Source of the DNA: Narthecium ossifragum
Lineage: Eukaryota; Streptophyta; Magnoliopsida; Dioscoreales; Nartheciaceae
Direction: 5' to 3'
Assembly (NCBI GenBank): GCA_963920575.1
Contig: OY986969.1
Span: 12,912,615-12,976,614 of the forward strand
DNA: 64,000 nt
A model generated the notes under the pieces. It was not told where the DNA came from. It searched no databases and worked only from the letters and a program-made list of their open reading frames with translations. Position numbers and translations under genes: made by a program. The stretch's first letter is position 1, and each line of letters starts with the position of its first letter. Below are positions 1 to 64,000 of the stretch, piece after piece.

Positions 1-151
1 CCGCATTTGACGGAACAACCGAAGTTAAGACTACCATCACTCGGTACTCTAAGCAGCAGAGTCAACACCCACCCAACCTACCCTAGCATGTCTAATGCAC
101 AGGAAAACAGGGCCGGATAAGTATGATAAAGCTGTAAACAACCAACACAAC

Positions 152-299
152 AAGGGCACACCCTCGGCCCATTTATACTAAACACTCCCGAGGGTCATGA
201 CTCCCTCGGTTCACCACAAAGCGGTAAGGGCATACCGTCAGCCCATTTATTCTACACAACCCGAGATGCATCACTCTCTCGGTTCAACCACAAAGCGAT
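152..299. repeat. 74-bp tandem duplication inside the LTR
   Basis: Two adjacent units (152-225 and 226-299), each running from AAGGGCAYACC to CACAAAGCG. They differ at scattered positions, so the duplication is not recent. The related LTR fragment at 14246 appears to have a single clear copy. Confidence 0.8.
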
Positions 300-423
300 A
301 AGCATACATGCATAGCTCATTACAGGATAAACCCCGAGGGTAAAACCATAAAAACCACTTGCATGCGAAGCCCCGCGGGCAAAACAGCATTTAAACAAGT
401 AAAAACCCTCCCTGCACTGAAGG

Positions 424-815
424 AGATCGATCTCCTATAGCATGGAGATCGATCTTCCTCGAGGCTAGAGCACCCGTCCTGGTCACCCCCACGAGATCGA
501 TCTCCACCCATATGAAGATCGATCTTGTAGGTGACGTGGACGCAAACCGCACAGGCACCAGCCGCCAAGAGATCGATCTCCCTCCCAGGGAGATCGCTCT
601 CGCTCGGGCGGGCTGGGCCACCCCGACCAAGATCGATCTCTTTCCAAGAGATCGCTCTCGCTCGGGCGGGCTGGGCCGTCCTTCGGAAGCCACCGACAGA
701 GACTTCCAGGCACAGGGAGATCGATCTTCATGGCTATGGAGATCGATCTTCCTCGCCCAGAACAGCGACCACTAGGCACAGAGAGATCGATCTTCATTGC
801 CATGGAGATCGATCT
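424..815. repeat. Six pairs of AGATCGATCT palindromes
   Basis: The 10-bp palindrome AGATCGATCT, or a one-base variant AGATCGCTCT, starts at 424/446, 494/516, 570/591, 630/649, 718/740 and 784/806. Distances within a pair are 22, 22, 21, 19, 22 and 22 bp; spacers between pairs are longer. A 29-bp segment (591-619) recurs at 649-677, showing local duplication. The spacers differ in sequence, so the pairs are not simply copies of one unit. Function is unknown. Confidence 0.9.
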
Positions 816-1026
816 CCCTTGCCCAAAACGACAACCTTGGGCTGAGTCACAAGCCCAAGCACAGGACTACCGAACCAGGGTCGACCTAACCTTTCTAAGC
901 AAAACACAAGCACCAAACAAGGTCTGTGTGTGCACAGCCACTGTGAAACGACCGCCAAGGCGCAATTTCCCAAATTGCCCTTGGGGTAAACAGCAAACCA
1001 CAGGGATGGAGGGGCAGGTCCTCAGA

Positions 1027-2512
1027 CCGGGAGTATTTCAGTAAATCCTCCAATCACCGTATGAAATGGTGAAATTCAAAACTCAAACAAAGACGTTCAA
1101 AATTTGGACAAATGTTCGATAGCTGGACAATTATTCAAATTCAAAATAAATGTTTGAATTTTGAATAAACATTTAAAATTCAAACAAGTTCACACGTGAA
1201 CTTCAAATTTAAACAGACATTCAAAATCTAAATTTCATATCTCAACTCCCTGATCTGGATGGTTAGGAAATACTAACCTCCCCATATCTCAACAGATGCC
1301 AAATCTCAAGACCCAAACCCATGGTTAGAAACCAAATCCTAACACCCCAGCCCCCAACAAACATGGCTAGAAACCAAATCTCAACACCCCATGATCCCCG
1401 TGCATATCGCACCAACCTCTCAACAAACTCCAAACATCTATAAAAGGAAGGTGAAGGAGAACAGAAGCAGTGGTTAGAAAGAAAGAAAGCAAAGAAGGAG
1501 AAGAAGAGAAAGCTTGGACGCCCGGGAGGGAGGAGCCTATTGCCGTCGCCAGCCTTGAGCCAGTCCGAGGTCTTCGTCGTTGGCGTCCCTGATCCCAGCC
1601 CAAGGAGCTCATCGGGGAACCCATCGTCGTCGTCATCTTTGATTCAGTCGGTGCAACCCAAAGAACCCATCGCTGTCATCCAGCCGGAGGAACCCAAAGA
1701 ACCCATCGATGTCATTCAGTCGGAGGAACCCAATGAACTCGTCATCTTCCTTGATCTAGTCGGAGGAACCCGAAGAACTCGTCATCTTCCTTGATCCAGT
1801 CGGCGGAACCCGAAGAAGCTCGTCGCCCAGCCAGAGGATCCCATCACCATCGTCCTCCTTGATCTAGTCAAGGAGACCGTCGTCGTCTTCTTCTGTTCCA
1901 GCCGGCGGAACCCAAAGAAACTCGTCGCCCAGCCCAAGGAGGGAGCCCCGTCACCTTCCTCAAGCTTGTCGCCGTCCGTTGATCCAGTGGGAGGACTCGT
2001 CCCCATCGCCATCCTCGACTCACCCGTGAAGCGTGAAGCATACCTCCAGCAAGGTCCACGCCGCGACTTCCCCTGTTTCCACCCATCTCCAAGCTTGGAC
2101 GTCTCCTCAGCATCCAGCGCATCCCCACCGGATTCGTCGCCCACCATCATGCGTAGCTTAAAGCTTGAAGCGGCATCAACACCCAGCGAGGTCCATCACC
2201 AACTGTCCGTCGCTGTTCGCTCGCGGCTCCAAAGTCCGACGGGATCTTCTTCAGCGGCTTCTTCTGTTCCAGTCGGCTTTGTCAAGATTCCGACGCTCGG
2301 ACGGCACCTTCTTCGGCGCTAGGACGACATCCTTCGGACTACAGCAGCCCTGAGGATCCTGCGGCAAAACCCAGAAGACATCTGAAGATCTTCACTCGGA
2401 TAACGTCATCCCCAACTCCGGTAGTCTCAAAGCTCCGGCAACAAAAAAATACAAAAAAACATAAAACAGCAACTTCAGTCACCTCAAAATCCTGGCGATG
2501 AAGGTGGCGGTC
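1027..2512 (+). other. Promoter-like and C-rich leader-like DNA, no gene assigned
   Basis: An AT-rich part (1060-1230) with repeated TTCAAA/TTGAAT motifs is followed by a TATA-like box CTATAAAAGG (1438-1447), then a purine-rich stretch and from about 1500 a C-rich region with several short overlapping open frames and no recognisable domain. The arrangement resembles U3-R-leader of a plus-strand LTR or the 5' end of a gene. It ends where the Athila-like LTR begins. No frame shows a known family. Confidence 0.4.
1630..1830. repeat. Degenerate 36-42 bp tandem repeats
   Basis: Four to five units built on GTCGGAGGAACCC-AAAGAAC, followed by CATCGATGTCATT or TCGTCATCTTCCTTGAT. The first units stay in one plus-strand frame and encode repeated EEPKEP-like residues; later units shift frame. 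A related motif recurs at 1905-1940. Confidence 0.7.
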
Positions 2513-3929
2513 TGATGAATAAATTTTATATCTCGTAAGTATACGAATCGGTGTGATCAGTATAGCAGCAAGACGAGTATCGTACCCACAGAGATTTGTA
2601 GAGATTATTAGAGTAAAACGCTAAAGAATAGAAAAGATAGAATATAAGGAAGGGAAAATAAGAAATATGAAGTATCGAAAATAGAAGATCTAATAACGGA
2701 ATAAGAAAACGATAGAAATATGATTGATGAAGACTAAGGTTCCGATTGCACCATAACATCCTCATTCTATGCATTGAATCAATCAAGATCTCAGTTTAAT
2801 TCCAAGGGTTCGTTTTTCCGGTATGATGATTCGTTCGGCCGCGGTCTTCACCAAGTACCCTCAATTAACCCTAGCTAATGAACCCATAACTAAGTGTTAA
2901 CTAAGAATCCATTAAGCTCTGAAGAACAATCATGAACCAAAAATAGTCTTAGCTTGAACCCGGCTTTGACATAAACTCATTCATTCATAGATCCTGTAAG
3001 ATTAGGGAATGAACCCTCGCCCAATCTCACATAAAACAATCTATAATACTTCTATTGGCTAGATAAAGGTATTTAAGATCTCAGTTATAATAATGAATGA
3101 AATAAGAAATATAAACTGATTAAATAAACATGATCCAATAACATAGAATGATTCAGTTAGGCTACATCGGTACCTTAGAGAAGAAACTAGCCACTCATGT
3201 TCATCATGAGGGCAACAAAACTAATGAAGAAATAAAGAAGAAATAAGATGAGGAAAAGAAAAGAAAACCAAGCCTGGAACCAGTCTCCTCTCCTCCAAAC
3301 ACTGCCAAAAGACCCCCCACAAACCCTAGAAAGAGTCCTATTTATAGCCTTAAGTGTCTCCATCCTCGGATTAGATCTAAACCGTTGATTTTCTTCACTG
3401 AGAAAGTAGGATCGATCCTTCCATGGGTGTAGGATCGATCTTTTGCATCAAAATCTTCAATTTCTGGCTACGCCCGAGTAAGATCGATCCTTCGATGGGT
3501 GTAGGATCGATCCTGCTCAGTAGGATGGATAGTAGGATCGATCCTACTAGGGAGAAGGATCGATCTTTCTTTTCTGAGTATTTACTGTTTTGTCATCCAG
3601 ACTGCGCCATTGGTACTAAAATTGCCGTAACTTCCTCTAGGAAACTCCAAATCACGAACCGTGAAATTCTCCAGAAACTAGACTTCAAGAGCTTTCCAAT
3701 AATATATGGTACATCATCTGGTTCTTCATGAGAAGGTACAGTTTAATCTTTCAAGTTGATCTATGTAATCTTTTCAGCTTCTTTGCACCTTTTTCCTGCA
3801 TTTTCCAAACAACTATGTGAAGCAACATATAGATATAAAAATATTAATAAAGATGTTGATTAAGGATAATAAATCCAGTAATCAAACTAGTTATAAGGCT
3901 ATTCAGAGTGCACTTTCATGCACTCATCA
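2513..3929 (-). repeat. Complete 3' LTR of Athila-like copy 1
   Basis: On the minus strand it runs TGATGAGTGC to ATTTATTCATCA, about 1.42 kb. It is preceded by a run of G (CCCCCC on plus at 3932-3937). Its low-coordinate end (2513-2888) aligns with 7555-7930 and 47567-47942, and its remainder with 16345-17427. Confidence 0.85.
3339..3566 (-). promoter_or_regulatory. LTR U3 promoter: TATA box with upstream palindrome pairs
   Basis: A TATA box, CTATAAATA on the minus strand (3339-3347), is preceded 60-220 bp upstream by GGATCGATCC-type palindromes starting at 3409/3432, 3481/3504 and 3535/3557. Distances within pairs are 23, 23 and 22 bp. A degenerate site (GGATGGAT) lies at 3523. The duplicate copy at 16789-17064 keeps the layout. 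Confidence 0.65.
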
Positions 3930-5126
3930 CACCCCCCATCCATCTTATTGCTAGTCTCTAGCAATTTTAAGCGCATAAAATTATAATGAAGCACACCAAC
4001 GGTCTAAGGTTGTAGACATGCATAATAAGAGTTGTACCTTGTGAAGTCAATAGTGTTCTATATAATACAGAGCACGAAAACGTCCTATACTCATACACAT
4101 ACTACCAACATATGAAATTAACTTCTACATTTCAAACATGCTAATCACCAACCAGACGAACAAATGTGAAGTGACAAATAAAGGTTACATACAGAAGCAA
4201 CTTCTACCCACCATTAGTCCAAACACACTACTATCTTCATGACCAATCATCCAACCCTCGCACTTTAAGTACAACATGCTCTTTTTATTTTTTTTTTTGT
4301 TTTGTTCTTCAACTATCAGACATTTTGCCTTTTTACGCAAGCACTCTCCGCTTCTTGTGGCGCAAAGACCCGGTTACTTAGCAAAACACTTAATAGTTTT
4401 TTTTATAGCTATAAGTGGTTCTACCTTTTTACGCGAGCTCCGCGCTTCCTGAGGCAAGAACACCCGGTTACTCAGTAGATCACCTAATAGTTGTTTAGGC
4501 ACAGCTTGATCAAACTCCAGAACTTTTACTTTTCTTCTTTTTTTCTGCATGCAATATACTCAACCCTAGCTAATGTTGAAATCATGGTCTAGATTAACAA
4601 TAGCATGCTCATTCCTCTGGTGAGTATAATTACCACTGCACATAAAGTGTTCATGTGTAAGTCACATGATATTCTACCTTCAGGTTATCACACATGTAAT
4701 CAATGTATAGGTCAATCAATGTGAGAACAACATGTATAATAAGCATAAACATTTCAGTTCATGTATAATTTAATACTATTAAATCCACAAGGTAGTATGA
4801 ATAAGGTCATGAATGTCTACACCCCCAACCTGAAATCAACATTATCCTCAATGTGTGCATCATAAGCAAGAAGATATGTAGGTGGTGGCTATCCAAAAAA
4901 TCCATGTAAAGGAGATACAATATAGTTTAAATAAGAAAGAGACCACATGATAGAATAGCGAACATCTCCTCAAGGATCCTCCGGGTGGTTGAAATCCTAA
5001 TAGAAAAACAAAAGAGAAAACATAAAACTAAAAATTGAAACTTAAAAAACAGGTTACCTTGGTGGGTTGCTTCCCACCCAGCGCTTTATTTAACATCTAG
5101 GCAAGACGTACTGCAAAGTTTAAGGT
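3930..5126 (-). other. Untranslated 3' region of Athila-like copy 1 with conserved motif
   Basis: No reading frame of note between the protease stop and the 3' LTR, where RT, RNase H and integrase would be in an autonomous Athila. Two copies of a conserved block (about 4322-4390 and 4425-4488) contain, on the minus strand, AGTAACCGGG, then TGCC or CGCC, then GCGTAAAAAGG. The same block occurs once in each plus-strand family P element (30136-30185 and 60645-60705). Its conservation between diverged families suggests a cis function, perhaps in RNA packaging or structure; that is inference. Confidence 0.6.
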
Positions 5127-7505
5127 TCAACCAGGTTTGTATGGCTGTAATTCTTCAAAGGGTGCCATGACCTCCTTTGCTCTCTCATAACTGTGCAATT
5201 CATCCTCCACCATCTTCAAATCCGCTTTCAATGTAGTCTTCACTTGCTCCTGTCTGAAATTAGAGAACACCAATGAATCTACAACATCTATTGAGAAGCA
5301 ATCAAAAGAGTTTGAAGGATAGGACATAGACTCAAACACTTTAAATTCAACAGTTTCACCTAAAACTGTCATGCTATGCTTACCATCCTTCACATTAATT
5401 ATAGTTTCGGCTGTAACCATGAATGGACGTCCCAACAAAATAGGTAAATTTCTATCATTCAACGGTTCATCATCCCTATCCAATATCACAAAATCAACAA
5501 GTGTAATTAACTTATCAACTTGTACTAAGATGTCTTCTACAATGCCTAATGGATACTTAATTGAACAATCTACAAGTTATAGAGGCATAGTAGTAGGGTT
5601 TAATTTACCAACACCTAGCTGAAGGAAAATAGAGTAAGGCATCAAATTAACACTAGCTCCTAAGTCAAGCATTGCCTTCCCTATTTTTGTATCACCAACA
5701 ACAATATTAATGTTAAAACTCTCTGGATCCTTATGCTTGGGTGGAAGCTTCCTTTGTAGAATCGCGCTTGCCATCTCTAAAACCATCACCTTTTCATGAG
5801 GTTCATACTTACGTTTAGAAGTACGTAGTTCCTTGAAAAACTTTGAAAAGGCTGGCATTTTCCTAATCACATCAAGCAATGGTAAGTTCACATTAACCTT
5901 AGATAGAATATCATAAATTTCAGAATAAGACTTATCCCTTTGGGCTTTCTTCAGGCGGCCGGGAAAAGGAATTGGCGGCACATATGGTGGAGGAGTGTTG
6001 TGACGAACCTCTGGATTTGAAATTGTTCTCTTTCCATGCTCAGAAGACGATGTGGCCAGCGGTGGCCTCTTCGAGGGCTCTTCCCTCTCGACTTCCTCAT
6101 ATTTATCATCACTACATATATCAGTAACTTCAGCATTAATATTATTATCAATTATCTTACCTGAACGAAGAACAGTAACTGCGTTGACTTGCTCAGGTTG
6201 GCTTGGAAATATGCCTGGAACATGGGCTCGTACACAATCTACAAGCTGTCCCACTTGAACTTCCAACTTCCCAATGGATGCTGCATCATGTTGAGCAATG
6301 GTCGCATCTTGTTTTTCCATCTTTGAGTCTATTTTTTGCATAAAAACTAACATAGTCGCTTCCAAAGACTACTTAACAGGTAGGTTAGACTGATTAGCAG
6401 TAGGCATACTAGCATTAGAAGTATTTTTCCATGAAAAATTCGGATGCTCCCTCCAACTAGGATTGTAAGTAATTGCATAAGGGTCAAATCTAGGTCTCAG
6501 GTTATAAGCATTCATCAAATTAGCTTGTTCTTGTACATATTCAGGAAATTCACTACCAGAAGGACATGAATCAAATCTATGACCAACAATATTGCAAATT
6601 GAACAAACCTCAACCGGTTTTGCTTGTGTGGACATCATCGTGTCCATCTTTTTGTTGTGGGCTGCAATTTGCCTTGCCAAATCGTCGTTCTGGTTCAGCT
6701 CATAGATGCCTCTCACCTTATTCCTTGTGTCCCTCTGCTGTGAGCTGGATCCTAACATCTCATAAATCTCGTATGCCTCTGGGGGTGTCCTTTTAAACAT
6801 CGCTCCACCTGCAGCATTATCTGCCATAGTCTGACAAGAAAGATTTAGTCCATCATAAAAATATTGCATCTGATTTTCTAAAGAGTAATTATGATGTGGG
6901 CATTGCATCAAAAGCATTTAAAATCTATCCCATGCTTCATGGAATGGTTCTCCATCAGATTGCCGAAAATTTGGAATTTGCCTTCTCAGGTTAGTAGTCA
7001 TGGCATGAGAATAAAATTTGTTAACAAACTTGTTATAAATTGCATCCCAAGTAGTTAGTGATTCAGGAGGCAACGACATCAACCATCTCTTTGCTTTATC
7101 TTTCAGAGTATAAGGAAAACATCGCATCCTCAGTTGATCTTCAGTAATGCTACCTAGAGGAAAAGTCTGAATAGTAGCATAATAATCTTTCACAAACGTT
7201 AGTGCATCTTTAGAAGGTAAACCATGAAATTCAGGAAGCATAGAAAAATATAGATTTTTAAGTTCATAATTCCTAGCCTCTGCAAATAACGCGATGCAAG
7301 AAGGTGATGTAGAAATAGTAGGCCTCGCGTACTCCTCCAAAGAACGTACATTGTTATTAAGCTCCATCTCCTCTTGGTCCTCCTCTTGAACTCCTAGATC
7401 TGATGTGGACAGGCTATTTTTGTTAGATCTCTTCTTCCAACCAATTTGATCTACTTTATCGTTCAAGGGCAACAACTTTTCTTTCCGTGATCGGCGACCT
7501 TGCAT
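5127..7505 (-). pseudogene. Athila-type gag-protease, broken by nonsense codons
   Basis: One minus-strand frame starts with MQGRRSRKEK at 7505 and ends with the stop at 5127-5129. Order: N-terminal linker, retrotransposon gag domain (LKDKAKRWL), CCHC knuckle CSICNIVGHRFDSC, Athila signature NPSWREHPNFSW, linker, then aspartic protease with active-site DLGAS and flap-side LGRPFM. In-frame stops lie at 6918-6920 (TAA, where copy 2 has AAA), 6369-6371 (TAG against TCG) and 5577-5579 (TAA against CAA). An 18-bp in-frame deletion near 6285 relative to copy 2 is also visible. Gag would form the particle and protease would mature it; this copy cannot. Confidence 0.9.
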
Positions 7506-7530
7506 TCACTACTAATAAACTCTAATCAAA

Positions 7531-7548
7531 TCCCCGGCAACGGCACCA
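7531..7548 (-). other. Primer binding site, tRNA-Asp type
   Basis: Minus strand TGGTGCCGTTGCCGGGGA, complementary to the 3' end of plant tRNA-Asp except one base. It lies just inside the 5' LTR, as in Athila elements; the plus-strand elements here have the exact form TGGCGCCGTTGCCGGGGA. Confidence 0.85.
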
Positions 7549-7554
7549 AAAGCT

Positions 7555-7930
7555 TGATGAATAAATTTTATATCTCGCAAGTATACGAATCGGTGTGATC
7601 AGCATAGCAGCAAAACCAGTATCGTACCCACAGAGATTTGTATAGATTATTAAAGTAAAACGCTAAAGAACAGAAAAGACAGAAAATAAGGAAGGGAAAA
7701 TAAGAAATATGAAGTATCGAAAATAGAATATCTAATAACGGAATAAGAAAGCGATAGAAATATGATGGATGAAGACTAAGGTTCCGATTTCACTATAACA
7801 TCCTCATTCTATGCATTGAATCAATCAAGATCTCAGCTTAATTTCAAGGGTTCGTTTTTCCGGTATGATGATCCGTTCGGCCGCGGTCTTCACCAAGTAC
7901 CCTCAATTAACCCTAGCTAATGAACCCATA
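7555..7930 (-). repeat. Truncated 5' LTR of Athila-like copy 1
   Basis: Matches the first 376 bp of the 2513-3929 LTR and stops abruptly at CATA. The missing part of such an LTR begins at 16345, also with CATA, on the far side of the SOBIR1 segment. 7555-7930 plus 16349-17427 would make one complete LTR. Confidence 0.85.
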
Positions 7931-10280
7931 TGCAACCGGCAATGATGAAGAGTCGATGCATGTTCGCCATTGTTATGTCCAGTTACTTCGGGCAGAGTAC
8001 GAGTGCCAACGGAGGAATCCGGACCTGAAGAGTTCAAACCATCAAGTTTACCTCGCTGATATGCGAGTGGCCTATGCTTATTATATAACCCAGGAGCTGC
8101 AGAGACTTCAAATCGAAGCAGCCTCTGACGTGAGCAAGGGTGGTAACTATATTGGCGACGACATTCTTCAGCCAGAGTCAAGCTGCAACACTCCACAAAC
8201 CAATTATCTTCCTGCCAAAACGGAGAAACCCGTCGAGAAGAAGAAGAAGGCGAGTTCAAAAGCAGTTACATACCGCCCTCCTGTCCATCCCACGGGCTCA
8301 AGCCGTCCATATTACCAGTCGTCGCTCAACACCAACCATCCTGAAGCTTTATCACCAACATACGGTGGTGCAAAAGGAGTCCTCCGGGAGAACAACTTTA
8401 ACATCGTCACAGCGATGCCTGTAAGAGTCGAAGATGACGAGGCATCTACTTCATCAAATGTCCCTACAAAGAGACGAAAAAAGAAAGTTGTCGTCGAGGA
8501 ACCCCGAGATGTTGCCATCGTCGGTCTACCTCAAATTAATATACCTCCCAATCGTCCCCACACTCGGAGCGTCACTCGTTCCCTTGGCGGCCAACACGTA
8601 GCCTCCGAAGCGTCATATGAAGAAGAATCCCCTCTTATGCCTGAATCTCCGGAGATTCGATCGCCTTCACCATAAGTAGATCCCCGGAGCGATATCAAGT
8701 CCTTGCAACCACACTCGAGGAAGAACTGGAGTAGCTGCGAAACACACTCCAGTTGAAGGACGCGGAGATAGCCAATCTAAAGACCCAAATACCCGAAAAC
8801 ACCTCACATGCCGAGAACCATTCTCACGAGAATGTACCGCCAAATATGATACCTCTCGACACCGTACAGAAAATGGTCGCCAAGAGTGTGAGAGCATTCC
8901 ACATGCAGCACTAGTATGCCATGAGGCCCGGGTACATGAAACCGTACCCAGCTGAAATCGACTCGGTCCTGTACCCAGCAAATTATCGACAGCCTCAGTT
9001 CACCAAGTTTAACGGGACCGGATCCCCACATGAGCATATTGCTCACTTCCTAGCAGCATGTCAAGATACGGCTCACAATGGAGCACTGCTTCTTCGCTAG
9101 TTTGTCCAAACACTCTCGGGACCGGCTTTCACTTGGTACAACAAACTACTTCCAGGATCCATCAATTCATGGAAGAAGATGCAAGAGGCATTCCTCCAAA
9201 GATTTTATAGCCTCGGTCTAGAGATCCCTCGTCGGATTCCACGCAACAACGAGTGAAGACCCTCAAGGAGAGGATTGAAAAGGAGTATTCCTTCCCTCGA
9301 GAGGAGGTCCCCGACATCTTCAAAGGTCTGCTGGATCTCGGACTCATAGAGCTCCTGGAGTCGCGGCACCCTCATGAAGCGGATAAAGTGAACGAGCCAA
9401 AGTATTGCCATTACCACAAAATACTTGGGCACACACTCGAAGACTACTTCATCCTCAAGGATCAAATCCAGAAATTAATTGACAATGGAGTCAGGGATGC
9501 CGGGTTGCTGAAGAAGCTCCAGAAGGGCAAAAAGGTAGAATCAACACATATGATTACTACCGGAGCACACCCCGAATTCCCATACGAGGAGTACACCCCC
9601 TCAACACCTCCTTATGAAGAAATGGAGTACCCTAAGGCACTTCGCTACTTGCCCGTTGAGAACAGATACACATCTATCTCTCCATACGAGTAAGACGAGG
9701 AGCATATTGCTCCCATTCTGACACCTGCCAAGGGATGTCTGTGGCTCACCTTGGAAGAGATGTATTATTCCAGATTGGAATATGATGATACACTGTCCGA
9801 CTTTGAGCCCAGTTATTATCACTATGGGAGGCCCTATATCAGCAAAAGGCAATGGAAAAGACAAGCTTTCGATCAAAGGATTAAAGCATCTATATGCACT
9901 CCCCCAAGACCTCCACTTCCTGAAAACTGACAGTCAAGGCCCAGGAGGCGCAGATCTCCAAAATACAAGATTCTGAGGAAAGTGATGGACCGCGAAGAAA
10001 TCAAGGAGTTCATCCACCAAGTTTCCGCAGATCTTCAAACTAGAAAGCCACGTGTGCCACAAAATGACACCCCTTGGGATGATGACAACTATCCTTGCTT
10101 CACCATAGGAGTCTTTAGAGATGACAACGAATCCCTCTGCTTCCCAGAAGAAGAGACAGCGGAAGTCCATGATATATGCTCTGTGTCTCTCGCTTGATCT
10201 TCGCAAATCTCTTATAACTGCACTGACCTTTCCTGACGAGTACCGGGCAGATGTCCTCCAAACTGGCGCCCCAGTAGTCG
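7931..10280 (+). pseudogene. Tat-lineage gag fragment, copy 1
   Basis: Collinear with 47943-50856. Frame 7931-8675 encodes a charged gag N-terminus. Further segments include the knuckle-like CHYHKILGHTLEDYF (frame 9253-9693) typical of Tat gag. Relative to copy 2 it has lost about 408 bp at 9208 (after TTTTATAG) and about 170 bp at 10171, and has stops such as TAA at 8673. It begins mid-gag, without LTR or leader, directly after the truncated Athila LTR, and ends at 10280 where LINE sequence starts. Non-functional. Confidence 0.8.
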
Positions 10281-10846
10281 AAAACTACCTGGTATGCAGC
10301 TGTAGTTTTCCAGATTCTGGCCAATCTAGTTCGCAGTAATGAAATCGGGACCTTCCTTCCAGAGAATTTCCCAAGCAGGGTGTTCAGCCACCCAGCGTTG
10401 AGCCTCGCCGATTCCTCCGGACCAAAGACCACCCGATCCTTGTTGAGAGCACATGGGACTTCCACCTCCTTCCTTGCCACATATGTTCTGTTAGCAGGCT
10501 CACCACTAACAATATTGGCCCAAGATTTGCCCAGCACACCGATAGGGGCTGCTGTAACTCCTCCTCCATTAACCCCATCCAGCGGTGAGCGGCAGTTAGA
10601 GAGTCGATCAGGGCTCTCTTCAACCCTCCCCCCTCCAGCCGGGGGTTGAGGTGAGGGATCCTGTAACCGAGGTGGTACCTCAGTTTCAGCGACCATCTCC
10701 TTACTCCTTGTATCCTCCGAGCTAGTTCCTTCCCGTCTTCTCTTAGCTTCTTTCCTACGTTCCTTTGCCTCCCTCCGTTCCAGTCTCTTCATCAGGAGAA
10801 TCCGCCTGTAGGTTGTCATCAGGCACTTCTCCTTAGCTTTCTTCAT
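10281..10846 (-). pseudogene. LINE ORF1-like fragment (DUF4283-type)
   Basis: A minus-strand frame starts at 10846 with a lysine/arginine-rich head (MKKAKEKC; RREAKERRKEAKRRR), a linker, then GKSWANIVSG and a domain with VVFGPEESARLNAGWLNTLL and RIWKT, resembling the N-terminal domain of plant LINE ORF1 proteins. The domain breaks at the Tat junction, so zinc knuckles and ORF2 are absent. There is no poly(A) at the junction, so this is a rearranged remnant rather than a normal 5'-truncated insertion. It ends about 650 bp upstream of the SOBIR1-like start. Confidence 0.6.
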
Positions 10847-11139
10847 GGTTTACCAACGCAGTGTTGTATACACTTAAACTAACAAGTGTATTTTTCACGG
10901 CAAGGAAGCGATCGATCATACCTGAATAAAGAATGATCATCATTTTCATTGATTTCTAACTAGGCTGGACAAGTGAACATCAAAATCAATCTTGCTCAAG
11001 TGGTTAGTGCCGTTAAATCAAGATTTTGAAGAGGAATATGTGTTTTTGTAAGTTGTAATTCACCAGACAGTGAGACAGATGATCTAATAATTGGAGTGTC
11101 CAAAAATTCCAATAACGGGTTGCTCACTTGCTGCCGTGG

Positions 11140-11208
11140 TTTGACTTGACATTTCCACAGCGGGGGTTGGGATCGGGGGTATCGGGAAGATCCTTACTGA
11201 TGACGTCA
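11140..11208 (+). promoter_or_regulatory. W-box pair and TGACGTCA site upstream of the SOBIR1-like gene
   Basis: TTTGACTTGAC (11140-11150) contains two overlapping TTGAC W-box cores, the WRKY recognition sequence. TGACGTCA (11201-11208) is a perfect bZIP/TGA-factor palindrome. Both lie 290-360 bp upstream of the start codon. WRKY and TGA factors control plant defence genes, so their presence fits an immune kinase, but short motifs occur by chance and no function is shown. Confidence 0.45.
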
Positions 11209-11459
11209 TCTAATCTATCAATTATTTTATTAATAAATTAAATCAATAAATCCATAGATATCTACGGATAGAGTTAATCTGTAACGTACATGATCAAGTG
11301 ACCGCACATCTTTCTCCTTCCACAGCACAGCAGAGTTTTCTTATTGCAAAGTGACCAAATTAACCACCGGCATCAACCAAACCGCAAGTGGCTCTCTCGT
11401 CATTCTCTCAGTCAACACTCTTCTCCGGCCAAGTCGCCTCTCCTCCCCCTGCTTCTTAT

Positions 11460-11499
11460 ATGCATTTATAACCACCTCCATGTACCTCTCTCACCACCA
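11460..11499 (+). promoter_or_regulatory. Upstream ATGs and start context of the SOBIR1-like gene
   Basis: A minimal upstream ORF ATG-CAT-TTA-TAA (11460-11471) and an out-of-frame ATG at 11480 precede the main start at 11499, which sits in a strong context (CACCACCATGG). The AT-rich TTATATGCATTTATAA region (11457-11472) could be a TATA region or simply leader; the transcription start cannot be placed. Confidence 0.35.
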
Positions 11500-13327
11500 T
11501 GGCCGCCCTCATCTCTCTCCTCCTCCTCCTCTCCCTCTCCCTCTCCTCCGGCACTGCCGCACCAACAACCACCGATGCCGCCGACCTCAGCCGCCTCCTC
11601 TCCGACCTCGGCCTCCCTCCCCTCCCCACACACCCTTGCCATCTCCCGGGCATCTCATGCCAAGCCTCCGCCCCCATTCGCATCGCCCTCAGCTCTCGCC
11701 ATCTCGACGGTACTCTCTCCCCGGCCATAGCGGCCCTAACCTCTCTCCGTGAGCTCTCCCTCCCTCGCAACCAGCTCTCCGGACCTCTCCCGCCCGAGCT
11801 GGGTTCTTGCTCCGCCCTGGAGATCCTTGACCTCCGCTGTAACCGCCTCTCCGGCGCCGTCCCCCCAGAGCTCTCGTCCCTCTCCTCCCTCCGCGTCCTC
11901 GACCTCTCCGCCAACCGCCTCGCCGGCGATCTTCACTTCTTGACCCAACTCCCCAACCTGGAGACCCTCTCCCTCTCCGACAACCTCTTCTTCGGCAAAG
12001 TCCCCCCCGCGCTTTACTCCTTGCGGAACCTCCTCACCGCCGACCTCTCCCTAAACCCCGGCCTCGATCTCGGCGAAGTCTCCACCGTCCCTCACAATCG
12101 CAGAAGTCTCTTATTGCCCGCTACCCCGGACCGGCTGCAGTCCCCCATCGCCACCACAGCACCAGGACCCGCGTGCGCAACTGGATCGTCGGCTTCATCG
12201 TCGGATCGGTTTCCGGAATCGTCTCCGGCTTTCTAATCACCTTGCTCTTCCGCATGATCCTCAACTGCATCCACCGCCGGTACACCGACCCATCCGGCCC
12301 TTCCATCTACAGCCCTCTAATCATGCGCGCCGAGGACCTCGCGTTCTTAGAGCGAGACGACGGATTGGCTTCTCTTGAGGTCATCGGCCGCGGCGGCTGC
12401 GGCGAGGTCTACAAAGCTCAGCTCCCCCCGCCGGACCCCCGTGACCACCCCGAAGTCCCCGGCAAGCTCATCGCCATCAAGAAGATCCGCAAGCTGAGCG
12501 CCGGCGACCTCAGCGAGGAGGATAGCAAGGTGCTGGACAAGCACAGGCGCCAGATCCGGTCCGAGATCCGCACCGTCGGGCAGATCCGCCACCGCAACCT
12601 CCTCTCCCTCGTCGCCCACGTCTCCCGCCCCGACAGCGACTACCTGGTCTACGAGTACATGAAGAACGGCAGCCTCCACGACGCACTCCGCGCCGTGGCC
12701 GAGGGCCGCCGCGAGCTCGACTGGCCCACCCGCCACCGCATCGCGCTGGGCATTGCCGCGGGGCTCGAGTACCTCCACATCCACCACAGCCCCCGCATCA
12801 TCCACCGCGACCTCAAGCCAGCCAACATCCTCTTGGACGACAACATGGAGGCGAGGATCGCCGACTTCGGCTTCGCCAAGCAGGTCCCGGACAACAACAC
12901 CCACATGACGACCTCCAACGTGGCCGGCACGGTGGGGTACATCGCGCCGGAGTACCACCAGCTGCTGAAGTTCACGGTCAAGTGCGACATCTACAGCTTC
13001 GGGGTGATCCTGGCGGCGCTGGTGATGGGGAGGCAGCCCTCGGACGACTTCTTCCAGGAGACGGAGGAGATGAGCCTGGTGAAGTGGATGCACAACACGA
13101 TGAGGTCGGAAGATCCGAGGATAGCCATCGATAGGGGCTTGCTGGGGAATGCCGCGTACGAGGAGCAGATGCTGCTGGTGCTGAGGATTGCGTGCTTCTG
13201 CACGGTGGATGACCCCAAGGAGAGGCCTAACAGCAAGGATGTGAGGACCATGTTGGCGCAGATAGTACTGCCACAGGACTCTACTGGTCTTAATACTAGC
13301 CACCAGCAACTATATAACATGCTGTAG
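11499..13327 (+). CDS. SOBIR1: SOBIR1-like LRR receptor kinase, apparent 1-nt frameshift
   Basis: Plasma-membrane kinase of the SOBIR1/EVERSHED type, which partners LRR receptor-like proteins and, with BAK1, relays pathogen recognition. Ectodomain frame (11499 on): signal peptide residues 1-21, cysteine pair C47/C54, about five LRRs (66-186). The transmembrane-kinase part is in another frame, read from about 12117: basic/His linker, membrane segment with G-x3-G spacing (GFIVGSVSGIVSG), the family hallmark after it (SPLI-RAEDLAFLE), then kinase: GRGGCGEV loop, Lys in AIKK, HRDLKPAN, DFG, GTVGYIAPEY. All catalytic residues are present and it is an RD kinase. One missing base near TTATTGCCCG (12111-12120) would unite the frames into roughly 608 residues, near the usual 640. 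The frameshift may be real or an assembly error. Intronless, very GC-rich. Confidence 0.88.
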
Positions 13328-13418
13328 TTTATATACGTGCATTAGAGATGTTGAGGGCAAATAATGAATGCTTGCATTTTAATTCTCTCCTCATAAGGTG
13401 CAAAAGAGAATTGCATAA

Positions 13419-13424
13419 AATAAA
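13419..13424 (+). terminator. Candidate polyadenylation signal
   Basis: AATAAA in an AT-rich stretch about 92 bp after the kinase stop codon, a plausible 3'-end signal for the SOBIR1-like gene. Plant signals are degenerate, so this is suggestive only. Confidence 0.4.
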
Positions 13425-13429
13425 AGAAG

Positions 13430-14392
13430 ATATTAATTAGAATTCAATATTTAAAAGGACCGGCGCCAAATGCTAATCACGTAAAGAGATCAATAGGTAG
13501 GACTGGAAGATTAGCTTGGAGGTGGTCAAATCTTGGGAAAAGACTAATATAGGCCACCGCATATTGGACTAGTTGTGTCTCTTGTCACATGACAGGATAA
13601 CCACCAACCCCACTCCAATAATCACCCAATAACTCTCTCCCACTAAATCCCCATCAACCTAGGATTATCATATCACATAGGCTCCACCTAGGACATTCTC
13701 CCGTCATGTAGGATAACAAAAATTTCACTTATAACCATAGCCTCATATAAGGATGATTAGTGGAGCTTAGGGCAAGATTAGCTTGATTAAGATAGGGTTT
13801 CTACGCCTAAATCCTTATTTAGGCCATATTAGGGTGGTTGGTTGGTGTTTTGTGGTTTTCTTTCGTCTGATATGCATCCCATATCCCAAGTTTCGTCACG
13901 TTTCATCACCGTTTGATTGAATTTTAGATGGATTTTCGTCAGATTTCTGGAACTGCCAAGTACGATCGATCACTCGCCCCCTAGCAGGTTGACGACTAGT
14001 TGGTCGTTTTCGATGCTCTTTCGATTCCTTTCGATCTGAACTAATGCCATGTCCTTCCTAGTCTTGTCTAATACCAGTATGCTTAATTGTAGAGATTTTT
14101 GATGATTTCATCGGGGTTTGTGGTGAATTTATCTATTGCTAAGTTTCATACAAGTTGTGGTTTCATGTCATATTAATGCACACTATATATATGTATACTA
14201 TCTCTATTATGCCCTATTGTTCGAACCTTACATAGACTTGTGGGTGAACCGGGGGAGTCATGCCCCCCGGGAATGTCTAGTATAAATGGCCGACGGTGTG
14301 CCTTAGTTGAATGTGATTGAATGTTTAGTTTATTTGGCCGAGTGTATGCCGTTTAGTAATGTTTAATTGAATGCATAGTCGGATGCTTGACT
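13430..14392. other. Gene-free DNA with TGTGAGG-family LTR tail
   Basis: No coding frame recognised. From about 14246 the sequence matches the distal part of the LTR at 1-300 (minus there, plus here): GGTGAACCG, GAGTCATG, CTAGTATAAATGG. The part 13430-13830 shows nothing recognisable. Isolated GATCGATC occurs at 13966. Confidence 0.5.
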
Positions 14393-15747
14393 TGTGAGGA
14401 CTCGTAGCGCCTATCCGATCCGACCGTATTAGGTCGAGGGTCTAGTTTCACGTTGGGTGTGATCGGGCGATCTTATTGTTGTTTTGGACCCATGGGCAAT
14501 TTGGGAAAATTGCACCCTGACGGTCGGTTTGACACGCGCGTAGTGCACACACTACCCTGGATTGATGTATGTGATTGATTAGAACCTTAGGAGCACTTCC
14601 GATCGGAAGATCGGAGCTCGATCGGGAAAGATTGAATCGGACGATCGATATCAATTTCAGATTTCTATAGATACCCCTTAGTTTTCTCTCTCTTCCTTTT
14701 TTCTCTTTTTCTCTCCATCTCTCTCTCCTCCTTGACTGTCGGTTGGAGCTTTGGCTATGGGATTTCGAGGCGGATTCGAAGCAATTGGAGCCGGGGGATT
14801 GGTAAATCGTCAGCTCATCTATACACGTAGGTGTTTCTATCCAATTCCAGTGAATTGGTAAACCTAGGATTGATTTGTTGTTGATTTGGTGTGGTTTTGT
14901 TTGTTGGAATGTTTCCAAACTTTATATTCAAGTGTAATGGCATGTTTAGAAGATTGGTACTGAACCAGTTTGGTATTTCTTCGGACGAATCTTGTATTTT
15001 CGCTGGTTTTGTCGGTTTTTGGCAAATTTGGCCTAGATCTGAAATTTACCCATATGAAGTTTGCTTTCATGGTACAATTAGATTCCCCTCCCTCAATTAT
15101 ACCTCTCTGCAAAGTTTCAATTCATTCCGACAAGTTTTGATAGATCAAATCCAAGAAATTGGATTTTCGGTACTATTCATATAAATAGTAACCGCCGTAT
15201 GAAGGATCGATCTTTTGTAGGAAAGGATCGATCTTTTAGTTTGAATAGAATTTCCTCCATATGAAGGATCGATCTTCTGGATATAAAAGATCGATCTCTT
15301 TTGTGCTGGTAAGGAGAATTTATGTCGAATTTTCTCGGATTGAGGTTTTTAATTAAACAGTCATGTTCATGCTCGATTTCTATGTTCTTCGTGCATGATC
15401 TTGTGAAACTTTCAAGATGAAAGTTGTAGAGCATCGAGTTTTCTTTTGATTTCTGCTGTTTTTATAATTGTTGGATTTTTTTACAATTTATGGTGAAATG
15501 TTTTGTAAACTCTGATGAAATAGAGTTGAAGGAAAGATCAATCTTCTTGGGTAGAAGATGGATATCTTTTCAACCCATATTTCTTCTATGTCTTTCCCAA
15601 TGATGAATAACGATTAATATGGTATTTTAATTTGGATTTTGGTTGATTTATTTTCGGATCATACCATGATTCGTGTTTTGGATTGATTTAACCGAAATTT
15701 ATTGATTCCAAGCAATTTTACGTCAATATATATATATATATATATAT
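14393..15747 (+). mobile_element. TGTGAGG-family LTR fragment B
   Basis: Starts TGTGAGGACTCG and follows the family layout: GGGCAATTTGGG block, CACACACTACCCTGGATTGATG, then U3 palindromes (GATCGGAAGATCGGAGCTCGATC), a TATA-like TCTATAGATA (about 14663) and a pyrimidine-rich leader. Further on are palindrome pairs starting at 15204/15225, 15266/15288 and a decayed pair 15535/15556 (21, 22 and 21 bp apart). Ends at an AT microsatellite followed by the next LTR. Confidence 0.7.
15726..15747. repeat. (AT)n microsatellite
   Basis: Eleven AT units immediately before the TGTGAGGGCCCG head of LTR fragment C, suggesting that C landed in, or was joined at, an AT tract. Confidence 0.9.
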
Positions 15748-16078
15748 TGTGAGGGCCCGTCCCTCTGAGCTGGCTCGACCGCGTGGGTCGAGAGCCGTTT
15801 TCCTGTTGGTTTGGTTCCGCATCGGGTACGATTGGGCGATCGTATGGCTGTTTCGGCCCCAGGGGCAGTTTGGTAAATATGCCCGCCCCTGGTGGTCAGT
15901 TTCACACCCGCGTTCCACACACTGCCTTGGATTGATGTATGTGTTTGATTAGAATCTTTAGGGTGCGTCCGATCGGAGGATCGGATCTCGATCGGGAAAG
16001 ATCGAATCGGACGGCTGAGATCGATCCGAATCTCTATATAAGCCCTGTCCCTTTCTCTCTCTTTCCTTCTCTTCTCCT

Positions 16079-16111
<33 letters not shown>

Positions 16112-16344
16112 CTTCGGCCGAGCTAGGGCTTGGAGACGCGGGCTTCAGAGCGCGGATCTTGGCGGCTCGACTGGTTAGACGCGTAGAGGAGCTGCCCTAC
16201 TCGCCCAAGTAGGTGTTTCTACCTCGATCTCGTGATCGGGTTCTCTTAGGATACGTTTAATGCCTTTTCGTTGTAGGAATACTTGTTAGAATGTTATGTA
16301 GCTCATTGCACTTGTGAAGTGGATGGTTTGAAGTGTTCCTAACT
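15748..16344 (+). mobile_element. TGTGAGG-family LTR fragment C
   Basis: Head TGTGAGGGCCCGTCCCTC is shared with the Tekay LTRs (minus strand, 22265 and 45710). Contains U3 palindromes (15970-16030), TATA box TATATAA (16035-16041), a (TC)n tract (16084-16112) and leader. It aligns with the Tekay LTR to about 16335 and then stops after roughly 600 of some 2,300 bp, at the CATA where Athila LTR sequence resumes. Confidence 0.8.
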
Positions 16345-17427
16345 CATAACTAAGTATTAACTAAGAATCCATTAAGCTTTGAAGAACAATCATGAACCAA
16401 GAATAGTCTTAGCTTGAACCCGGCTTTGACATAAACTCATTCATTCATAGATCCTGTAAGATTAAGGAATGAACCCTCGCCCAATCTCACATAAAACAAT
16501 CTATAATACTTCTATTGGCCAGATAAAGGTATTTTAAGATCTCAGTTATAATAATGAATGAAGTAAGAAATATAAACTGATTAAATAAACATGATCCAAT
16601 AACATAGAATGATTCAGTTAGGCTACATCGGTACCTTAGAGAAGAAACTAGCCACTCATGTTCATCATGAGGGCAACAAAATTAATGAAGAAATAAGATG
16701 AGGAAAAGAAAAGAAAACCAAGCCTAGAACCAGTCTCCTCTCCTCCAAACATTGCCAAAAAACCCCCCTCAAACCCTAGAAAGAGTTCTATTTATAGCCT
16801 TAAGTGTCTCCATCCTCGGATGAGATCTAAACCGTTGATTTTCTTCACTGGAAACGTAGGATCGATCCTTCCATGTGTGTAGGATCGATAATTTGCATCA
16901 AAATCTTCAATTTCTGACTACGCCCGAGTCAGATCGATCCTTCCATGGGTGTAGGATCGATCCTGCTCAGTAGGATCGATCCTACTGTGCTCCTCTGGAA
17001 AGTATGCGCTCTGTCAGGTCTGCTGCACAGAAGGATCGATCCTACTAGGGAAAAGGATCGATCTTTCTTTTCTGAGTATTTACTGTTTTGTCATCCAGAC
17101 TGCGCCATTGGTACTAAAATTACCGTAACATCCTCTAAGAAACTCCAAATCACGAACCGTAAAATTCTCCAGAAATTAGACTTCAAAAGCTTTCCAATAA
17201 TATATGGCACATCATCTGGTTCTTCATGAGAAGGTACAGTTTAATCTTTCAAATTGATCTATGTAATCTTTTCAGCTTCTTTGCTCCTTTTTCCTGCATT
17301 TTCCAAACAACTATGTGAAGCAACATATAGATATAAAAATAGTAATAAAGATGTTGATTAAGGATAATAAATTCAATAATCAAACTAGTTATAAGGCTAT
17401 TCAGAGTGCACTTTCATGCACTCATCA
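16345..17427 (-). repeat. Athila-like LTR remainder beginning at CATA
   Basis: Aligns with 2885-3929, keeping the TATA box (16789-16797) and palindrome pairs (16859/16882, 16931/16954, 17033/17055). It carries an extra stretch near 16985-17030 absent from copy 1. It lacks exactly the 372 bp that are retained in the truncated LTRs at 7555 and 47567. Confidence 0.85.
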
Positions 17428-19207
17428 CACCCCCCAATCAGCTTATTGCTAGTCTCTAGCAATTTTTAGCGCATAAAATTATAATGAAGCACACCAACCG
17501 TCTAAGGTTGTAGACAAGCATAATAAGGGTTCTACCTTGTCAAGTCAATAGTGTTCTATATAATACAGAGCACGAAAATGTCATATACTCATACACATAC
17601 TACCAACACATGAAATTAACTTCTACATTTCAAACATGCTAATCACCATCCAGACGAACACATGTGCAGTGACAAATAAAGGTTACATACAGAAGCAACT
17701 TCTACCCACCATTAGTCCAAACACACTACTATCTTCATGACCAATCATCCAACCCTCGCACTTTAAGTACAACATGTTGTTTTTGTTTTTTTTTTCTTCA
17801 ACTATCAGACATTTTGCCTTTTTACGCGAGCACTCTCCGCTTCTTGAGGCGTAAAGACCCGGTTACTTAGCAAAACAGTTAATAGTTTTTTTTATAGCTA
17901 TAAGTGGTTCTACATTTTTACGCCAGCTCCCCGCTTCTTGAGGCAAGAACACCCGGTTACTCAGTAGATCACCTAATAGTTGTTTAGGCACAACTTGATC
18001 AAGCTCCAGAACTTTTTCTTTTCTTTTTTTTTCTGCATGCAATATACTCAACCCTAGCTAATGTTGAAATCATGGTCTAGATTAACAATAGCATGCTCAT
18101 TCCTTTGGTGAGTATAATTACCACTGCACATAAAGTGTTTGTGTGTAAGTCACATGATATTCTACCTTCAGGTTATCACACATGTAATCAATGTATAGGT
18201 CAATCAATGTGAAAACAACATGTATAATAAGCATAAACATTTCAGCTCATGTACAATTTAATACTATTAAACCCACAAGGTAGTATGAATAAGGTCATGA
18301 ATGTCTACACCCCCAACCTGAAATCAACATTATCCTCAATGTGTGCATCATAAGCAAGAAGATAGGTAGGTGGTGGCTATCCAAAAATTCCATGTATAGG
18401 AGATACAATATAGTTTAAATAAGAAAGAGACCACATGATAGAATAGCGAACATCTCCTCAAGGATCCTCAGGGTGGTTGAAATCCTAAAAGAAAAACAAA
18501 AGAGAAAAATAAAACTAAAAATTGAAATATAAAAAACAGGTTACCTTGGTGGGTTGCCTCCCACCCAGCGCTTTATTTAACGTCTAGGCAAGACGTACTA
18601 CAAAGTTTAAGGTTCAACCAGGTTTGTATGGCTGTAATTCTTCAAGGGGTGCCATGATCTCCTTTGCTCTCTCATAACTGTGCAATTCATCATCCACCAT
18701 CTTCAAATCCGCTTTCAATGTAGTCTTCACTTGCTCCTGCCTGAAATTAGAGAACACCAATGAATCTACAACATCTATTGAGAAGTAATCAAAAGAGTTT
18801 GAAGGATAGAACATAGACTCAAACACTTTAAATTCAACAGTTTCACCTAAAACTGTCATGCTAAGCTTACCATCCTTCACATTAATTATAGTTTCGGCTG
18901 TAGCCATGAATGGACGTCCCAACAAAATAGGTAAATTTCTATCATTCAACGGTTCATCATCCCTATCCAATATCACAAAATCAGCAGGGATAATTAACTT
19001 ATCAACCTGTACTAAGATGTCTTCTACAATGCCTAATGGATACTTAATTGAACGATTTGCAAGTTGTAGAGGCATAGTAGTAGGTTTTAATTTACCAACA
19101 CCTAGCTGAAGGAAAACAGAGTAACGCATCAAATTAACACTAGTTCCTAAGTCAAGCATTGCCTCCCCTATTTTTGTATCACAAACAGTAATATTAATGT
19201 TAAAACT
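17428..19207 (-). pseudogene. Athila-like copy 2: 3' untranslated region and protease
   Basis: Minus-strand continuation of the gag at 45711-47517, cut by the Tekay insertion. Protease residues DLGTSVN (active-site DLG kept, following A replaced by T) and LGRPFM are present in the frame 18614-19159, ending at the same stop as copy 1. The untranslated part (17428-18610) again holds two AGTAACCGGG...GCGTAAAAA-type blocks near 17820-17880 and 17910-17965. Without RT or integrase. Confidence 0.85.
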
Positions 19208-19352
19208 GTCACACCCCGGCCCAGAAAACCCATCCAGGACGAGGCATGAGGGTTGCTATCTCTATTCATCTTCAATTGGCGCGATAGAAAGCGGAAAAGA
19301 CGGGTAATTCAAACAATTATATACCAGAGGTGAAACATATATTCAATTGATA

Positions 19353-20027
19353 GGCTTAAATATGCGTTTCGTCCTTGAGGTTTTTGACAAGTTTTTATTA
19401 AGTCCCTATGCTTTAAAAATTCCCGATTGAATCCCTAAGTTTTTGTGAACCGGTTTAATCTGGTCCTTCCGTCCATGCACCGTCTATCCCTATACTTTAA
19501 AAATTCCCGATTGAATCCCTAAGTTTTTGTGAACCGGTTTAATCTGGTCCTTCCGTCCATGCACCGTCTATCCCTATATTTTAAAAATTCCCGATTGAAT
19601 CCCTAAGTTTTTGTGAACCGGTTTAATCTGGTCCTTCCGTCCATGCACTGTTTATCGGTCTAACGATGGCTCGACCGAACCAAATCACAAACCAGTCAAA
19701 TCAGGCCAATTTTAATTTACTAGTGACGATGTGGCATAGAAGTGCCTCCTCCACCTCCCCTTCCCCTGCGTCTCTTCCCTCCGATGTGGCCAAAGGCGTC
19801 GATTCCATCGCCGACAGAGGAATTGAGAAGGGTTGAGTTGACTAGTCAACTCATGTTCACCAGTTGACTAGTTGACTGGGCCTCTCCGTTAGACCGATAG
19901 TCGGTGCATAGACGGAAGGACCAGATTAAACCGGTTCACAAAAACTCAGGGATTCAATTATGAATTAAGTATAGAGACTTAATAAAAACTCGTCAGAAAC
20001 CTCAGGGACGAAACGCATATTTAAGCC
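19353..20027. mobile_element. Mutator-like MITE with terminal inverted repeats
   Basis: Long inverted termini beginning GGCTTAAATATGCGTTTCGT, with the inverse ending ACGCATATTTAAGCC at 20027. Flanks TCAATTGATA (19343-19352) and TTAATTGATA (20028-20037) match at 9 of 10 bases, a 9-10 bp target duplication as expected of Mutator-like elements. No transposase. Internal tandem repeats follow the left terminus. Confidence 0.75.
19403..19654. repeat. Three tandem 84-bp units in the MITE
   Basis: Units start at 19403, 19487 and 19571, each TCCCTAT..TTTAAAAATTCCCG through CCATGCACYGT. The inverted counterpart near 19900-19990 is present once, so the left arm was expanded after the inverted repeat formed. 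Confidence 0.9.
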
Positions 20028-21149
20028 TTAATTGATATAACATCAGTTGTACTATTCAATATTTGATACAAAGTATTCCAAGGATAGATATAATACATAA
20101 ATCCCAAAAATCCTCAAAATGATTACAACATATATAAACTTATCCAAAAGTACAACATATGATCCTCCAGTAACCTCAAGCGCCTCTGGATGTACTCGCA
20201 CCACCAAAGGCCGATCCTGCCGGCTCCACGGAAGAAGAACTGCCGCCTGCACCTGCAAACACAGCCCGGGTAGGAGTGAGCGATAAGCTCAGTAGGGTTC
20301 TACTTTACGGCACACAGAAGGGAGGAAAACAACAACAGTGTTGTCTCCCAGCTCAAGTCTAACGGATGTCACGGGTCCCACAACCCTGTCGATGTCCCAA
20401 GGGCTCCTACCATGAAACCTCTCTCCTGAACAAGTTACCAGGAGGCCACGAAACAGTAACATGCTGGATCACCCTTACCCAAGCAGGAATACCATGCCTT
20501 GGGGAACCACGTCGGGAACGCATCGACACCCGTCCTTAGCACTTGGCCTTGGAAGACAACACGACCTCTAAACCTCAAACACTGATCAGAGTCAACTATC
20601 GCAAATCCTCAACACATGAGATTCAGATTGATACAATCACACCCTAATCCTGACTACCCAGCCACGGCCCTTAGGCTAGATCCGAGCTACCCGAGAGCCC
20701 CAGATCAGCGACCCAAACCATCGCCCGCCTAACCTCGTATGCCTCTAATGCAAACAGTGCATGAATCTATACAAACATCTACCCTAGATGTATCTATATA
20801 ACACACAGCATCAGTTATAGATTCAACAGATATACAATAGCCCTCGGCACCCGCCGACAAGAGGCTAAGGTTCCACAATTCCTCATTAGCTAGCATTCAT
20901 AGCTAGTTAATGGTTAGGCAATCAACTAAGCATTTAACTACACTCAAACATGTATTAAAATGCAAACGAAACCATAGATTTGCCCAAAAAGGGGAATTAC
21001 TCGAATCGATCCTCAAACTCGATGGAAATCATTTGAAAACCCCATAAAATTCACATACATGCTTCCCAACATGTTTAGATGTTAATCACAAATCAAATCC
21101 ATCCACGAAAGGCCAGAAAACCAAGTTCAACGGCCCACGGACGATGTCA

Positions 21150-21446
21150 CGGTCGATCTGGCGATCGACCGTGAGACCAAGCCGAAGAAAACCAAGGGGC
21201 GACGGTCGATCCACTCATCGACCCTGGGAAGCCCAAAACCAAACAGCGCCTGACGGTCGATGCGACGGTCGACCGTCAGGTGGGATGAAAAAGGGAGAGA
21301 GCCCGCGATCGATCGATCCATCGACCGTGGGAGTCCAAAACCCCGACAGAGCCTGACGGACGATGCGACGGTTGATCCGACGGTCGACCGTCAGGCCCAG
21401 GTTGAGTAAATCAACACTTGACGGTCGATGCACCGATCGACCGTCG
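21150..21446. repeat. 24-bp quasi-palindromes in the Tekay 3' LTR
   Basis: About six units with arms ACGGTCGATC and GATCGACCGT around a 4-base middle (for example middle TGGC near 21150), each 24 bp long, separated by unrelated spacers rich in AAAACC. Matching units lie in the 5' LTR at 44570-44890. Confidence 0.85.
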
Positions 21447-22265
21447 AGCCTAAGGCACGGTTCATCAGAACAGTGCCGAAAATCCATTTCCTTGGATTTC
21501 AAGGATCAAATCAAGTTGGAAAAAAATGAGATTTTGTAAGCAAGTGTAATTCTCGATGGGGAATCCAATGATAGAAAGAAATCACATTTTTGAGGGTTAA
21601 ATCTCCTATCTAGGTCCAAATGGACGAAAACCGACAAACGGCGATAATACGGAAACCAACCGTTAGAATACCGAATTCGCAACATAGGAATCCAGGAAAA
21701 GAACTACACCACATGTGCAAAGAGCTACAAAGCATTCTAACATGTATTCCTACAGTGAAAGAGCAATAAACCTATCCTAGGAGAACCCGATTCTAAGATC
21801 GAGGTAGAAACACCTACTTGAGCAAGTAGGGCAGCTCCTCCACGCGTCCCACAGGTCAAGCCGCCAAGATCCATGCTCCAAAAGCCGCGTCTCCAAGCCC
21901 TAGCTCAGCGAAAGGAGAGAGAAGGAGAGAAAACGACAGGAGAAGAGAAGGAAAGAGAGAGAAAGGGACAGGGCTTATATAGAATTCCGGATCTATCTCA
22001 GCCGTCCGATTCGATCTTTCTCGATCGAGCTCCGATCCTCCGATCGGACGCACTCTAGAGATTCTAATCAAACACATATATCAATCCAAGGCAGTGGGTG
22101 CAACATTGGTGTGAAACCGACCACCAAAGGGCATATTTACCAAAATGCCCCCGGGGTCCAAATCGCCATACGATCGTCCGATCATACTCGACGCGGAACC
22201 GAATCAATAGGAAACCGGCTCTCGACCCACGCGGTCGAGCCAGGTCGGAGGGACGGGCCCTCACA

Positions 22266-23275
22266 ACCTAACAACCGTAAAAAGAATTTCCTCCCGAAAT
22301 TCAAGGTTAAAGCCGGGGAAAAAGAAACAACTAGGCCTACCTGCACAAACAAGGCTACAACTAGGGGCGCCAACGTCCACAACAAGAAATATACCTGCTG
22401 AGGTGAACAGTCGGGGAAACTCCCGACGCATGCGATCCTCTCGCTCCCAAGTCAGACTCTCTGCACTGCCATGCCTCCATCTGACCATGACCAACGGTAA
22501 CGATCTGCCTCTGAGCACCTGATCCCGTCAGTCCAAGATCTGCACTGGCTGCTCTATGTAGGTGGCGTCCTCCTCCACCTCAATGTCGTCGTGTCTGATC
22601 ACGTGAGAAGGATCTGGAATATACTTCCTCAGCATAGATACATGGAAGGTGGGGTGGACTGCTGACATGTGCGGAGGTAGAGCTAACTGGTAGGCGACTG
22701 CTCCAACGCGCCTGACGATCTCAAAAGGGCCCGTGAACCTCGACGCTAGCTTGCCCCTGCTACCAAACCTGATCGATCCTCTGCGCGGGGACATCTTCAT
22801 TAGCACTCTGTCGCCAACTGCGAACTCCAGGGGTCGTCGCCTGCGGTCTGCGAAGCTCTTATGCCTGCTCTGCGCTGTCAGAAGCCTCTGCCTGATCTGA
22901 GCCAACCTCTCTGACGACTGTCTGATGATGTCCGGACCGATAAGAGACGCCTCCCCAACCTCAGTCCAACACACCGGTGAGCGACATGGTCTGCCGTACA
23001 ACGCCTCAAAGGGTGTAAAACCCAAACTGGCCTGATAGCTGTTGTTGTAGGCAAACTCCGCCAAAGTCACGTGCTGCTCCCGAGTAACTCCAGCGTCTAG
23101 CACACATGCTCTGAGCATGTCCTCCAAGATCTGGATAGTCCGCTCCAACTGTCGTCTGTCTGAGGGTGGAAAGCTGTGATGAATGTCAGTGTTGTCCCCA
23201 AGGAGTCCTGGAAGCTGCTCCAGAACCTGCCGGTGAATCTGGGATCACTGTCTGACACTATCGACACTGGGATGC
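22266..23275 (-). pseudogene. Tekay integrase C-terminus and chromodomain
   Basis: Minus-strand frame 23148-22528 covers the end of the integrase core (ERTIQILEDML, LAEFAYNNSYQASLG, FEALYGRPCRSP) and the C-terminal domain (GKLASRFTGPFEI, HPTFHVSMLRKY). The chromodomain begins at ATYIEQPVQILD, is cut by TGA (22528-22530, probably from CGA), and resumes in the same frame: RGRSLPLVMVRW to WEREDRMRREFP, ending near 22405. Chromodomains steer integration of this lineage to particular chromatin. A frameshift near 23150 separates the integrase glutamate from the second aspartate (VSDSDPRF, 23250 region). Confidence 0.85.
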
Positions 23276-24834
23276 TGATGAGTCCCTAAATATTCATAAT
23301 TAAACCCCTTAATTAACCTTTGTTAGGCCTAGAGTGTTTGTATTTAATAGTTTGTTAGTTGATTTCAGGTTTAAATAGGTTTTGAGAAGAAATACAAGAG
23401 TTTCGGCTAAGAAGATGAATTTATTTGATAAAGACTGCTTCCTTGCCTGTCAGGAAACTACTCACCAGATATTCTGTATAAGTCCAAATATTCTGGAAAT
23501 TTACTACATGATATAAGAATACATGAAGATACACTTTGCGAGATTCCTGATGGTGTGATAGCAGAATTGAAGAATACATGAAGATACATAAGCTGGAAAG
23601 CTGCACCGTCGAAGCTGAAGAGAATATTCTCCAAATATTCGACATTAATTAGAATATTATGAAATTTTTTGCAGATGATAGATAACTTCCAGATCTATAA
23701 CTTTCCTGTTGAAGACTTTCCCAAATTCCGTACAGATTAGCTTCAGAATTGACTACAAATCAGAATTCCGAGTAGAAATTGAAGAATAAGGAAGCTGATG
23801 ACATGGCAGTTATTAACCCAGTCAAACTGGGACGTCCGATCGATTGGTTTGATTCCGATCGATCGCTCCGATGACGTCAGCAACCCGCAATTTAGGAAAA
23901 TTAGAGTTTAAGTTCAACTATAACTCCTAATTCCGGGATTAAGGGTTTCTAATACATAATGGGTTATTCCAGCCGAAAATAAGGATATTTTGGAGCACTT
24001 TTGGAGGAGAAGGTTAGGGTTTTGAAGACGGTGATATTTCCGCGGGGATCGACGGCTTCATCTTCTACACCTATGACTGATTTCCAAGAGATGAGTGGCT
24101 AGTTTTTTTGTTCTTAGGAATACCATGAAACCATAGTGTAACTTTTGATCTTTCATAATTGGATTTTTGTGAACTTCTCTACGTATAATCTCATGAATAT
24201 GTTTTTAATGATTATAGAGTTGAAGGAACAGAGTTCCGTTGACGTATTATTAGTCGTACATGATGGTTGTACTTGAGTGTAGAGATTCATGAGATAGTTT
24301 GCATGTGGTTTGTGATTTACCTTTGAGATAATCTATGCTACGTGAAGATAAGTCATGCTAAGGTCATTAGGAGTAGAATAATTTAAGATAATGGTAGGAC
24401 CAAAGATGATTTATGCCAAACAAAGATAGGTTATGCCGTACGGAACATAAAACCTTCTTTTAGGGATTCGTGTGAGCTTGTAGCTATACGATCCATAATA
24501 CTTAGAGAAGTGATCAAGATGATAACTATGGAAGATTAAGGGTGAAACTAGGGTGGATTGTGTATTTCCTAAGACGTCTTTTTCCATCTGATTAAAACCT
24601 AAATATTTTCTTTTGCTTTCTTAGATAGTTTCAGTTAGATCAATCTATCATTGAAGCGTTTGGTTTAGATCAAGAGTTTTGAGAATCGATTTTGATTTTC
24701 CTAGTAATTCCCTGTGGTTCGACTCCGGATTTCACCACTAGTCTACGTAGTAGCATTAGTGATTGAATAAGGATATAAATTTAAGATTTGATTGAGGTTC
24801 GCAACGTTTTAACGACGACGTTTGCGAGCGATCA
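23276..24834 (+). repeat. 5' LTR of element P1
   Basis: 1,559 bp, TGATGAGTCCC to GCGAGCGATCA. U3 holds a palindrome pair CGATCGATTG/CGATCGATCG (23837/23856, 19 bp apart) next to TGACGTCA (23872-23879), a bZIP recognition sequence. The 3' LTR differs from it at scattered bases and by two gaps, one near 23520 and one near 24493. Confidence 0.9.
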
Positions 24835-24839
24835 ATTTT

Positions 24840-24857
24840 TGGCGCCGTTGCCGGGGA
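24840..24857 (+). other. Primer binding site, tRNA-Asp
   Basis: TGGCGCCGTTGCCGGGGA, five bases after the 5' LTR, exactly complementary to the tRNA-Asp 3' end; characteristic of Athila elements. Confidence 0.92.
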
Positions 24858-25195
24858 TTTCGACGGTTAACTAATTCATTTTCTCTTAATTCATTTTCTT
24901 TGCTTAGTTAGGTTTTTATCTTTCTTATTTTTGCCTTTCTTTATTTTACACTTTTTAGGAATTTTCTGACAATTTTTTGGAATTTTTGCAGCATTGGAAC
25001 GGATTTTTCTTGAAGAAAAACACAACTTGGCAGACACCTGGAGCGACCGGTCGGACTTGAATCCGATCGATCGGACTGCGCAGTCAGCTAAGCCTTCTTA
25101 CTTCAAATTTTTTTCGATTAAATTGTTGTTTTCCGGGTTTTGTCCTCCCCTCCGAATCTTCTATTTTCTTTTTCTCTGTTTGTGTGTGATCTTGC

Positions 25196-28100
25196 ATGCA
25201 AGGTAGACGATCCTTAAATACCCCGCTGGAACCTTTGGATCTAGAACTAGAGACCACACTCCGAAAAGCTAGAGCCTTAGGTCAACAATCTTTGTGTAAC
25301 TTGCAATCTATTCACGAGACTTTTGTCACCATGGCTGAAAATGAGGGACATGTCATCAACCCTCATGTTAATATGGGAAGGGAGGGTAATAATAATAATA
25401 ATGGGGGGTACAACGTGTTCCTTTGAGAAATCAGTTCTTGCCCACTGCCTACACTTACACTCCTTCCATTGATCCTCCTGCAATCACAGCCTCACACTAT
25501 GAGATTAGACCCCAAACGATTCAAATGTTACCCCACTTTCATGGTTTAAGTAATGAGGACCCATATGAGTACATTCACAATTTTATCGATACCATCGCTA
25601 CACTAAAAATGGAGAACTTTAATGATGATGCCTTTAAGTTAAAACTTTTTCCCTTCTCTTTGAAAGATAAAGCTAAACACTGGCTTCAATGTTTACCTCC
25701 ACGCTCAATCACAACTTGGGACCAACCTCAAGAGGCATTTTTAAGGAAATTCTTCCCCATAATTAAAATTGAGAAATTTCGGACTGAAATCCTTACCTTT
25801 GTTCAATATGACGATGAGTCTTTTCATGATGCCTAGGATAGATTTAAAGACCTTTTGAGAAAATGTCATCATCATGATATTGATAAGTGAGAATTAATTC
25901 ATAAGTTTTATAGAGGCCTTAATGAAAGATGTAAAACTAGGGTTGAAGCTTGTTGTGGGGGTATTCCTTTAGATAAAGATGATGATGAGCTTTGGAACCT
26001 TTATGAACAAATTTCCATTGATTCCCAACCACAATACACAACCCCCAGAAGTCGGCCTATAACTAAAGGAACCTTTGAACTTTCTGGATTAGAAGCCATT
26101 ACTGCCCAAATAGCCCTCCTTCACAAAAGGTTTGATAAATTGGAAGTGAGTCAATCACCAGCCCCTCCACCATATCAAGATCAACCTCAAACATGTGCAT
26201 TGTGCTCTAGTCTCGAACATCACATTACCGACTGTCCCCTGGCTCCATCATTTCCTGAATTTTTTCAGGAGCAAGCAAACACGGCGTATGGTTTCACTAA
26301 ACCTGAAAATAATCCGTATTCAAATACGTATAATCCAGGTTGGCGGAACCATCCCAACTTTAGTTGGAAACCACCCCAACAATCTAGTACTTTCCAAGGA
26401 CAGAGTAGTTCTTCTAATGCTCACACTGATCGGTACCCATCGAGGCCTTCAACAAATCCCAACCCAGGGTACTCTGCACCATATCAACAAACTGCACCCC
26501 AACCTCCTCCACAATCATCCTCTAACTCAGCTTTGGACACAATCATGAGTACACTTGCCAACATGAATGCTAGTATGAATAACATGAATGCCGACATCAA
26601 CGCTAACATGGATAAAATTGGAAGAACTGTAGCCTCACATTCACAAGCCATATCCAAAATAGAGACACAACTAGGACAACTAGCTAACACTATGTCAAAG
26701 AGAGAAGAGGGTCACTTACCGAGTCAACCTATGACCAATCCTAGAGCCCTACACCACAATGATAATCAGAATTTTGAAAGTGCAAAAGCTGTAGTAACCT
26801 TAAGGAACGGTAAGCAAGTGGATACACTTCCTGACACTGCCCAGAGCGACGGATCGCTCTCAGATTCGACCGATCGAAACTATTCCGATCGATCGGATCC
26901 TGGTCCGACCGATCGGTCTCTGCCCCCACAGCAACCTGATGGTACTACTAATCAAGTGGATCCAAATCCAATTGATGAAAGTGAACCTGACCCACGCACA
27001 TACACACCTAAAGTGCCTTTTCCTGAAGCCCTTAAGGATCCCTATCCAACTATCAAAGCTTGAAGAGCTGTCGAGGACGCCCTTGAAATCTTCAAACATG
27101 TCAACATCAACGTACCATTGCTTCAGGCCATTCGTCAAATCCCTTCATATGCCAAATTTCTTAAGGATCTGTGCACTCATAAACGCCAGACAAAACCCAA
27201 CAGAGACAAGAAAATCCTTTTACCTGAACAAGTCAGTTCGATTTTGAAACATGACACGCCACCCAAACTAAAGGACCCTGGTACCCCTACCATACCATGT
27301 TGCATAGGAGACTATCAGATTGATGGTGCCCTTCTTGACCTAGGAGCCAGTGTTAACATTTTGCCCTATTACCTTTATAACTGAAACCGACCTCGGTTGT
27401 TTTGCAATTAGCTGCTAGGTCTATTAAGACCCCTAGAGGTATCGTAGAGGACGTATTGGTTAAGGTGGACAACTTCTTTTTCCCTGTCGACTTTGTCGTC
27501 TTGGATATGGAACCCGCTATTCACTGCAGAAAAACGGTGCCTATCATCTTAGGACGCCCCTTTTTGGCCACTGCAAATGCCAATATTCAGTGTCGAACTG
27601 GTGTCATGGATGTCTCTTTTGGTAATATGCATGTTAAACTGAACATCTTTAAGACTACATGTTTGCCTGAGCGTGAGAATGAATGCTTTCGTGTTGATAG
27701 TTTGACTGACTGCTGTGATGATAAATGTCATGTTATAATGATTGATAGATTATCTGAGATTTTGAGGGATTATGACTCTGATGACTCTGATGATGGTGAT
27801 GCTACATTGCACAATGATAGAGTATCTGAGATCTTGAATGCCTATGCTTCTGATTCTGATGATGATGTTGATTTGAACACCGCACAATCGAAATATGATA
27901 TCAAAACACACATCTTGCTCGACCAATCACTCGATCGGCATATTGCGGAAATAAAAACTATTTTTGGGATGGTTGAACCCCTTTCACCGCTATTTTTTAC
28001 TCCCGCACCTGTGATAGATACTGGCCAATTGTGTGCTTATTATGCCGCCACTCACCTTTGCACAGATGCAGCAGTGTATCCTAAGGTTGAGCCACCTCCT

Positions 28101-28427
28101 CTTTTCTCTATATTTGCACCATCATCACTGACTTCACCGCTTCTTTTATCTATATTTGACCTTCCACTTCCGGTTCACTCGAATGATAGTTTCACTATTA
28201 TGGGGGACAAATACTGTAGACCGAGTTGCAAGATGAAACATGACGATAAGTTGCATTTTATAGCGGGCGGGGTCTCTAGTTCTCTTGTTGGGAGGAAAGG
28301 CTTTCTTAGCCTACATCATCAACTACTTGATTTACTGTGGGCGTGGGGTTGGTTTCAAGCATTATTTGGAGGACATTATTCTAAGTGGGGTGATCGATGC
28401 TGTCGGATTGACAGAGCCATGCTATAA
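25196..28427 (+). pseudogene. Athila-type gag-protease of element P1, broken
   Basis: Starts MQGRRSLNTP (25196). Gag domain (LKDKAKHWL), knuckle CALCSSLEHHITDC, signature NPGWRNHPNFSW, linker, protease DLGASVN and LGRPFLATA, then a C-terminal extension like that of P2. Breaks: a frameshift near 25400-25423 next to AAT repeats and a G run; TAG at 25834 and TGA near 25888 where P2 has TGG; TGA at 27061 where P2 has CGA; a 19-bp deletion near 27380 that shifts the frame. The linker (26847-26915) contains four phased palindromes in coding sequence. Confidence 0.9.
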
Positions 28428-28499
28428 TTGCACCTTTTCGGGAAGTCTAGCGAATGACGCAAAATTGCGCACTTCTTGGGAGGCAACCCAAGTTTTATA

Positions 28500-29345
28500 A
28501 TTTTTTTTCGTATTTTCCTAAATTTTTAGGATTTTTCCATGATTTTCTTCCATTTTTTCGGCTTTTTCCCGAATTTCCTTTATTTTCCTTGATTTTCCTC
28601 TCTCTTCCTGTTCTCTCTTTCTCCCGCGGCTCGTCGTCCCGGCTCGTCGTCCCGGCTCGTCGGCTCGTCCCCGAGCCGACGACCATAGCCGCCCATCGCA
28701 GCAATTCCGGCCATCCCCAACCCCTGAAAATACCACCGAGACCTCCGCCAACCCTCCACTTAGTCATCCCCGTCTTCCTCTTCCCTCGACACTCTCTCCT
28801 CCGACGTCGGCGAGGCCCTTGGCCATCGTCTTCACCATCATCCACGGCCGTTCACCGGCCCCAAACACCTCCAAAAGCTTCCTTCCACCTCCACGACGCT
28901 TCCGCCACCATAAAATTCCTTCCTTTCCGCTGGGATCCTCGGCTTTAGCCTCCGACGAAACCACCGCGCCGACCACCTTCATTCCACCGTCTGGAAGCTC
29001 AATTCCTCAATCCAACACCATAGGACCATTCTCATTGCCTCCACGATCCTTCCTCCAAGATTGGAGCTCCGATCATCGGAATCCGATTCCGGCGATTGTC
29101 TTCCTCCGAGCCGTTCACCTCCGATCAGTTACCTGGAGGCCTCGATTCTTCGATCAGAGCTTACCGGCGACCTCCTCAAGCATCTACGATTCTTCCTATC
29201 CCTTCCCGTCCTCCGGCGACGACATTTCACAGTCGATCCATCGCCGGCGAGCTCTCAGCCGTCCAACTGCTACAGGACAAGACCAAATGCTACAGAGCTT
29301 CAATTTCCGATCAGACGGTCCCGATCTTCAATCAAGATGATATTA
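28500..29345 (+). other. C-rich exon-like untranslated block in P1
   Basis: After the coding region comes a T-rich stretch, then about 750 bp rich in CCG/TCC codon-like triplets with long open frames in several phases but no recognised domain. The equivalent block in P2 is 58850-59800, collinear but with numerous indels that break each frame, arguing against coding. It could be captured host sequence, a spacer needed for length, or an RNA element. Confidence 0.5.
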
Positions 29346-30883
29346 TGGATGCTGAATATTTTTCGTGTTGTGCATGGATAATTTCCTGTATTTTAATATT
29401 TTCATGTCTATATTTTAATTTTTGTGGGATGAATGCTTGTACTGGATTGATATATCATGTTATTACAAAGGCGACTCTGCCGAAATTTTCTATGATTCTA
29501 ATACCTTTTTGGACTTTTATTTGTTATATTTGATCTTTTTGGAAATGTATATATTTCTGCGACAGGTTATGGTGGGGAAGGAAGTATTTATTCAATGATG
29601 GTGATGCCTAAACTAAAATTGGAAGAGAGAGAAATCTATTTCTGAGGCCTTCATCATGGTGATTTCTGCCCTTTATTCTTTGCTTTATTTTTATGGCTTA
29701 GTGTAATTGGGGATAATTACATTTAAGTTGGGGGGTAGAATTCTAGGAATTCATGCTTATTGTTTTAGAATTACATATTATACATCCCTTGAATTATGTC
29801 AAAAGAATGAAATTATGATATGATTTGACAAAGATGCATGTTTTAGAAATTTATTTTATGAACTATTCTGAGACTTGTATGTCATATAGGAAATAGTAAA
29901 TTTTTACTATGCATGATATTATTTCTATACTTTAACAGTTTTACCATGATCTAAGGATGACTTGACATATCCTAATGCACATGTTCACTTCCACATGTTA
30001 AGGAGTTGATATTAGATTCGAAGCATGATACTGGGAGAGATTTACAATTTTATGTCATGACACAGAAAATACATGAACACAGGCAATTATCTGAGTATAA
30101 AATAAAAAAAATAAAAACAAAGGGATCTTCAACTTAGTAACCGGGCAGTGTGCCTAGCCAGGGTGGTGTTCGCGTAAAACGGTTGAATTTCCTGAAAAAA
30201 TGACTAGTTATGATTTGTAGCCTTCATGGTTTGAGTATTAGAGTCTGAAGAGTGTTCTACACTTAGTGCCCTAAATCCGTCTGGTTTGGGAGTCACTGGC
30301 TTGAACCTCATTACATGGACCATGAAGAAAGCTTAAGAAATCATAACAATGCACATGTCATATATATATATATAAAAATGATATTGCTATGTGATAAGTG
30401 GAAGATATGTGCTTGGATAGGATTGTGATCTTGAATAGTTGAAGTGTTTAGATATAATTGATGCTCTGAAGCATGTGGAACCCCATTCACACACAGGAGT
30501 GTTAAAGTTATTTTTAATCATGATTAAATATGTTGAAGTGTTGGAAATATATTATGACATGTTTTGATTTACTATGTTTTTATGCGACTATGAGTTGAAT
30601 GGGATATTTATGGATATTATTTCTATTTCATGCATTAGAGTTGGTGAATATTGTGATTGATTTCTAATGATATATTCAAGGGAATGTATAGATGTTTGTG
30701 GGTGTCATCCCTGAAAACCCTCAGGAGACTATAACTCCTCCACTGGGGTAACCCAGGGGTTTAAAGGCTTGTTGCACATGCTAAGTGCAATCGTGAGACC
30801 TACGAAAGTGGCTAGTTAGATTTATTGCTTTCTTTTTATATTTTCTTTGCTCGAGGACTAGCAAAGTGTAAGTTGGGGGGGGG
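29346..30883 (+). other. 3' untranslated region of P1 with conserved block and polypurine tract
   Basis: AT-rich with no coding frame. The block at 30136-30185 (CTTAGTAACCGGG, TGCC, TTCGCGTAAAACGG) matches, on the opposite strand, motifs in family M. CTCGAGGACTAGCAA followed by a run of nine or more G (30850-30883) is the polypurine tract before the 3' LTR. Confidence 0.65.
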
Positions 30884-32435
30884 TGATGAGTCCCTAAATA
30901 TTCATAATTAAACCCCTTAATTTACCTTTGTTAGGCCTAGAGTGTTTGTATTTAATAGTTTGTTAGTTGATTTCAGGTTTAAATAGGTTTTGAGAAGAAA
31001 TACAAGAGTTTCGGCTAAGAAGATGAATTTATTTGATAAAGACTGCTTCGTCGCCTGTCAGGAAAATATTCACCAGATATTCTGTATAAGTCAAAATATT
31101 CTGAACATTTAGTACATGATAGAAGACTTCAAGATCTACAATGTTCATGTTGGACACTTTGCGAGATTCCTGATGGTGAGATAGCAGAATTGAAGAATAC
31201 ATGAAGATACATAAGCTGGAAAGCTGCACCGTCGAAGCTGAAGAGAATATTCTCCAAATATTCTACATTAATTAGAATATTATGCAATATTTTGGAGATG
31301 ATAGATAACTTCCAGATCTATAACTTTCCTGTTGAAGACTTTCCCAGATTCCGTACAGATTAACTTCAGAATTGACTACAAATCGGAATTCCAAGTAGAA
31401 ATTGAAGAATAAGGAAGCTGATGACATGGCAGTTATTAACCCAGTCAAACTGGGACGTCCGATCGATTGGTTTGAGTCCGATCGATCGCTCCGATGACGT
31501 CAGCAACCCGCAATTTAGGAAAATTAGAGTTTAAGTTCAACTATAACTCCTAATTCCGGGATTAAGGGTTTCTAAAACATAATGGGTTATTCCAGCCGAA
31601 AATAAGGATATTTTGGAGCACTTTTGGAGGAGAAGGTTAGGGTTTTGAAGACGGTGATATTTCCGCGGGGATCGACGGCTTCATCTTCTACACCTATGAC
31701 TGATTTCCAAGAGATGAGTGGCTAGTTTTTTTGTTCTTAGGAATACCATGAAACCCTAGTGTAACTTTTGATCTTTCATAATTGGATTTTTGTGAACTTC
31801 TCTACGTATAATCTCATGAATATGTTTTTAATGATTATAGAGTTGAAGAAACAGAGTTCCGTTGACATATTATTAGTCGTACATGATGGTTGTACTTGAG
31901 TGTAGAGATTCATGAGATAGTTTGCATGTGGTTTGTGATTTACCTTTGAGATAATCTATGCTACGTGAAGATAAGTCATGCTAAGGTCATTAGGAGTAGA
32001 ATAACTTAAGATAATGGTAGGACCAAAGATGATTTATGCCAAACAAAGATAGGTTATGCCGTACGGAACATAAAACCTTCTTTTAGGGATTCGTGTGAGC
32101 TTGTAGCCATACGATCAAGATGATAACTATGGAAGATTAAGGGTGAAACTAGGGTGGATTGTGTATTTCCTAAGACGTCTTTTTCGATTTGATTAAAACC
32201 TAAATATTTTCTTTTGCTTTCTTAGATAGTTTCAATTAGATCAATCTATCATTGAAGTGTTTGGTTTAGATCAAGAGTTTTGAGAATCGATTTTGGTTTT
32301 CCTAGTAATTCCCTGTGGTTCGACTCCGGATTTCACCACTAGTCTACATAGTAGCATTAGTGATTGAATAAGGATATAAATTTAAAATTTGATTGAGGTT
32401 AGCAACGTTTTAACGAGGACGTTTGCGAGCGATCA
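30884..32435 (+). repeat. 3' LTR of element P1
   Basis: 1,552 bp, partner of 23276-24834. Same U3 palindrome pair (31460/31479) and TGACGTCA site. Immediately followed by target duplication GATGC. Confidence 0.9.
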
Positions 32436-32440
32436 GATGC

Positions 32441-32615
32441 CGTGCAGTCGTACTAGCTCGTCAACGTACCTCTGGCTCAGTCTGGCAACTGGATCTGTCG
32501 TCCTCATGGGGAGGAAATGAGCCGATTTGGTCTGTCGATCGACGATGACCCAAATCGCATCATTCCCCCTCGGTGACCTGGGTAGCTCGGTGACGAAGTC
32601 CATAACTATATGTTC
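32441..32615 (-). pseudogene. Tekay integrase core fragment between two insertions
   Basis: Minus strand encodes EHIVMDFVTELP, AIWVIVDRQTKSAHF and RYVDELVRLHGI, the start of the integrase core with the first catalytic aspartate. It joins 40127 upstream and 23270 downstream once the copia composite (target duplication TGTTC) and P1 (GATGC) are removed. Confidence 0.85.
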
Positions 32616-32860
32616 TGTTAGCCCTAATGACGTTTTGATTATGTTTTGATGATACCAATATGTTCTTAAATGATAAAATATATATGTAATAAAATATATG
32701 TTGATAACTAGCTTTAACTTTCATATTTGAGATATTATTGAGTGGATGGATGATGCATCGATGCATCCGAGGAGTTCACGGATGATGCATCGATGCATCC
32801 GAGGAGTTCACGGATGATGCGCGGATGCATCCGTGGAGCTCACGGATGATGCGCGCTGCT
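32616..32860 (+). repeat. Plus-strand copia LTR head with GGATGCATCC repeats
   Basis: TGTTAGCCC... TTTTGATGATACCAATATG, then from 32745 repeats of GATGCATC/GGATGCATCCG with GAGTTCACGGATGATGC spacers. The same repeats start the LTR tail at 39148, sharing about 65 near-identical bases. Confidence 0.75.
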
Positions 32861-33477
32861 GGCGGTCGATCCGTCCATCGTCCGTCACGTATAAAAAACT
32901 CAGCCTCTTTGGTCGACGGTCGATCCACGCATCGTCCGTCGCTCTCACGGTCGACCGTGACATCGACCGTCACATCGTCCGTGAGCCTCTGTTGAGAAAG
33001 TCGCTTCCCAGGGTAGATGCTCGGATCGACCGTTGCTCATTGATATTTCTTCATATATGCGCCACGGTCAACCGCCGCATCGACCGTCGCATCGTCCGTC
33101 AGCCTCTGTGAAGAAAAATGCTTCCCAGGGTCGATGCACCGATCGACCGTCGCATCTTCACATTCTTCATTAATGAGCTACGTTCGACCGCCACATCGAC
33201 CGTCGCATCGTTCGTCGGGCTCTGTGAAGAAAAACACTTCCCACGGTCGATGCACCGATCGACCTTGAGCCAATACGCATATAGCCAAGTATTATGCATT
33301 CATCACGGTCGATCCATGGATCGACCGCCACATTCCCACGGTCGATCCTCAACCGTCAGTACAAAAATGACTTAAATATTGAATTTTAGATTTCCAATTA
33401 AAGGGGTAATAAATGTTAAACATATATTTTATCATTTAATGTATATTGGCATCATCAAAACAAGGTTAGGATCAACA
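32861..33477 (-). repeat. Minus-strand SIRE-like 3' LTR head with 24-bp quasi-palindromes
   Basis: Head TGTTGATCCTAACC at 33477 follows a polypurine-like AAAAAGGAGGAGAT. Within it lie about nine quasi-palindromes of the form ACGGTCGATS-N4-GATCGACCGT, between 32868 and 33352. The LTR tail is missing. Confidence 0.75.
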
Positions 33478-34000
33478 ATCTCCTCCTTTTTGATGATGAC
33501 AATCCTTTTAAATGTGATGATAAAATATTTTAACTCCCCCTCAACCAATGCATCCTTTTCTTTCAAAATACGTATTCTAAAGTTGGTTTTCATGATGCAC
33601 ATAAGTCATATATCTTTAAAATGATATTAAAAGTTCCATTCAAGATATGTTGACAAAGTGGTTTGGATTTTGGCATGTTCACTTCTTTTCAATAACAAAT
33701 TTAAGCTTTCATGAAGTGATTTCATATTGAATTATAACATTGTATTAATACATCATAGCAATATCCAAACACATCTCTATTTCATTCAAAAGATTCCAAC
33801 ATTTCATACAACAAAATCATTTGGAAAACTTGAAATTACAAGACTTTCATTTAAAAAAAACAAGGTTTTCCAAAATACAAAAGTAAAGATCTGAAATGTA
33901 GAAATGTAGGGCTATTGTTCACATTCATCACATCACACTTTTTCTCCCCCTTTGGCATTATCAAAAAGAGGTAAGGAGGATGGGGAATTAGGATCAATCA
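33478..34000 (-). other. Untranslated 3' region of the SIRE-like body
   Basis: AT-rich, no coding frame. GAGGGGGAGTTAAAA and AAAGGGGGAGAAAAA purine tracts (33530-33545, 33945-33960) are typical of the 3' end of SIRE-type copia elements. Confidence 0.6.
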
Positions 34001-35230
34001 CTAGAGGCTTGCTGAAGGAGTGCCAGGTGGAAATTCATTCTTGATGTAGGTGAAAATCTCGTCAAGTTGCTGAGACATCTTGGCTTGATCTCCGGTGATC
34101 GTTGCTTGGGAAGTCTTGATGTCATCTAGACTTAGTTCCATTCTTCCCATTCTAGCTTCGTGATCATCAAGCCTTTGTGCCGTGGTTCGACAAACTCGGC
34201 TACTAGAGGCTTCTCCTTGATGTCCTTCAAGTAGAGGCTCTCCCCCTACATTTTCTTCATCATGTTCTTCTTGGGGCTCATCTTCTTCATCTCCACTGAC
34301 ATCAGGCAAACTGAGGCCTAGAGCTCGTTTGGCGGCCTTCATCCTCTTGTAGGTGGACTTGTTGAATGGTTGAGAAAGAGGTTTCCGTTCATCATCGGCT
34401 AGGTTTAGGGTTAGGGCTTGTAAAATTGTTGTTAGAAGCCCCCCAAAAGGAAGAGATTGCCTAACATTTATATTAAGCATCTCCTTGATAAGGAGATAAC
34501 CTAGGTTAATAGGCTTCTTCCTAACCATGCATGAAAGAACATAGGCATGGATGGGTTTTAAATGATCATGATGGCCAAGCTTAGGAAATAGGTTTGTTTT
34601 TAGGAAATGGGCAAGCTCCCTAAATTTTTGGTGTAGGCTATTTAGCTCTATAGGATTTTTCTCAACAAGTAGGGCCTTAAGGATTGCCTTCCTACCTTGT
34701 TTGTCCTTATCAGCTCTATTGAAATCCTCATATGAAGTGAAGTAAATGCACTCTCCTTGATTAGGTGCATTTAGTAACTCATTCAACCAATCTATGGTAA
34801 TTTTGAATTCATTACCATAGACATAGCTAGTAATAGCTACATAACCTTCATCATCTATATCCTCAGTCATATTGCAATAAAAGTACCTAACCATTTCGGG
34901 ATATATGTACTGAGGCATTTCTAGGAATTTCTTCCAACCCATATCAGTAAAAAATTGTTCAACTACACGTTCCTTCCCTACAGGCAGTTGTAAAGCTCTA
35001 CCCGAGACAACGAATTTATCCTTAAAGTCAGGCCAGGTTTTATACCTCTCCATATCTAGGAAGAAGTAGTCGTCGTAGGAAGGGGTAGGTTGAGGATTTG
35101 ATGAAGAACCACCTTGAGCTCCTTTAGCTTTCTTTGACCCGGGTGGCTTCTTGGCAGCTGGCTTTTTCCGTTTTGCAACTGGACTTGGTTCCTCAGGTGA
35201 AGGAGGACCAACATTCTTGGTCCGAGGCAT
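34001..35230 (-). CDS. Extra ORF in env position of SIRE-like element
   Basis: Intact 409-codon minus-strand ORF located 3' of pol, where SIRE/Maximus elements carry their extra ORF. The N-terminus is basic and proline/lysine-rich (KRKKPAAKKPPGSKKAKG, residues 20-38), like a nuclear localisation tail. A central globular domain (about 50-300; FTDMGWKKFLEM, PEMVRYFYCNM, GYLLIKEMLNI) resembles the plant retrotransposon-associated domain often annotated as putative plant transposon protein. The C-terminus is acidic, then coiled-coil-like (RLDDHEARMGRMELSLDDIK). No signal peptide or membrane segment is apparent, so an envelope function is not supported. It is the only long intact retroelement frame in an otherwise broken body. 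Confidence 0.65.
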   Translation of the reverse strand: MPRTKNVGPPSPEEPSPVAKRKKPAAKKPPGSKKAKGAQGGSSSNPQPTPSYDDYFFLDMERYKTWPDFKDKFVVSGRALQLPVGKERVVEQFFTDMGWKKFLEMPQYIYPEMVRYFYCNMTEDIDDEGYVAITSYVYGNEFKITIDWLNELLNAPNQGECIYFTSYEDFNRADKDKQGRKAILKALLVEKNPIELNSLHQKFRELAHFLKTNLFPKLGHHDHLKPIHAYVLSCMVRKKPINLGYLLIKEMLNINVRQSLPFGGLLTTILQALTLNLADDERKPLSQPFNKSTYKRMKAAKRALGLSLPDVSGDEEDEPQEEHDEENVGGEPLLEGHQGEASSSRVCRTTAQRLDDHEARMGRMELSLDDIKTSQATITGDQAKMSQQLDEIFTYIKNEFPPGTPSASL

Positions 35231-35358
35231 CTCCAGCTGGTTAGGGTTTTGAGTGGGAAGAGGAGATCGGCTTGAGAGAGAGAGGAGGAGGAGCTGTGGA
35301 CGTTTTGAGGACTTAGGGCACGGTCGAACCAGAGAGGTGAATGAAGGGTGATCGGGAG

Positions 35359-35697
35359 TTATAAGGGGAGATTGGAGTGAAAAAGACGAAAAAGCCCCTA
35401 CTTAAGTTGTCAAACGGTCCGTGGCGGTCGACCGTAAGAAGTTGGCGGTCGACCGTCGTGAGCGTTTTGTGTGAAAATAAAAGGCGACGGTCGATCCAAA
35501 TACTTGGCGGTCAACCGTCGCACACATTTTGTAAAAAAAAACATCGCACGGTCGATCCAACGAAGTTGGCGGTCGACTGTCGCGCACATTTGTGTAAAAA
35601 GCCAATTCCACGGTCGATCCGAGGACGTTGGCGGTCGACCGTCCAGTGCGAATGTACGCACGGTCGACCGTAAAGAAGGCTGGATCGACCGTCAGTC
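35359..35697 (-). promoter_or_regulatory. Candidate internal promoter: palindrome pairs upstream of TTATAA
   Basis: Between pol and the extra ORF, CGGTCGACCG-type sites begin at 35425/35446, 35488/35508, 35549/35570, 35611/35632 and 35661/35682: five pairs 20-21 bp apart, with pairs repeating every 50-63 bp. On the minus strand they sit just upstream of a TATA-like TTATAA (35359-35364) and a pyrimidine-rich leader ending at the ORF start 35230. This suggests an independent promoter for the extra ORF; untested. Confidence 0.55.
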
Positions 35698-35904
35698 CCA
35701 TAAAGTGACTTTTGAAATTCAATTTAAAATCATTTTTAAATAAAAACATCACAAATCTTTGCAAGCACGTGTAACTAAATATTATGAGACAAAAATCACT
35801 CATTAATCATGATATTAACTTAATTTACCAAAATTTAGCATTCAAGTTGAATATGGTATGAAAAGCAGTTAAAGAGGTGACCATACCTTTTCCTTTTAGC
35901 TCCT

Positions 35905-37057
35905 TTATTTTGGACATCCATTGGACATCCCAAGCTCCCTTAGTAGATAGAGAATTCTGTCTTCACTCAAGGGTTTGGTTAGAATATCTGCAATTTGATG
36001 TTCGGTGCTAACAAACTCAAGTGCAATATCTCCTTTTTGTGCATGATCACGAAGGAAATGATGTCTAATTTCTATGTGCTTTGTTCTAGAATGTAGGATG
36101 GGATTTTTAGATAAGTTTATGGCACTAGTGTTGTCACATCTAATGGGCATTTTGCCTACATGTATGTTGTAATCTTTCAATTGCATTTTCATCCAAAGTA
36201 ATTGTGCACAACAACTACCCGCCACAATGTATTCCGCTTCGGCGGTGAATAAAGCAACTGAATTTTGCTTCTTGGAAAACCAAGAAACAAGTGCATGACC
36301 AAGAAAGTGACATGTACCACTTGTGCTTTTTCTATCAAGTCTACATCCGGCAAAATCCGCATCGGAGTAGCCAATTAGATCAAAAGATGATCTTCTAGGA
36401 TACCATAAACCATAATTTTGGGTTCCTATTAGATATCTAAAAATCCTCTTGACCGCAACCAAATGTGATTCCTTAGGACAAGATTGATATCTAGCACAAA
36501 GGCAAACACTAAACATGATGTCCGGTCTACTAGCGGTCAAATAGAGTAAAGAACCAATCATCCCTCTATAAAGTGTTTGTTCAACGGGTTTCCCATCTTC
36601 ATCCTTGTCTAGTTTTAGTGTTGTACACATGGGGGTTCTATAAATTTTGGATTCTACAAAATCATATTTCTTGAGTAGGTCTCTAGTGTATTTAACTTGA
36701 TTAATAAAGATCCCTCCTCGAGTTTGCATGATTTGAAAACCAAGAAAATAATTGAGTTCACCCATTAAACTCATCTCAAACTCACTTTGCATGCATGTGA
36801 AAAATTCTTCACAAAGTTTATCATTTGTAGAACCAAAAATGATATCATCAACATAAATTTGAACCAAGAGCAAATCTTTGCCTTTTGATTTGGTAAACAA
36901 TGTAGTATCAATTTTTCCTCTACAAAAATCATTATCCATCAAGAATTTGCTAAGCCTTTCATACCAAGCTCTAGGAGCTTGATTTAATCCATACAAGGCT
37001 TTAGTGAGTTTGAATACATGATTCCTCAATTTTTAGTCTTCAAAACCGGGGGGTTGT
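35905..37057 (-). pseudogene. Copia reverse transcriptase and RNase H
   Basis: Minus-strand frame from 37029: KLTKALYGLNQAPRAWYERL, catalytic YVDDIIFGSTN, FEMSLMGELNYFLG, then RNase H with WFSKKQNSVALFTAEAEY, CDNTSAINLSKNP and ADILTKPL. Full-length to the C-terminus. It is separated from the integrase frame by an inserted base near 37098 and an in-frame TAA near 37036 relative to the expected copia polyprotein. Confidence 0.9.
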
Positions 37058-38389
37058 TCAACATAGACTTCTTCTTTTAGTAAACCATTCAAGAAGGCAA
37101 CTCTTCACATCCATTTGATATAATTTGAAATCTTTGTAAGATGCAAAAGCTAGAAGTAGTCTTATTGCCTCAAGTCTAGCTACCGGTGCAAAAGTCTCAT
37201 CAAAATCAATTCCTTCTTGTTGATTGAAACCTTTTGCAACTAGTCTAGCTTTATTCCTTGTAATTGTTCTCGATTCATCCATTTTGTTTCTAAACACCCA
37301 TTTAGTACCTATAACGGGATGATCATGAGGTCTAGGTACCAAATTCCAAACTTCATTTCTTTCAAATTGATTCAACTCTTCTTGCATTGCTAGGATCCAA
37401 TGATCATCCTCTAGTGCTTCCTCTATCGTTTTAGGCTCAATTTGAGATAGGAAGGCTAGATTTGAACAAGTATTTAATGAAAATCTAGTTTGGATTCCTC
37501 TTGATGGTTCACCAATTATTAATTCCTTTGGGTGCGAAGATGCATACTTCCAATCCTTTGGCAACTCATGATGTTGATCACTAGGTATAATCTCAAGGGA
37601 TTCCTCAAATCTAACATTCAATTCTTCAACATCATTTTTGGTTTCATCCAATAAGTCTTTTGATTTGTCATTTGGGTTTTCCTCATCTTTACCATTATCA
37701 ATTCTACTAGGAATTAAAATCATTTCATCAAATGTCACATGCATTGATTCTTCAACCACCAAAGTCCTTTTATTGAAGATTCTATAACTTTTACTTCTTC
37801 CCGAATATCCAAGAAAGACTCCTTCATCGGATCTAGCATCAAATTTTCCAAGACTATCCTTGCCATTGTTCAAGATAAAACATTTGCAACCAAAATCTCT
37901 AAAGTACCCAATATTTGGAATTCTTCCTTTCCAAAGCTCATAAGGGGTTTTCTTCAAAATGGGTCTCAAGGTTACTCTATTTATCACATGGCAAGAAGTA
38001 TTGATTGCTTCGGCCCAAAAATACTTAGGAAGATTATTTTCACATAATAAAGTTCTAGCCATGTCTTGTAGGGTTTTATTTTTCCTTTCAACAACACCAT
38101 TTTGTTGAGGGGTTCTAAGTGAAGAGAAGTTATGGGAAATCCCGTTGTCATTACAAAACTTTTCTAGATGGGAGTTCTTGAATTCTCTTCCATTATCACT
38201 TCTAATGCATGTAATGAGAATACCTTTATCATTTTGGACTCTTCTACAAAAGTTGGTGAATTCCTCAAAGACTTCATCTTTGTGTGCAAGGAAAATCATC
38301 CAAGTGTATCTAGTGTAGTCATCTACTAAAACAAATCCATATGAGCTACCAGCTAAGCTAGTTGGTTTAGTAGGCCCAAAAAGGTCCAT
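37058..38389 (-). pseudogene. Copia integrase and start of reverse transcriptase
   Basis: MDLFGP, DYTRYTW (first catalytic Asp), IRSDNGREF (second Asp) and [11 protein letters not shown] (Glu), then the C-terminal GKCFILNN-like and VFLGYS motifs and, from about residue 330, the RT N-terminus ([33 protein letters not shown]). The frame ends early because of the inserted base near 37098. A 4-base loss near 38455 separates it from the upstream protease frame. Confidence 0.9.
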
Positions 38390-38448
38390 ATTAATGAGTT
38401 CTAGTGCTCTTGTGGTAGAAACTACATCTTTAGACTTGAAAGAGGATT

Positions 38449-39147
38449 TTACTTGTTTTCCTCTTTGACATCACAAATCTTGTCTTTCTCGAATTTGATC
38501 TTGGGAAGTCCAAGAACAAGGTCTTTTCGAGAGAGTTTGGAAATTAAATCCATGTGAGCATGTCCAAGTCTTCTATGCCATAACCATGAATTATCATTTA
38601 AAGCACTAAGACATAGACCATCATGGCAAACAAGATCATTTAGATAAAATGTATATACATTACCATCACGATGACCTACTAGGAAGATTTTATCACTAAG
38701 AGCATTCTTAACATAGCATTTTGAATCTTCAAAAATAACTTTGTTACCTCTATCACATAATTGACTAATGTTAAGCAAGTTATGTTTCAAACCTTCAACT
38801 AAGAGAACATTTTCAATAATAATGGAAGAGGTTTTACCAATATTGCCAATGCCAATAATTTTTTCTTTTCCATTATCTCCAAAAGTCACCATTCCTCCAT
38901 CTTTAGATTGAAGGGTTGAGAACATGCTCCTTTCACCTGTCATATGTCTTGAACATCCACTATCAAGGTACCATCTTTTAGACTTTGAGTTGGTCTTGAT
39001 CTTGGATCTCATGCAATCCTACAAATAGGAGATCAAACCTTGATTTTTGATACCCAAATCTTTTTGGGTCCATTTGCATTAGTACTATGCATAAGAGAAG
39101 AAGATGAATATCTAGGTGACCAGATTTTCTTAGCATTAGCATTCCGA
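38449..39147 (-). pseudogene. Copia protease and GAG-pre-integrase domain, gag missing
   Basis: Frame from 39012: WYLDSGCSRHMTG (protease active site DSG), LLVEGLKHNLLNISQL, LWHRRLGHAHMDLISKL (zinc-binding GAG-pre-integrase region). Just upstream, 39033-39147 reads as the usual gag-protease spacer (NANGPKKIWVSK). Gag and the 5' LTR are absent; sequence switches at about 39148 to plus-strand LTR repeats. Confidence 0.85.
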
Positions 39148-40121
39148 TGCATGGATGCATCCGAGGAGTTCACGGATGATGCGCGGATGCATCCGTGGAG
39201 CTCACGGATGATGCGCGGATGCATCCATCGAGCTCACGGATGATGCGCGAATGCATCCGTAGAGTTGACGGATGATGCGCGGATGCATCCGTAGGATGCG
39301 ACGGTCGATCCGTGGATCGACCGTGGAGCATTTTTGAACATCCGTGAGGTGCGACGGTCGATCCGTGGATCGACCGTGAGGCTTTTTTTTAAGAAAAGTA
39401 AGGTGTGACGGTCGATCGGTGCATCGACCGTGGGAAGCTTTTTTCTTGACAGAGCCTGACGGACGATGTCACAGACGATGCGACGGTCGACCGTGAGGCG
39501 TGACGGAAGATGCATGGATCGACCGTGAGCCCAAAAACTAGCCGTTAAAGAGCCGTTGCAGAAACAGAAAATAGCCGTTGGAAGCTATTTTTTGAGGCCC
39601 TAAAGCTCAAGTATATATGAGAAGATGCAGCAAACTTGGGGTAAGACTAAGGGAGATATTAGTTTATATTGTAACAAGTTTTAGTCTTCTTTTGAGAGCT
39701 TTAACCTTTGTAAAACTACTTCAAGTTGTGAAGTAGACTTTGTGAGAAATATCCAAGAGAGAGCTTGGACTGATTTGTAAGGTTCTCAAGCACCCGTAAG
39801 CTCGAGGGGGAGCTCCAGCAGTTGTTGGAGGATTTGTAAGGTTGCCAAGCACCCGGAAGCTTGGTGGGAAATTTTGTAAGGGAAGATTACAAGTAGTGGA
39901 ACCTCAAGGAGAGCCTTGAGAGAGTGGACGTAGGCAAGGTTTGCCGAACCACTATAAAATCTGGTGCAAGTCTCCTAACTCTTTCTCTCATCCTTCATTG
40001 CATGCTTTACTTATAGTTTTCATATCTAAACAAGCATACTAGTCTTCTAGCATTTTAACTTGGTTTTCATCTATTATATTTCCGCAAAAGAGTCCAATTC
40101 ACCCCCCCTCTTGGACCATCA
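39148..40121 (+). repeat. Plus-strand copia LTR tail
   Basis: GGATGCATCCG repeats (39148-39296), then 24-bp hairpin-like units at 39301-39324, 39354-39377 and 39408-39431 (arms ACGGTCGATCC and GGATCGACCGT around GT in the first two), AGCCGTT repeats, a TATA-like TATATATGAG (39612-39621), leader, and the SIRE-type end TTTCCGCA...CACCCCCCCTCTTGGACCATCA. Confidence 0.8.
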
Positions 40122-40126
40122 TGTTC

Positions 40127-41944
40127 CCACTTCCACTCTGGCACTGGGAGTAGCTGCAACAAACCTGGGGTCCGCTTGTGCTCTGCCTTCACCTTCTGAA
40201 AGGTGAGGCATCTGGAAACGAACTCAGCTACTGACCTCTTCATCCCGCACCACCAGAACTGTCGGCGAAGATCGTGGTACATCTTGGTGCTCCCAGGGTG
40301 AACGGCGAAGCAGGAGTGGTGGAACTCGTGAAGGATCTCCTCTCGCAACGCCGGGTCTGCTGGAACTGCAACTCTGCCCCTGACGAGTAGACCGCTGTCT
40401 ACCGACACTGTCCAGCCCTCAACCGCGTGCTCGGTGCCGACCGCAGCACGGGTCTCCACGAGCTCTGGGGCCCCAGCCTGTGCCTCGATCACTCTGGCCA
40501 AAAGAACTGGAATGCTGCGAACAGCATAGAGGAAGCCACCTGTCGCCCGGTCCTTGAAGTCAAGCCCAAACTGACTGACTGTCTCTAGCATCTGCCACTG
40601 CCGAGCTGACATCGCTGCCAACGTCACTCTGCTGTCTCTGGTCTGCCTGCTGAGAGCGTCTGCTACGACGTTTGCCTTACCAAGGTGGTAATGCAACTCG
40701 AAGTGGTAGTCCTCTAGGAGCTCCATCCACCGCCGCTGCCTGAGGTTGAGGTCACGCTGGGTAAACACGTGCCTCAAACTCTTATGATCAGAGTACACCG
40801 AGAACCGCTTACCGTAGAGGTAGTGCCGCCACGTCTTCAAAGCGAAGACAACCGCTGCAAGCTCGAGATCGTGGACTGGATAGTTCCTCTCATGGGTCTT
40901 CAGCTGCTTGGAACCGTAGGCTACCACATGGCCCTCCTGCATAAGCACACAGCCTAGACCCTCCCTACTGGCATCACAATAGACACTGTAGCCGACGCCT
41001 CGCTCTGGAACTATTAGGATCGGTGTACTCGTCAGCTTGGTCCTCAACTGGATGAAAGCCTGCTCGCACGCCTCGTCCCAAACAAATGGGACCACCTTCT
41101 GTGTCAACCTGGTCAGCGGCCCTGCAACCCTGGAGAAGTCCCGCACGAACATCCTGTAGTAACCCACCAAGCCAAGGAAGCTGCGGACCTCGAACACTGC
41201 CACCAGTCTCTGCCACTGTAGCACTGCCTCGATCTTGGCCTGATCAACTGAAATACCTGCCGCTGACACCACGTGCCCCAGAAACTGCACCTCAGGAAGC
41301 AAGAACTCACATTTGGAGGCTTTGGCATATAGCCTATTCCCCCTCAACAACTGCAACACTGTCATCAGATGCTACTCATGCTCCTCCGCAGTACGTGAGT
41401 AGACTAGGATGTCGTCGACGAAAATCACCACGAACTGATATAAGTACGATCGGAAGACCCTCTGCATCAGATCCATGAACGCCGCTGGTGCGTTCGTCAA
41501 GCCGAACGGCAGCACCGTGAACTCGTACAACCCGTACCTCGTACGGAAAGCCGTCTTCGGGATGTCGCAATCCCGAATCCTCAACTGGTGATAGCCGGTA
41601 CGAAGATCGATCTTCGAAAAGACAGAAGAGCCTCGGAGCTGGTCGAACAAGTCATCGATCCTCGGCATCGGATACTTGTTCTTCACTGTCACCCTGTTCA
41701 GCTTCTTGTAATCAATCCAAAGACGAAGCGTACCGTCCTTCTTCTTTGCGAACAATACAGGAGCTGCCCAAGGTGACGTGTTGGCAGGGATGAAACCTCT
41801 GCCGATCAACTCGTCCAGCTGGACCCTCAGCTCCATCTACTCTGCTGGTGCCATCCTGAAAGCTGACAGAGAGATCGGCCCAGTACCCGATACAAGATCT
41901 ATCTGGAAGTCTACTGCTTTGGAAGGAGGAAGGCTGGAAGGTAC
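40127..41944 (-). pseudogene. Tekay reverse transcriptase, RNase H and integrase zinc domain
   Basis: Minus-strand frame from about 41940: PISLSAFRMAPAE, stop TAG (41837-41839), then RT with [51 protein letters not shown] (41372-41836), stop TAG (41372-41374), then [14 protein letters not shown], RNase H ([35 protein letters not shown]) and integrase zinc finger ([13 protein letters not shown] to CLTFQKVK), ending PVPEWKWEH at the copia insertion. The finger's second cysteine motif reads C-L-T-F where C-x2-C is expected, a further loss. Confidence 0.9.
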
Positions 41945-43232
41945 CTCTGAGAATAGGAGGGTCAACTGGGGCTGGTGGAAGAGCTAGAGTCTGCTGGGGT
42001 GGCGGGTACTGGTAGGGCTGAAAAGGTGGCTGAACATAGTCTGCGTACTCGCAATCTGGAAGTGCGTACACTCCCCCTCTGGGTCCGCCTTGACCTCCGC
42101 CGCGACCTCTGCCTCTCCCGGCTCCTGGTGTCCACCAACCTCCGCCAGCTCCGCCACGAGCGAACTGTGCCCTCAACGTCGGACAGTCTCGGCGAAAGTG
42201 CCCTGTCTGCAGGCACTCGAAGCACACAGGAGGTCCAAGCGCTAGCTGCTGGCTCTGGCCTCCTCCGAAGGTCTGCCCCTGAGGCCCAGCGGGAAGAAGT
42301 GGCTGGCCTCCCTGCCTGGGCTGCTGCTGGTACTGGGGTGGGTAACGCTAGTATGGCTGCTGGCGTCGCGGGTATCTCTGTTGTCTCCACGAACCTCTCC
42401 TGCCCTGAGCTGCTCTCTGTGGCTGTCCTCCGCCACTGGTACTCGTAGACGACGCAGGCTGGACTGCCCTGGGCCCCGGCTCCTGCAACTGTGCCTCAAC
42501 TACCAAAGCACAGTCCAGCACCTCTGCGTATGTGCTAGCGCGCTGAGCCGCGATCAGTCGCCTGAGCTCGGGCCTAAGCCCCCATTGGAACTGCTCAGCT
42601 CTGGCAAGAGGGTCCGCCGACACCGCTCTGGTAAATCTGGCAAGTCTGGTGAACCTAGCAGTGTACTGAACTACCGACTGAGTACCCTTAGAAAGGGTCT
42701 GGTACTCACGGACATGGGTGGAGTGCGCACTTCGGGGGAAGAAAGCGCCAAGAAAGGACGAACGAAACACGGCCCACGATGGGTCACTCTTGTCCCTGGC
42801 GGCCTGGAAAGAGCGCCACCAGTCCAAAGCGTCCCCGTCGAGCTGGAACGCGGCAAGTCTGACCCGAACTCGGTCATCCTGGACGAACAGAGTGTCAAGG
42901 ACGCGACTGACTCACTCCAGCCAGTCGTCCGCCACCGCTGGGTCGCCCCCAGCACTGCTGAACCTAAGCGAGTTCAGCCTCTGGAAGTCGACCACCGCTG
43001 TCGCAACAGCACGCTGGTCGAGTGGAGCAGAGACCTCCTCGGTGATGAACGAAGCATCCTCCTCGATCACGACCTCAATCCTCGGCTCTGGCTCTCGTGC
43101 AGGTACACTGGGCACGGCTGCGTTGGCCCCTAAGGCCCGTCGGGCAGCGCGCTCGTCGCGCGCGGTACCCTGACCCAACACTGGACAGCTAGTCCCGCTC
43201 CCTGCCATCTGCACGTTTACCAGAGACGACAA
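41945..43232 (-). pseudogene. Tekay gag
   Basis: One minus-strand frame from 43232 with two internal stops (TGA 42912-42914, TAG 42348-42350). Central gag domain DALDWWRSFQ..DPSWAVFRSSFLGAFFP, EYQTLSKGTQSVVQYTARF, FQWGLRPELRRLI; C-terminal Gln/Gly/Arg-rich tail and one CCHC knuckle CFECLQTGHFRRDC. After the knuckle linker the sequence jumps at about 41945 into the region just before RT (LPPSKAVDFQIDLVSGTGPIS), so the aspartic protease is deleted. Confidence 0.9.
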
Positions 43233-43397
43233 GTGTCCACCCGTAAGAAATCAAAACACAGCAGCAATCATTAAAGCAAAAGCATAACACACATGAGCAT
43301 GATCAAGCACAAAGGGATGCTCTACTCCTAGAACTATCCCAATCCGCGCTCAAAACCTTAACCGCAAGCCTAATCCTATCCCTGGGACCTATAGCAT

Positions 43398-43409
43398 GCT
43401 ATGATACCA
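43398..43409 (-). other. Primer binding site, tRNA-iMet type
   Basis: Minus strand TGGTATCATAGC, three bases inside the 5' LTR end, one mismatch to the canonical TGGTATCAGAGC of initiator tRNA-Met sites used by Tekay elements. Confidence 0.75.
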
Positions 43410-43412
43410 AGT

Positions 43413-45710
43413 TGTCACACCTCAGCCTAGAAAACCCATCCAGGACGAGGCATGAGGGTTCCACAACCATTGTACTATTCAATATTTGATACAAAGTCTT
43501 CCAAGGATAGTTATAATACTTAAATCCCAAAAGTCCTCAAAATGTTTACAACATATATAAACTTATCCAAAAGTACAACAGATAATCCTCCAGCAACCTC
43601 AAGCGCCTCTGGATGTACTCGCACCGCCAAAGGCCGATCCTGCCGGCTCCACGGAAGAAGAACTGCCGCCTGCACCTGCAAACGCAGCCCGGGTAGGAGT
43701 GAGTGATAAGCTCAGTAGGGTTCTACTCTACGGCACACAGAAGGGAGGAAAACAACAACAGTGTTGTCTCCCAGCTCAAGTCTCACGGATGCCACGGGTC
43801 CCACAACCCTGTCGATGTCCCAAGGGCTCCTGCCATGAAACCTCTCTCCTGAACAAGTTACCAGGAGGCCACGAAACAGTAACATGCAGGATCACCCTTA
43901 CCCAAGCAGGAATACCATGCCTTGGGGAACCACGTCGGGAACGCATCGACACCCATCCTTAGCACTTGGCCTTGGAAGACAACACGACCTCTAAACCTTA
44001 AACACTGATCAGAGTCAACTATCGCAAATCCTCAACACATGAGATTCAAATTGATACAATCACACCCTAATCCTGACTACCCAGCCACGGCCCTAAGGCT
44101 AGATCCGAGCTACCCGAGAGCCCCGAATCGGTGACCCAAACTATCGCCCGCCTAACCTCGTATGCCTCTAATGCAAACAGTGCATGAATCTATACAAACA
44201 TCTACCCTAGATGTCTCTATATGCCACAACATCCGTTATAGATTCAACAGATATACAATAGCCCTCGGCACCCGCCGGCAAGAGGCTAAGGTTTCACAAT
44301 TCCTCATTAGCTAGCACTCATAGCTAGTTAATGGTTAGGCAATCAACTAAGCATTTAACTACACTCAAACATGTATTAAAATGCAAACGAAACCATAGAT
44401 TTGCCCAAAAAGGAGAATTACTCGAATCGATCCTCAAACTCGATGGAAATCATTTGAAAACCCCATAAGATCCACATACATGCTTCCCAACATGTTTAGA
44501 TGTTAATCACAAATCAAATCCATCCACGAAAGGCCAGAAAACCAAGTTCAAGGGCCCACGGACGATGTCACGGTCGATCCGGCGATCGACCGTGAGGCCA
44601 CGGATGAGACCAAGGCGAAGAAAACCAAGGGGTGACGGTCGATCCACTCATCGACCATGGGTAGCCCAAAACCAAACAGTGCCTGACGGTCGATGCCACG
44701 GTCGATCCGACGGTCGACCGTCAGGTAGGATGAAAAAGGGAGAGAGCCCGCGATTGATCGATCCATCGACCGTGGGAGTCCAAAACCCCGACAGAGCCTG
44801 ACGGACGATGAGACGGTCGATCCGACAGTCGACCGTCAGGCCCAGGAAGAGCAAATCAACACTTGACGGTTGATGCACCGATCTACCGTTGAGCCTTAGG
44901 CACAGTTCATCAGAACAGTGCTGAAAATCCATTTCCTTGGATTTCAAGGATCAAATCAAGTTGGAAAACAATGAGATTTTGTAAGCAAGTGTAATTCTCG
45001 ATGGGGAATCCAATGGTATAAAGAAATCACATTTTTGACGGTTAAATCTCATATCTAGGTCCAAATGGACGAAAACCGAGAAACGGCAATAATACGGAAA
45101 CCAACCGTTAGAATACCGAATTCGCAACGTAGGAATTCAGGAAAAGAACTACACCACATGTGCAAAGAGCTAAAAAGCATTCTAACATGTATTCCTACAG
45201 CGAAAGAGCAATAAACCTATCCTAGGAGAACCCGATCCTAAGATCGAGGTAGAAACACCTACTTGAGCAAGTAGGGCAGCTCCTCCATGCGTCCCACCGG
45301 TCAAGCCACCAAGATCCGCGCTTCGAAAGCCGCGTCTCCAAGCCCTAGCTCAGCCGAAGTAGAGAGAAAGAGAGAAAACGATAGGAGAAGAGAAGGAAAG
45401 AGAGAGAAAGGGACAGGGCTTATATAGAATTCCGGATCTATCTCAGCCGTCCGATTCGATCTTTCCCGATCGAGCTCCGATCCTCCGATCAGACGCACCC
45501 TAGAGATTCTAATCAAACACATACATCAATCCAAGGCCGTGGGTGTAACGCGGATGTGAAACCGACCACCAGAGGGCATATTTACTAAAATGCCTCCGGG
45601 GTCCAAACTGCCATTCGATCGCACGATCGTACCCGACGCGGAACCGAATCAACAGGAAACCGGCTCTCGACCCACGCGGTCAAGCCAGGTCGGAGGGACG
45701 GGCCCTCACA
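43413..45710 (-). repeat. 5' LTR of the Tekay element
   Basis: 2,298 bp; minus-strand head TGTGAGGGCCC and tail GAGGTGTGACA. TATA box near 45424, 24-bp quasi-palindrome array at 44570-44890. Lacks the MITE and about 125 bp around its site compared with the 3' LTR. Confidence 0.85.
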
Positions 45711-47517
45711 AAACTCCCTGGATCCTTAAGCTTGGGTGGAAGCTTCCTTTGTAGAATCGCGCTTGCCATCTCTGAAACCATCTCCTTTTCATGAGGTTTA
45801 TACTTATGTTTAGAAGTACGTAGTTCCTTGAAAAACTTTGGCAAGGCTGGCATTTTCCTAATCACATCAAGCAATGGTAAGTTCACATTAACCTTAGATA
45901 GAATACATAAATTTCAGAATAAGACTTATCCATTTGGGCTTTCTTCAGGCGGCCTGGAAAAGGAATTGGCGGCACATATGGTGGAGGAGTGTTGTGACGA
46001 ACCTCCGAATTTGAAATTGTTCTCTTTCCATGCTCAGAAGATGATGTGGCCAGCGGTGGCCTCTTCGAGGGCTCTTCCCTCTCGACTTCCTCAAATTTAT
46101 CATCACTACGCATATCAGTAACTTCAGCATTAATATTATTATCAATTATCTTACCTGAACGAAGAACAGTAACTGTGTTGACTTGCTCAGGTTGGCTTGG
46201 AAATCTGCCAGGAACATGGGCTCGTACACAATCTACAAGTTGTCCCACTTGAACTTCCAACTTCTCAATGGATGCTGCAACATTCTTCAGTACTGCATCA
46301 TGTTGAGCAATGGCCGCATCTTGTTTTTCCATCTTTGAGTCTATTTTCTGCATAAAAACTAACATAGTCGCTTCCAAAGACGACTTAACAGGTAGGTTAG
46401 ACTGATTAGCAGTAGGCATACTAGCATTAGAAGTATTTTTCCATGAAAAATTCGGATGCTCCCTCCAACCAGGATTGTAAGTATTTGCATAAGGGTCAAA
46501 TCTATGTCTCGGGTTATAAACATTCATCAAATTAGCTTGTTCTTGCACATATTCAGGAAATTCACTACCAGAAGGACATGAATCAAACCTATGACCAACA
46601 ATATTGCAAATTGAACAAACCTCAACCGGTTTTGCTTGTGTGGACAACATCGCGTCCATCTTCTTGTTGAGGGCTGCGATTTGCCTTGCAAAATCGTCGT
46701 TCTGGTTCAGCTCATAGATGCCTCTCACCTTATTCCTTGTGTCCCTCTGTTGTGAGTTGGATCCTAACATCTCATAAATCTCATATGCCTCTGGGGGTGT
46801 CCTTTTGAACATCGCTCCACCTACAGCATTATCTGCCATAGTCTGACAAGAAAGATTTAGTCCATCATAAAAATATTGCATCTGATTTTCCAAAGAGTAA
46901 TTATGATGTGGGCATTGCATCAAAAGCATTTTAAATCTATCCCATGCTTCATGGAATGGTTCTCCATCAGATTGATGAAAATTTGGAATTTGCCTTCTCA
47001 AGTTAGTAGTCATGGCATGAGAATAAAATTTGCTAACAAACTTGTTATAAATTGCATCCCAAGTAGTTAGTGATTCAGGAGGCAACGGCATCAACCATCT
47101 GTTTGCTTTATCTTTCAGAGTATAAGGAAAACATCGCATCCTCAGTTGATCTTTAGTAATGCTACCTAGAGGAAAAGTCTGAATAGTAGCATAATAATCT
47201 TTCACAAACGTTAGTGCATCTTCAGAAGGTAAACCATGAAATTCAGAAAGCATAGAAAAATATAGATTTTTAAGTTCGTAATTCCTAGCCTCTGCAGATA
47301 ACGCGATGCAAGAAGGTGATGTAGAAATAGTAGGCCTCGCGTACTCCTCCAAAGAACGTGCATTGTTATTAAGCTCCATCTCCTCTTGTTCCTCCTCTTG
47401 AACTCCTAGATCTGATGTGGACATGCTATCTTTGTTAGATCTCTTCTTCCAACCAATTTGATCTACTTTATCGTTCAAGGGCAACAACTTTTCTTTCCGT
47501 GATCGGTGACCTTGCAT
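45711..47517 (-). pseudogene. Athila-type gag, copy 2 (5' half of gag-protease)
   Basis: Starts MQGRRSR (spelled MQGHRSR here) at 47517 and reads open for 544 codons: LKDKANRWL, knuckle CSICNIVGHRFDSC, NPGWREHPNFSW, then the protease linker. One base is missing near 45905 relative to copy 1, shifting the frame; the right frame continues at 45886 (NLPLLDVIRKMP) to the Tekay insertion at 45710 and resumes at 19207. Better preserved than copy 1, lacking its three nonsense codons. Confidence 0.9.
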
Positions 47518-47542
47518 TCACTACTAATAAACTCTAATCAAA

Positions 47543-47560
47543 TCCCCGGCAACGGCACCG
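47543..47560 (-). other. Primer binding site of copy 2, tRNA-Asp type
   Basis: Minus-strand form of TGGTGCCGTTGCCGGGGA with its first base changed, equivalent to 7531-7548. Confidence 0.75.
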
Positions 47561-47566
47561 AAAACT

Positions 47567-47942
47567 TGATGAATAAATTTTATATCTCGCAAGTATACGA
47601 ATCGGTGTGATCAGTATAGCAGCAAGACGAGTATCGTACCTACAGAGATTTGTAGAGATTATTAAAGTAAAACGCTAAAAAACAGAAAAGACAGAAAATA
47701 AGGAAGGGAAAATAAGAAATATGAAGTATCGAAAATAGAAGATCTAATAACGGAATAAGAAAACGATAGAAATATGATGGATGAAGACTAAGGTTCCGAT
47801 TTCACCATAACATCCTCATTCTATGCATTGAATCAATCAAGATCTCAGTTTAATTTCAAGGGTTTGTTTTTCAGATATGATGATCCGTTCGGCCGCGGTC
47901 TTCACCAAGTACCCTCAATTAACCCTAGCTAATGAACCTATA
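47567..47942 (-). repeat. Truncated 5' LTR of Athila-like copy 2
   Basis: Same 376-bp LTR piece as 7555-7930, ending at CTATA and followed by the same Tat gag sequence (TGCAACCGGCAATGATG). The shared breakpoint shows that the two copies derive from one rearranged ancestor. Confidence 0.88.
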
Positions 47943-50387
47943 TGCAACCGGCAATGATGAAGAGTCGCTGCATGTTCGCCATTGTTATGTCCAGTTACTT
48001 CGGGCAGAGTACGAGTGCCAACGGAGGAATCTGGACCTGAAGAGTTCAAACCATCAAGTTTACCTCGCTGATATGTGAGTGGCCTATGCTTATTATATAA
48101 CCCAGGAGCTGCAGAGTCTTCAAATCGAAGCAGCCTCTGACGTGAGCAAGGGTGGTAACTATATTGGCGACAACATTCTTCAGCCAGAGTCAAGCTGCAA
48201 CACTCCACAAACCAATTATCTTCCTGCCAAAACGGAGAAGCCCGTCGAGAAGAAGAAGAGGGCGAGTTCAAAAGCTGTTACATACTGCCCTCCTGTCCAT
48301 GCCACGGGCTCAAGCCGTCCATATTACGGGTCGTCGCTCAACACCAACCATCCTGAAGCTTTGTCACCAACATACGGTGGTGCAAAAGGAGTCCTCCGGG
48401 AGAACAACTTTAACATCGTCACAGCGATGCCTGTAAGAGTACAAGATAACAAGACATCTACTTCATCAAATGTCCCTGCAAAGAGACGAAAAAAGAAAGC
48501 TGTCGTCGAGGAACCCCGAGATGTTGCCATCGTCGGTCTACCTCAAATTAACATACCTCCCAATCGTCCCCACACTCGGAGCGTCACTCGTTCCCTTGGC
48601 AGCCAACACGCAGCCTCCGAAGCGTCATATGAAGAAGAATCCCCTCTTATGCCTGAATCTTCGGAGATTTGATCGCCTTCACCAGTAAGTAGATCCCCGG
48701 AGCGATATCAAGTCCTTGCAACCACGCTCAAGGAAGAACTGGAGTAGCTGCGAAACACACTCCAGTTGAAGGACGCAGAGATAGCCAATCTAAAGACCCA
48801 AATACCCGAAAACACCTCACATGTCGAGAACCATTCTCACGAGAATGTACCGCCAAATATGATACCTCTCGACACCGTACAGAAAATGGTCGCCAAGAGT
48901 GTGAGAGCATTCCACATGCAACACCAGTATGCCATGAGCTCCGGGTACATGAAACCGTACCCAGCTGAAATAGACTTGATCCCGTACCCAGCAAATTATC
49001 TGCAGCCTCAGTTCACCAAGTTTAATGGGACCGGATCCCCACATGAGCATATTGCTCACTTCCTAGCAGCATGTCAAGATACGGCTCACAATGGAGCACT
49101 GCTTCTTCGCCAGTTTGTCCAAACACTCTCGGGACCGGCTTTCACTTGGACAGCAAACTACTTCCAGGATCCATCAATTCATGGAAGAAGATGCAAGAGG
49201 CATTACCCCAAAGATTTTATAGCACCCAAAGGACTGTCGGGATTACGGAGCTCACTCAGACCGAACAGAGCCAACATGAGAAGGATGCTGATTTTATCAA
49301 CAGGTGGAGAAATCTGAGTATCCACTGCCCACAACCCATTACTGAACCTGAAGCTGTACGGATGTACATGAACAACCTACGACCAAAAATGGCCCTCTAC
49401 CTGCAAGGTGTCCGTCCGCTTTCTTTCGAGAAGCTGACTTCCAAGGCCACCGATATTGAAAATTATTTATACCACATGGTTCGCAAAAATCATACCGCGG
49501 ACAGGACTTCCGACCGCACAAGAAAAGACAAGGCTCTTCCCAAGGGGAAAGCTGTGCTTCAGACATCGACAATGCAAATGCCTAGATCGAAGGAGACTTA
49601 CATTCCCAGAGAGCCGCCTCGGTCTAGAGATCCCTCGTCGGATTCCACGCAACAACGAGTGAAGACCCTCAAGGAGATAATTGAAAAGGAGTATTCCTTC
49701 CCTTGAGAGGAGGTCCCCGACATCTTCAAAGGTCTGCTGGATCTCGGACTCATAGAGCTCCCGGAGTCGTGGCGCCCTCATGAAGCGGACAAAGTGAACG
49801 AGCGAAAGTATTGCCATTACCACAAAATACTTGGGCACACACTCGAAGACTGCTTCATCCTCAAGGATCAAATCCAGAAATTAATCGACGATGGAGTCAT
49901 GGATGCCGGGTTGCTGAAGAAGCTCCAGAAGGGCAAAAAGGTAGAACCAACACATATGATTACTACCGGAGCACACCCCGAATTCCCATACGAGGAGTAC
50001 ACCCCCTCAACACCTCCTTATGAAGAAATGGAGTACCCTCAAGCACTTCCCTACTTGCCCGTTGAGAACAGGTACACATCTATCTCTCCATACGAGCAAG
50101 ACGAGGAGCACATTGCTCCCATTCTGACACCTGCCAAGGGATGTTCGTGGCTCACCTTGGAAGAGATGTATTATTCCAGATTGGATTATGATGATACACT
50201 GTCCGACTTCGAGCCCAGTTATGATCGCTATGGGAGGCCCTATATCAGCAAAAGGCAATGGAAAAGACAAGCTTTCGATCAAAGGATTAAAGCATCTATA
50301 TGCCCTCCCCCAAGACCTCCACTTCCTGAAAACTGACAGTCAAGGCCCAGGCGGCGCAGATCTCCAAAATACAAGATTCTGAGGAAA
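47943..50387 (+). pseudogene. Tat-lineage gag, copy 2
   Basis: Begins mid-gag. Frames: to 48077 (TGA where copy 1 has CGA), 48079-48672 (TGA again where copy 1 has CGA), 48766 on, then a frameshift near 49150 into 49071-49706 and 49794-50336. Gag core region SRYGSQWST..LTQTEQSQHEKDADFINRWRNL, MYMNNLRPKMALYLQ; knuckle-like CHYHKILGHTLEDCF; long acidic-proline tail. Longer than copy 1, retaining the 408 bp lost there. Confidence 0.85.
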
Positions 50388-51467
50388 GTGATGGACCGCG
50401 AAGAAATCAAGGAGTTCATCCACCAACTTTCCGCAGATCTTCAAAGTAGAAAGCCACTTGTGCCACAAAATGACACCCCTTGGGATGATGACAACTATCC
50501 TTCCTTCACCATAGGAGTCTTTGGAGATGACAACGAATCCCTCTGCTTCCCAGAAGAAGAGACAGCGGAAGTCCATGAAATCATCACCCGTTCCGGGCTC
50601 CGACTTTTAGATTCCCAACCTTCACAGCTAAGAGGAAGGGACCAAGAACCACACCAAGCAATGCAAAAAAATGTAAACTCACATGAGTTCATCAAATACA
50701 ATGTAATTTCTCATCTAAAGAAAGTACCAGCGTTGCTTAGCGTGTACGATGCTCTGTGTCTCTCACTTGATCTTCGCAAATCTCTTATAACTGCACTAAC
50801 CTTTCCTGACGAGTACTGGGCAGATGTCGTCCAAACTGGCGCCCCAATAGTCGAAAGCTTAAATATAGAATTTTCTGATAACGACTTATTGCTCGGTACA
50901 AAACCACACAATAGACCGTTATTAATGACTGGCGATATAGACGGTGTACCCACATCACGAGTAATGTTAGATTGCGACTCAGCTATTAATCTTTTGCCGC
51001 TTAAAACACTTCGTGACTTGGGGCACGATATCGATGACTTAACGTCAAGTAACATAGTAGTCCAAGGCTTTAATTAAGCAGGACAACACGTGTTAGGATC
51101 CATACGTCTAACACTAAAATTTCAGGACTTGGCCATGAGTGTCGTCTTCTATATTATCGACGCTCGAACTTCTTATAATGCGCTGTTAGGAAGACCTTGG
51201 CTCCATGAGTATATGGTCGTTCCTTCAACAATACACCAATGTTTCAAATACCAAACTCTAGAAGGTGATGACCAATGTTTCAAATACCAAACTCTAGAAG
51301 GTGATGTTAAAAGGGTGTTCGCAGACACTAAGCCGTTCGCCCGAGGAGAATCATTCTTCGCAGATGCCAAGTTCTACCTAGAACCGCCACTGAAGCTGAA
51401 GAAGCCAAACCCCACACCTCCGGCAGACATGGGCTTCACGGAAAAATTCACCGTAGAAGTTCAGTAA
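50388..51467 (+). pseudogene. Tat aspartic protease region
   Basis: In frame with the preceding gag tail after TGA 50334-50336. The protease site reads MLDCDSAINLLP where Tat proteases have a D-x-G-S-A arrangement; the glycine is replaced, so activity is doubtful. TAA stops at 51075 and 51465. An in-frame 36-bp duplication (QCFKYQTLEGDD) lies at about 51237-51308. ARTSYNALLGRPWLH marks the C-terminal protease half. Confidence 0.8.
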
Positions 51468-52418
51468 GGGAAGAAACTTCCACAAAAAAAGAAAGCATAT
51501 CGTTATGTTCCAAGTAGCCAGAGGAAGCCTGGAGACCGCATATTCACAGTCGTCGAAAAAAAACTCTCTAAATCCTTTCTTCATGACTTTCCGGTACCTC
51601 TCCCTAAACTTCTCCCTTCTTACTTCAAGTCTCTGTCAACTAAAGACAAAATTCAGTCGAATGAAGGATCAAGCAGCAATGAAGAAAAGATGAAGTGTGG
51701 GCATCCCATCAATTTCGTACAAGCCTCTCCGATCGCATTGGGTTCTGAGGCCGCAAGCGCGATTTTGCCTATACCCTTCTACGATCAAAAGCCGTTGTAC
51801 CTAATATCTCTAATGGGATATGACATCAATTCTGGCGAAAGTTTGTGCGGAGGCCAAGGCAGGAAACAACCCTTTGAAGATCTCCTTACAGAAGCACAAA
51901 AGAAAGCCATTTACTATGGTGAGGATTTAGTCTTTGACAAAACAGGACTCGGATATCAAGTATGTGTCATTTCTGCTGAGTTCGTCGATCTTCAAGAAGC
52001 GCCGCCACAGCTCGAAGACGGTGGTCAAGCAACCAATGACGAACTAAAAGAAATTAATCTGGGGGTAGAGAATGATCATCGTCCCACCTTCATTAGCTCA
52101 CATATGATGTCGGACGAGAAGAACCAGTTTGTTCTTTTCCTTCGTGAAAACCGGGACGTGTTCGCTTGGAGCTATAAACAAATGCCAGGCTTGGTTGTCG
52201 ATGTGGATGTCCACCATCTCTCCATAGCAGAAGATGTCCACCCTATCAAGCAATCTCAAAGGCGCTTTCGACCCGAGTTGATTCCAAAAATTATCGCCGA
52301 GGTCGACAAGCTCATGAAAGCAGGCTTTATTTGAGAGGTCCAATATCCAAAATGGCTCGGAAATATTGTTCCTGTGAAAAAGAAGAATGGGCAACTTAGG
52401 CTTTGTATAGATTTCCGA
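51468..52418 (+). pseudogene. Tat reverse transcriptase, N-terminal part
   Basis: Same frame: linker, then NRDVFAWSYKQMPGL, HPIKQSQRRFRPELI, stop TGA (52332-52334), PKWLGNIVPVKKKNGQLRLCIDF. It is cut at 52418 by LTR fragment F. The catalytic YVDD part of RT is missing: on the far side (62859) the element resumes already at RNase H, so the insertions were accompanied by loss of several hundred bases. Confidence 0.85.
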
Positions 52419-53553
52419 TGTGAGGACCTGCCCCTCTACCCCTGTGGCCCGTTGTAGACCGCAAGGGCAATTTGGTAAATTGCGCCTTGTTGGTTTGTTT
52501 CACACCCGCGTGTGCACACACTGGCCTTGATTGTGTTAAATGTTTGTTTAGAACGGCTAGGTGGACCCGGGATCGGAAGATCCCAGCTCGGGCGCGCGGA
52601 AGCTTGCCTTTGGGCAGCTGACGGCCCTTGAGCGATCGATCGCTCCTTGGGGCGATCGGTCGGACTCGTGAGCGAGTCGGTGGGTTTTGATCCGGGGCGA
52701 GAACGATCGATCGCTCCTTGGAGCGACCGATCGGACTCGCGTCGGTGGCTTTTCTGCTTCGCGAGGACGGCCACCGCTGGCCGTCGCTCTCCTCTGTCAG
52801 AGGAGGGGAGACTTCCCCTCCCCTTCCCTCACTTTTCCCCCTTCCCCCGGCTTTCCCCTTCCCCTTTTCCCCCTATTTCTTCCCCTTCCCTTCCTCCTTC
52901 CCCTTTCTTCTTCCTTCCTTCTTTCTCTCCCGAAGCCCTGTTTTTCCCCTGTTTCCGACAGCCACCTTCATCACCTCCGTTCTCCCTCCTCTGGCCATCT
53001 TTTCCGGCGTTCTAAGGCTCGTTGGATTCGTGACAACGAGAGGAAGATCCCTGAAGAGATTTGGAGGCTTGTTGGTGATCAAATCGCGGGGAATCAGCCG
53101 AGGAAAGCGCAGCTAGGTAGGGTTATACCTACTGTGTTCATTTCGGGTTTTCTTGAGATCTAGCCGTTGGATCTTATTGATCCTTGTTTTGTTGGATTTC
53201 TTATACCTGTTAGAATAACTAATTTAAGTTTCATGTTAATCAGTTGAGATTTGAGTAGGTTTTATGCATGATTAGTTCTGGTTTTCTGCTGTTATGGAGA
53301 AACAGCCGGCTTGCGGCGAGTTTTCCGGCCGGCGAGTAGATGATCATGGCTTTTCATAAACATAAGAGTTGTTGATCTATTCATTAGCTTTCCATGCCAT
53401 CTTGTTTCGTATTTTTCCGATTTTTCTACGATTTCTTATGATTTGTTTGCTGGAGGGCTGCGTTGCAGCAATTAAAGGGTAAGTTGGGTTGATCAGCGGT
53501 TTTGATTTGTATTTTCCCGTTAATCCAACCGTTGGATCATTATGAAATTTGGA
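52419..53553 (+). mobile_element. TGTGAGG-family LTR fragment F
   Basis: Head TGTGAGGACCTGCCCC matches fragment A. Contains two palindrome pairs (52633/52653 and 52704/52724, both 20 bp apart, CGATCGATCG with CGATCGGTCG or CGACCGATCG), a strongly pyrimidine-rich leader (52795-52980) and AT-rich tail. It ends at about 53553 against a 3'-end remnant of a family P element. Confidence 0.75.
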
Positions 53554-53555
53554 TA

Positions 53556-53620
53556 AGATTTATTGTTTTCTTTTTATATTTTCTTTGCTCGAGGAATAGC
53601 AAAGTGTAAGTTGGGGGGTG
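53556..53620 (+). mobile_element. Remnant of P-element polypurine region before the 5' LTR
   Basis: ATTTATTGTTTTC...CTCGAGGAATAGCAAAGTGTAAGTTGGGGGGTG matches the sequence just before the 3' LTR (61366-61428). An internal 3' end in front of a 5' LTR indicates an LTR-internal-LTR array whose left part was lost. Confidence 0.8.
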
Positions 53621-55050
53621 TGATGAGTCACCAAATGTTCATGATTAAACCCCTTAACTTAGCTTTGTTAGGCTTAGAGTGTTTGTATTTGATAGCTTGT
53701 TAGTTGATTTCAGGTTTGATCATGCTTTGAGGAGAAATGCAAGAAATTCGGTTAATATGCTGAAATACACTGCTCTGTCGACTGTTAGCATAATATTTAC
53801 CAGAAATTATCCTTATCTCCAAATATTCTGAAATTTGAATGAAAGCTAATAGACATCAAGACGTACAATTTTCATGTTGGACACTTTCAGAGATTCCTGA
53901 TGAGTTGATAGCAGTTTTGAAGAAGATGGAGATATTTAGCTGTTGGAAGACTGGTCCGTCGACGCTCGGGAGAATATTCACCAAATATTCTAGATAAGTC
54001 CAAATATTACAAACTCTTCGGGAGAAGACAGAAGACTTCCAAATCTACATCTTTTGTGTTGGACCCATTCTCAAATTCCGAAGCGGTTGAGCCCAGTCGC
54101 GATTAGAAGAAGCTGTCAGGGTTGGACCAGGAATTCCGAGTTGCACTTGAGGTCTAACTTAACCTTGAAACCCTAATCCGGGAATTAAGATATAAAAAGG
54201 GCTTTGTGGCTGGAAAACCAGAGGCCTCCATAGAGAGAAAAAGAGGGATTCAGATTGGAGAAGAAGACGGAGATGTGGTGTGGATCCCTAACCTTCTTCA
54301 TCGAATACATGCATCTCATCCAAAAGATGAGTGGCTAATCTTCTAGATCTAGGGATCTCATGAAACTCTAGTATAACTTTCTGTATTTTCTAGTTGATTC
54401 TTGTACTTCTTTCTCATAGACATGATCTTATGGATTTGAATTTATTGATAATAGAGTTGATGGAAGTATTTCCCTTGACGTATTTTGTGTCCTACTTGAT
54501 TGCTGTGCTTGATGGTAGAGTTCCATAAGATGGTTTTCATGTGGTTTTTGACATGCTTTTGAGATAATCTATGCTAAGTAAAGATAGATTGTACTCAGGT
54601 TAAGTTCGAAGACAATCTATGCTACACGAAGATAGGTTATGCCTTAGGTAGTCACCAACTTTCTTTTAGGGTTTCATGTGAGCTTAAGAAGCCATGATTC
54701 CATAATGTCTAGAGAAGAAGCAAGATGATAGCTAGAGGATACAGGAAGTGAAGCTAGAGTGGATTGAGGGATCCCTAGGTTGTTTCTCTCATTGATCTAC
54801 TTCAACCTTTTCATTGCTTTTTCAGTAGTTTAATTCCTTAGATAACAAAACCATTGAAACTCCTTTTCTTCGCCTTAGGACTTGAGTTTAGAGATTTAAT
54901 TTGATTTCTTCTTTTGCTAAACAATCTTTCCCTGTGGTTCGACTCCGGATCTCACCACTGTTCTACGTTTGTAGAGTAGTATTGATTGAAGGATTATAAA
55001 TTCTAAATTGTGTTTTGCATCTGATTTAACAACGCATTTGCGAGCGATCA
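53621..55050 (+). repeat. 5' LTR of element P2
   Basis: 1,430 bp. TATAAAAAGGG (54190-54200) is the probable TATA box, followed by a GA-rich leader. Unlike P1 its U3 lacks an obvious GATCGATC pair. Confidence 0.9.
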
Positions 55051-55055
55051 ATTTT

Positions 55056-55073
55056 TGGCGCCGTTGCCGGGGA
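55056..55073 (+). other. Primer binding site of P2, tRNA-Asp
   Basis: TGGCGCCGTTGCCGGGGA, five bases after the 5' LTR, an exact tRNA-Asp complement. Confidence 0.92.
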
Positions 55074-55249
55074 AACATTTTGATTTTTCAAAGAAGTTTC
55101 TGATTTTTCTCTTTGCTCTTTTTCTAGGCATAGTTAGGTTTTTATTTTCAGTTATTTTTCGTTTATTTTTAGGAATTTTTCTGACAATTCTAGGGATTTT
55201 CGTAGCATTAAAGCAACAGTTTTTTGGAGAAGAAGCTTTCTGCAACTCG

Positions 55250-55330
55250 GATTACCGACCGATCGGGCTACCAGGCGAGCGATCGGAAGGCCTAGCGATC
55301 GATCGGCCATCTTCCCGATTGATCGGACGC
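55250..55330. repeat. Palindromes in the P2 leader
   Basis: CGATCGG-type sites at about 55259, 55280, 55296 and 55316 (spacings near 21, 16 and 20 bp) between primer site and gag. P1 has a related pair at 25044/25064. Confidence 0.75.
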
Positions 55331-55447
55331 GCGTCACTCAGGTACGTTTTCTTCACCTAAACTTGTGCTTTTTGCTGTGGCATTCCGTGGTTTTCTCCTC
55401 TTCTTTGAATAGTCTGTTTTCTTTTTCTCTTTTTGGTGTGATCTTGT

Positions 55448-57387
55448 ATGCAAGGCAGACGATCCCTACATAATCCTTTTGAACCTTTGGATCTAGAAAT
55501 AGAGACCACACTTCGAGCTGCTAGAACCTTAGCACAAAAATCTCTATGTAACTATCAGGAAGCCATAAGCAACTTGCAATCGTTAATGGCTGAACACGAG
55601 GAACATGTCATTGACCCTAATGATAATATGGGTAGGGGTGGAAATGATCACAATAATAGAGAAGTCCCAATTAGAAATCACTTCTTACCTGGACCTTATA
55701 CCTATGCTTCTTGTATCAACCCACCTACCATCAATGCTACCCATTATGAGATTAAGCCTAACTGGATTACAACCTTACCTTCTTTCTATGGCGTGAGAAT
55801 GAGGATCCCTATGGACACATTGCTAGCTTTCTTGAAATCCTTTCTATGTTCAAACTTCAGCATTTTAATGATGATGCCTTTAGACTCAAACTCTTCCCTT
55901 TTTCTTTGAAAGATAAGGCTAAACATTGGCTCCAAACCTTAGCTCCAAATTCGATTTCAACATGGGACCAACTTCAGGATGCTTTCCTTAAGAAATATTT
56001 CCCGATCATTAAAACTCAAAATTATCGAACCATGATTATCTCTTTTAAGCAAAATGAAGATGAGATGTTTCATGAAGCTTGGGAAAGGTTTAAGGATCTT
56101 CTTAGAGAGTGTCCCCATCATGAGGTACCTGAGTGGCAGTTAGCCCTTTCATTTTGTAATGGTATTAATGATCGTTATAGGACAATGGTCGAAGCTTGCT
56201 GCGGGGGTGTTGTTCTTAGTAAGCCATGGACTGCCCTTTGGGAAATGTATGACAATCTTGCTGAAAATTCACAACACAATGCCTCAGTCTCTAGGAGTCG
56301 GTCTACCACTGTTCGTAATTCTCGGGGAATTCATGAAATTTCTAAAGTCCAAAGTCTCTCCGCACAAGTAGCCCTCCTAACTAAAGACTTAAACCAGTTG
56401 AAAACAAGCCAATCTCTTGCTCAACAATTGCCTAATACTTCTCTTGAAATCTGTGCCCTTTGCCTTAATTCTGATCATCATATCACTGATTGTCATCTGG
56501 CCCCCAATTTCCCTGATTTTGTTCAGGAACAAGTTAATGCAACTTATGATTTTTCCAAACCTCAGAACAACCCTTATTCGAATACCTATAATCCAGGTTG
56601 GAGAAATCATCCTAATTTTAGTTGGAAGCCACAACCGTCAAGTAACTTTCAAGGGCAAAACAATCCAGCTAATACTTCTACTCTCAAGTACCCACCTAAA
56701 TCTTTTGCAAATCCAAACCCTGGGTACTCTTCACATTATCCACAGAATACCTCTCAACCTCCTCCTCCTGAATCATCAACTGAGCCCACTTTAAATTCAA
56801 TCATGAGTACACTTTTAGAGATGAGAGGTGATTTCAATAGGGACATGTCATCCATGAAGGTCGAAATTTCAACTGTCAAAAGTGATGTCTCCTTGTTGAC
56901 AAACAATTTATCTTCAACGATTCAATCCATATCAAATTTAGAAAAACAAGTTGGGCAGCTATCTAACAACATGGCTAGAAGAGAGGAAGGGCACCTACCG
57001 AGTCAACCTTTACCCAATCCAAGAGGCCTACACCACGTAGAAAGCCAAAATTTTGAAAGTACCAAGGCCGTAGTGACCCTTAGAAGTGGAAAAACCGTTG
57101 ACAATCATGTAGGGGAATGAACATGTACCGATCGATCGGACACAGTTCCGATCGATCGGCCGTCAGACGACAGATCGGTATTCCAACCGATCGATCGGAC
57201 GGACGGTGGTGACACAAACAACCCACCTGATTCCAACCTCTCTGATTCTAGGGAATCTAACCCTTTCAAGTATACACCTAGGGTACCCTTTCCTGCGGCC
57301 CTTAAGGATCCCTATCCAACTATCAAAGCCCGAAGAGCTGTAGAGGACGCCCTTGAAATCTTCAAACAGGTCAACATCAACATACCA
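55448..57387 (+). pseudogene. Athila-type gag of element P2, two lesions
   Basis: Starts MQGRRSLHNPFEPLDLEI (55448). One base is missing near 55796 (TTTCTATGGCGTGAGAATGAG) relative to P1, moving the frame to the one open at 55846-57120. Gag domain LKDKAKHWL, QNEDEMFHEAWERFKDLL; knuckle CALCLNSDHHITDC; NPGWRNHPNFSW; then a linker. TGA at 57118-57120 interrupts an otherwise continuous gag-protease frame. Linker palindromes follow at 57129, 57149, about 57171 and 57188. Confidence 0.9.
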
Positions 57388-58776
57388 TTGCTTCATGCCA
57401 TTCGTCAAATCCCTTCATATGCCAAATTTCTGAAGGATCTGTGCACTCATAAACGCCAGACAAAACCCAACAGAGACAAGAAAATCCTTTTACCTGAACA
57501 AGTTAGTTCGATTTTGAGACATGACACGCCACCCAAATTAAAGGACCCTGGTACCCCTACCATACCCTGTTGCATAGGAGACTACCAGATTGATGGTGCC
57601 CTTCTTGACCTAGGAGCCAGTGTTAACATTTTGCCCTACTACCTTTATAAGGAATTTGGGATGGAAGAACTTAAACAGACATCAGTGATTTTGCAATTAG
57701 CTGACAGGTCCATTAAGACACCCAGAGGTATAGTAGAAGATGTTTTAGTTAAAGTGGATAATTTTTTCTTTCCAGTTGACTTTGTTGTCTTAGACATGGA
57801 ACCTGTTGTCCACTGCAAAAAGATTGTACCCATTATTCTAGGACGTCCATTTTTGGCCACTGCTAATGCCTGCATAAATTGTCGAACTGGTGTGATGGAT
57901 GTTTCTTTTGGTAATATGCATGTTAAATTGAATATCTTTAAGACTGCATGTTTGCCTGAACATGAGATTGAATGCTTTCATGTTGATAGTTTGACGGACT
58001 GCTATGATGATAAGTCTCATGTCATAATGAATGATAGATTGCCTACAATTTGGGATGAATACGATTTTGGTTATAATGATTATGATCTTAAACTGTATGA
58101 TGATAAATTGCCTATAATCTGGGATGAGTATGATTCTGAGGATGATGATGTTGAATTAAAGAATGAAATTTTGCTTGATATTTTGAATGAATATGCTTCT
58201 GACTCTGATGAGGATGTTAATCGAGACACTGCACAATCGAAATATGATATCAAAACACACATCTTGCCCGACCAATCACTCGATCGGCATACGGTGGAGA
58301 CAAAAACTATTTCTGGGATGGTTGAACCCCTTTCACCGCTATCTTTTACTCCCGCACCTGTGATAGATACGGGCCAATTGTGTGCTTATTATGCCGACAC
58401 TCACCTTTGCACAGATGCGGCAGTATATCCTAAGGTTGAGCCACCTCCTCTTTTATCTATCTCTGCACCATCATCACTGCTTTCACCGCGTCTTTTATCT
58501 ATATTTGACCTTTCACTTCCGGTTCACCCGATTGATAGTTTCACTATTCTGGAGGACACATACTGTAGACCGGGGTGCAAGATGAAACATGATGATAGGT
58601 TGCCTTTTATAGAGGGTGGGGTCTCTAGTTCTATTGTTGGGAGGAAAAACTTTGTTAGCCTACATCATCAACTACTTGATTTACTGTGGGGTTGGGTTTG
58701 GTTTCAAGCATTATATGGAGGAAATTATTTTAAGTGGGGTGATCGATTCCGTCATTTAGACGGATCCATGCTATAA
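57388..58776 (+). CDS. P2 protease with conserved C-terminal extension
   Basis: Open 462-codon downstream part of the gag-protease frame (57388 is an internal Met, not a true start). Aspartic protease: LLDLGASVN (Asp at residue 74), LGRPFLATA (151-159), GVMDVSFGNM. Then an acidic region with repeated IWDEYD (221-250) and a roughly 180-residue extension: CAYYADTHLC (332-341), Pro/Ser-rich stretch, YCRPGCKMKHDD (392-403), and tryptophan-rich LHHQLLDLLWGWVWF (425-439). P1 retains the extension, with changes. I do not recognise this domain; it stands where RT would begin in autonomous relatives. Confidence 0.75.
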   Translation: MLHAIRQIPSYAKFLKDLCTHKRQTKPNRDKKILLPEQVSSILRHDTPPKLKDPGTPTIPCCIGDYQIDGALLDLGASVNILPYYLYKEFGMEELKQTSVILQLADRSIKTPRGIVEDVLVKVDNFFFPVDFVVLDMEPVVHCKKIVPIILGRPFLATANACINCRTGVMDVSFGNMHVKLNIFKTACLPEHEIECFHVDSLTDCYDDKSHVIMNDRLPTIWDEYDFGYNDYDLKLYDDKLPIIWDEYDSEDDDVELKNEILLDILNEYASDSDEDVNRDTAQSKYDIKTHILPDQSLDRHTVETKTISGMVEPLSPLSFTPAPVIDTGQLCAYYADTHLCTDAAVYPKVEPPPLLSISAPSSLLSPRLLSIFDLSLPVHPIDSFTILEDTYCRPGCKMKHDDRLPFIEGGVSSSIVGRKNFVSLHHQLLDLLWGWVWFQALYGGNYFKWGDRFRHLDGSML

Positions 58777-58799
58777 TGGCACCTTTTTCGAGAAGTCGA

Positions 58800-59810
58800 G
58801 CGAAAGACTTAAAATTGCGCGCTTGTTGGGACGCAACCCAAGTTTTATTTTTTTTCCCGTATTCTCCTTAATTTTTAGGATTTTCCATGATTTTTTTCAT
58901 TTTTTTTCCGTCTTTTTCCTATTTTTCCGAATTTTCTTTATTTTCTTTGAGTTTTCTCTCTCCTCCCGCTCTCTCCTTCACCCGCGGCTCCTCGTCCCCG
59001 AGCCGACGACCACCGCCGCCCGTCGCTAACTCTCCGGCCGCCCTCAGCCCCTAAAAATACCACCGATACCTCCGCCAACCTTCCACCTATTCATCCCCGT
59101 CCTTCATGTCCCTCGCCACCTTCTTTTCCGACGCCGGTGAGCCCCCCCGCCGTCGTCTTCACCGCCATTCACGGCCGCTCACCGCCCCAAACCACCTCCA
59201 TAACCTTCCTCAGGCCACCACGAAGCTTCCTCCACAATTAAAACACCTCCTTGCCGCCGGGATCATCGATTTCTACCGCCGTCGGTTTCCACCTTTCCGA
59301 CCACCCTCAATCCGTCGCCTGGAAGCCCCATACTTTAATCAAACCCCATAGGAAGCTTCCTAACCCTTCTGCGATGCTTCCTCAACCCTTTCCGTCCTTG
59401 ATTGGAGCTCCGACCATCGGCTTCCAATTCCGGCAATCATCCTCCTCCGCGCCGATCATCTCCGATCAGCCACTTAGAAGCCACTATTCTTAGATCAGAG
59501 GTCACTGGAGGACTCCTTAGACATCCACGATTCTTCCTGTCATGGTCCTATCCTCCGGCAATGAGCTTTCACCGTCGATCCGTCGCCGGCGAGCTCTCAG
59601 CAGTCTGATTCTTCTTGGACGTGATCCAGGTGCTCCAAAGCTCATATTTTTGATCGGACGGTACAGAACTTCAATCAGGACCATAATCTGTATAGTCAAG
59701 TCATCCAGACATCCCAGAGCATTCACGGGTGTTCACTTTTCCCTATCTCCGCTAATTTCGAATTTGATCTCGCCACGGGCTGCAAACCATGGATGAGAAC
59801 GACCATACTG
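58800..59810 (+). other. C-rich exon-like untranslated block in P2
   Basis: Collinear with 28500-29345: T-rich start, then C-rich sequence with many TCC/CCG triplets. Indels relative to P1 break all long frames, so no product is proposed. Confidence 0.5.
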
Positions 59811-61428
59811 CGGATTACGAATAATTTGATGCTCTGCTTGGATATTTTGGTTCTTTATTTCTTTATCTGTGATGTCTAGAAGATTAATTTTGATGTATTC
59901 TCTCCGTTACTATTTATCTGTACATGTTATATTTTTATGTGATGAATGTTTGTACGGATTAATATATCATGAAAATACAAAGGAGACTCTGTCGAAATTT
60001 TCTATGATTCTAATACCTTTTTGGACTTTTATTTGTTATATTTGATCTTTTTGGAAAGGTATATAATTGTGGGACAGGTTATGGTGGGGAAGGAAGTATT
60101 TATTCTATGATGGTGGTGCCTAAACTAAAATTGGAAGAGCGAGAAATCTATTTCTAAGGCGTTCATGATGGTTATCTCTACCCTTTACTTCTTGATTTAT
60201 TTTTGTGACTTAGTGTAATTGGGGACAATTACATTTAAGTTGGGGGTAGCATTCATAAATTTCATGCTCATATATTTCTATTTTTATTTTCTGGTAACCA
60301 AATATTATACATCCTTTGAAATATGTCAAAAGGATGAAATTATGATATGATTTGACAAAGGTGCATGTTTTAGAAATTTATTTTATGAATTATTCTGAGA
60401 CGTGTATGCCATATAGGAAATAGTAAATTTTGCTATGCATGACATTATTTTTATACTTTAACACTTTTACCATGATCTAAGGATAACTCGACATATCCTT
60501 ATGCACATGTTCACTTCCACATGTTAAGGGGTTGATATTAGATTCGAAACATGATACTAGGATAGATTTACAATTCTTTATCATGACACAGAAAATACAT
60601 GAACACATGCAATTATCTGAGTATGCGAAAAAAAAAAGGATTTTCAACTTAGTAACCGGGCAGTGTGCCTAGCCAGCGTGGTGTTCGCGTAAAACGGCTA
60701 AATTTTCTTACAAAAAAAAATGACTAGTTATGATTTGTAGCCTTCATGGTTTGAGCATTAGAGTCTGAAGAGTGTTTTACACTTAGTACCCTAAAACCGT
60801 CTAGTTTGGGAGTCACTGGCTTGAACCTCGTTACATGGACCATGAAGAAAGCTTAAGAAATCATAACATTGCACATGTCATATATATAATAAAAAAAAGA
60901 AAAGAAAAGAAAAGTAAAAAAAACAGATATTGCTATGTGATAAGTGGAAGATATGTGCTTGGATAGGATTATGATCTTGAATAGTTGAAGTGTTTAGATA
61001 TAATTGATGCTCTGAAGCATGTGGAACCCCAATCACACACAGGAGTGTTAAAGTTAGTCTTAATCATGATTAAATATGTTGAAGTGTTGGAAATATGTTA
61101 TGACATGTTTTGATTTACCATATTTTTATGTGACTGTGAGTTGAAGGATGAATTCATGGATAGGCTTTCTATTTCATGCATTAGAGTTAATGAATATTAT
61201 GATGGATTTCTAATGATATATTCAAGGGGATGTATAGATGTTTGTGGGTGTCATCACTGGAAACCCTCAGGAGATTATAACTCCTCCACTGGGGTAACCC
61301 AGGGGTTTAAAGCCTTGTTGCACATGCTAAGTGCAATCGTGAGACCTACGAAAGTGGCTAGTTAGATTTATTGTTTTCTTTTTATATTTTCTTTGCTCGA
61401 GGACTAGCAAAGTGTAAGTTGGGGGGTG
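59811..61428 (+). other. 3' untranslated region of P2
   Basis: AT-rich, no gene. Conserved block CTTAGTAACCGGG...TTCGCGTAAAACGG at about 60648-60700, then CTCGAGGACTAGCAA and a G-run polypurine tract (61421-61426) before the 3' LTR. Confidence 0.65.
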
Positions 61429-62858
61429 TGATGAGTCACCAAATGTTCATGATTAAACCCCTTAACTTAGCTTTGTTAGGCTTAGACTGTTTGTATTTGA
61501 TAGCTTGTTAGTTGATTTCAGGTTTGATCATGCTTTGAGGAGAAATGCAAGAAATTCGGTTAATATGCTGAAATACACTGCTCTGTCGACTGTTAGCATA
61601 ATATTCACCAGAAATTATGCTTATCTCCAAATATTCTGAAATTTGAATGAAAGCTAATAAACATCAAGACGTACAACTTTCATGTTGGACACTTTCAGAG
61701 ATTCCTGATGAGTTGATAGCAGTTTTGAAGAAGATGGAGATATTTAGCTGTTGGAAGACTGGTCCGTCGACGCTCGGGAGAATATTCACCAAATATTCTA
61801 GATAAGTCCAAATATTACAAACTCTTCGGGAGAAGACAGAAGACTTCCAAATCTACATCTTTTGTGTTGGACCCATTCTCAAATTCCGAAGCGGTTGAGC
61901 CCAGTCGCGATTAGAAGAAGCTGTCAGGGTTGGACCAGGAATTCCGAGTTGCACTTGAGGTCTAACTTAACCTTGAAACCCTAATCCGGGAATTAAGATA
62001 TAAAAAGGGCTTTGTGGCTGGAAAACCAGAGGCCTCCATAGAGAGAAAAAGAGGGATTCAGATTGGAGAAGAAGATGGAGATGTGGTGTGGATCCCTAAC
62101 CTTCTTCATCGAATACATGCATCTCATCCAAAAGATGAGTGGCTAATCTTCTAGATCTAGGGATCTCATGAAACTCTAGTATAACTTTCTGTATTTTCTA
62201 GTTGATTCTTGTACTTCTTTCTCATAGACATGATCTTATGGATTTGAATTTATTGATAATAGAGTTGATGGAAGTATTTCCCTTGACGTATTTTGTGTCC
62301 TACTTGATTGCTGTGCTTGATGGTAGAGTTCCATAAGATGGTTTTCATGTGGTTTTTGACATGCTTTTGAGATAATCTATGCTAAGTAAAGATAGATTGT
62401 ACTCAGGTTAAGTCCGAAGACAATCTATGCTACACGAAGATAGGTTATGCCTTAGGTAGTCACCAACTTTCTTTTAGGGTTTCATGTGAGCTTAAGAAGC
62501 CATGATTCCATAATGTCTAGAGAAGAAGCAAGATGATAGCTAGAGGATACAGGAAGTGAAGCTAGAGTGGATTGAGGGATCCCTAGGTTGTTTCTCTCAT
62601 TGATCTACTTCAACCTTTTCATTGCTTTTTCAGTAGTTTAATTCCTTAGATAACAAAACCATTGAAACTCCTTTTCTTCGCCTCAGGACTTGAGTTTAGA
62701 GATTTAATTTGATTTCTTCTTTTGTTAAACAATCTTTCCCTGTGGTTCGACTCCGGATCTCACCACTGTTCTACGTTTGTAGAGTAGTATTGATTGAAGG
62801 ATTATAAATTCTAAATTGCGTTTTGCATCTGATTTAACGACGCATTTGCGAGCGATCA
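61429..62858 (+). repeat. 3' LTR of element P2
   Basis: 1,430 bp partner of 53621-55050, ending GCGAGCGATCA directly against Tat pol sequence. Confidence 0.9.
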
Positions 62859-64000
62859 GGACACCCTTCGAATGGGATAAAGCTTGCCAAAACGCCTTCC
62901 AAAGTATAAAAGAATATCCCATCAACCCACCGGTTCTCGCCTCTCCTGTCAAAGGAAAGCCCCTGATCCTCTATACGGCAACTTTGTCTGGGTCATTAGG
63001 AGCTTTCCTTGCACATCATGACGACGAATGCAAGGAGAGAGCTCTCTAGTACCTTAGTAGAACTTTGGTCGGAGTCGAGCACGGTTGTTCGGAGATGGAG
63101 AAGGCGTGTCTATCCCTGGTGTTTCCCACCAAAAAGCTCCGACACTACCTTTTAGAGTATCCAGTGTAGTTCGCCTCCAAAGCCGACCCCCTACGGTATA
63201 TTTTAAAGAAGTTGGTCCTCTCCGGATGACTTGTAAAGTGGGCCATGTTATTATCACAGTTCGACATAACCTATGTTCTACAGAAAGTTGTTAAAGGACA
63301 AGCACTGGCCGACTTCCTCGCCGCGTACCCGATACCGAATGACTCATCCATAGAAGACGACCATCCAGATGAAGAAATTTTTGTTGTTGACATTCAACCT
63401 CCTTGGGAGATGTATTTCGACGGAGCGTGCAGGCGCTCCGGGTCGGGGGCAGAAATAATCTTAGTCACCCCAACACAGGCCCTAATCCCATATTCCTTCG
63501 TATTGACGGCTGCTTCATCCAACAATATGGCAGAATACGAAGCCCTTGTCATTGGACTGGAGATTGCGTTGGAGATGGGTATGGATCCGCTCGTTGCCTA
63601 CAGGGATTCCCAATTAATTATAAATAAGCTCCTACCTATGCGATCAAAAAGGAGTTAATACCATATTTTCTTAAGGCAAAGCAACTTATTGATTGTTTTA
63701 AGGAGTTGAAAATCCAACATGTTCCGCGAGCCCAGAACCGAAAAGCAGATGCGCTAGATGGTTTAGTTGCTGCCATGGTTCTCTCGCCCACAGAAACATT
63801 AGAAGTAAGAGTTGAGGAGAGACGAGTCCCGACTCCTCTGCTTGAAGAAATTCCAAGTAGATACATGCCGGCGTTCATCAACGTCGCCTCTGCGTCAGAA
63901 ATACAAATGCAAGACTGGAGAACCCCTTTCTTCGACTACCTCAAGTCCGAGATACTTCCTATGAACCCTCAAGAAAGATTGAGGATAAGAAGGGTCACAA
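62859..64000 (+). pseudogene. Tat RNase H and additional RNase H domain (runs off window)
   Basis: Continues the Tat pol after P2. First, RT-linked RNase H: PFEWDKACQNAFQSIKE, LILYTATLSGSLGAFLAH, stop TAG (63048-63050), EMEKACLSLVF, further in-frame stops near 63166 and 63230. Second, the extra RNase H typical of Tat: WEMYFDGACRRSGSGAEIIL, SSNNMAEYEALVIGLEIAL, YRDSQLIINKL. A frameshift near 63637 moves to a frame reading IKKELIPYFLKAKQL, VPRAQNRKADALDGL and on to the window edge. In Tat the first conserved Asp is followed by G-A/S; D-G-A is kept here. Confidence 0.85.

Follow-up and report, generated by a model that had tools for sequence, protein, structure and literature searches.

Retroelements and box arrays in the window

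The window, a 64-kb stretch of a 379-Mb plant genome, contains arrays of short palindromic boxes with the core GRTCGAYC (Table 1). The preliminary description had assigned such pairs to several (about seven) unrelated families; LTR homology, P1–P2 homology, and a common primer site reduce these to three groups. A, B, C, and F are Ty3 elements whose LTRs are of the TGTGAGG type; M, P1, and P2 have a primer site that we take to be of Athila type; and S is a Sirevirus-like copia element. All of the pairs described earlier were found, with corrections to their spacings and perfection, and their spacing, re-measured start to start, was steady within families as claimed. The earlier list lacked M2, both C-LTR arrays, the P1 sites at 26867–26915, the P2 sites at 55276–55325, and the arrays at 32855–33370 and 39290–39530.

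Table 1. Positions of the box arrays and pairs in the window.
Feature	Positions	Strand	Description
Array A	424–815	minus	AGATCGATCT; six pairs, start-to-start 22, 22, 21, 19, 22, 22 bp; inside TGTGAGG-type LTR
Array M	3409–3566	minus	GGATCGATCC/T; pairs 23, 23, 22 bp; TATAAA 63 bp further on
Array B	15204–15297	plus	GGATCGATCT; pairs 21, 22 bp; 811 bp from TGTGAGG LTR start 14393
Array M2 (second M-family copy)	16859–17063	minus	pairs 23, 23, 19, 22 bp
Array C1	21134–21450	minus	ACGGTCGAT...ATCGACCGT dyads, 12 bp; in LTR 20047–22266 of Ty3 element
P1 5′ LTR pair	23837–23865	plus	CGATCGATTG / CGATCGATCG, 19 bp
P1 5′ leader (5′UTR) pair	25044–25073	plus	20 bp; left member imperfect
P1 gag-pro region	26867–26915	plus	three sites, 19 and 20 bp
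P1 3′ LTR copy of 5′ LTR pair	31460–31488	plus	19 bp
S 3′ LTR array	32855–33370	minus	LTR 33477–32616; mostly 12-bp dyads; 116-bp tandem unit
S inter-ORF array	35425–35691	minus	spacer between pol and third ORF (34004–35401, minus); pairs 21, 20, 21, 21, 21 bp; 62-bp tandem unit
Array in 5′ part of S insertion	39290–39530	minus	12-bp dyads; 54-bp tandem unit
Array C2	44553–44888	minus	ACGGTCGAT...ATCGACCGT dyads, 12 bp; other LTR of C element, 43470–45711
Array F	52633–52733	plus	CGATCGATCG; two pairs, 20 bp each; 214 bp from TGTGAGG LTR start 52419
P2 5′ leader	55276–55325	plus	three sites, 20 bp; same place as P1 leader pair
P2 gag-pro junction	57129–57197	plus	three CGATCGATCG, 20 and 39 bp

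A, B, C, and F have the same LTR 5′ ends, and segments of their LTRs are homologous. The C element encodes RVT_1, RT_RNaseH, Integrase_H2C2, and SH3_Tf2-1 domains (Ty3 type) and no Ty1/copia polyprotein; A, B, and F were placed in the Ty3 group by LTR homology only. The A LTR probably starts at about 1026 on the minus strand, as judged from its alignment with F. In A and F the array begins 211 and 214 bp into the LTR, respectively, and in B and C it begins 811 and 822–823 bp into it. Within both couples the LTR positions are similar, the core is the same, and the outer box bases differ, which suggests that the box type changed in place.

In regards to the second group, the primer site directly follows the LTR and is exact at 24840 and 55056, with one mismatch at 7531 and two at 47543. 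Most of the length of P1 and P2 is homologous, and boxes are kept in the leader and the gag-pro junction of both, where the surrounding sequence has diverged. The LTRs of P2 contain no strict site. M, P1, and P2 are without a Ty1/copia polyprotein; Retrotrans_gag was found in M, M3, and P2, a weak protease match in M2 and P2, and no RT domain in the scanned ORFs of M, P1, and P2.

S encodes a Ty1/copia polyprotein (RVT_2, rve, SH3_retrovirus, gag_pre-integrs, and Pol_BBD; minus strand, 35908–39018) with 7,959 relatives, and the named ones among the best 120 were from plants. The only match of its third ORF was Transposase_32; this ORF may be an envelope gene. The S box, CGGTCGACCG, and its near forms provide nine strict GRTCGAYC sites in 32691–34003 and eight in the spacer between pol and the third ORF. 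Viral-contig scans with three proteins, a plasmid search, and a tRNA scan gave no lead, and a sigma-70 scan carries no information in plant DNA.

Composition and enrichment of the boxes

The window contains 81 GRTCGAYC boxes against approximately 4 expected, a count inflated by tandem duplication within arrays. Perfect 10-bp palindromes with a TCGA core numbered 43, whereas 200 dinucleotide shuffles averaged 4.3, and the 17 strict GRTCGAYC pairs at 19–23 bp had no counterpart in any of 200 whole-window shuffles or any of 200 local (500-bp) shuffles. Among 117 kinds of G/C-containing 8-bp palindrome, only GATCGATC (13) and GGTCGACC (1) formed same-sequence pairs at 19–23 bp in the window. Imperfect palindromes were common among the pair members, the perfect 10-mers being 10 of 12 in A, 3 of 6 in M, 1 of 4 in B, 4 of 10 in S, and 2 of 4 in F; the P1 sites at 23837, 31460, and 25044 were imperfect.

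The sites were mainly non-coding. Strict sites were not detected in S pol, the S third ORF, P2 gag, P2 57301–61363, or P1 27381–30883, and one each was found inside C pol, the C integrase end, and P1 gag-pro. TATA-like words occurred within 500 bp after 5 of the 10 arrays scanned, and TATAAA near the array (63 bp) was restricted to M and M2, two copies from a single family. Promoter position was not accepted as a general proof on this mixed result.

Spacing and helical period

The modal pair consisted of two boxes about 22 bp apart, slightly more than two helical turns. Gaps of 19–23 bp numbered 29, and sites randomised inside the same clusters gave a mean of 13.5, with none of 3000 randomisations as high. 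Gaps of 11–13 bp between strict sites showed no excess over the within-cluster null (6 vs 4.05; 1102 of 5000). The step was mostly 12 bp in the C and S-LTR arrays, and 15 of the 18 12-bp pairs had the outward halves GGTCGA...TCGACC.

Gaps longer than 24 bp in the window showed a period near 10.25 bp. The mean cosine at 10.5 bp was 0.336, a value that none of 3000 randomised arrays reached, and the best cosine over all periods tried was 0.395 (20 of 3000). Counting each gap once per array lowered the signal, which was still present, and an effect of repeated units was rejected as its source. The placement of paired sites on one side of the helix in the preliminary description is supported in part: after the first pair, too, gaps tend towards multiples of about 10.25 bp, both in the window and in randomly sampled genome stretches (cosine 0.305; 3 of 2000 randomised as high). 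This replication is not fully independent because all 14 sample arrays adjoin sequence related to the families of the window. Such a period would be predicted for proteins bound along DNA but not for RNA hairpins, which supports a DNA–protein reading.

Genome-wide distribution of pairs

GATCGATC pairs numbered 76,202 at 19–23 bp, 615 at 14–18 bp, and 1,957 at 24–28 bp, against 13, 18, and 41, respectively, for the reversed-pattern control; these counts take in multi-copy elements and are therefore not independent origins. CGATCGATCG occurred 20,383 times vs 1,315 for the reversed word. Any site was present in 9 of 20 random 10-kb stretches, in which all 27 GATCGATC pairs less than 30 bp apart fell at 20–23 bp. 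The genome-wide peak at 19–23 bp, on which the preliminary description had rested its own refutation test, was present. These results confirm that the paired palindromes are real and occur genome-wide.

Spacer symmetry

The first 100 listed genome pairs contained 86 distinct spacers, the ends of which were partly complementary beyond the box. Positions 2–5 were paired in 188 of 344 cases against a permuted mean of 104.6, and permutation within end-base classes gave a mean of 136.5 and a maximum of 163 (0 of 2000 reached the observed value). At 43 of the 50 listed places of the 24–28 bp class, positions 2–6 were paired in 112 of 215 cases against a class-permuted mean of 87.1 (0 of 2000). These results indicate that the modal pair, taken with its spacer, makes up one hyphenated dyad of about 32 bp. 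In the 12-bp pairs, complementarity did not continue inward past the box (6 of 36; permuted 10.0).

Symmetry of this kind would arise if RNA or single-strand hairpins were under selection, with the boxes as a 10–14 bp stem closed by a small loop and a role as a small-RNA source, packaging signal, or protein target. Complementary ends in spacers of differing sequence, in both spacing classes, agree with such hairpins, as do 38 flanked pairs in which inner pairing (87 vs 80.0 class-permuted; 88 of 2000) and outer pairing (85 vs 73.6; 8 of 2000) were elevated and in which palindrome and tandem extension showed no excess over the class-permuted values (274 to 537 of 2000). Each of the five arrays folded greatly exceeded shuffled sequence in stability (z −4.5 to −12.2), but these scores do not discriminate because any palindrome array folds well. 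According to PMC10760457, palindrome-rich regions of maize Sirevirus LTRs attract small RNAs. However, permutation within families in the window gave no hairpin excess (inner 45 vs 43.3, 1191 of 4000; outer 36 vs 33.9, 951 of 4000), the 12-bp pairs lack the complementarity, and hairpins do not lead one to expect the 10.25-bp period of the longer gaps. We consider selection on hairpins rather unlikely and, on account of the within-family result and the period, did not adopt it as the sole cause.

Relationship between the arrays

With the boxes masked, the C-LTR and S arrays had a 21–22 bp spacer block in common (scores 20, 18, and 21 vs shuffled maxima of 10, 12, and 10; 0 of 60 each). The S 3′ LTR carries this block in the orientation opposite to that in C and in the array at 39 kb. 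Four other comparisons gave no relation beyond shuffles (as good in 12 of 60 for C1-A, 32 of 60 for C1-M, 11 of 60 for A-F, and 33 of 60 for B-M). The earlier statement that spacers are unrelated does not hold throughout, as C and S show. Since only C and S were related among the 7 of 36 array pairs tested by shuffling, common descent of all arrays from one repeat was rejected, as had been argued.

The shared block points to some exchange between elements. A broader process, in which modules or a palindromic parasite spread by recombination, gene conversion, or template switching and the common core reflects copying, is nevertheless improbable: the C–S block is the one piece of evidence for it, the four other comparisons show nothing, the outer box bases vary between families, and copying alone would not preserve helical spacing while spacers differ. 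Nothing observed supports the recombinase-like factor considered earlier.

Tandem duplication within each LTR, combined with chance likeness between families, is very improbable. Units of 22, 62, 116, and 54 bp do overlap array A, the S spacer, the S 3′ LTR, and the 39-kb array, respectively, and duplication accounts for steadiness within families, but it cannot explain why three groups have a common core and spacing, and it is disfavoured by the genome-wide pair counts and the distinct spacers among the listed pairs. An assembly artefact was judged next to negligible and was rejected: GATCGATC matches the ligation junction of GATC-cutter proximity-ligation libraries and is named as the Chicago junction in PMC5288721, but boxes occupy the same places in separate copies (M/M2; P1 5′/3′ LTR), and neither the GGTCGACC form nor 22-bp pairs with structured spacers are products of such ligation.

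Proposed function of the arrays

We propose, as the most likely reading, that a dimeric DNA-binding factor of the host recognises the arrays, and we assign this a probability of roughly 0.45. The GRTCGAYC box would be one cis-acting site, paired in arrays in the LTRs, leaders, and inter-ORF spacers of the three groups. A host dimer would bind each box and would occupy paired boxes cooperatively along a single side of the helix, and the bound arrays might act as an enhancer-like (or silencer-like) platform. Each group would have kept or gained sites while the outer box bases changed. We infer the protein, its binding, and its regulatory role from the enrichment, the sharp spacing, the period of about 10.25 bp, the mainly non-coding location, and the in-place change of box type, together with the outward halves of the 12-bp pairs, the retention of boxes in P1 and P2, and the regulatory role proposed for Sirevirus boxes (PMC2829016). 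Independent binding to palindromes does not predict complementary spacer ends, which counts against this explanation. The P2 LTRs without a strict site and the modal spacing of 22 bp, just over two turns, were also entered against it, as were the mixed TATA scan, the partly dependent random sample, and the inflation of counts by tandem duplication. The interpretation in the preliminary description is thus partly supported.

A bolder version is that one host factor imposed a cis-code of GRTCGAYC two-turn hyphenated dyads on copia and Ty3 elements tens of thousands of times, with core, spacing, and symmetry persisting as outer bases shift; we regard this as doubtful. If one factor does read the paired box in both, unrelated retrotransposons would have a common regulatory input, and a single protein could activate or silence copia and Ty3 elements jointly. 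The geometry makes the idea of a shared factor directly testable, with tens of thousands of natural pairs.

Comparison with known systems

Box I of Tnt1 is a palindromic or repeated U3 activator box and a transcription-factor target. It resembles the present boxes in being a symmetric, repeated U3 element, but it belongs to a single family and has another sequence.

In maize, one palindrome occurs in two superfamilies, Copia and Helitron (PMC10760457); it is likewise a single motif across unrelated element classes, whereas the classes here are copia and Ty3, and its description comes without a spacing. The clustered-palindrome system of 2016 (described in PMC10760457 and PMC5311732) also has hairpin-capable palindromes in LTR regulatory regions, but its motif is CACCGGACNNNGTCCGGTG.

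The closest system is the repeated-motif (RM) boxes of Sireviruses (Bousios et al. 2010; PMC2829016), which are described as palindromic, multi-copy, CpG-rich, clustered within the LTR and immediately 5′ of the env-like gene, and specific to Sireviruses among the Ty1/copia elements studied. Tnt1 box I is also named in that paper. The Vitis consensus is CGGTCGACCG, identical to the S motif, and the Tnd-1 box centre is ATCGAT. S has the palindrome, the CGG-CCG signature, and the copy number (at least eight) of a Sirevirus box, and its extra copies lie directly 5′ of the third ORF, corresponding to those 5′ of ENV. The published cluster lies in the upper LTR half, from 200–400 bp after the junction, and is CpG-island-like, just before the TATA box (PMC2829016). 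The S LTR array occupies 107 to about 620 bp of the 862-bp LTR, beginning earlier than this and extending past the LTR middle, with a CpG o/e of 1.61 vs 0.78 for the window and TATATA 171 bp on. Judged by the polyprotein, the box motif, its copy number, and the extra copies 5′ of the third ORF, the S boxes fit the RM boxes. Among the openly licensed PMC papers searched, CGGTCGACCG with 'retrotransposon' retrieved only PMC2829016, and we found no report of this core in Ty3 elements, of sharp two-turn pairing, of spacing with a period of about 10.25 bp, or of complementary spacer ends. Unlike the RM boxes as presented there, the core in this genome also occurs in Ty3 elements, leaders, and gag-pro junctions and in pairs about 21 bp apart (the RM description consulted states no pair spacing), which extends the Sirevirus boxes of 2010 to other lineages.

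Abundance and spacing of the boxes

We determined the frequency of the degenerate palindrome GRTCGAYC (the box, with a TCGA core) and the start-to-start spacing of its pairs. The window contains 135 perfect 10-bp palindromes, 43 with a TCGA core, versus means of 63 and 4.3, respectively, in 200 dinucleotide shuffles. The box was present in 81 copies; trinucleotide content predicts 4.3, and shuffling gave 3.5 (whole-window) or 4.3 (500-bp blocks). Direct measurement bore out pairs spaced 19–23 bp in the Ty3-side elements A, B and F, the Athila-type elements M, M2, P1 and P2, and the spacer array of S, a Sirevirus-like element; many members are imperfect, which the word "palindromes" in the preliminary description masked. 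The arrays of C and the S LTR use a 12-bp step, for which strict sites (exact matches) gave no excess over a random-placement null.

The window was placed at C7:12912615-12976614 of an assembly of 379.4 Mb. Genome-wide, pairs of GATCGATC spaced 14–18, 19–23 and 24–28 bp numbered 615, 76,202 and 1,957, versus 18, 13 and 41 for reversed-pattern controls. The first 100 pairs listed, with 86 distinct spacers, had spacings of 19 (2), 20 (13), 21 (15), 22 (56) and 23 bp (14). Twenty random 10-kb stretches held 93 boxes versus 18 of the reversed word, with boxes in 9 of the 20, and 27 of 27 GATCGATC pairs less than 30 bp apart lay at 20–23 bp; GATCGATC was the commonest G/C-containing 8-bp palindrome in this sample (66 versus 18 for the runner-up). 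The genome-wide peak at 19–23 bp, whose absence was to count against the preliminary description, is therefore present.

In the window, gaps of 25–90 bp, each counted once per array, favoured a 10.25-bp period (mean cosine 0.40); the best period over the whole range was matched in 20 of 3000 randomised arrays, and the value at 10.5 bp (0.336) in 0 of 3000. The random sample gave 0.43 at 10.25 bp and 0.305 at 10.5 bp (3/2000), the two sets having families in common and thus not being fully independent.

Elements that carry the boxes

C is a Ty3 element: between its LTRs (94% alike) lie minus-strand pieces of RVT_1, RT_RNaseH, Integrase_H2C2 and SH3_Tf2-1, interrupted by the P1 and S insertions. 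S, with RVT_2 and rve domains, is a copia element. Because LTR homology ties A, B and F to C, and P1, P2 and (with one mismatch) M carry an Athila-type primer site, the elements form three groups rather than roughly seven unrelated families. A has TCTGAGG in place of TGTGAGG. The LTR pairs of P1 and P2 are 95% and 99% identical, respectively. All 14 arrays in the random sample had sequence related to the window's families within 1,200 bp.

The S insertion is flanked by a 5-bp target duplication, yet its ends (TGATGGTCC... and TGTTGATCC...GCTAACA) are not LTRs that match each other; 32-bp tandem repeats containing a second palindrome, GATGCATC, adjoin its TCGA arrays. The ends of M have just 376 bp in common (95%), and its LTRs look mosaic in sequence. 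All four snoR71 matches are antisense to gag regions (M, M3, P1 and P2); retrotransposon sequence may be the origin of this Rfam family. Amid the nested retroelements, an open frame that encodes a protein kinase domain is likely a host gene.

Features of the window and their coordinates
Feature	Position	Strand	Remark
snoR71 match	6887-6992	+	Rfam RF00097
snoR71 match	46899-47004	+	Rfam RF00097
snoR71 match	25774-25880	-	Rfam RF00097
snoR71 match	56020-56126	-	Rfam RF00097
LTR of C	20047-22266
LTR of C	43470-45711
TGTGAGG LTR starts	14393, 52419, 45710, 22265
S insertion	32611-40126
Target duplication of S	40126-40122, 32615-32611		GAACA
32-bp tandem repeats	32748-32852, 39146-39292
M element ends	2513-2888, 7555-7930
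P2 gag stop and predicted stem-loop	57118-57159		UGA; protease ORF next in same frame
Open frame	11843-13324	+	PF00069

Placement of the boxes

Boxes lie in the LTRs of A, B, C, F, P1 and S, in the leaders and gag-pro junctions of P1 and P2, and in the S spacer between pol and the third ORF. No strict site fell within S pol, the third ORF of S, P2 gag or the remainder of P1 and P2; C pol, the integrase end of C and P1 gag-pro had one apiece, and three sites were unassigned. The arrays start 211 bp (A), 214 bp (F), 811 bp (B) and 822–823 bp (C) from the LTR start, and outer box bases differ between A and F and between B and C, with identical cores. Like position, same core and different outer bases indicate that the box type was altered in place in both couples. 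The outward halves had the sequence GGTCGA...TCGACC in 15 of 18 twelve-bp pairs, which are not 18 independent cases since C and S share descent at these sites. CpG observed/expected in ten arrays was 0.84 to 3.02 (window, 0.78).

In P2, a predicted 13-bp stem-loop formed by the palindrome pair would begin 8 nt past the gag UGA, a layout that resembles stop-codon readthrough signals; the aligned P1 frame is open at that position.

Interpretation of the arrays

The preliminary observation is confirmed and strengthened, and its interpretation is upheld in part, namely for the pairs, their steady spacing and a genome-wide peak. The best reading, at a probability of about 0.45, is that the arrays would be helically spaced sites for a host dimeric DNA-binding factor; we infer the factor, its binding to the boxes and any transcription effect.

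Selection for RNA hairpins is a less probable but live alternative, which spacer-end complementarity favours. Past the base completing the 10-bp palindrome, the 86 distinct spacers were complementary at 188/344 positions (permuted, 104.6; within end-base classes, 136.5; 0/2000), and the 24–28 bp class, among pairs listed, at 112/215 versus 87.1 permuted. In 38 pairs with flanks, inner and outer hairpin pairing exceeded class-permuted values (88/2000 and 8/2000), and palindrome and tandem extension did not. However, the hairpin excess was gone under within-family permutation in the window, and 12-bp pairs had no excess of spacer-end complementarity. The arrays are predicted to fold strongly as RNA, as any palindrome array must.

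Module exchange between elements, also a live alternative, is less probable still. With boxes masked, the C and S arrays have in common a block of 21–22 bp, which in the 3' LTR of S is inverted, contrary to the claim of unrelated spacers. Four comparisons that involved A, B, M and F gave no such sharing, so that exchange contributes without accounting for the full pattern.

The literature searched yielded no report that Ty3 elements carry the GRTCGAYC core or that boxes are paired at this spacing. Excerpts of a maize study (PMC10760457) describe one palindrome in structured regions of both Copia and Helitron elements, and clusters of palindromes that attract small RNAs. For Sireviruses, excerpts of Bousios et al. 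2010 (PMC2829016) report RM boxes, palindromes whose core is CGG-CCG, both in the LTRs and 5' of ENV (Vitis form, CGGTCGACCG) and term them Sirevirus-specific. On the features tested, S appears to belong among these RM-box elements. Its palindromic box is like those in the excerpts, whereas the GRTCGAYC core occurs here in Ty3 elements as well.
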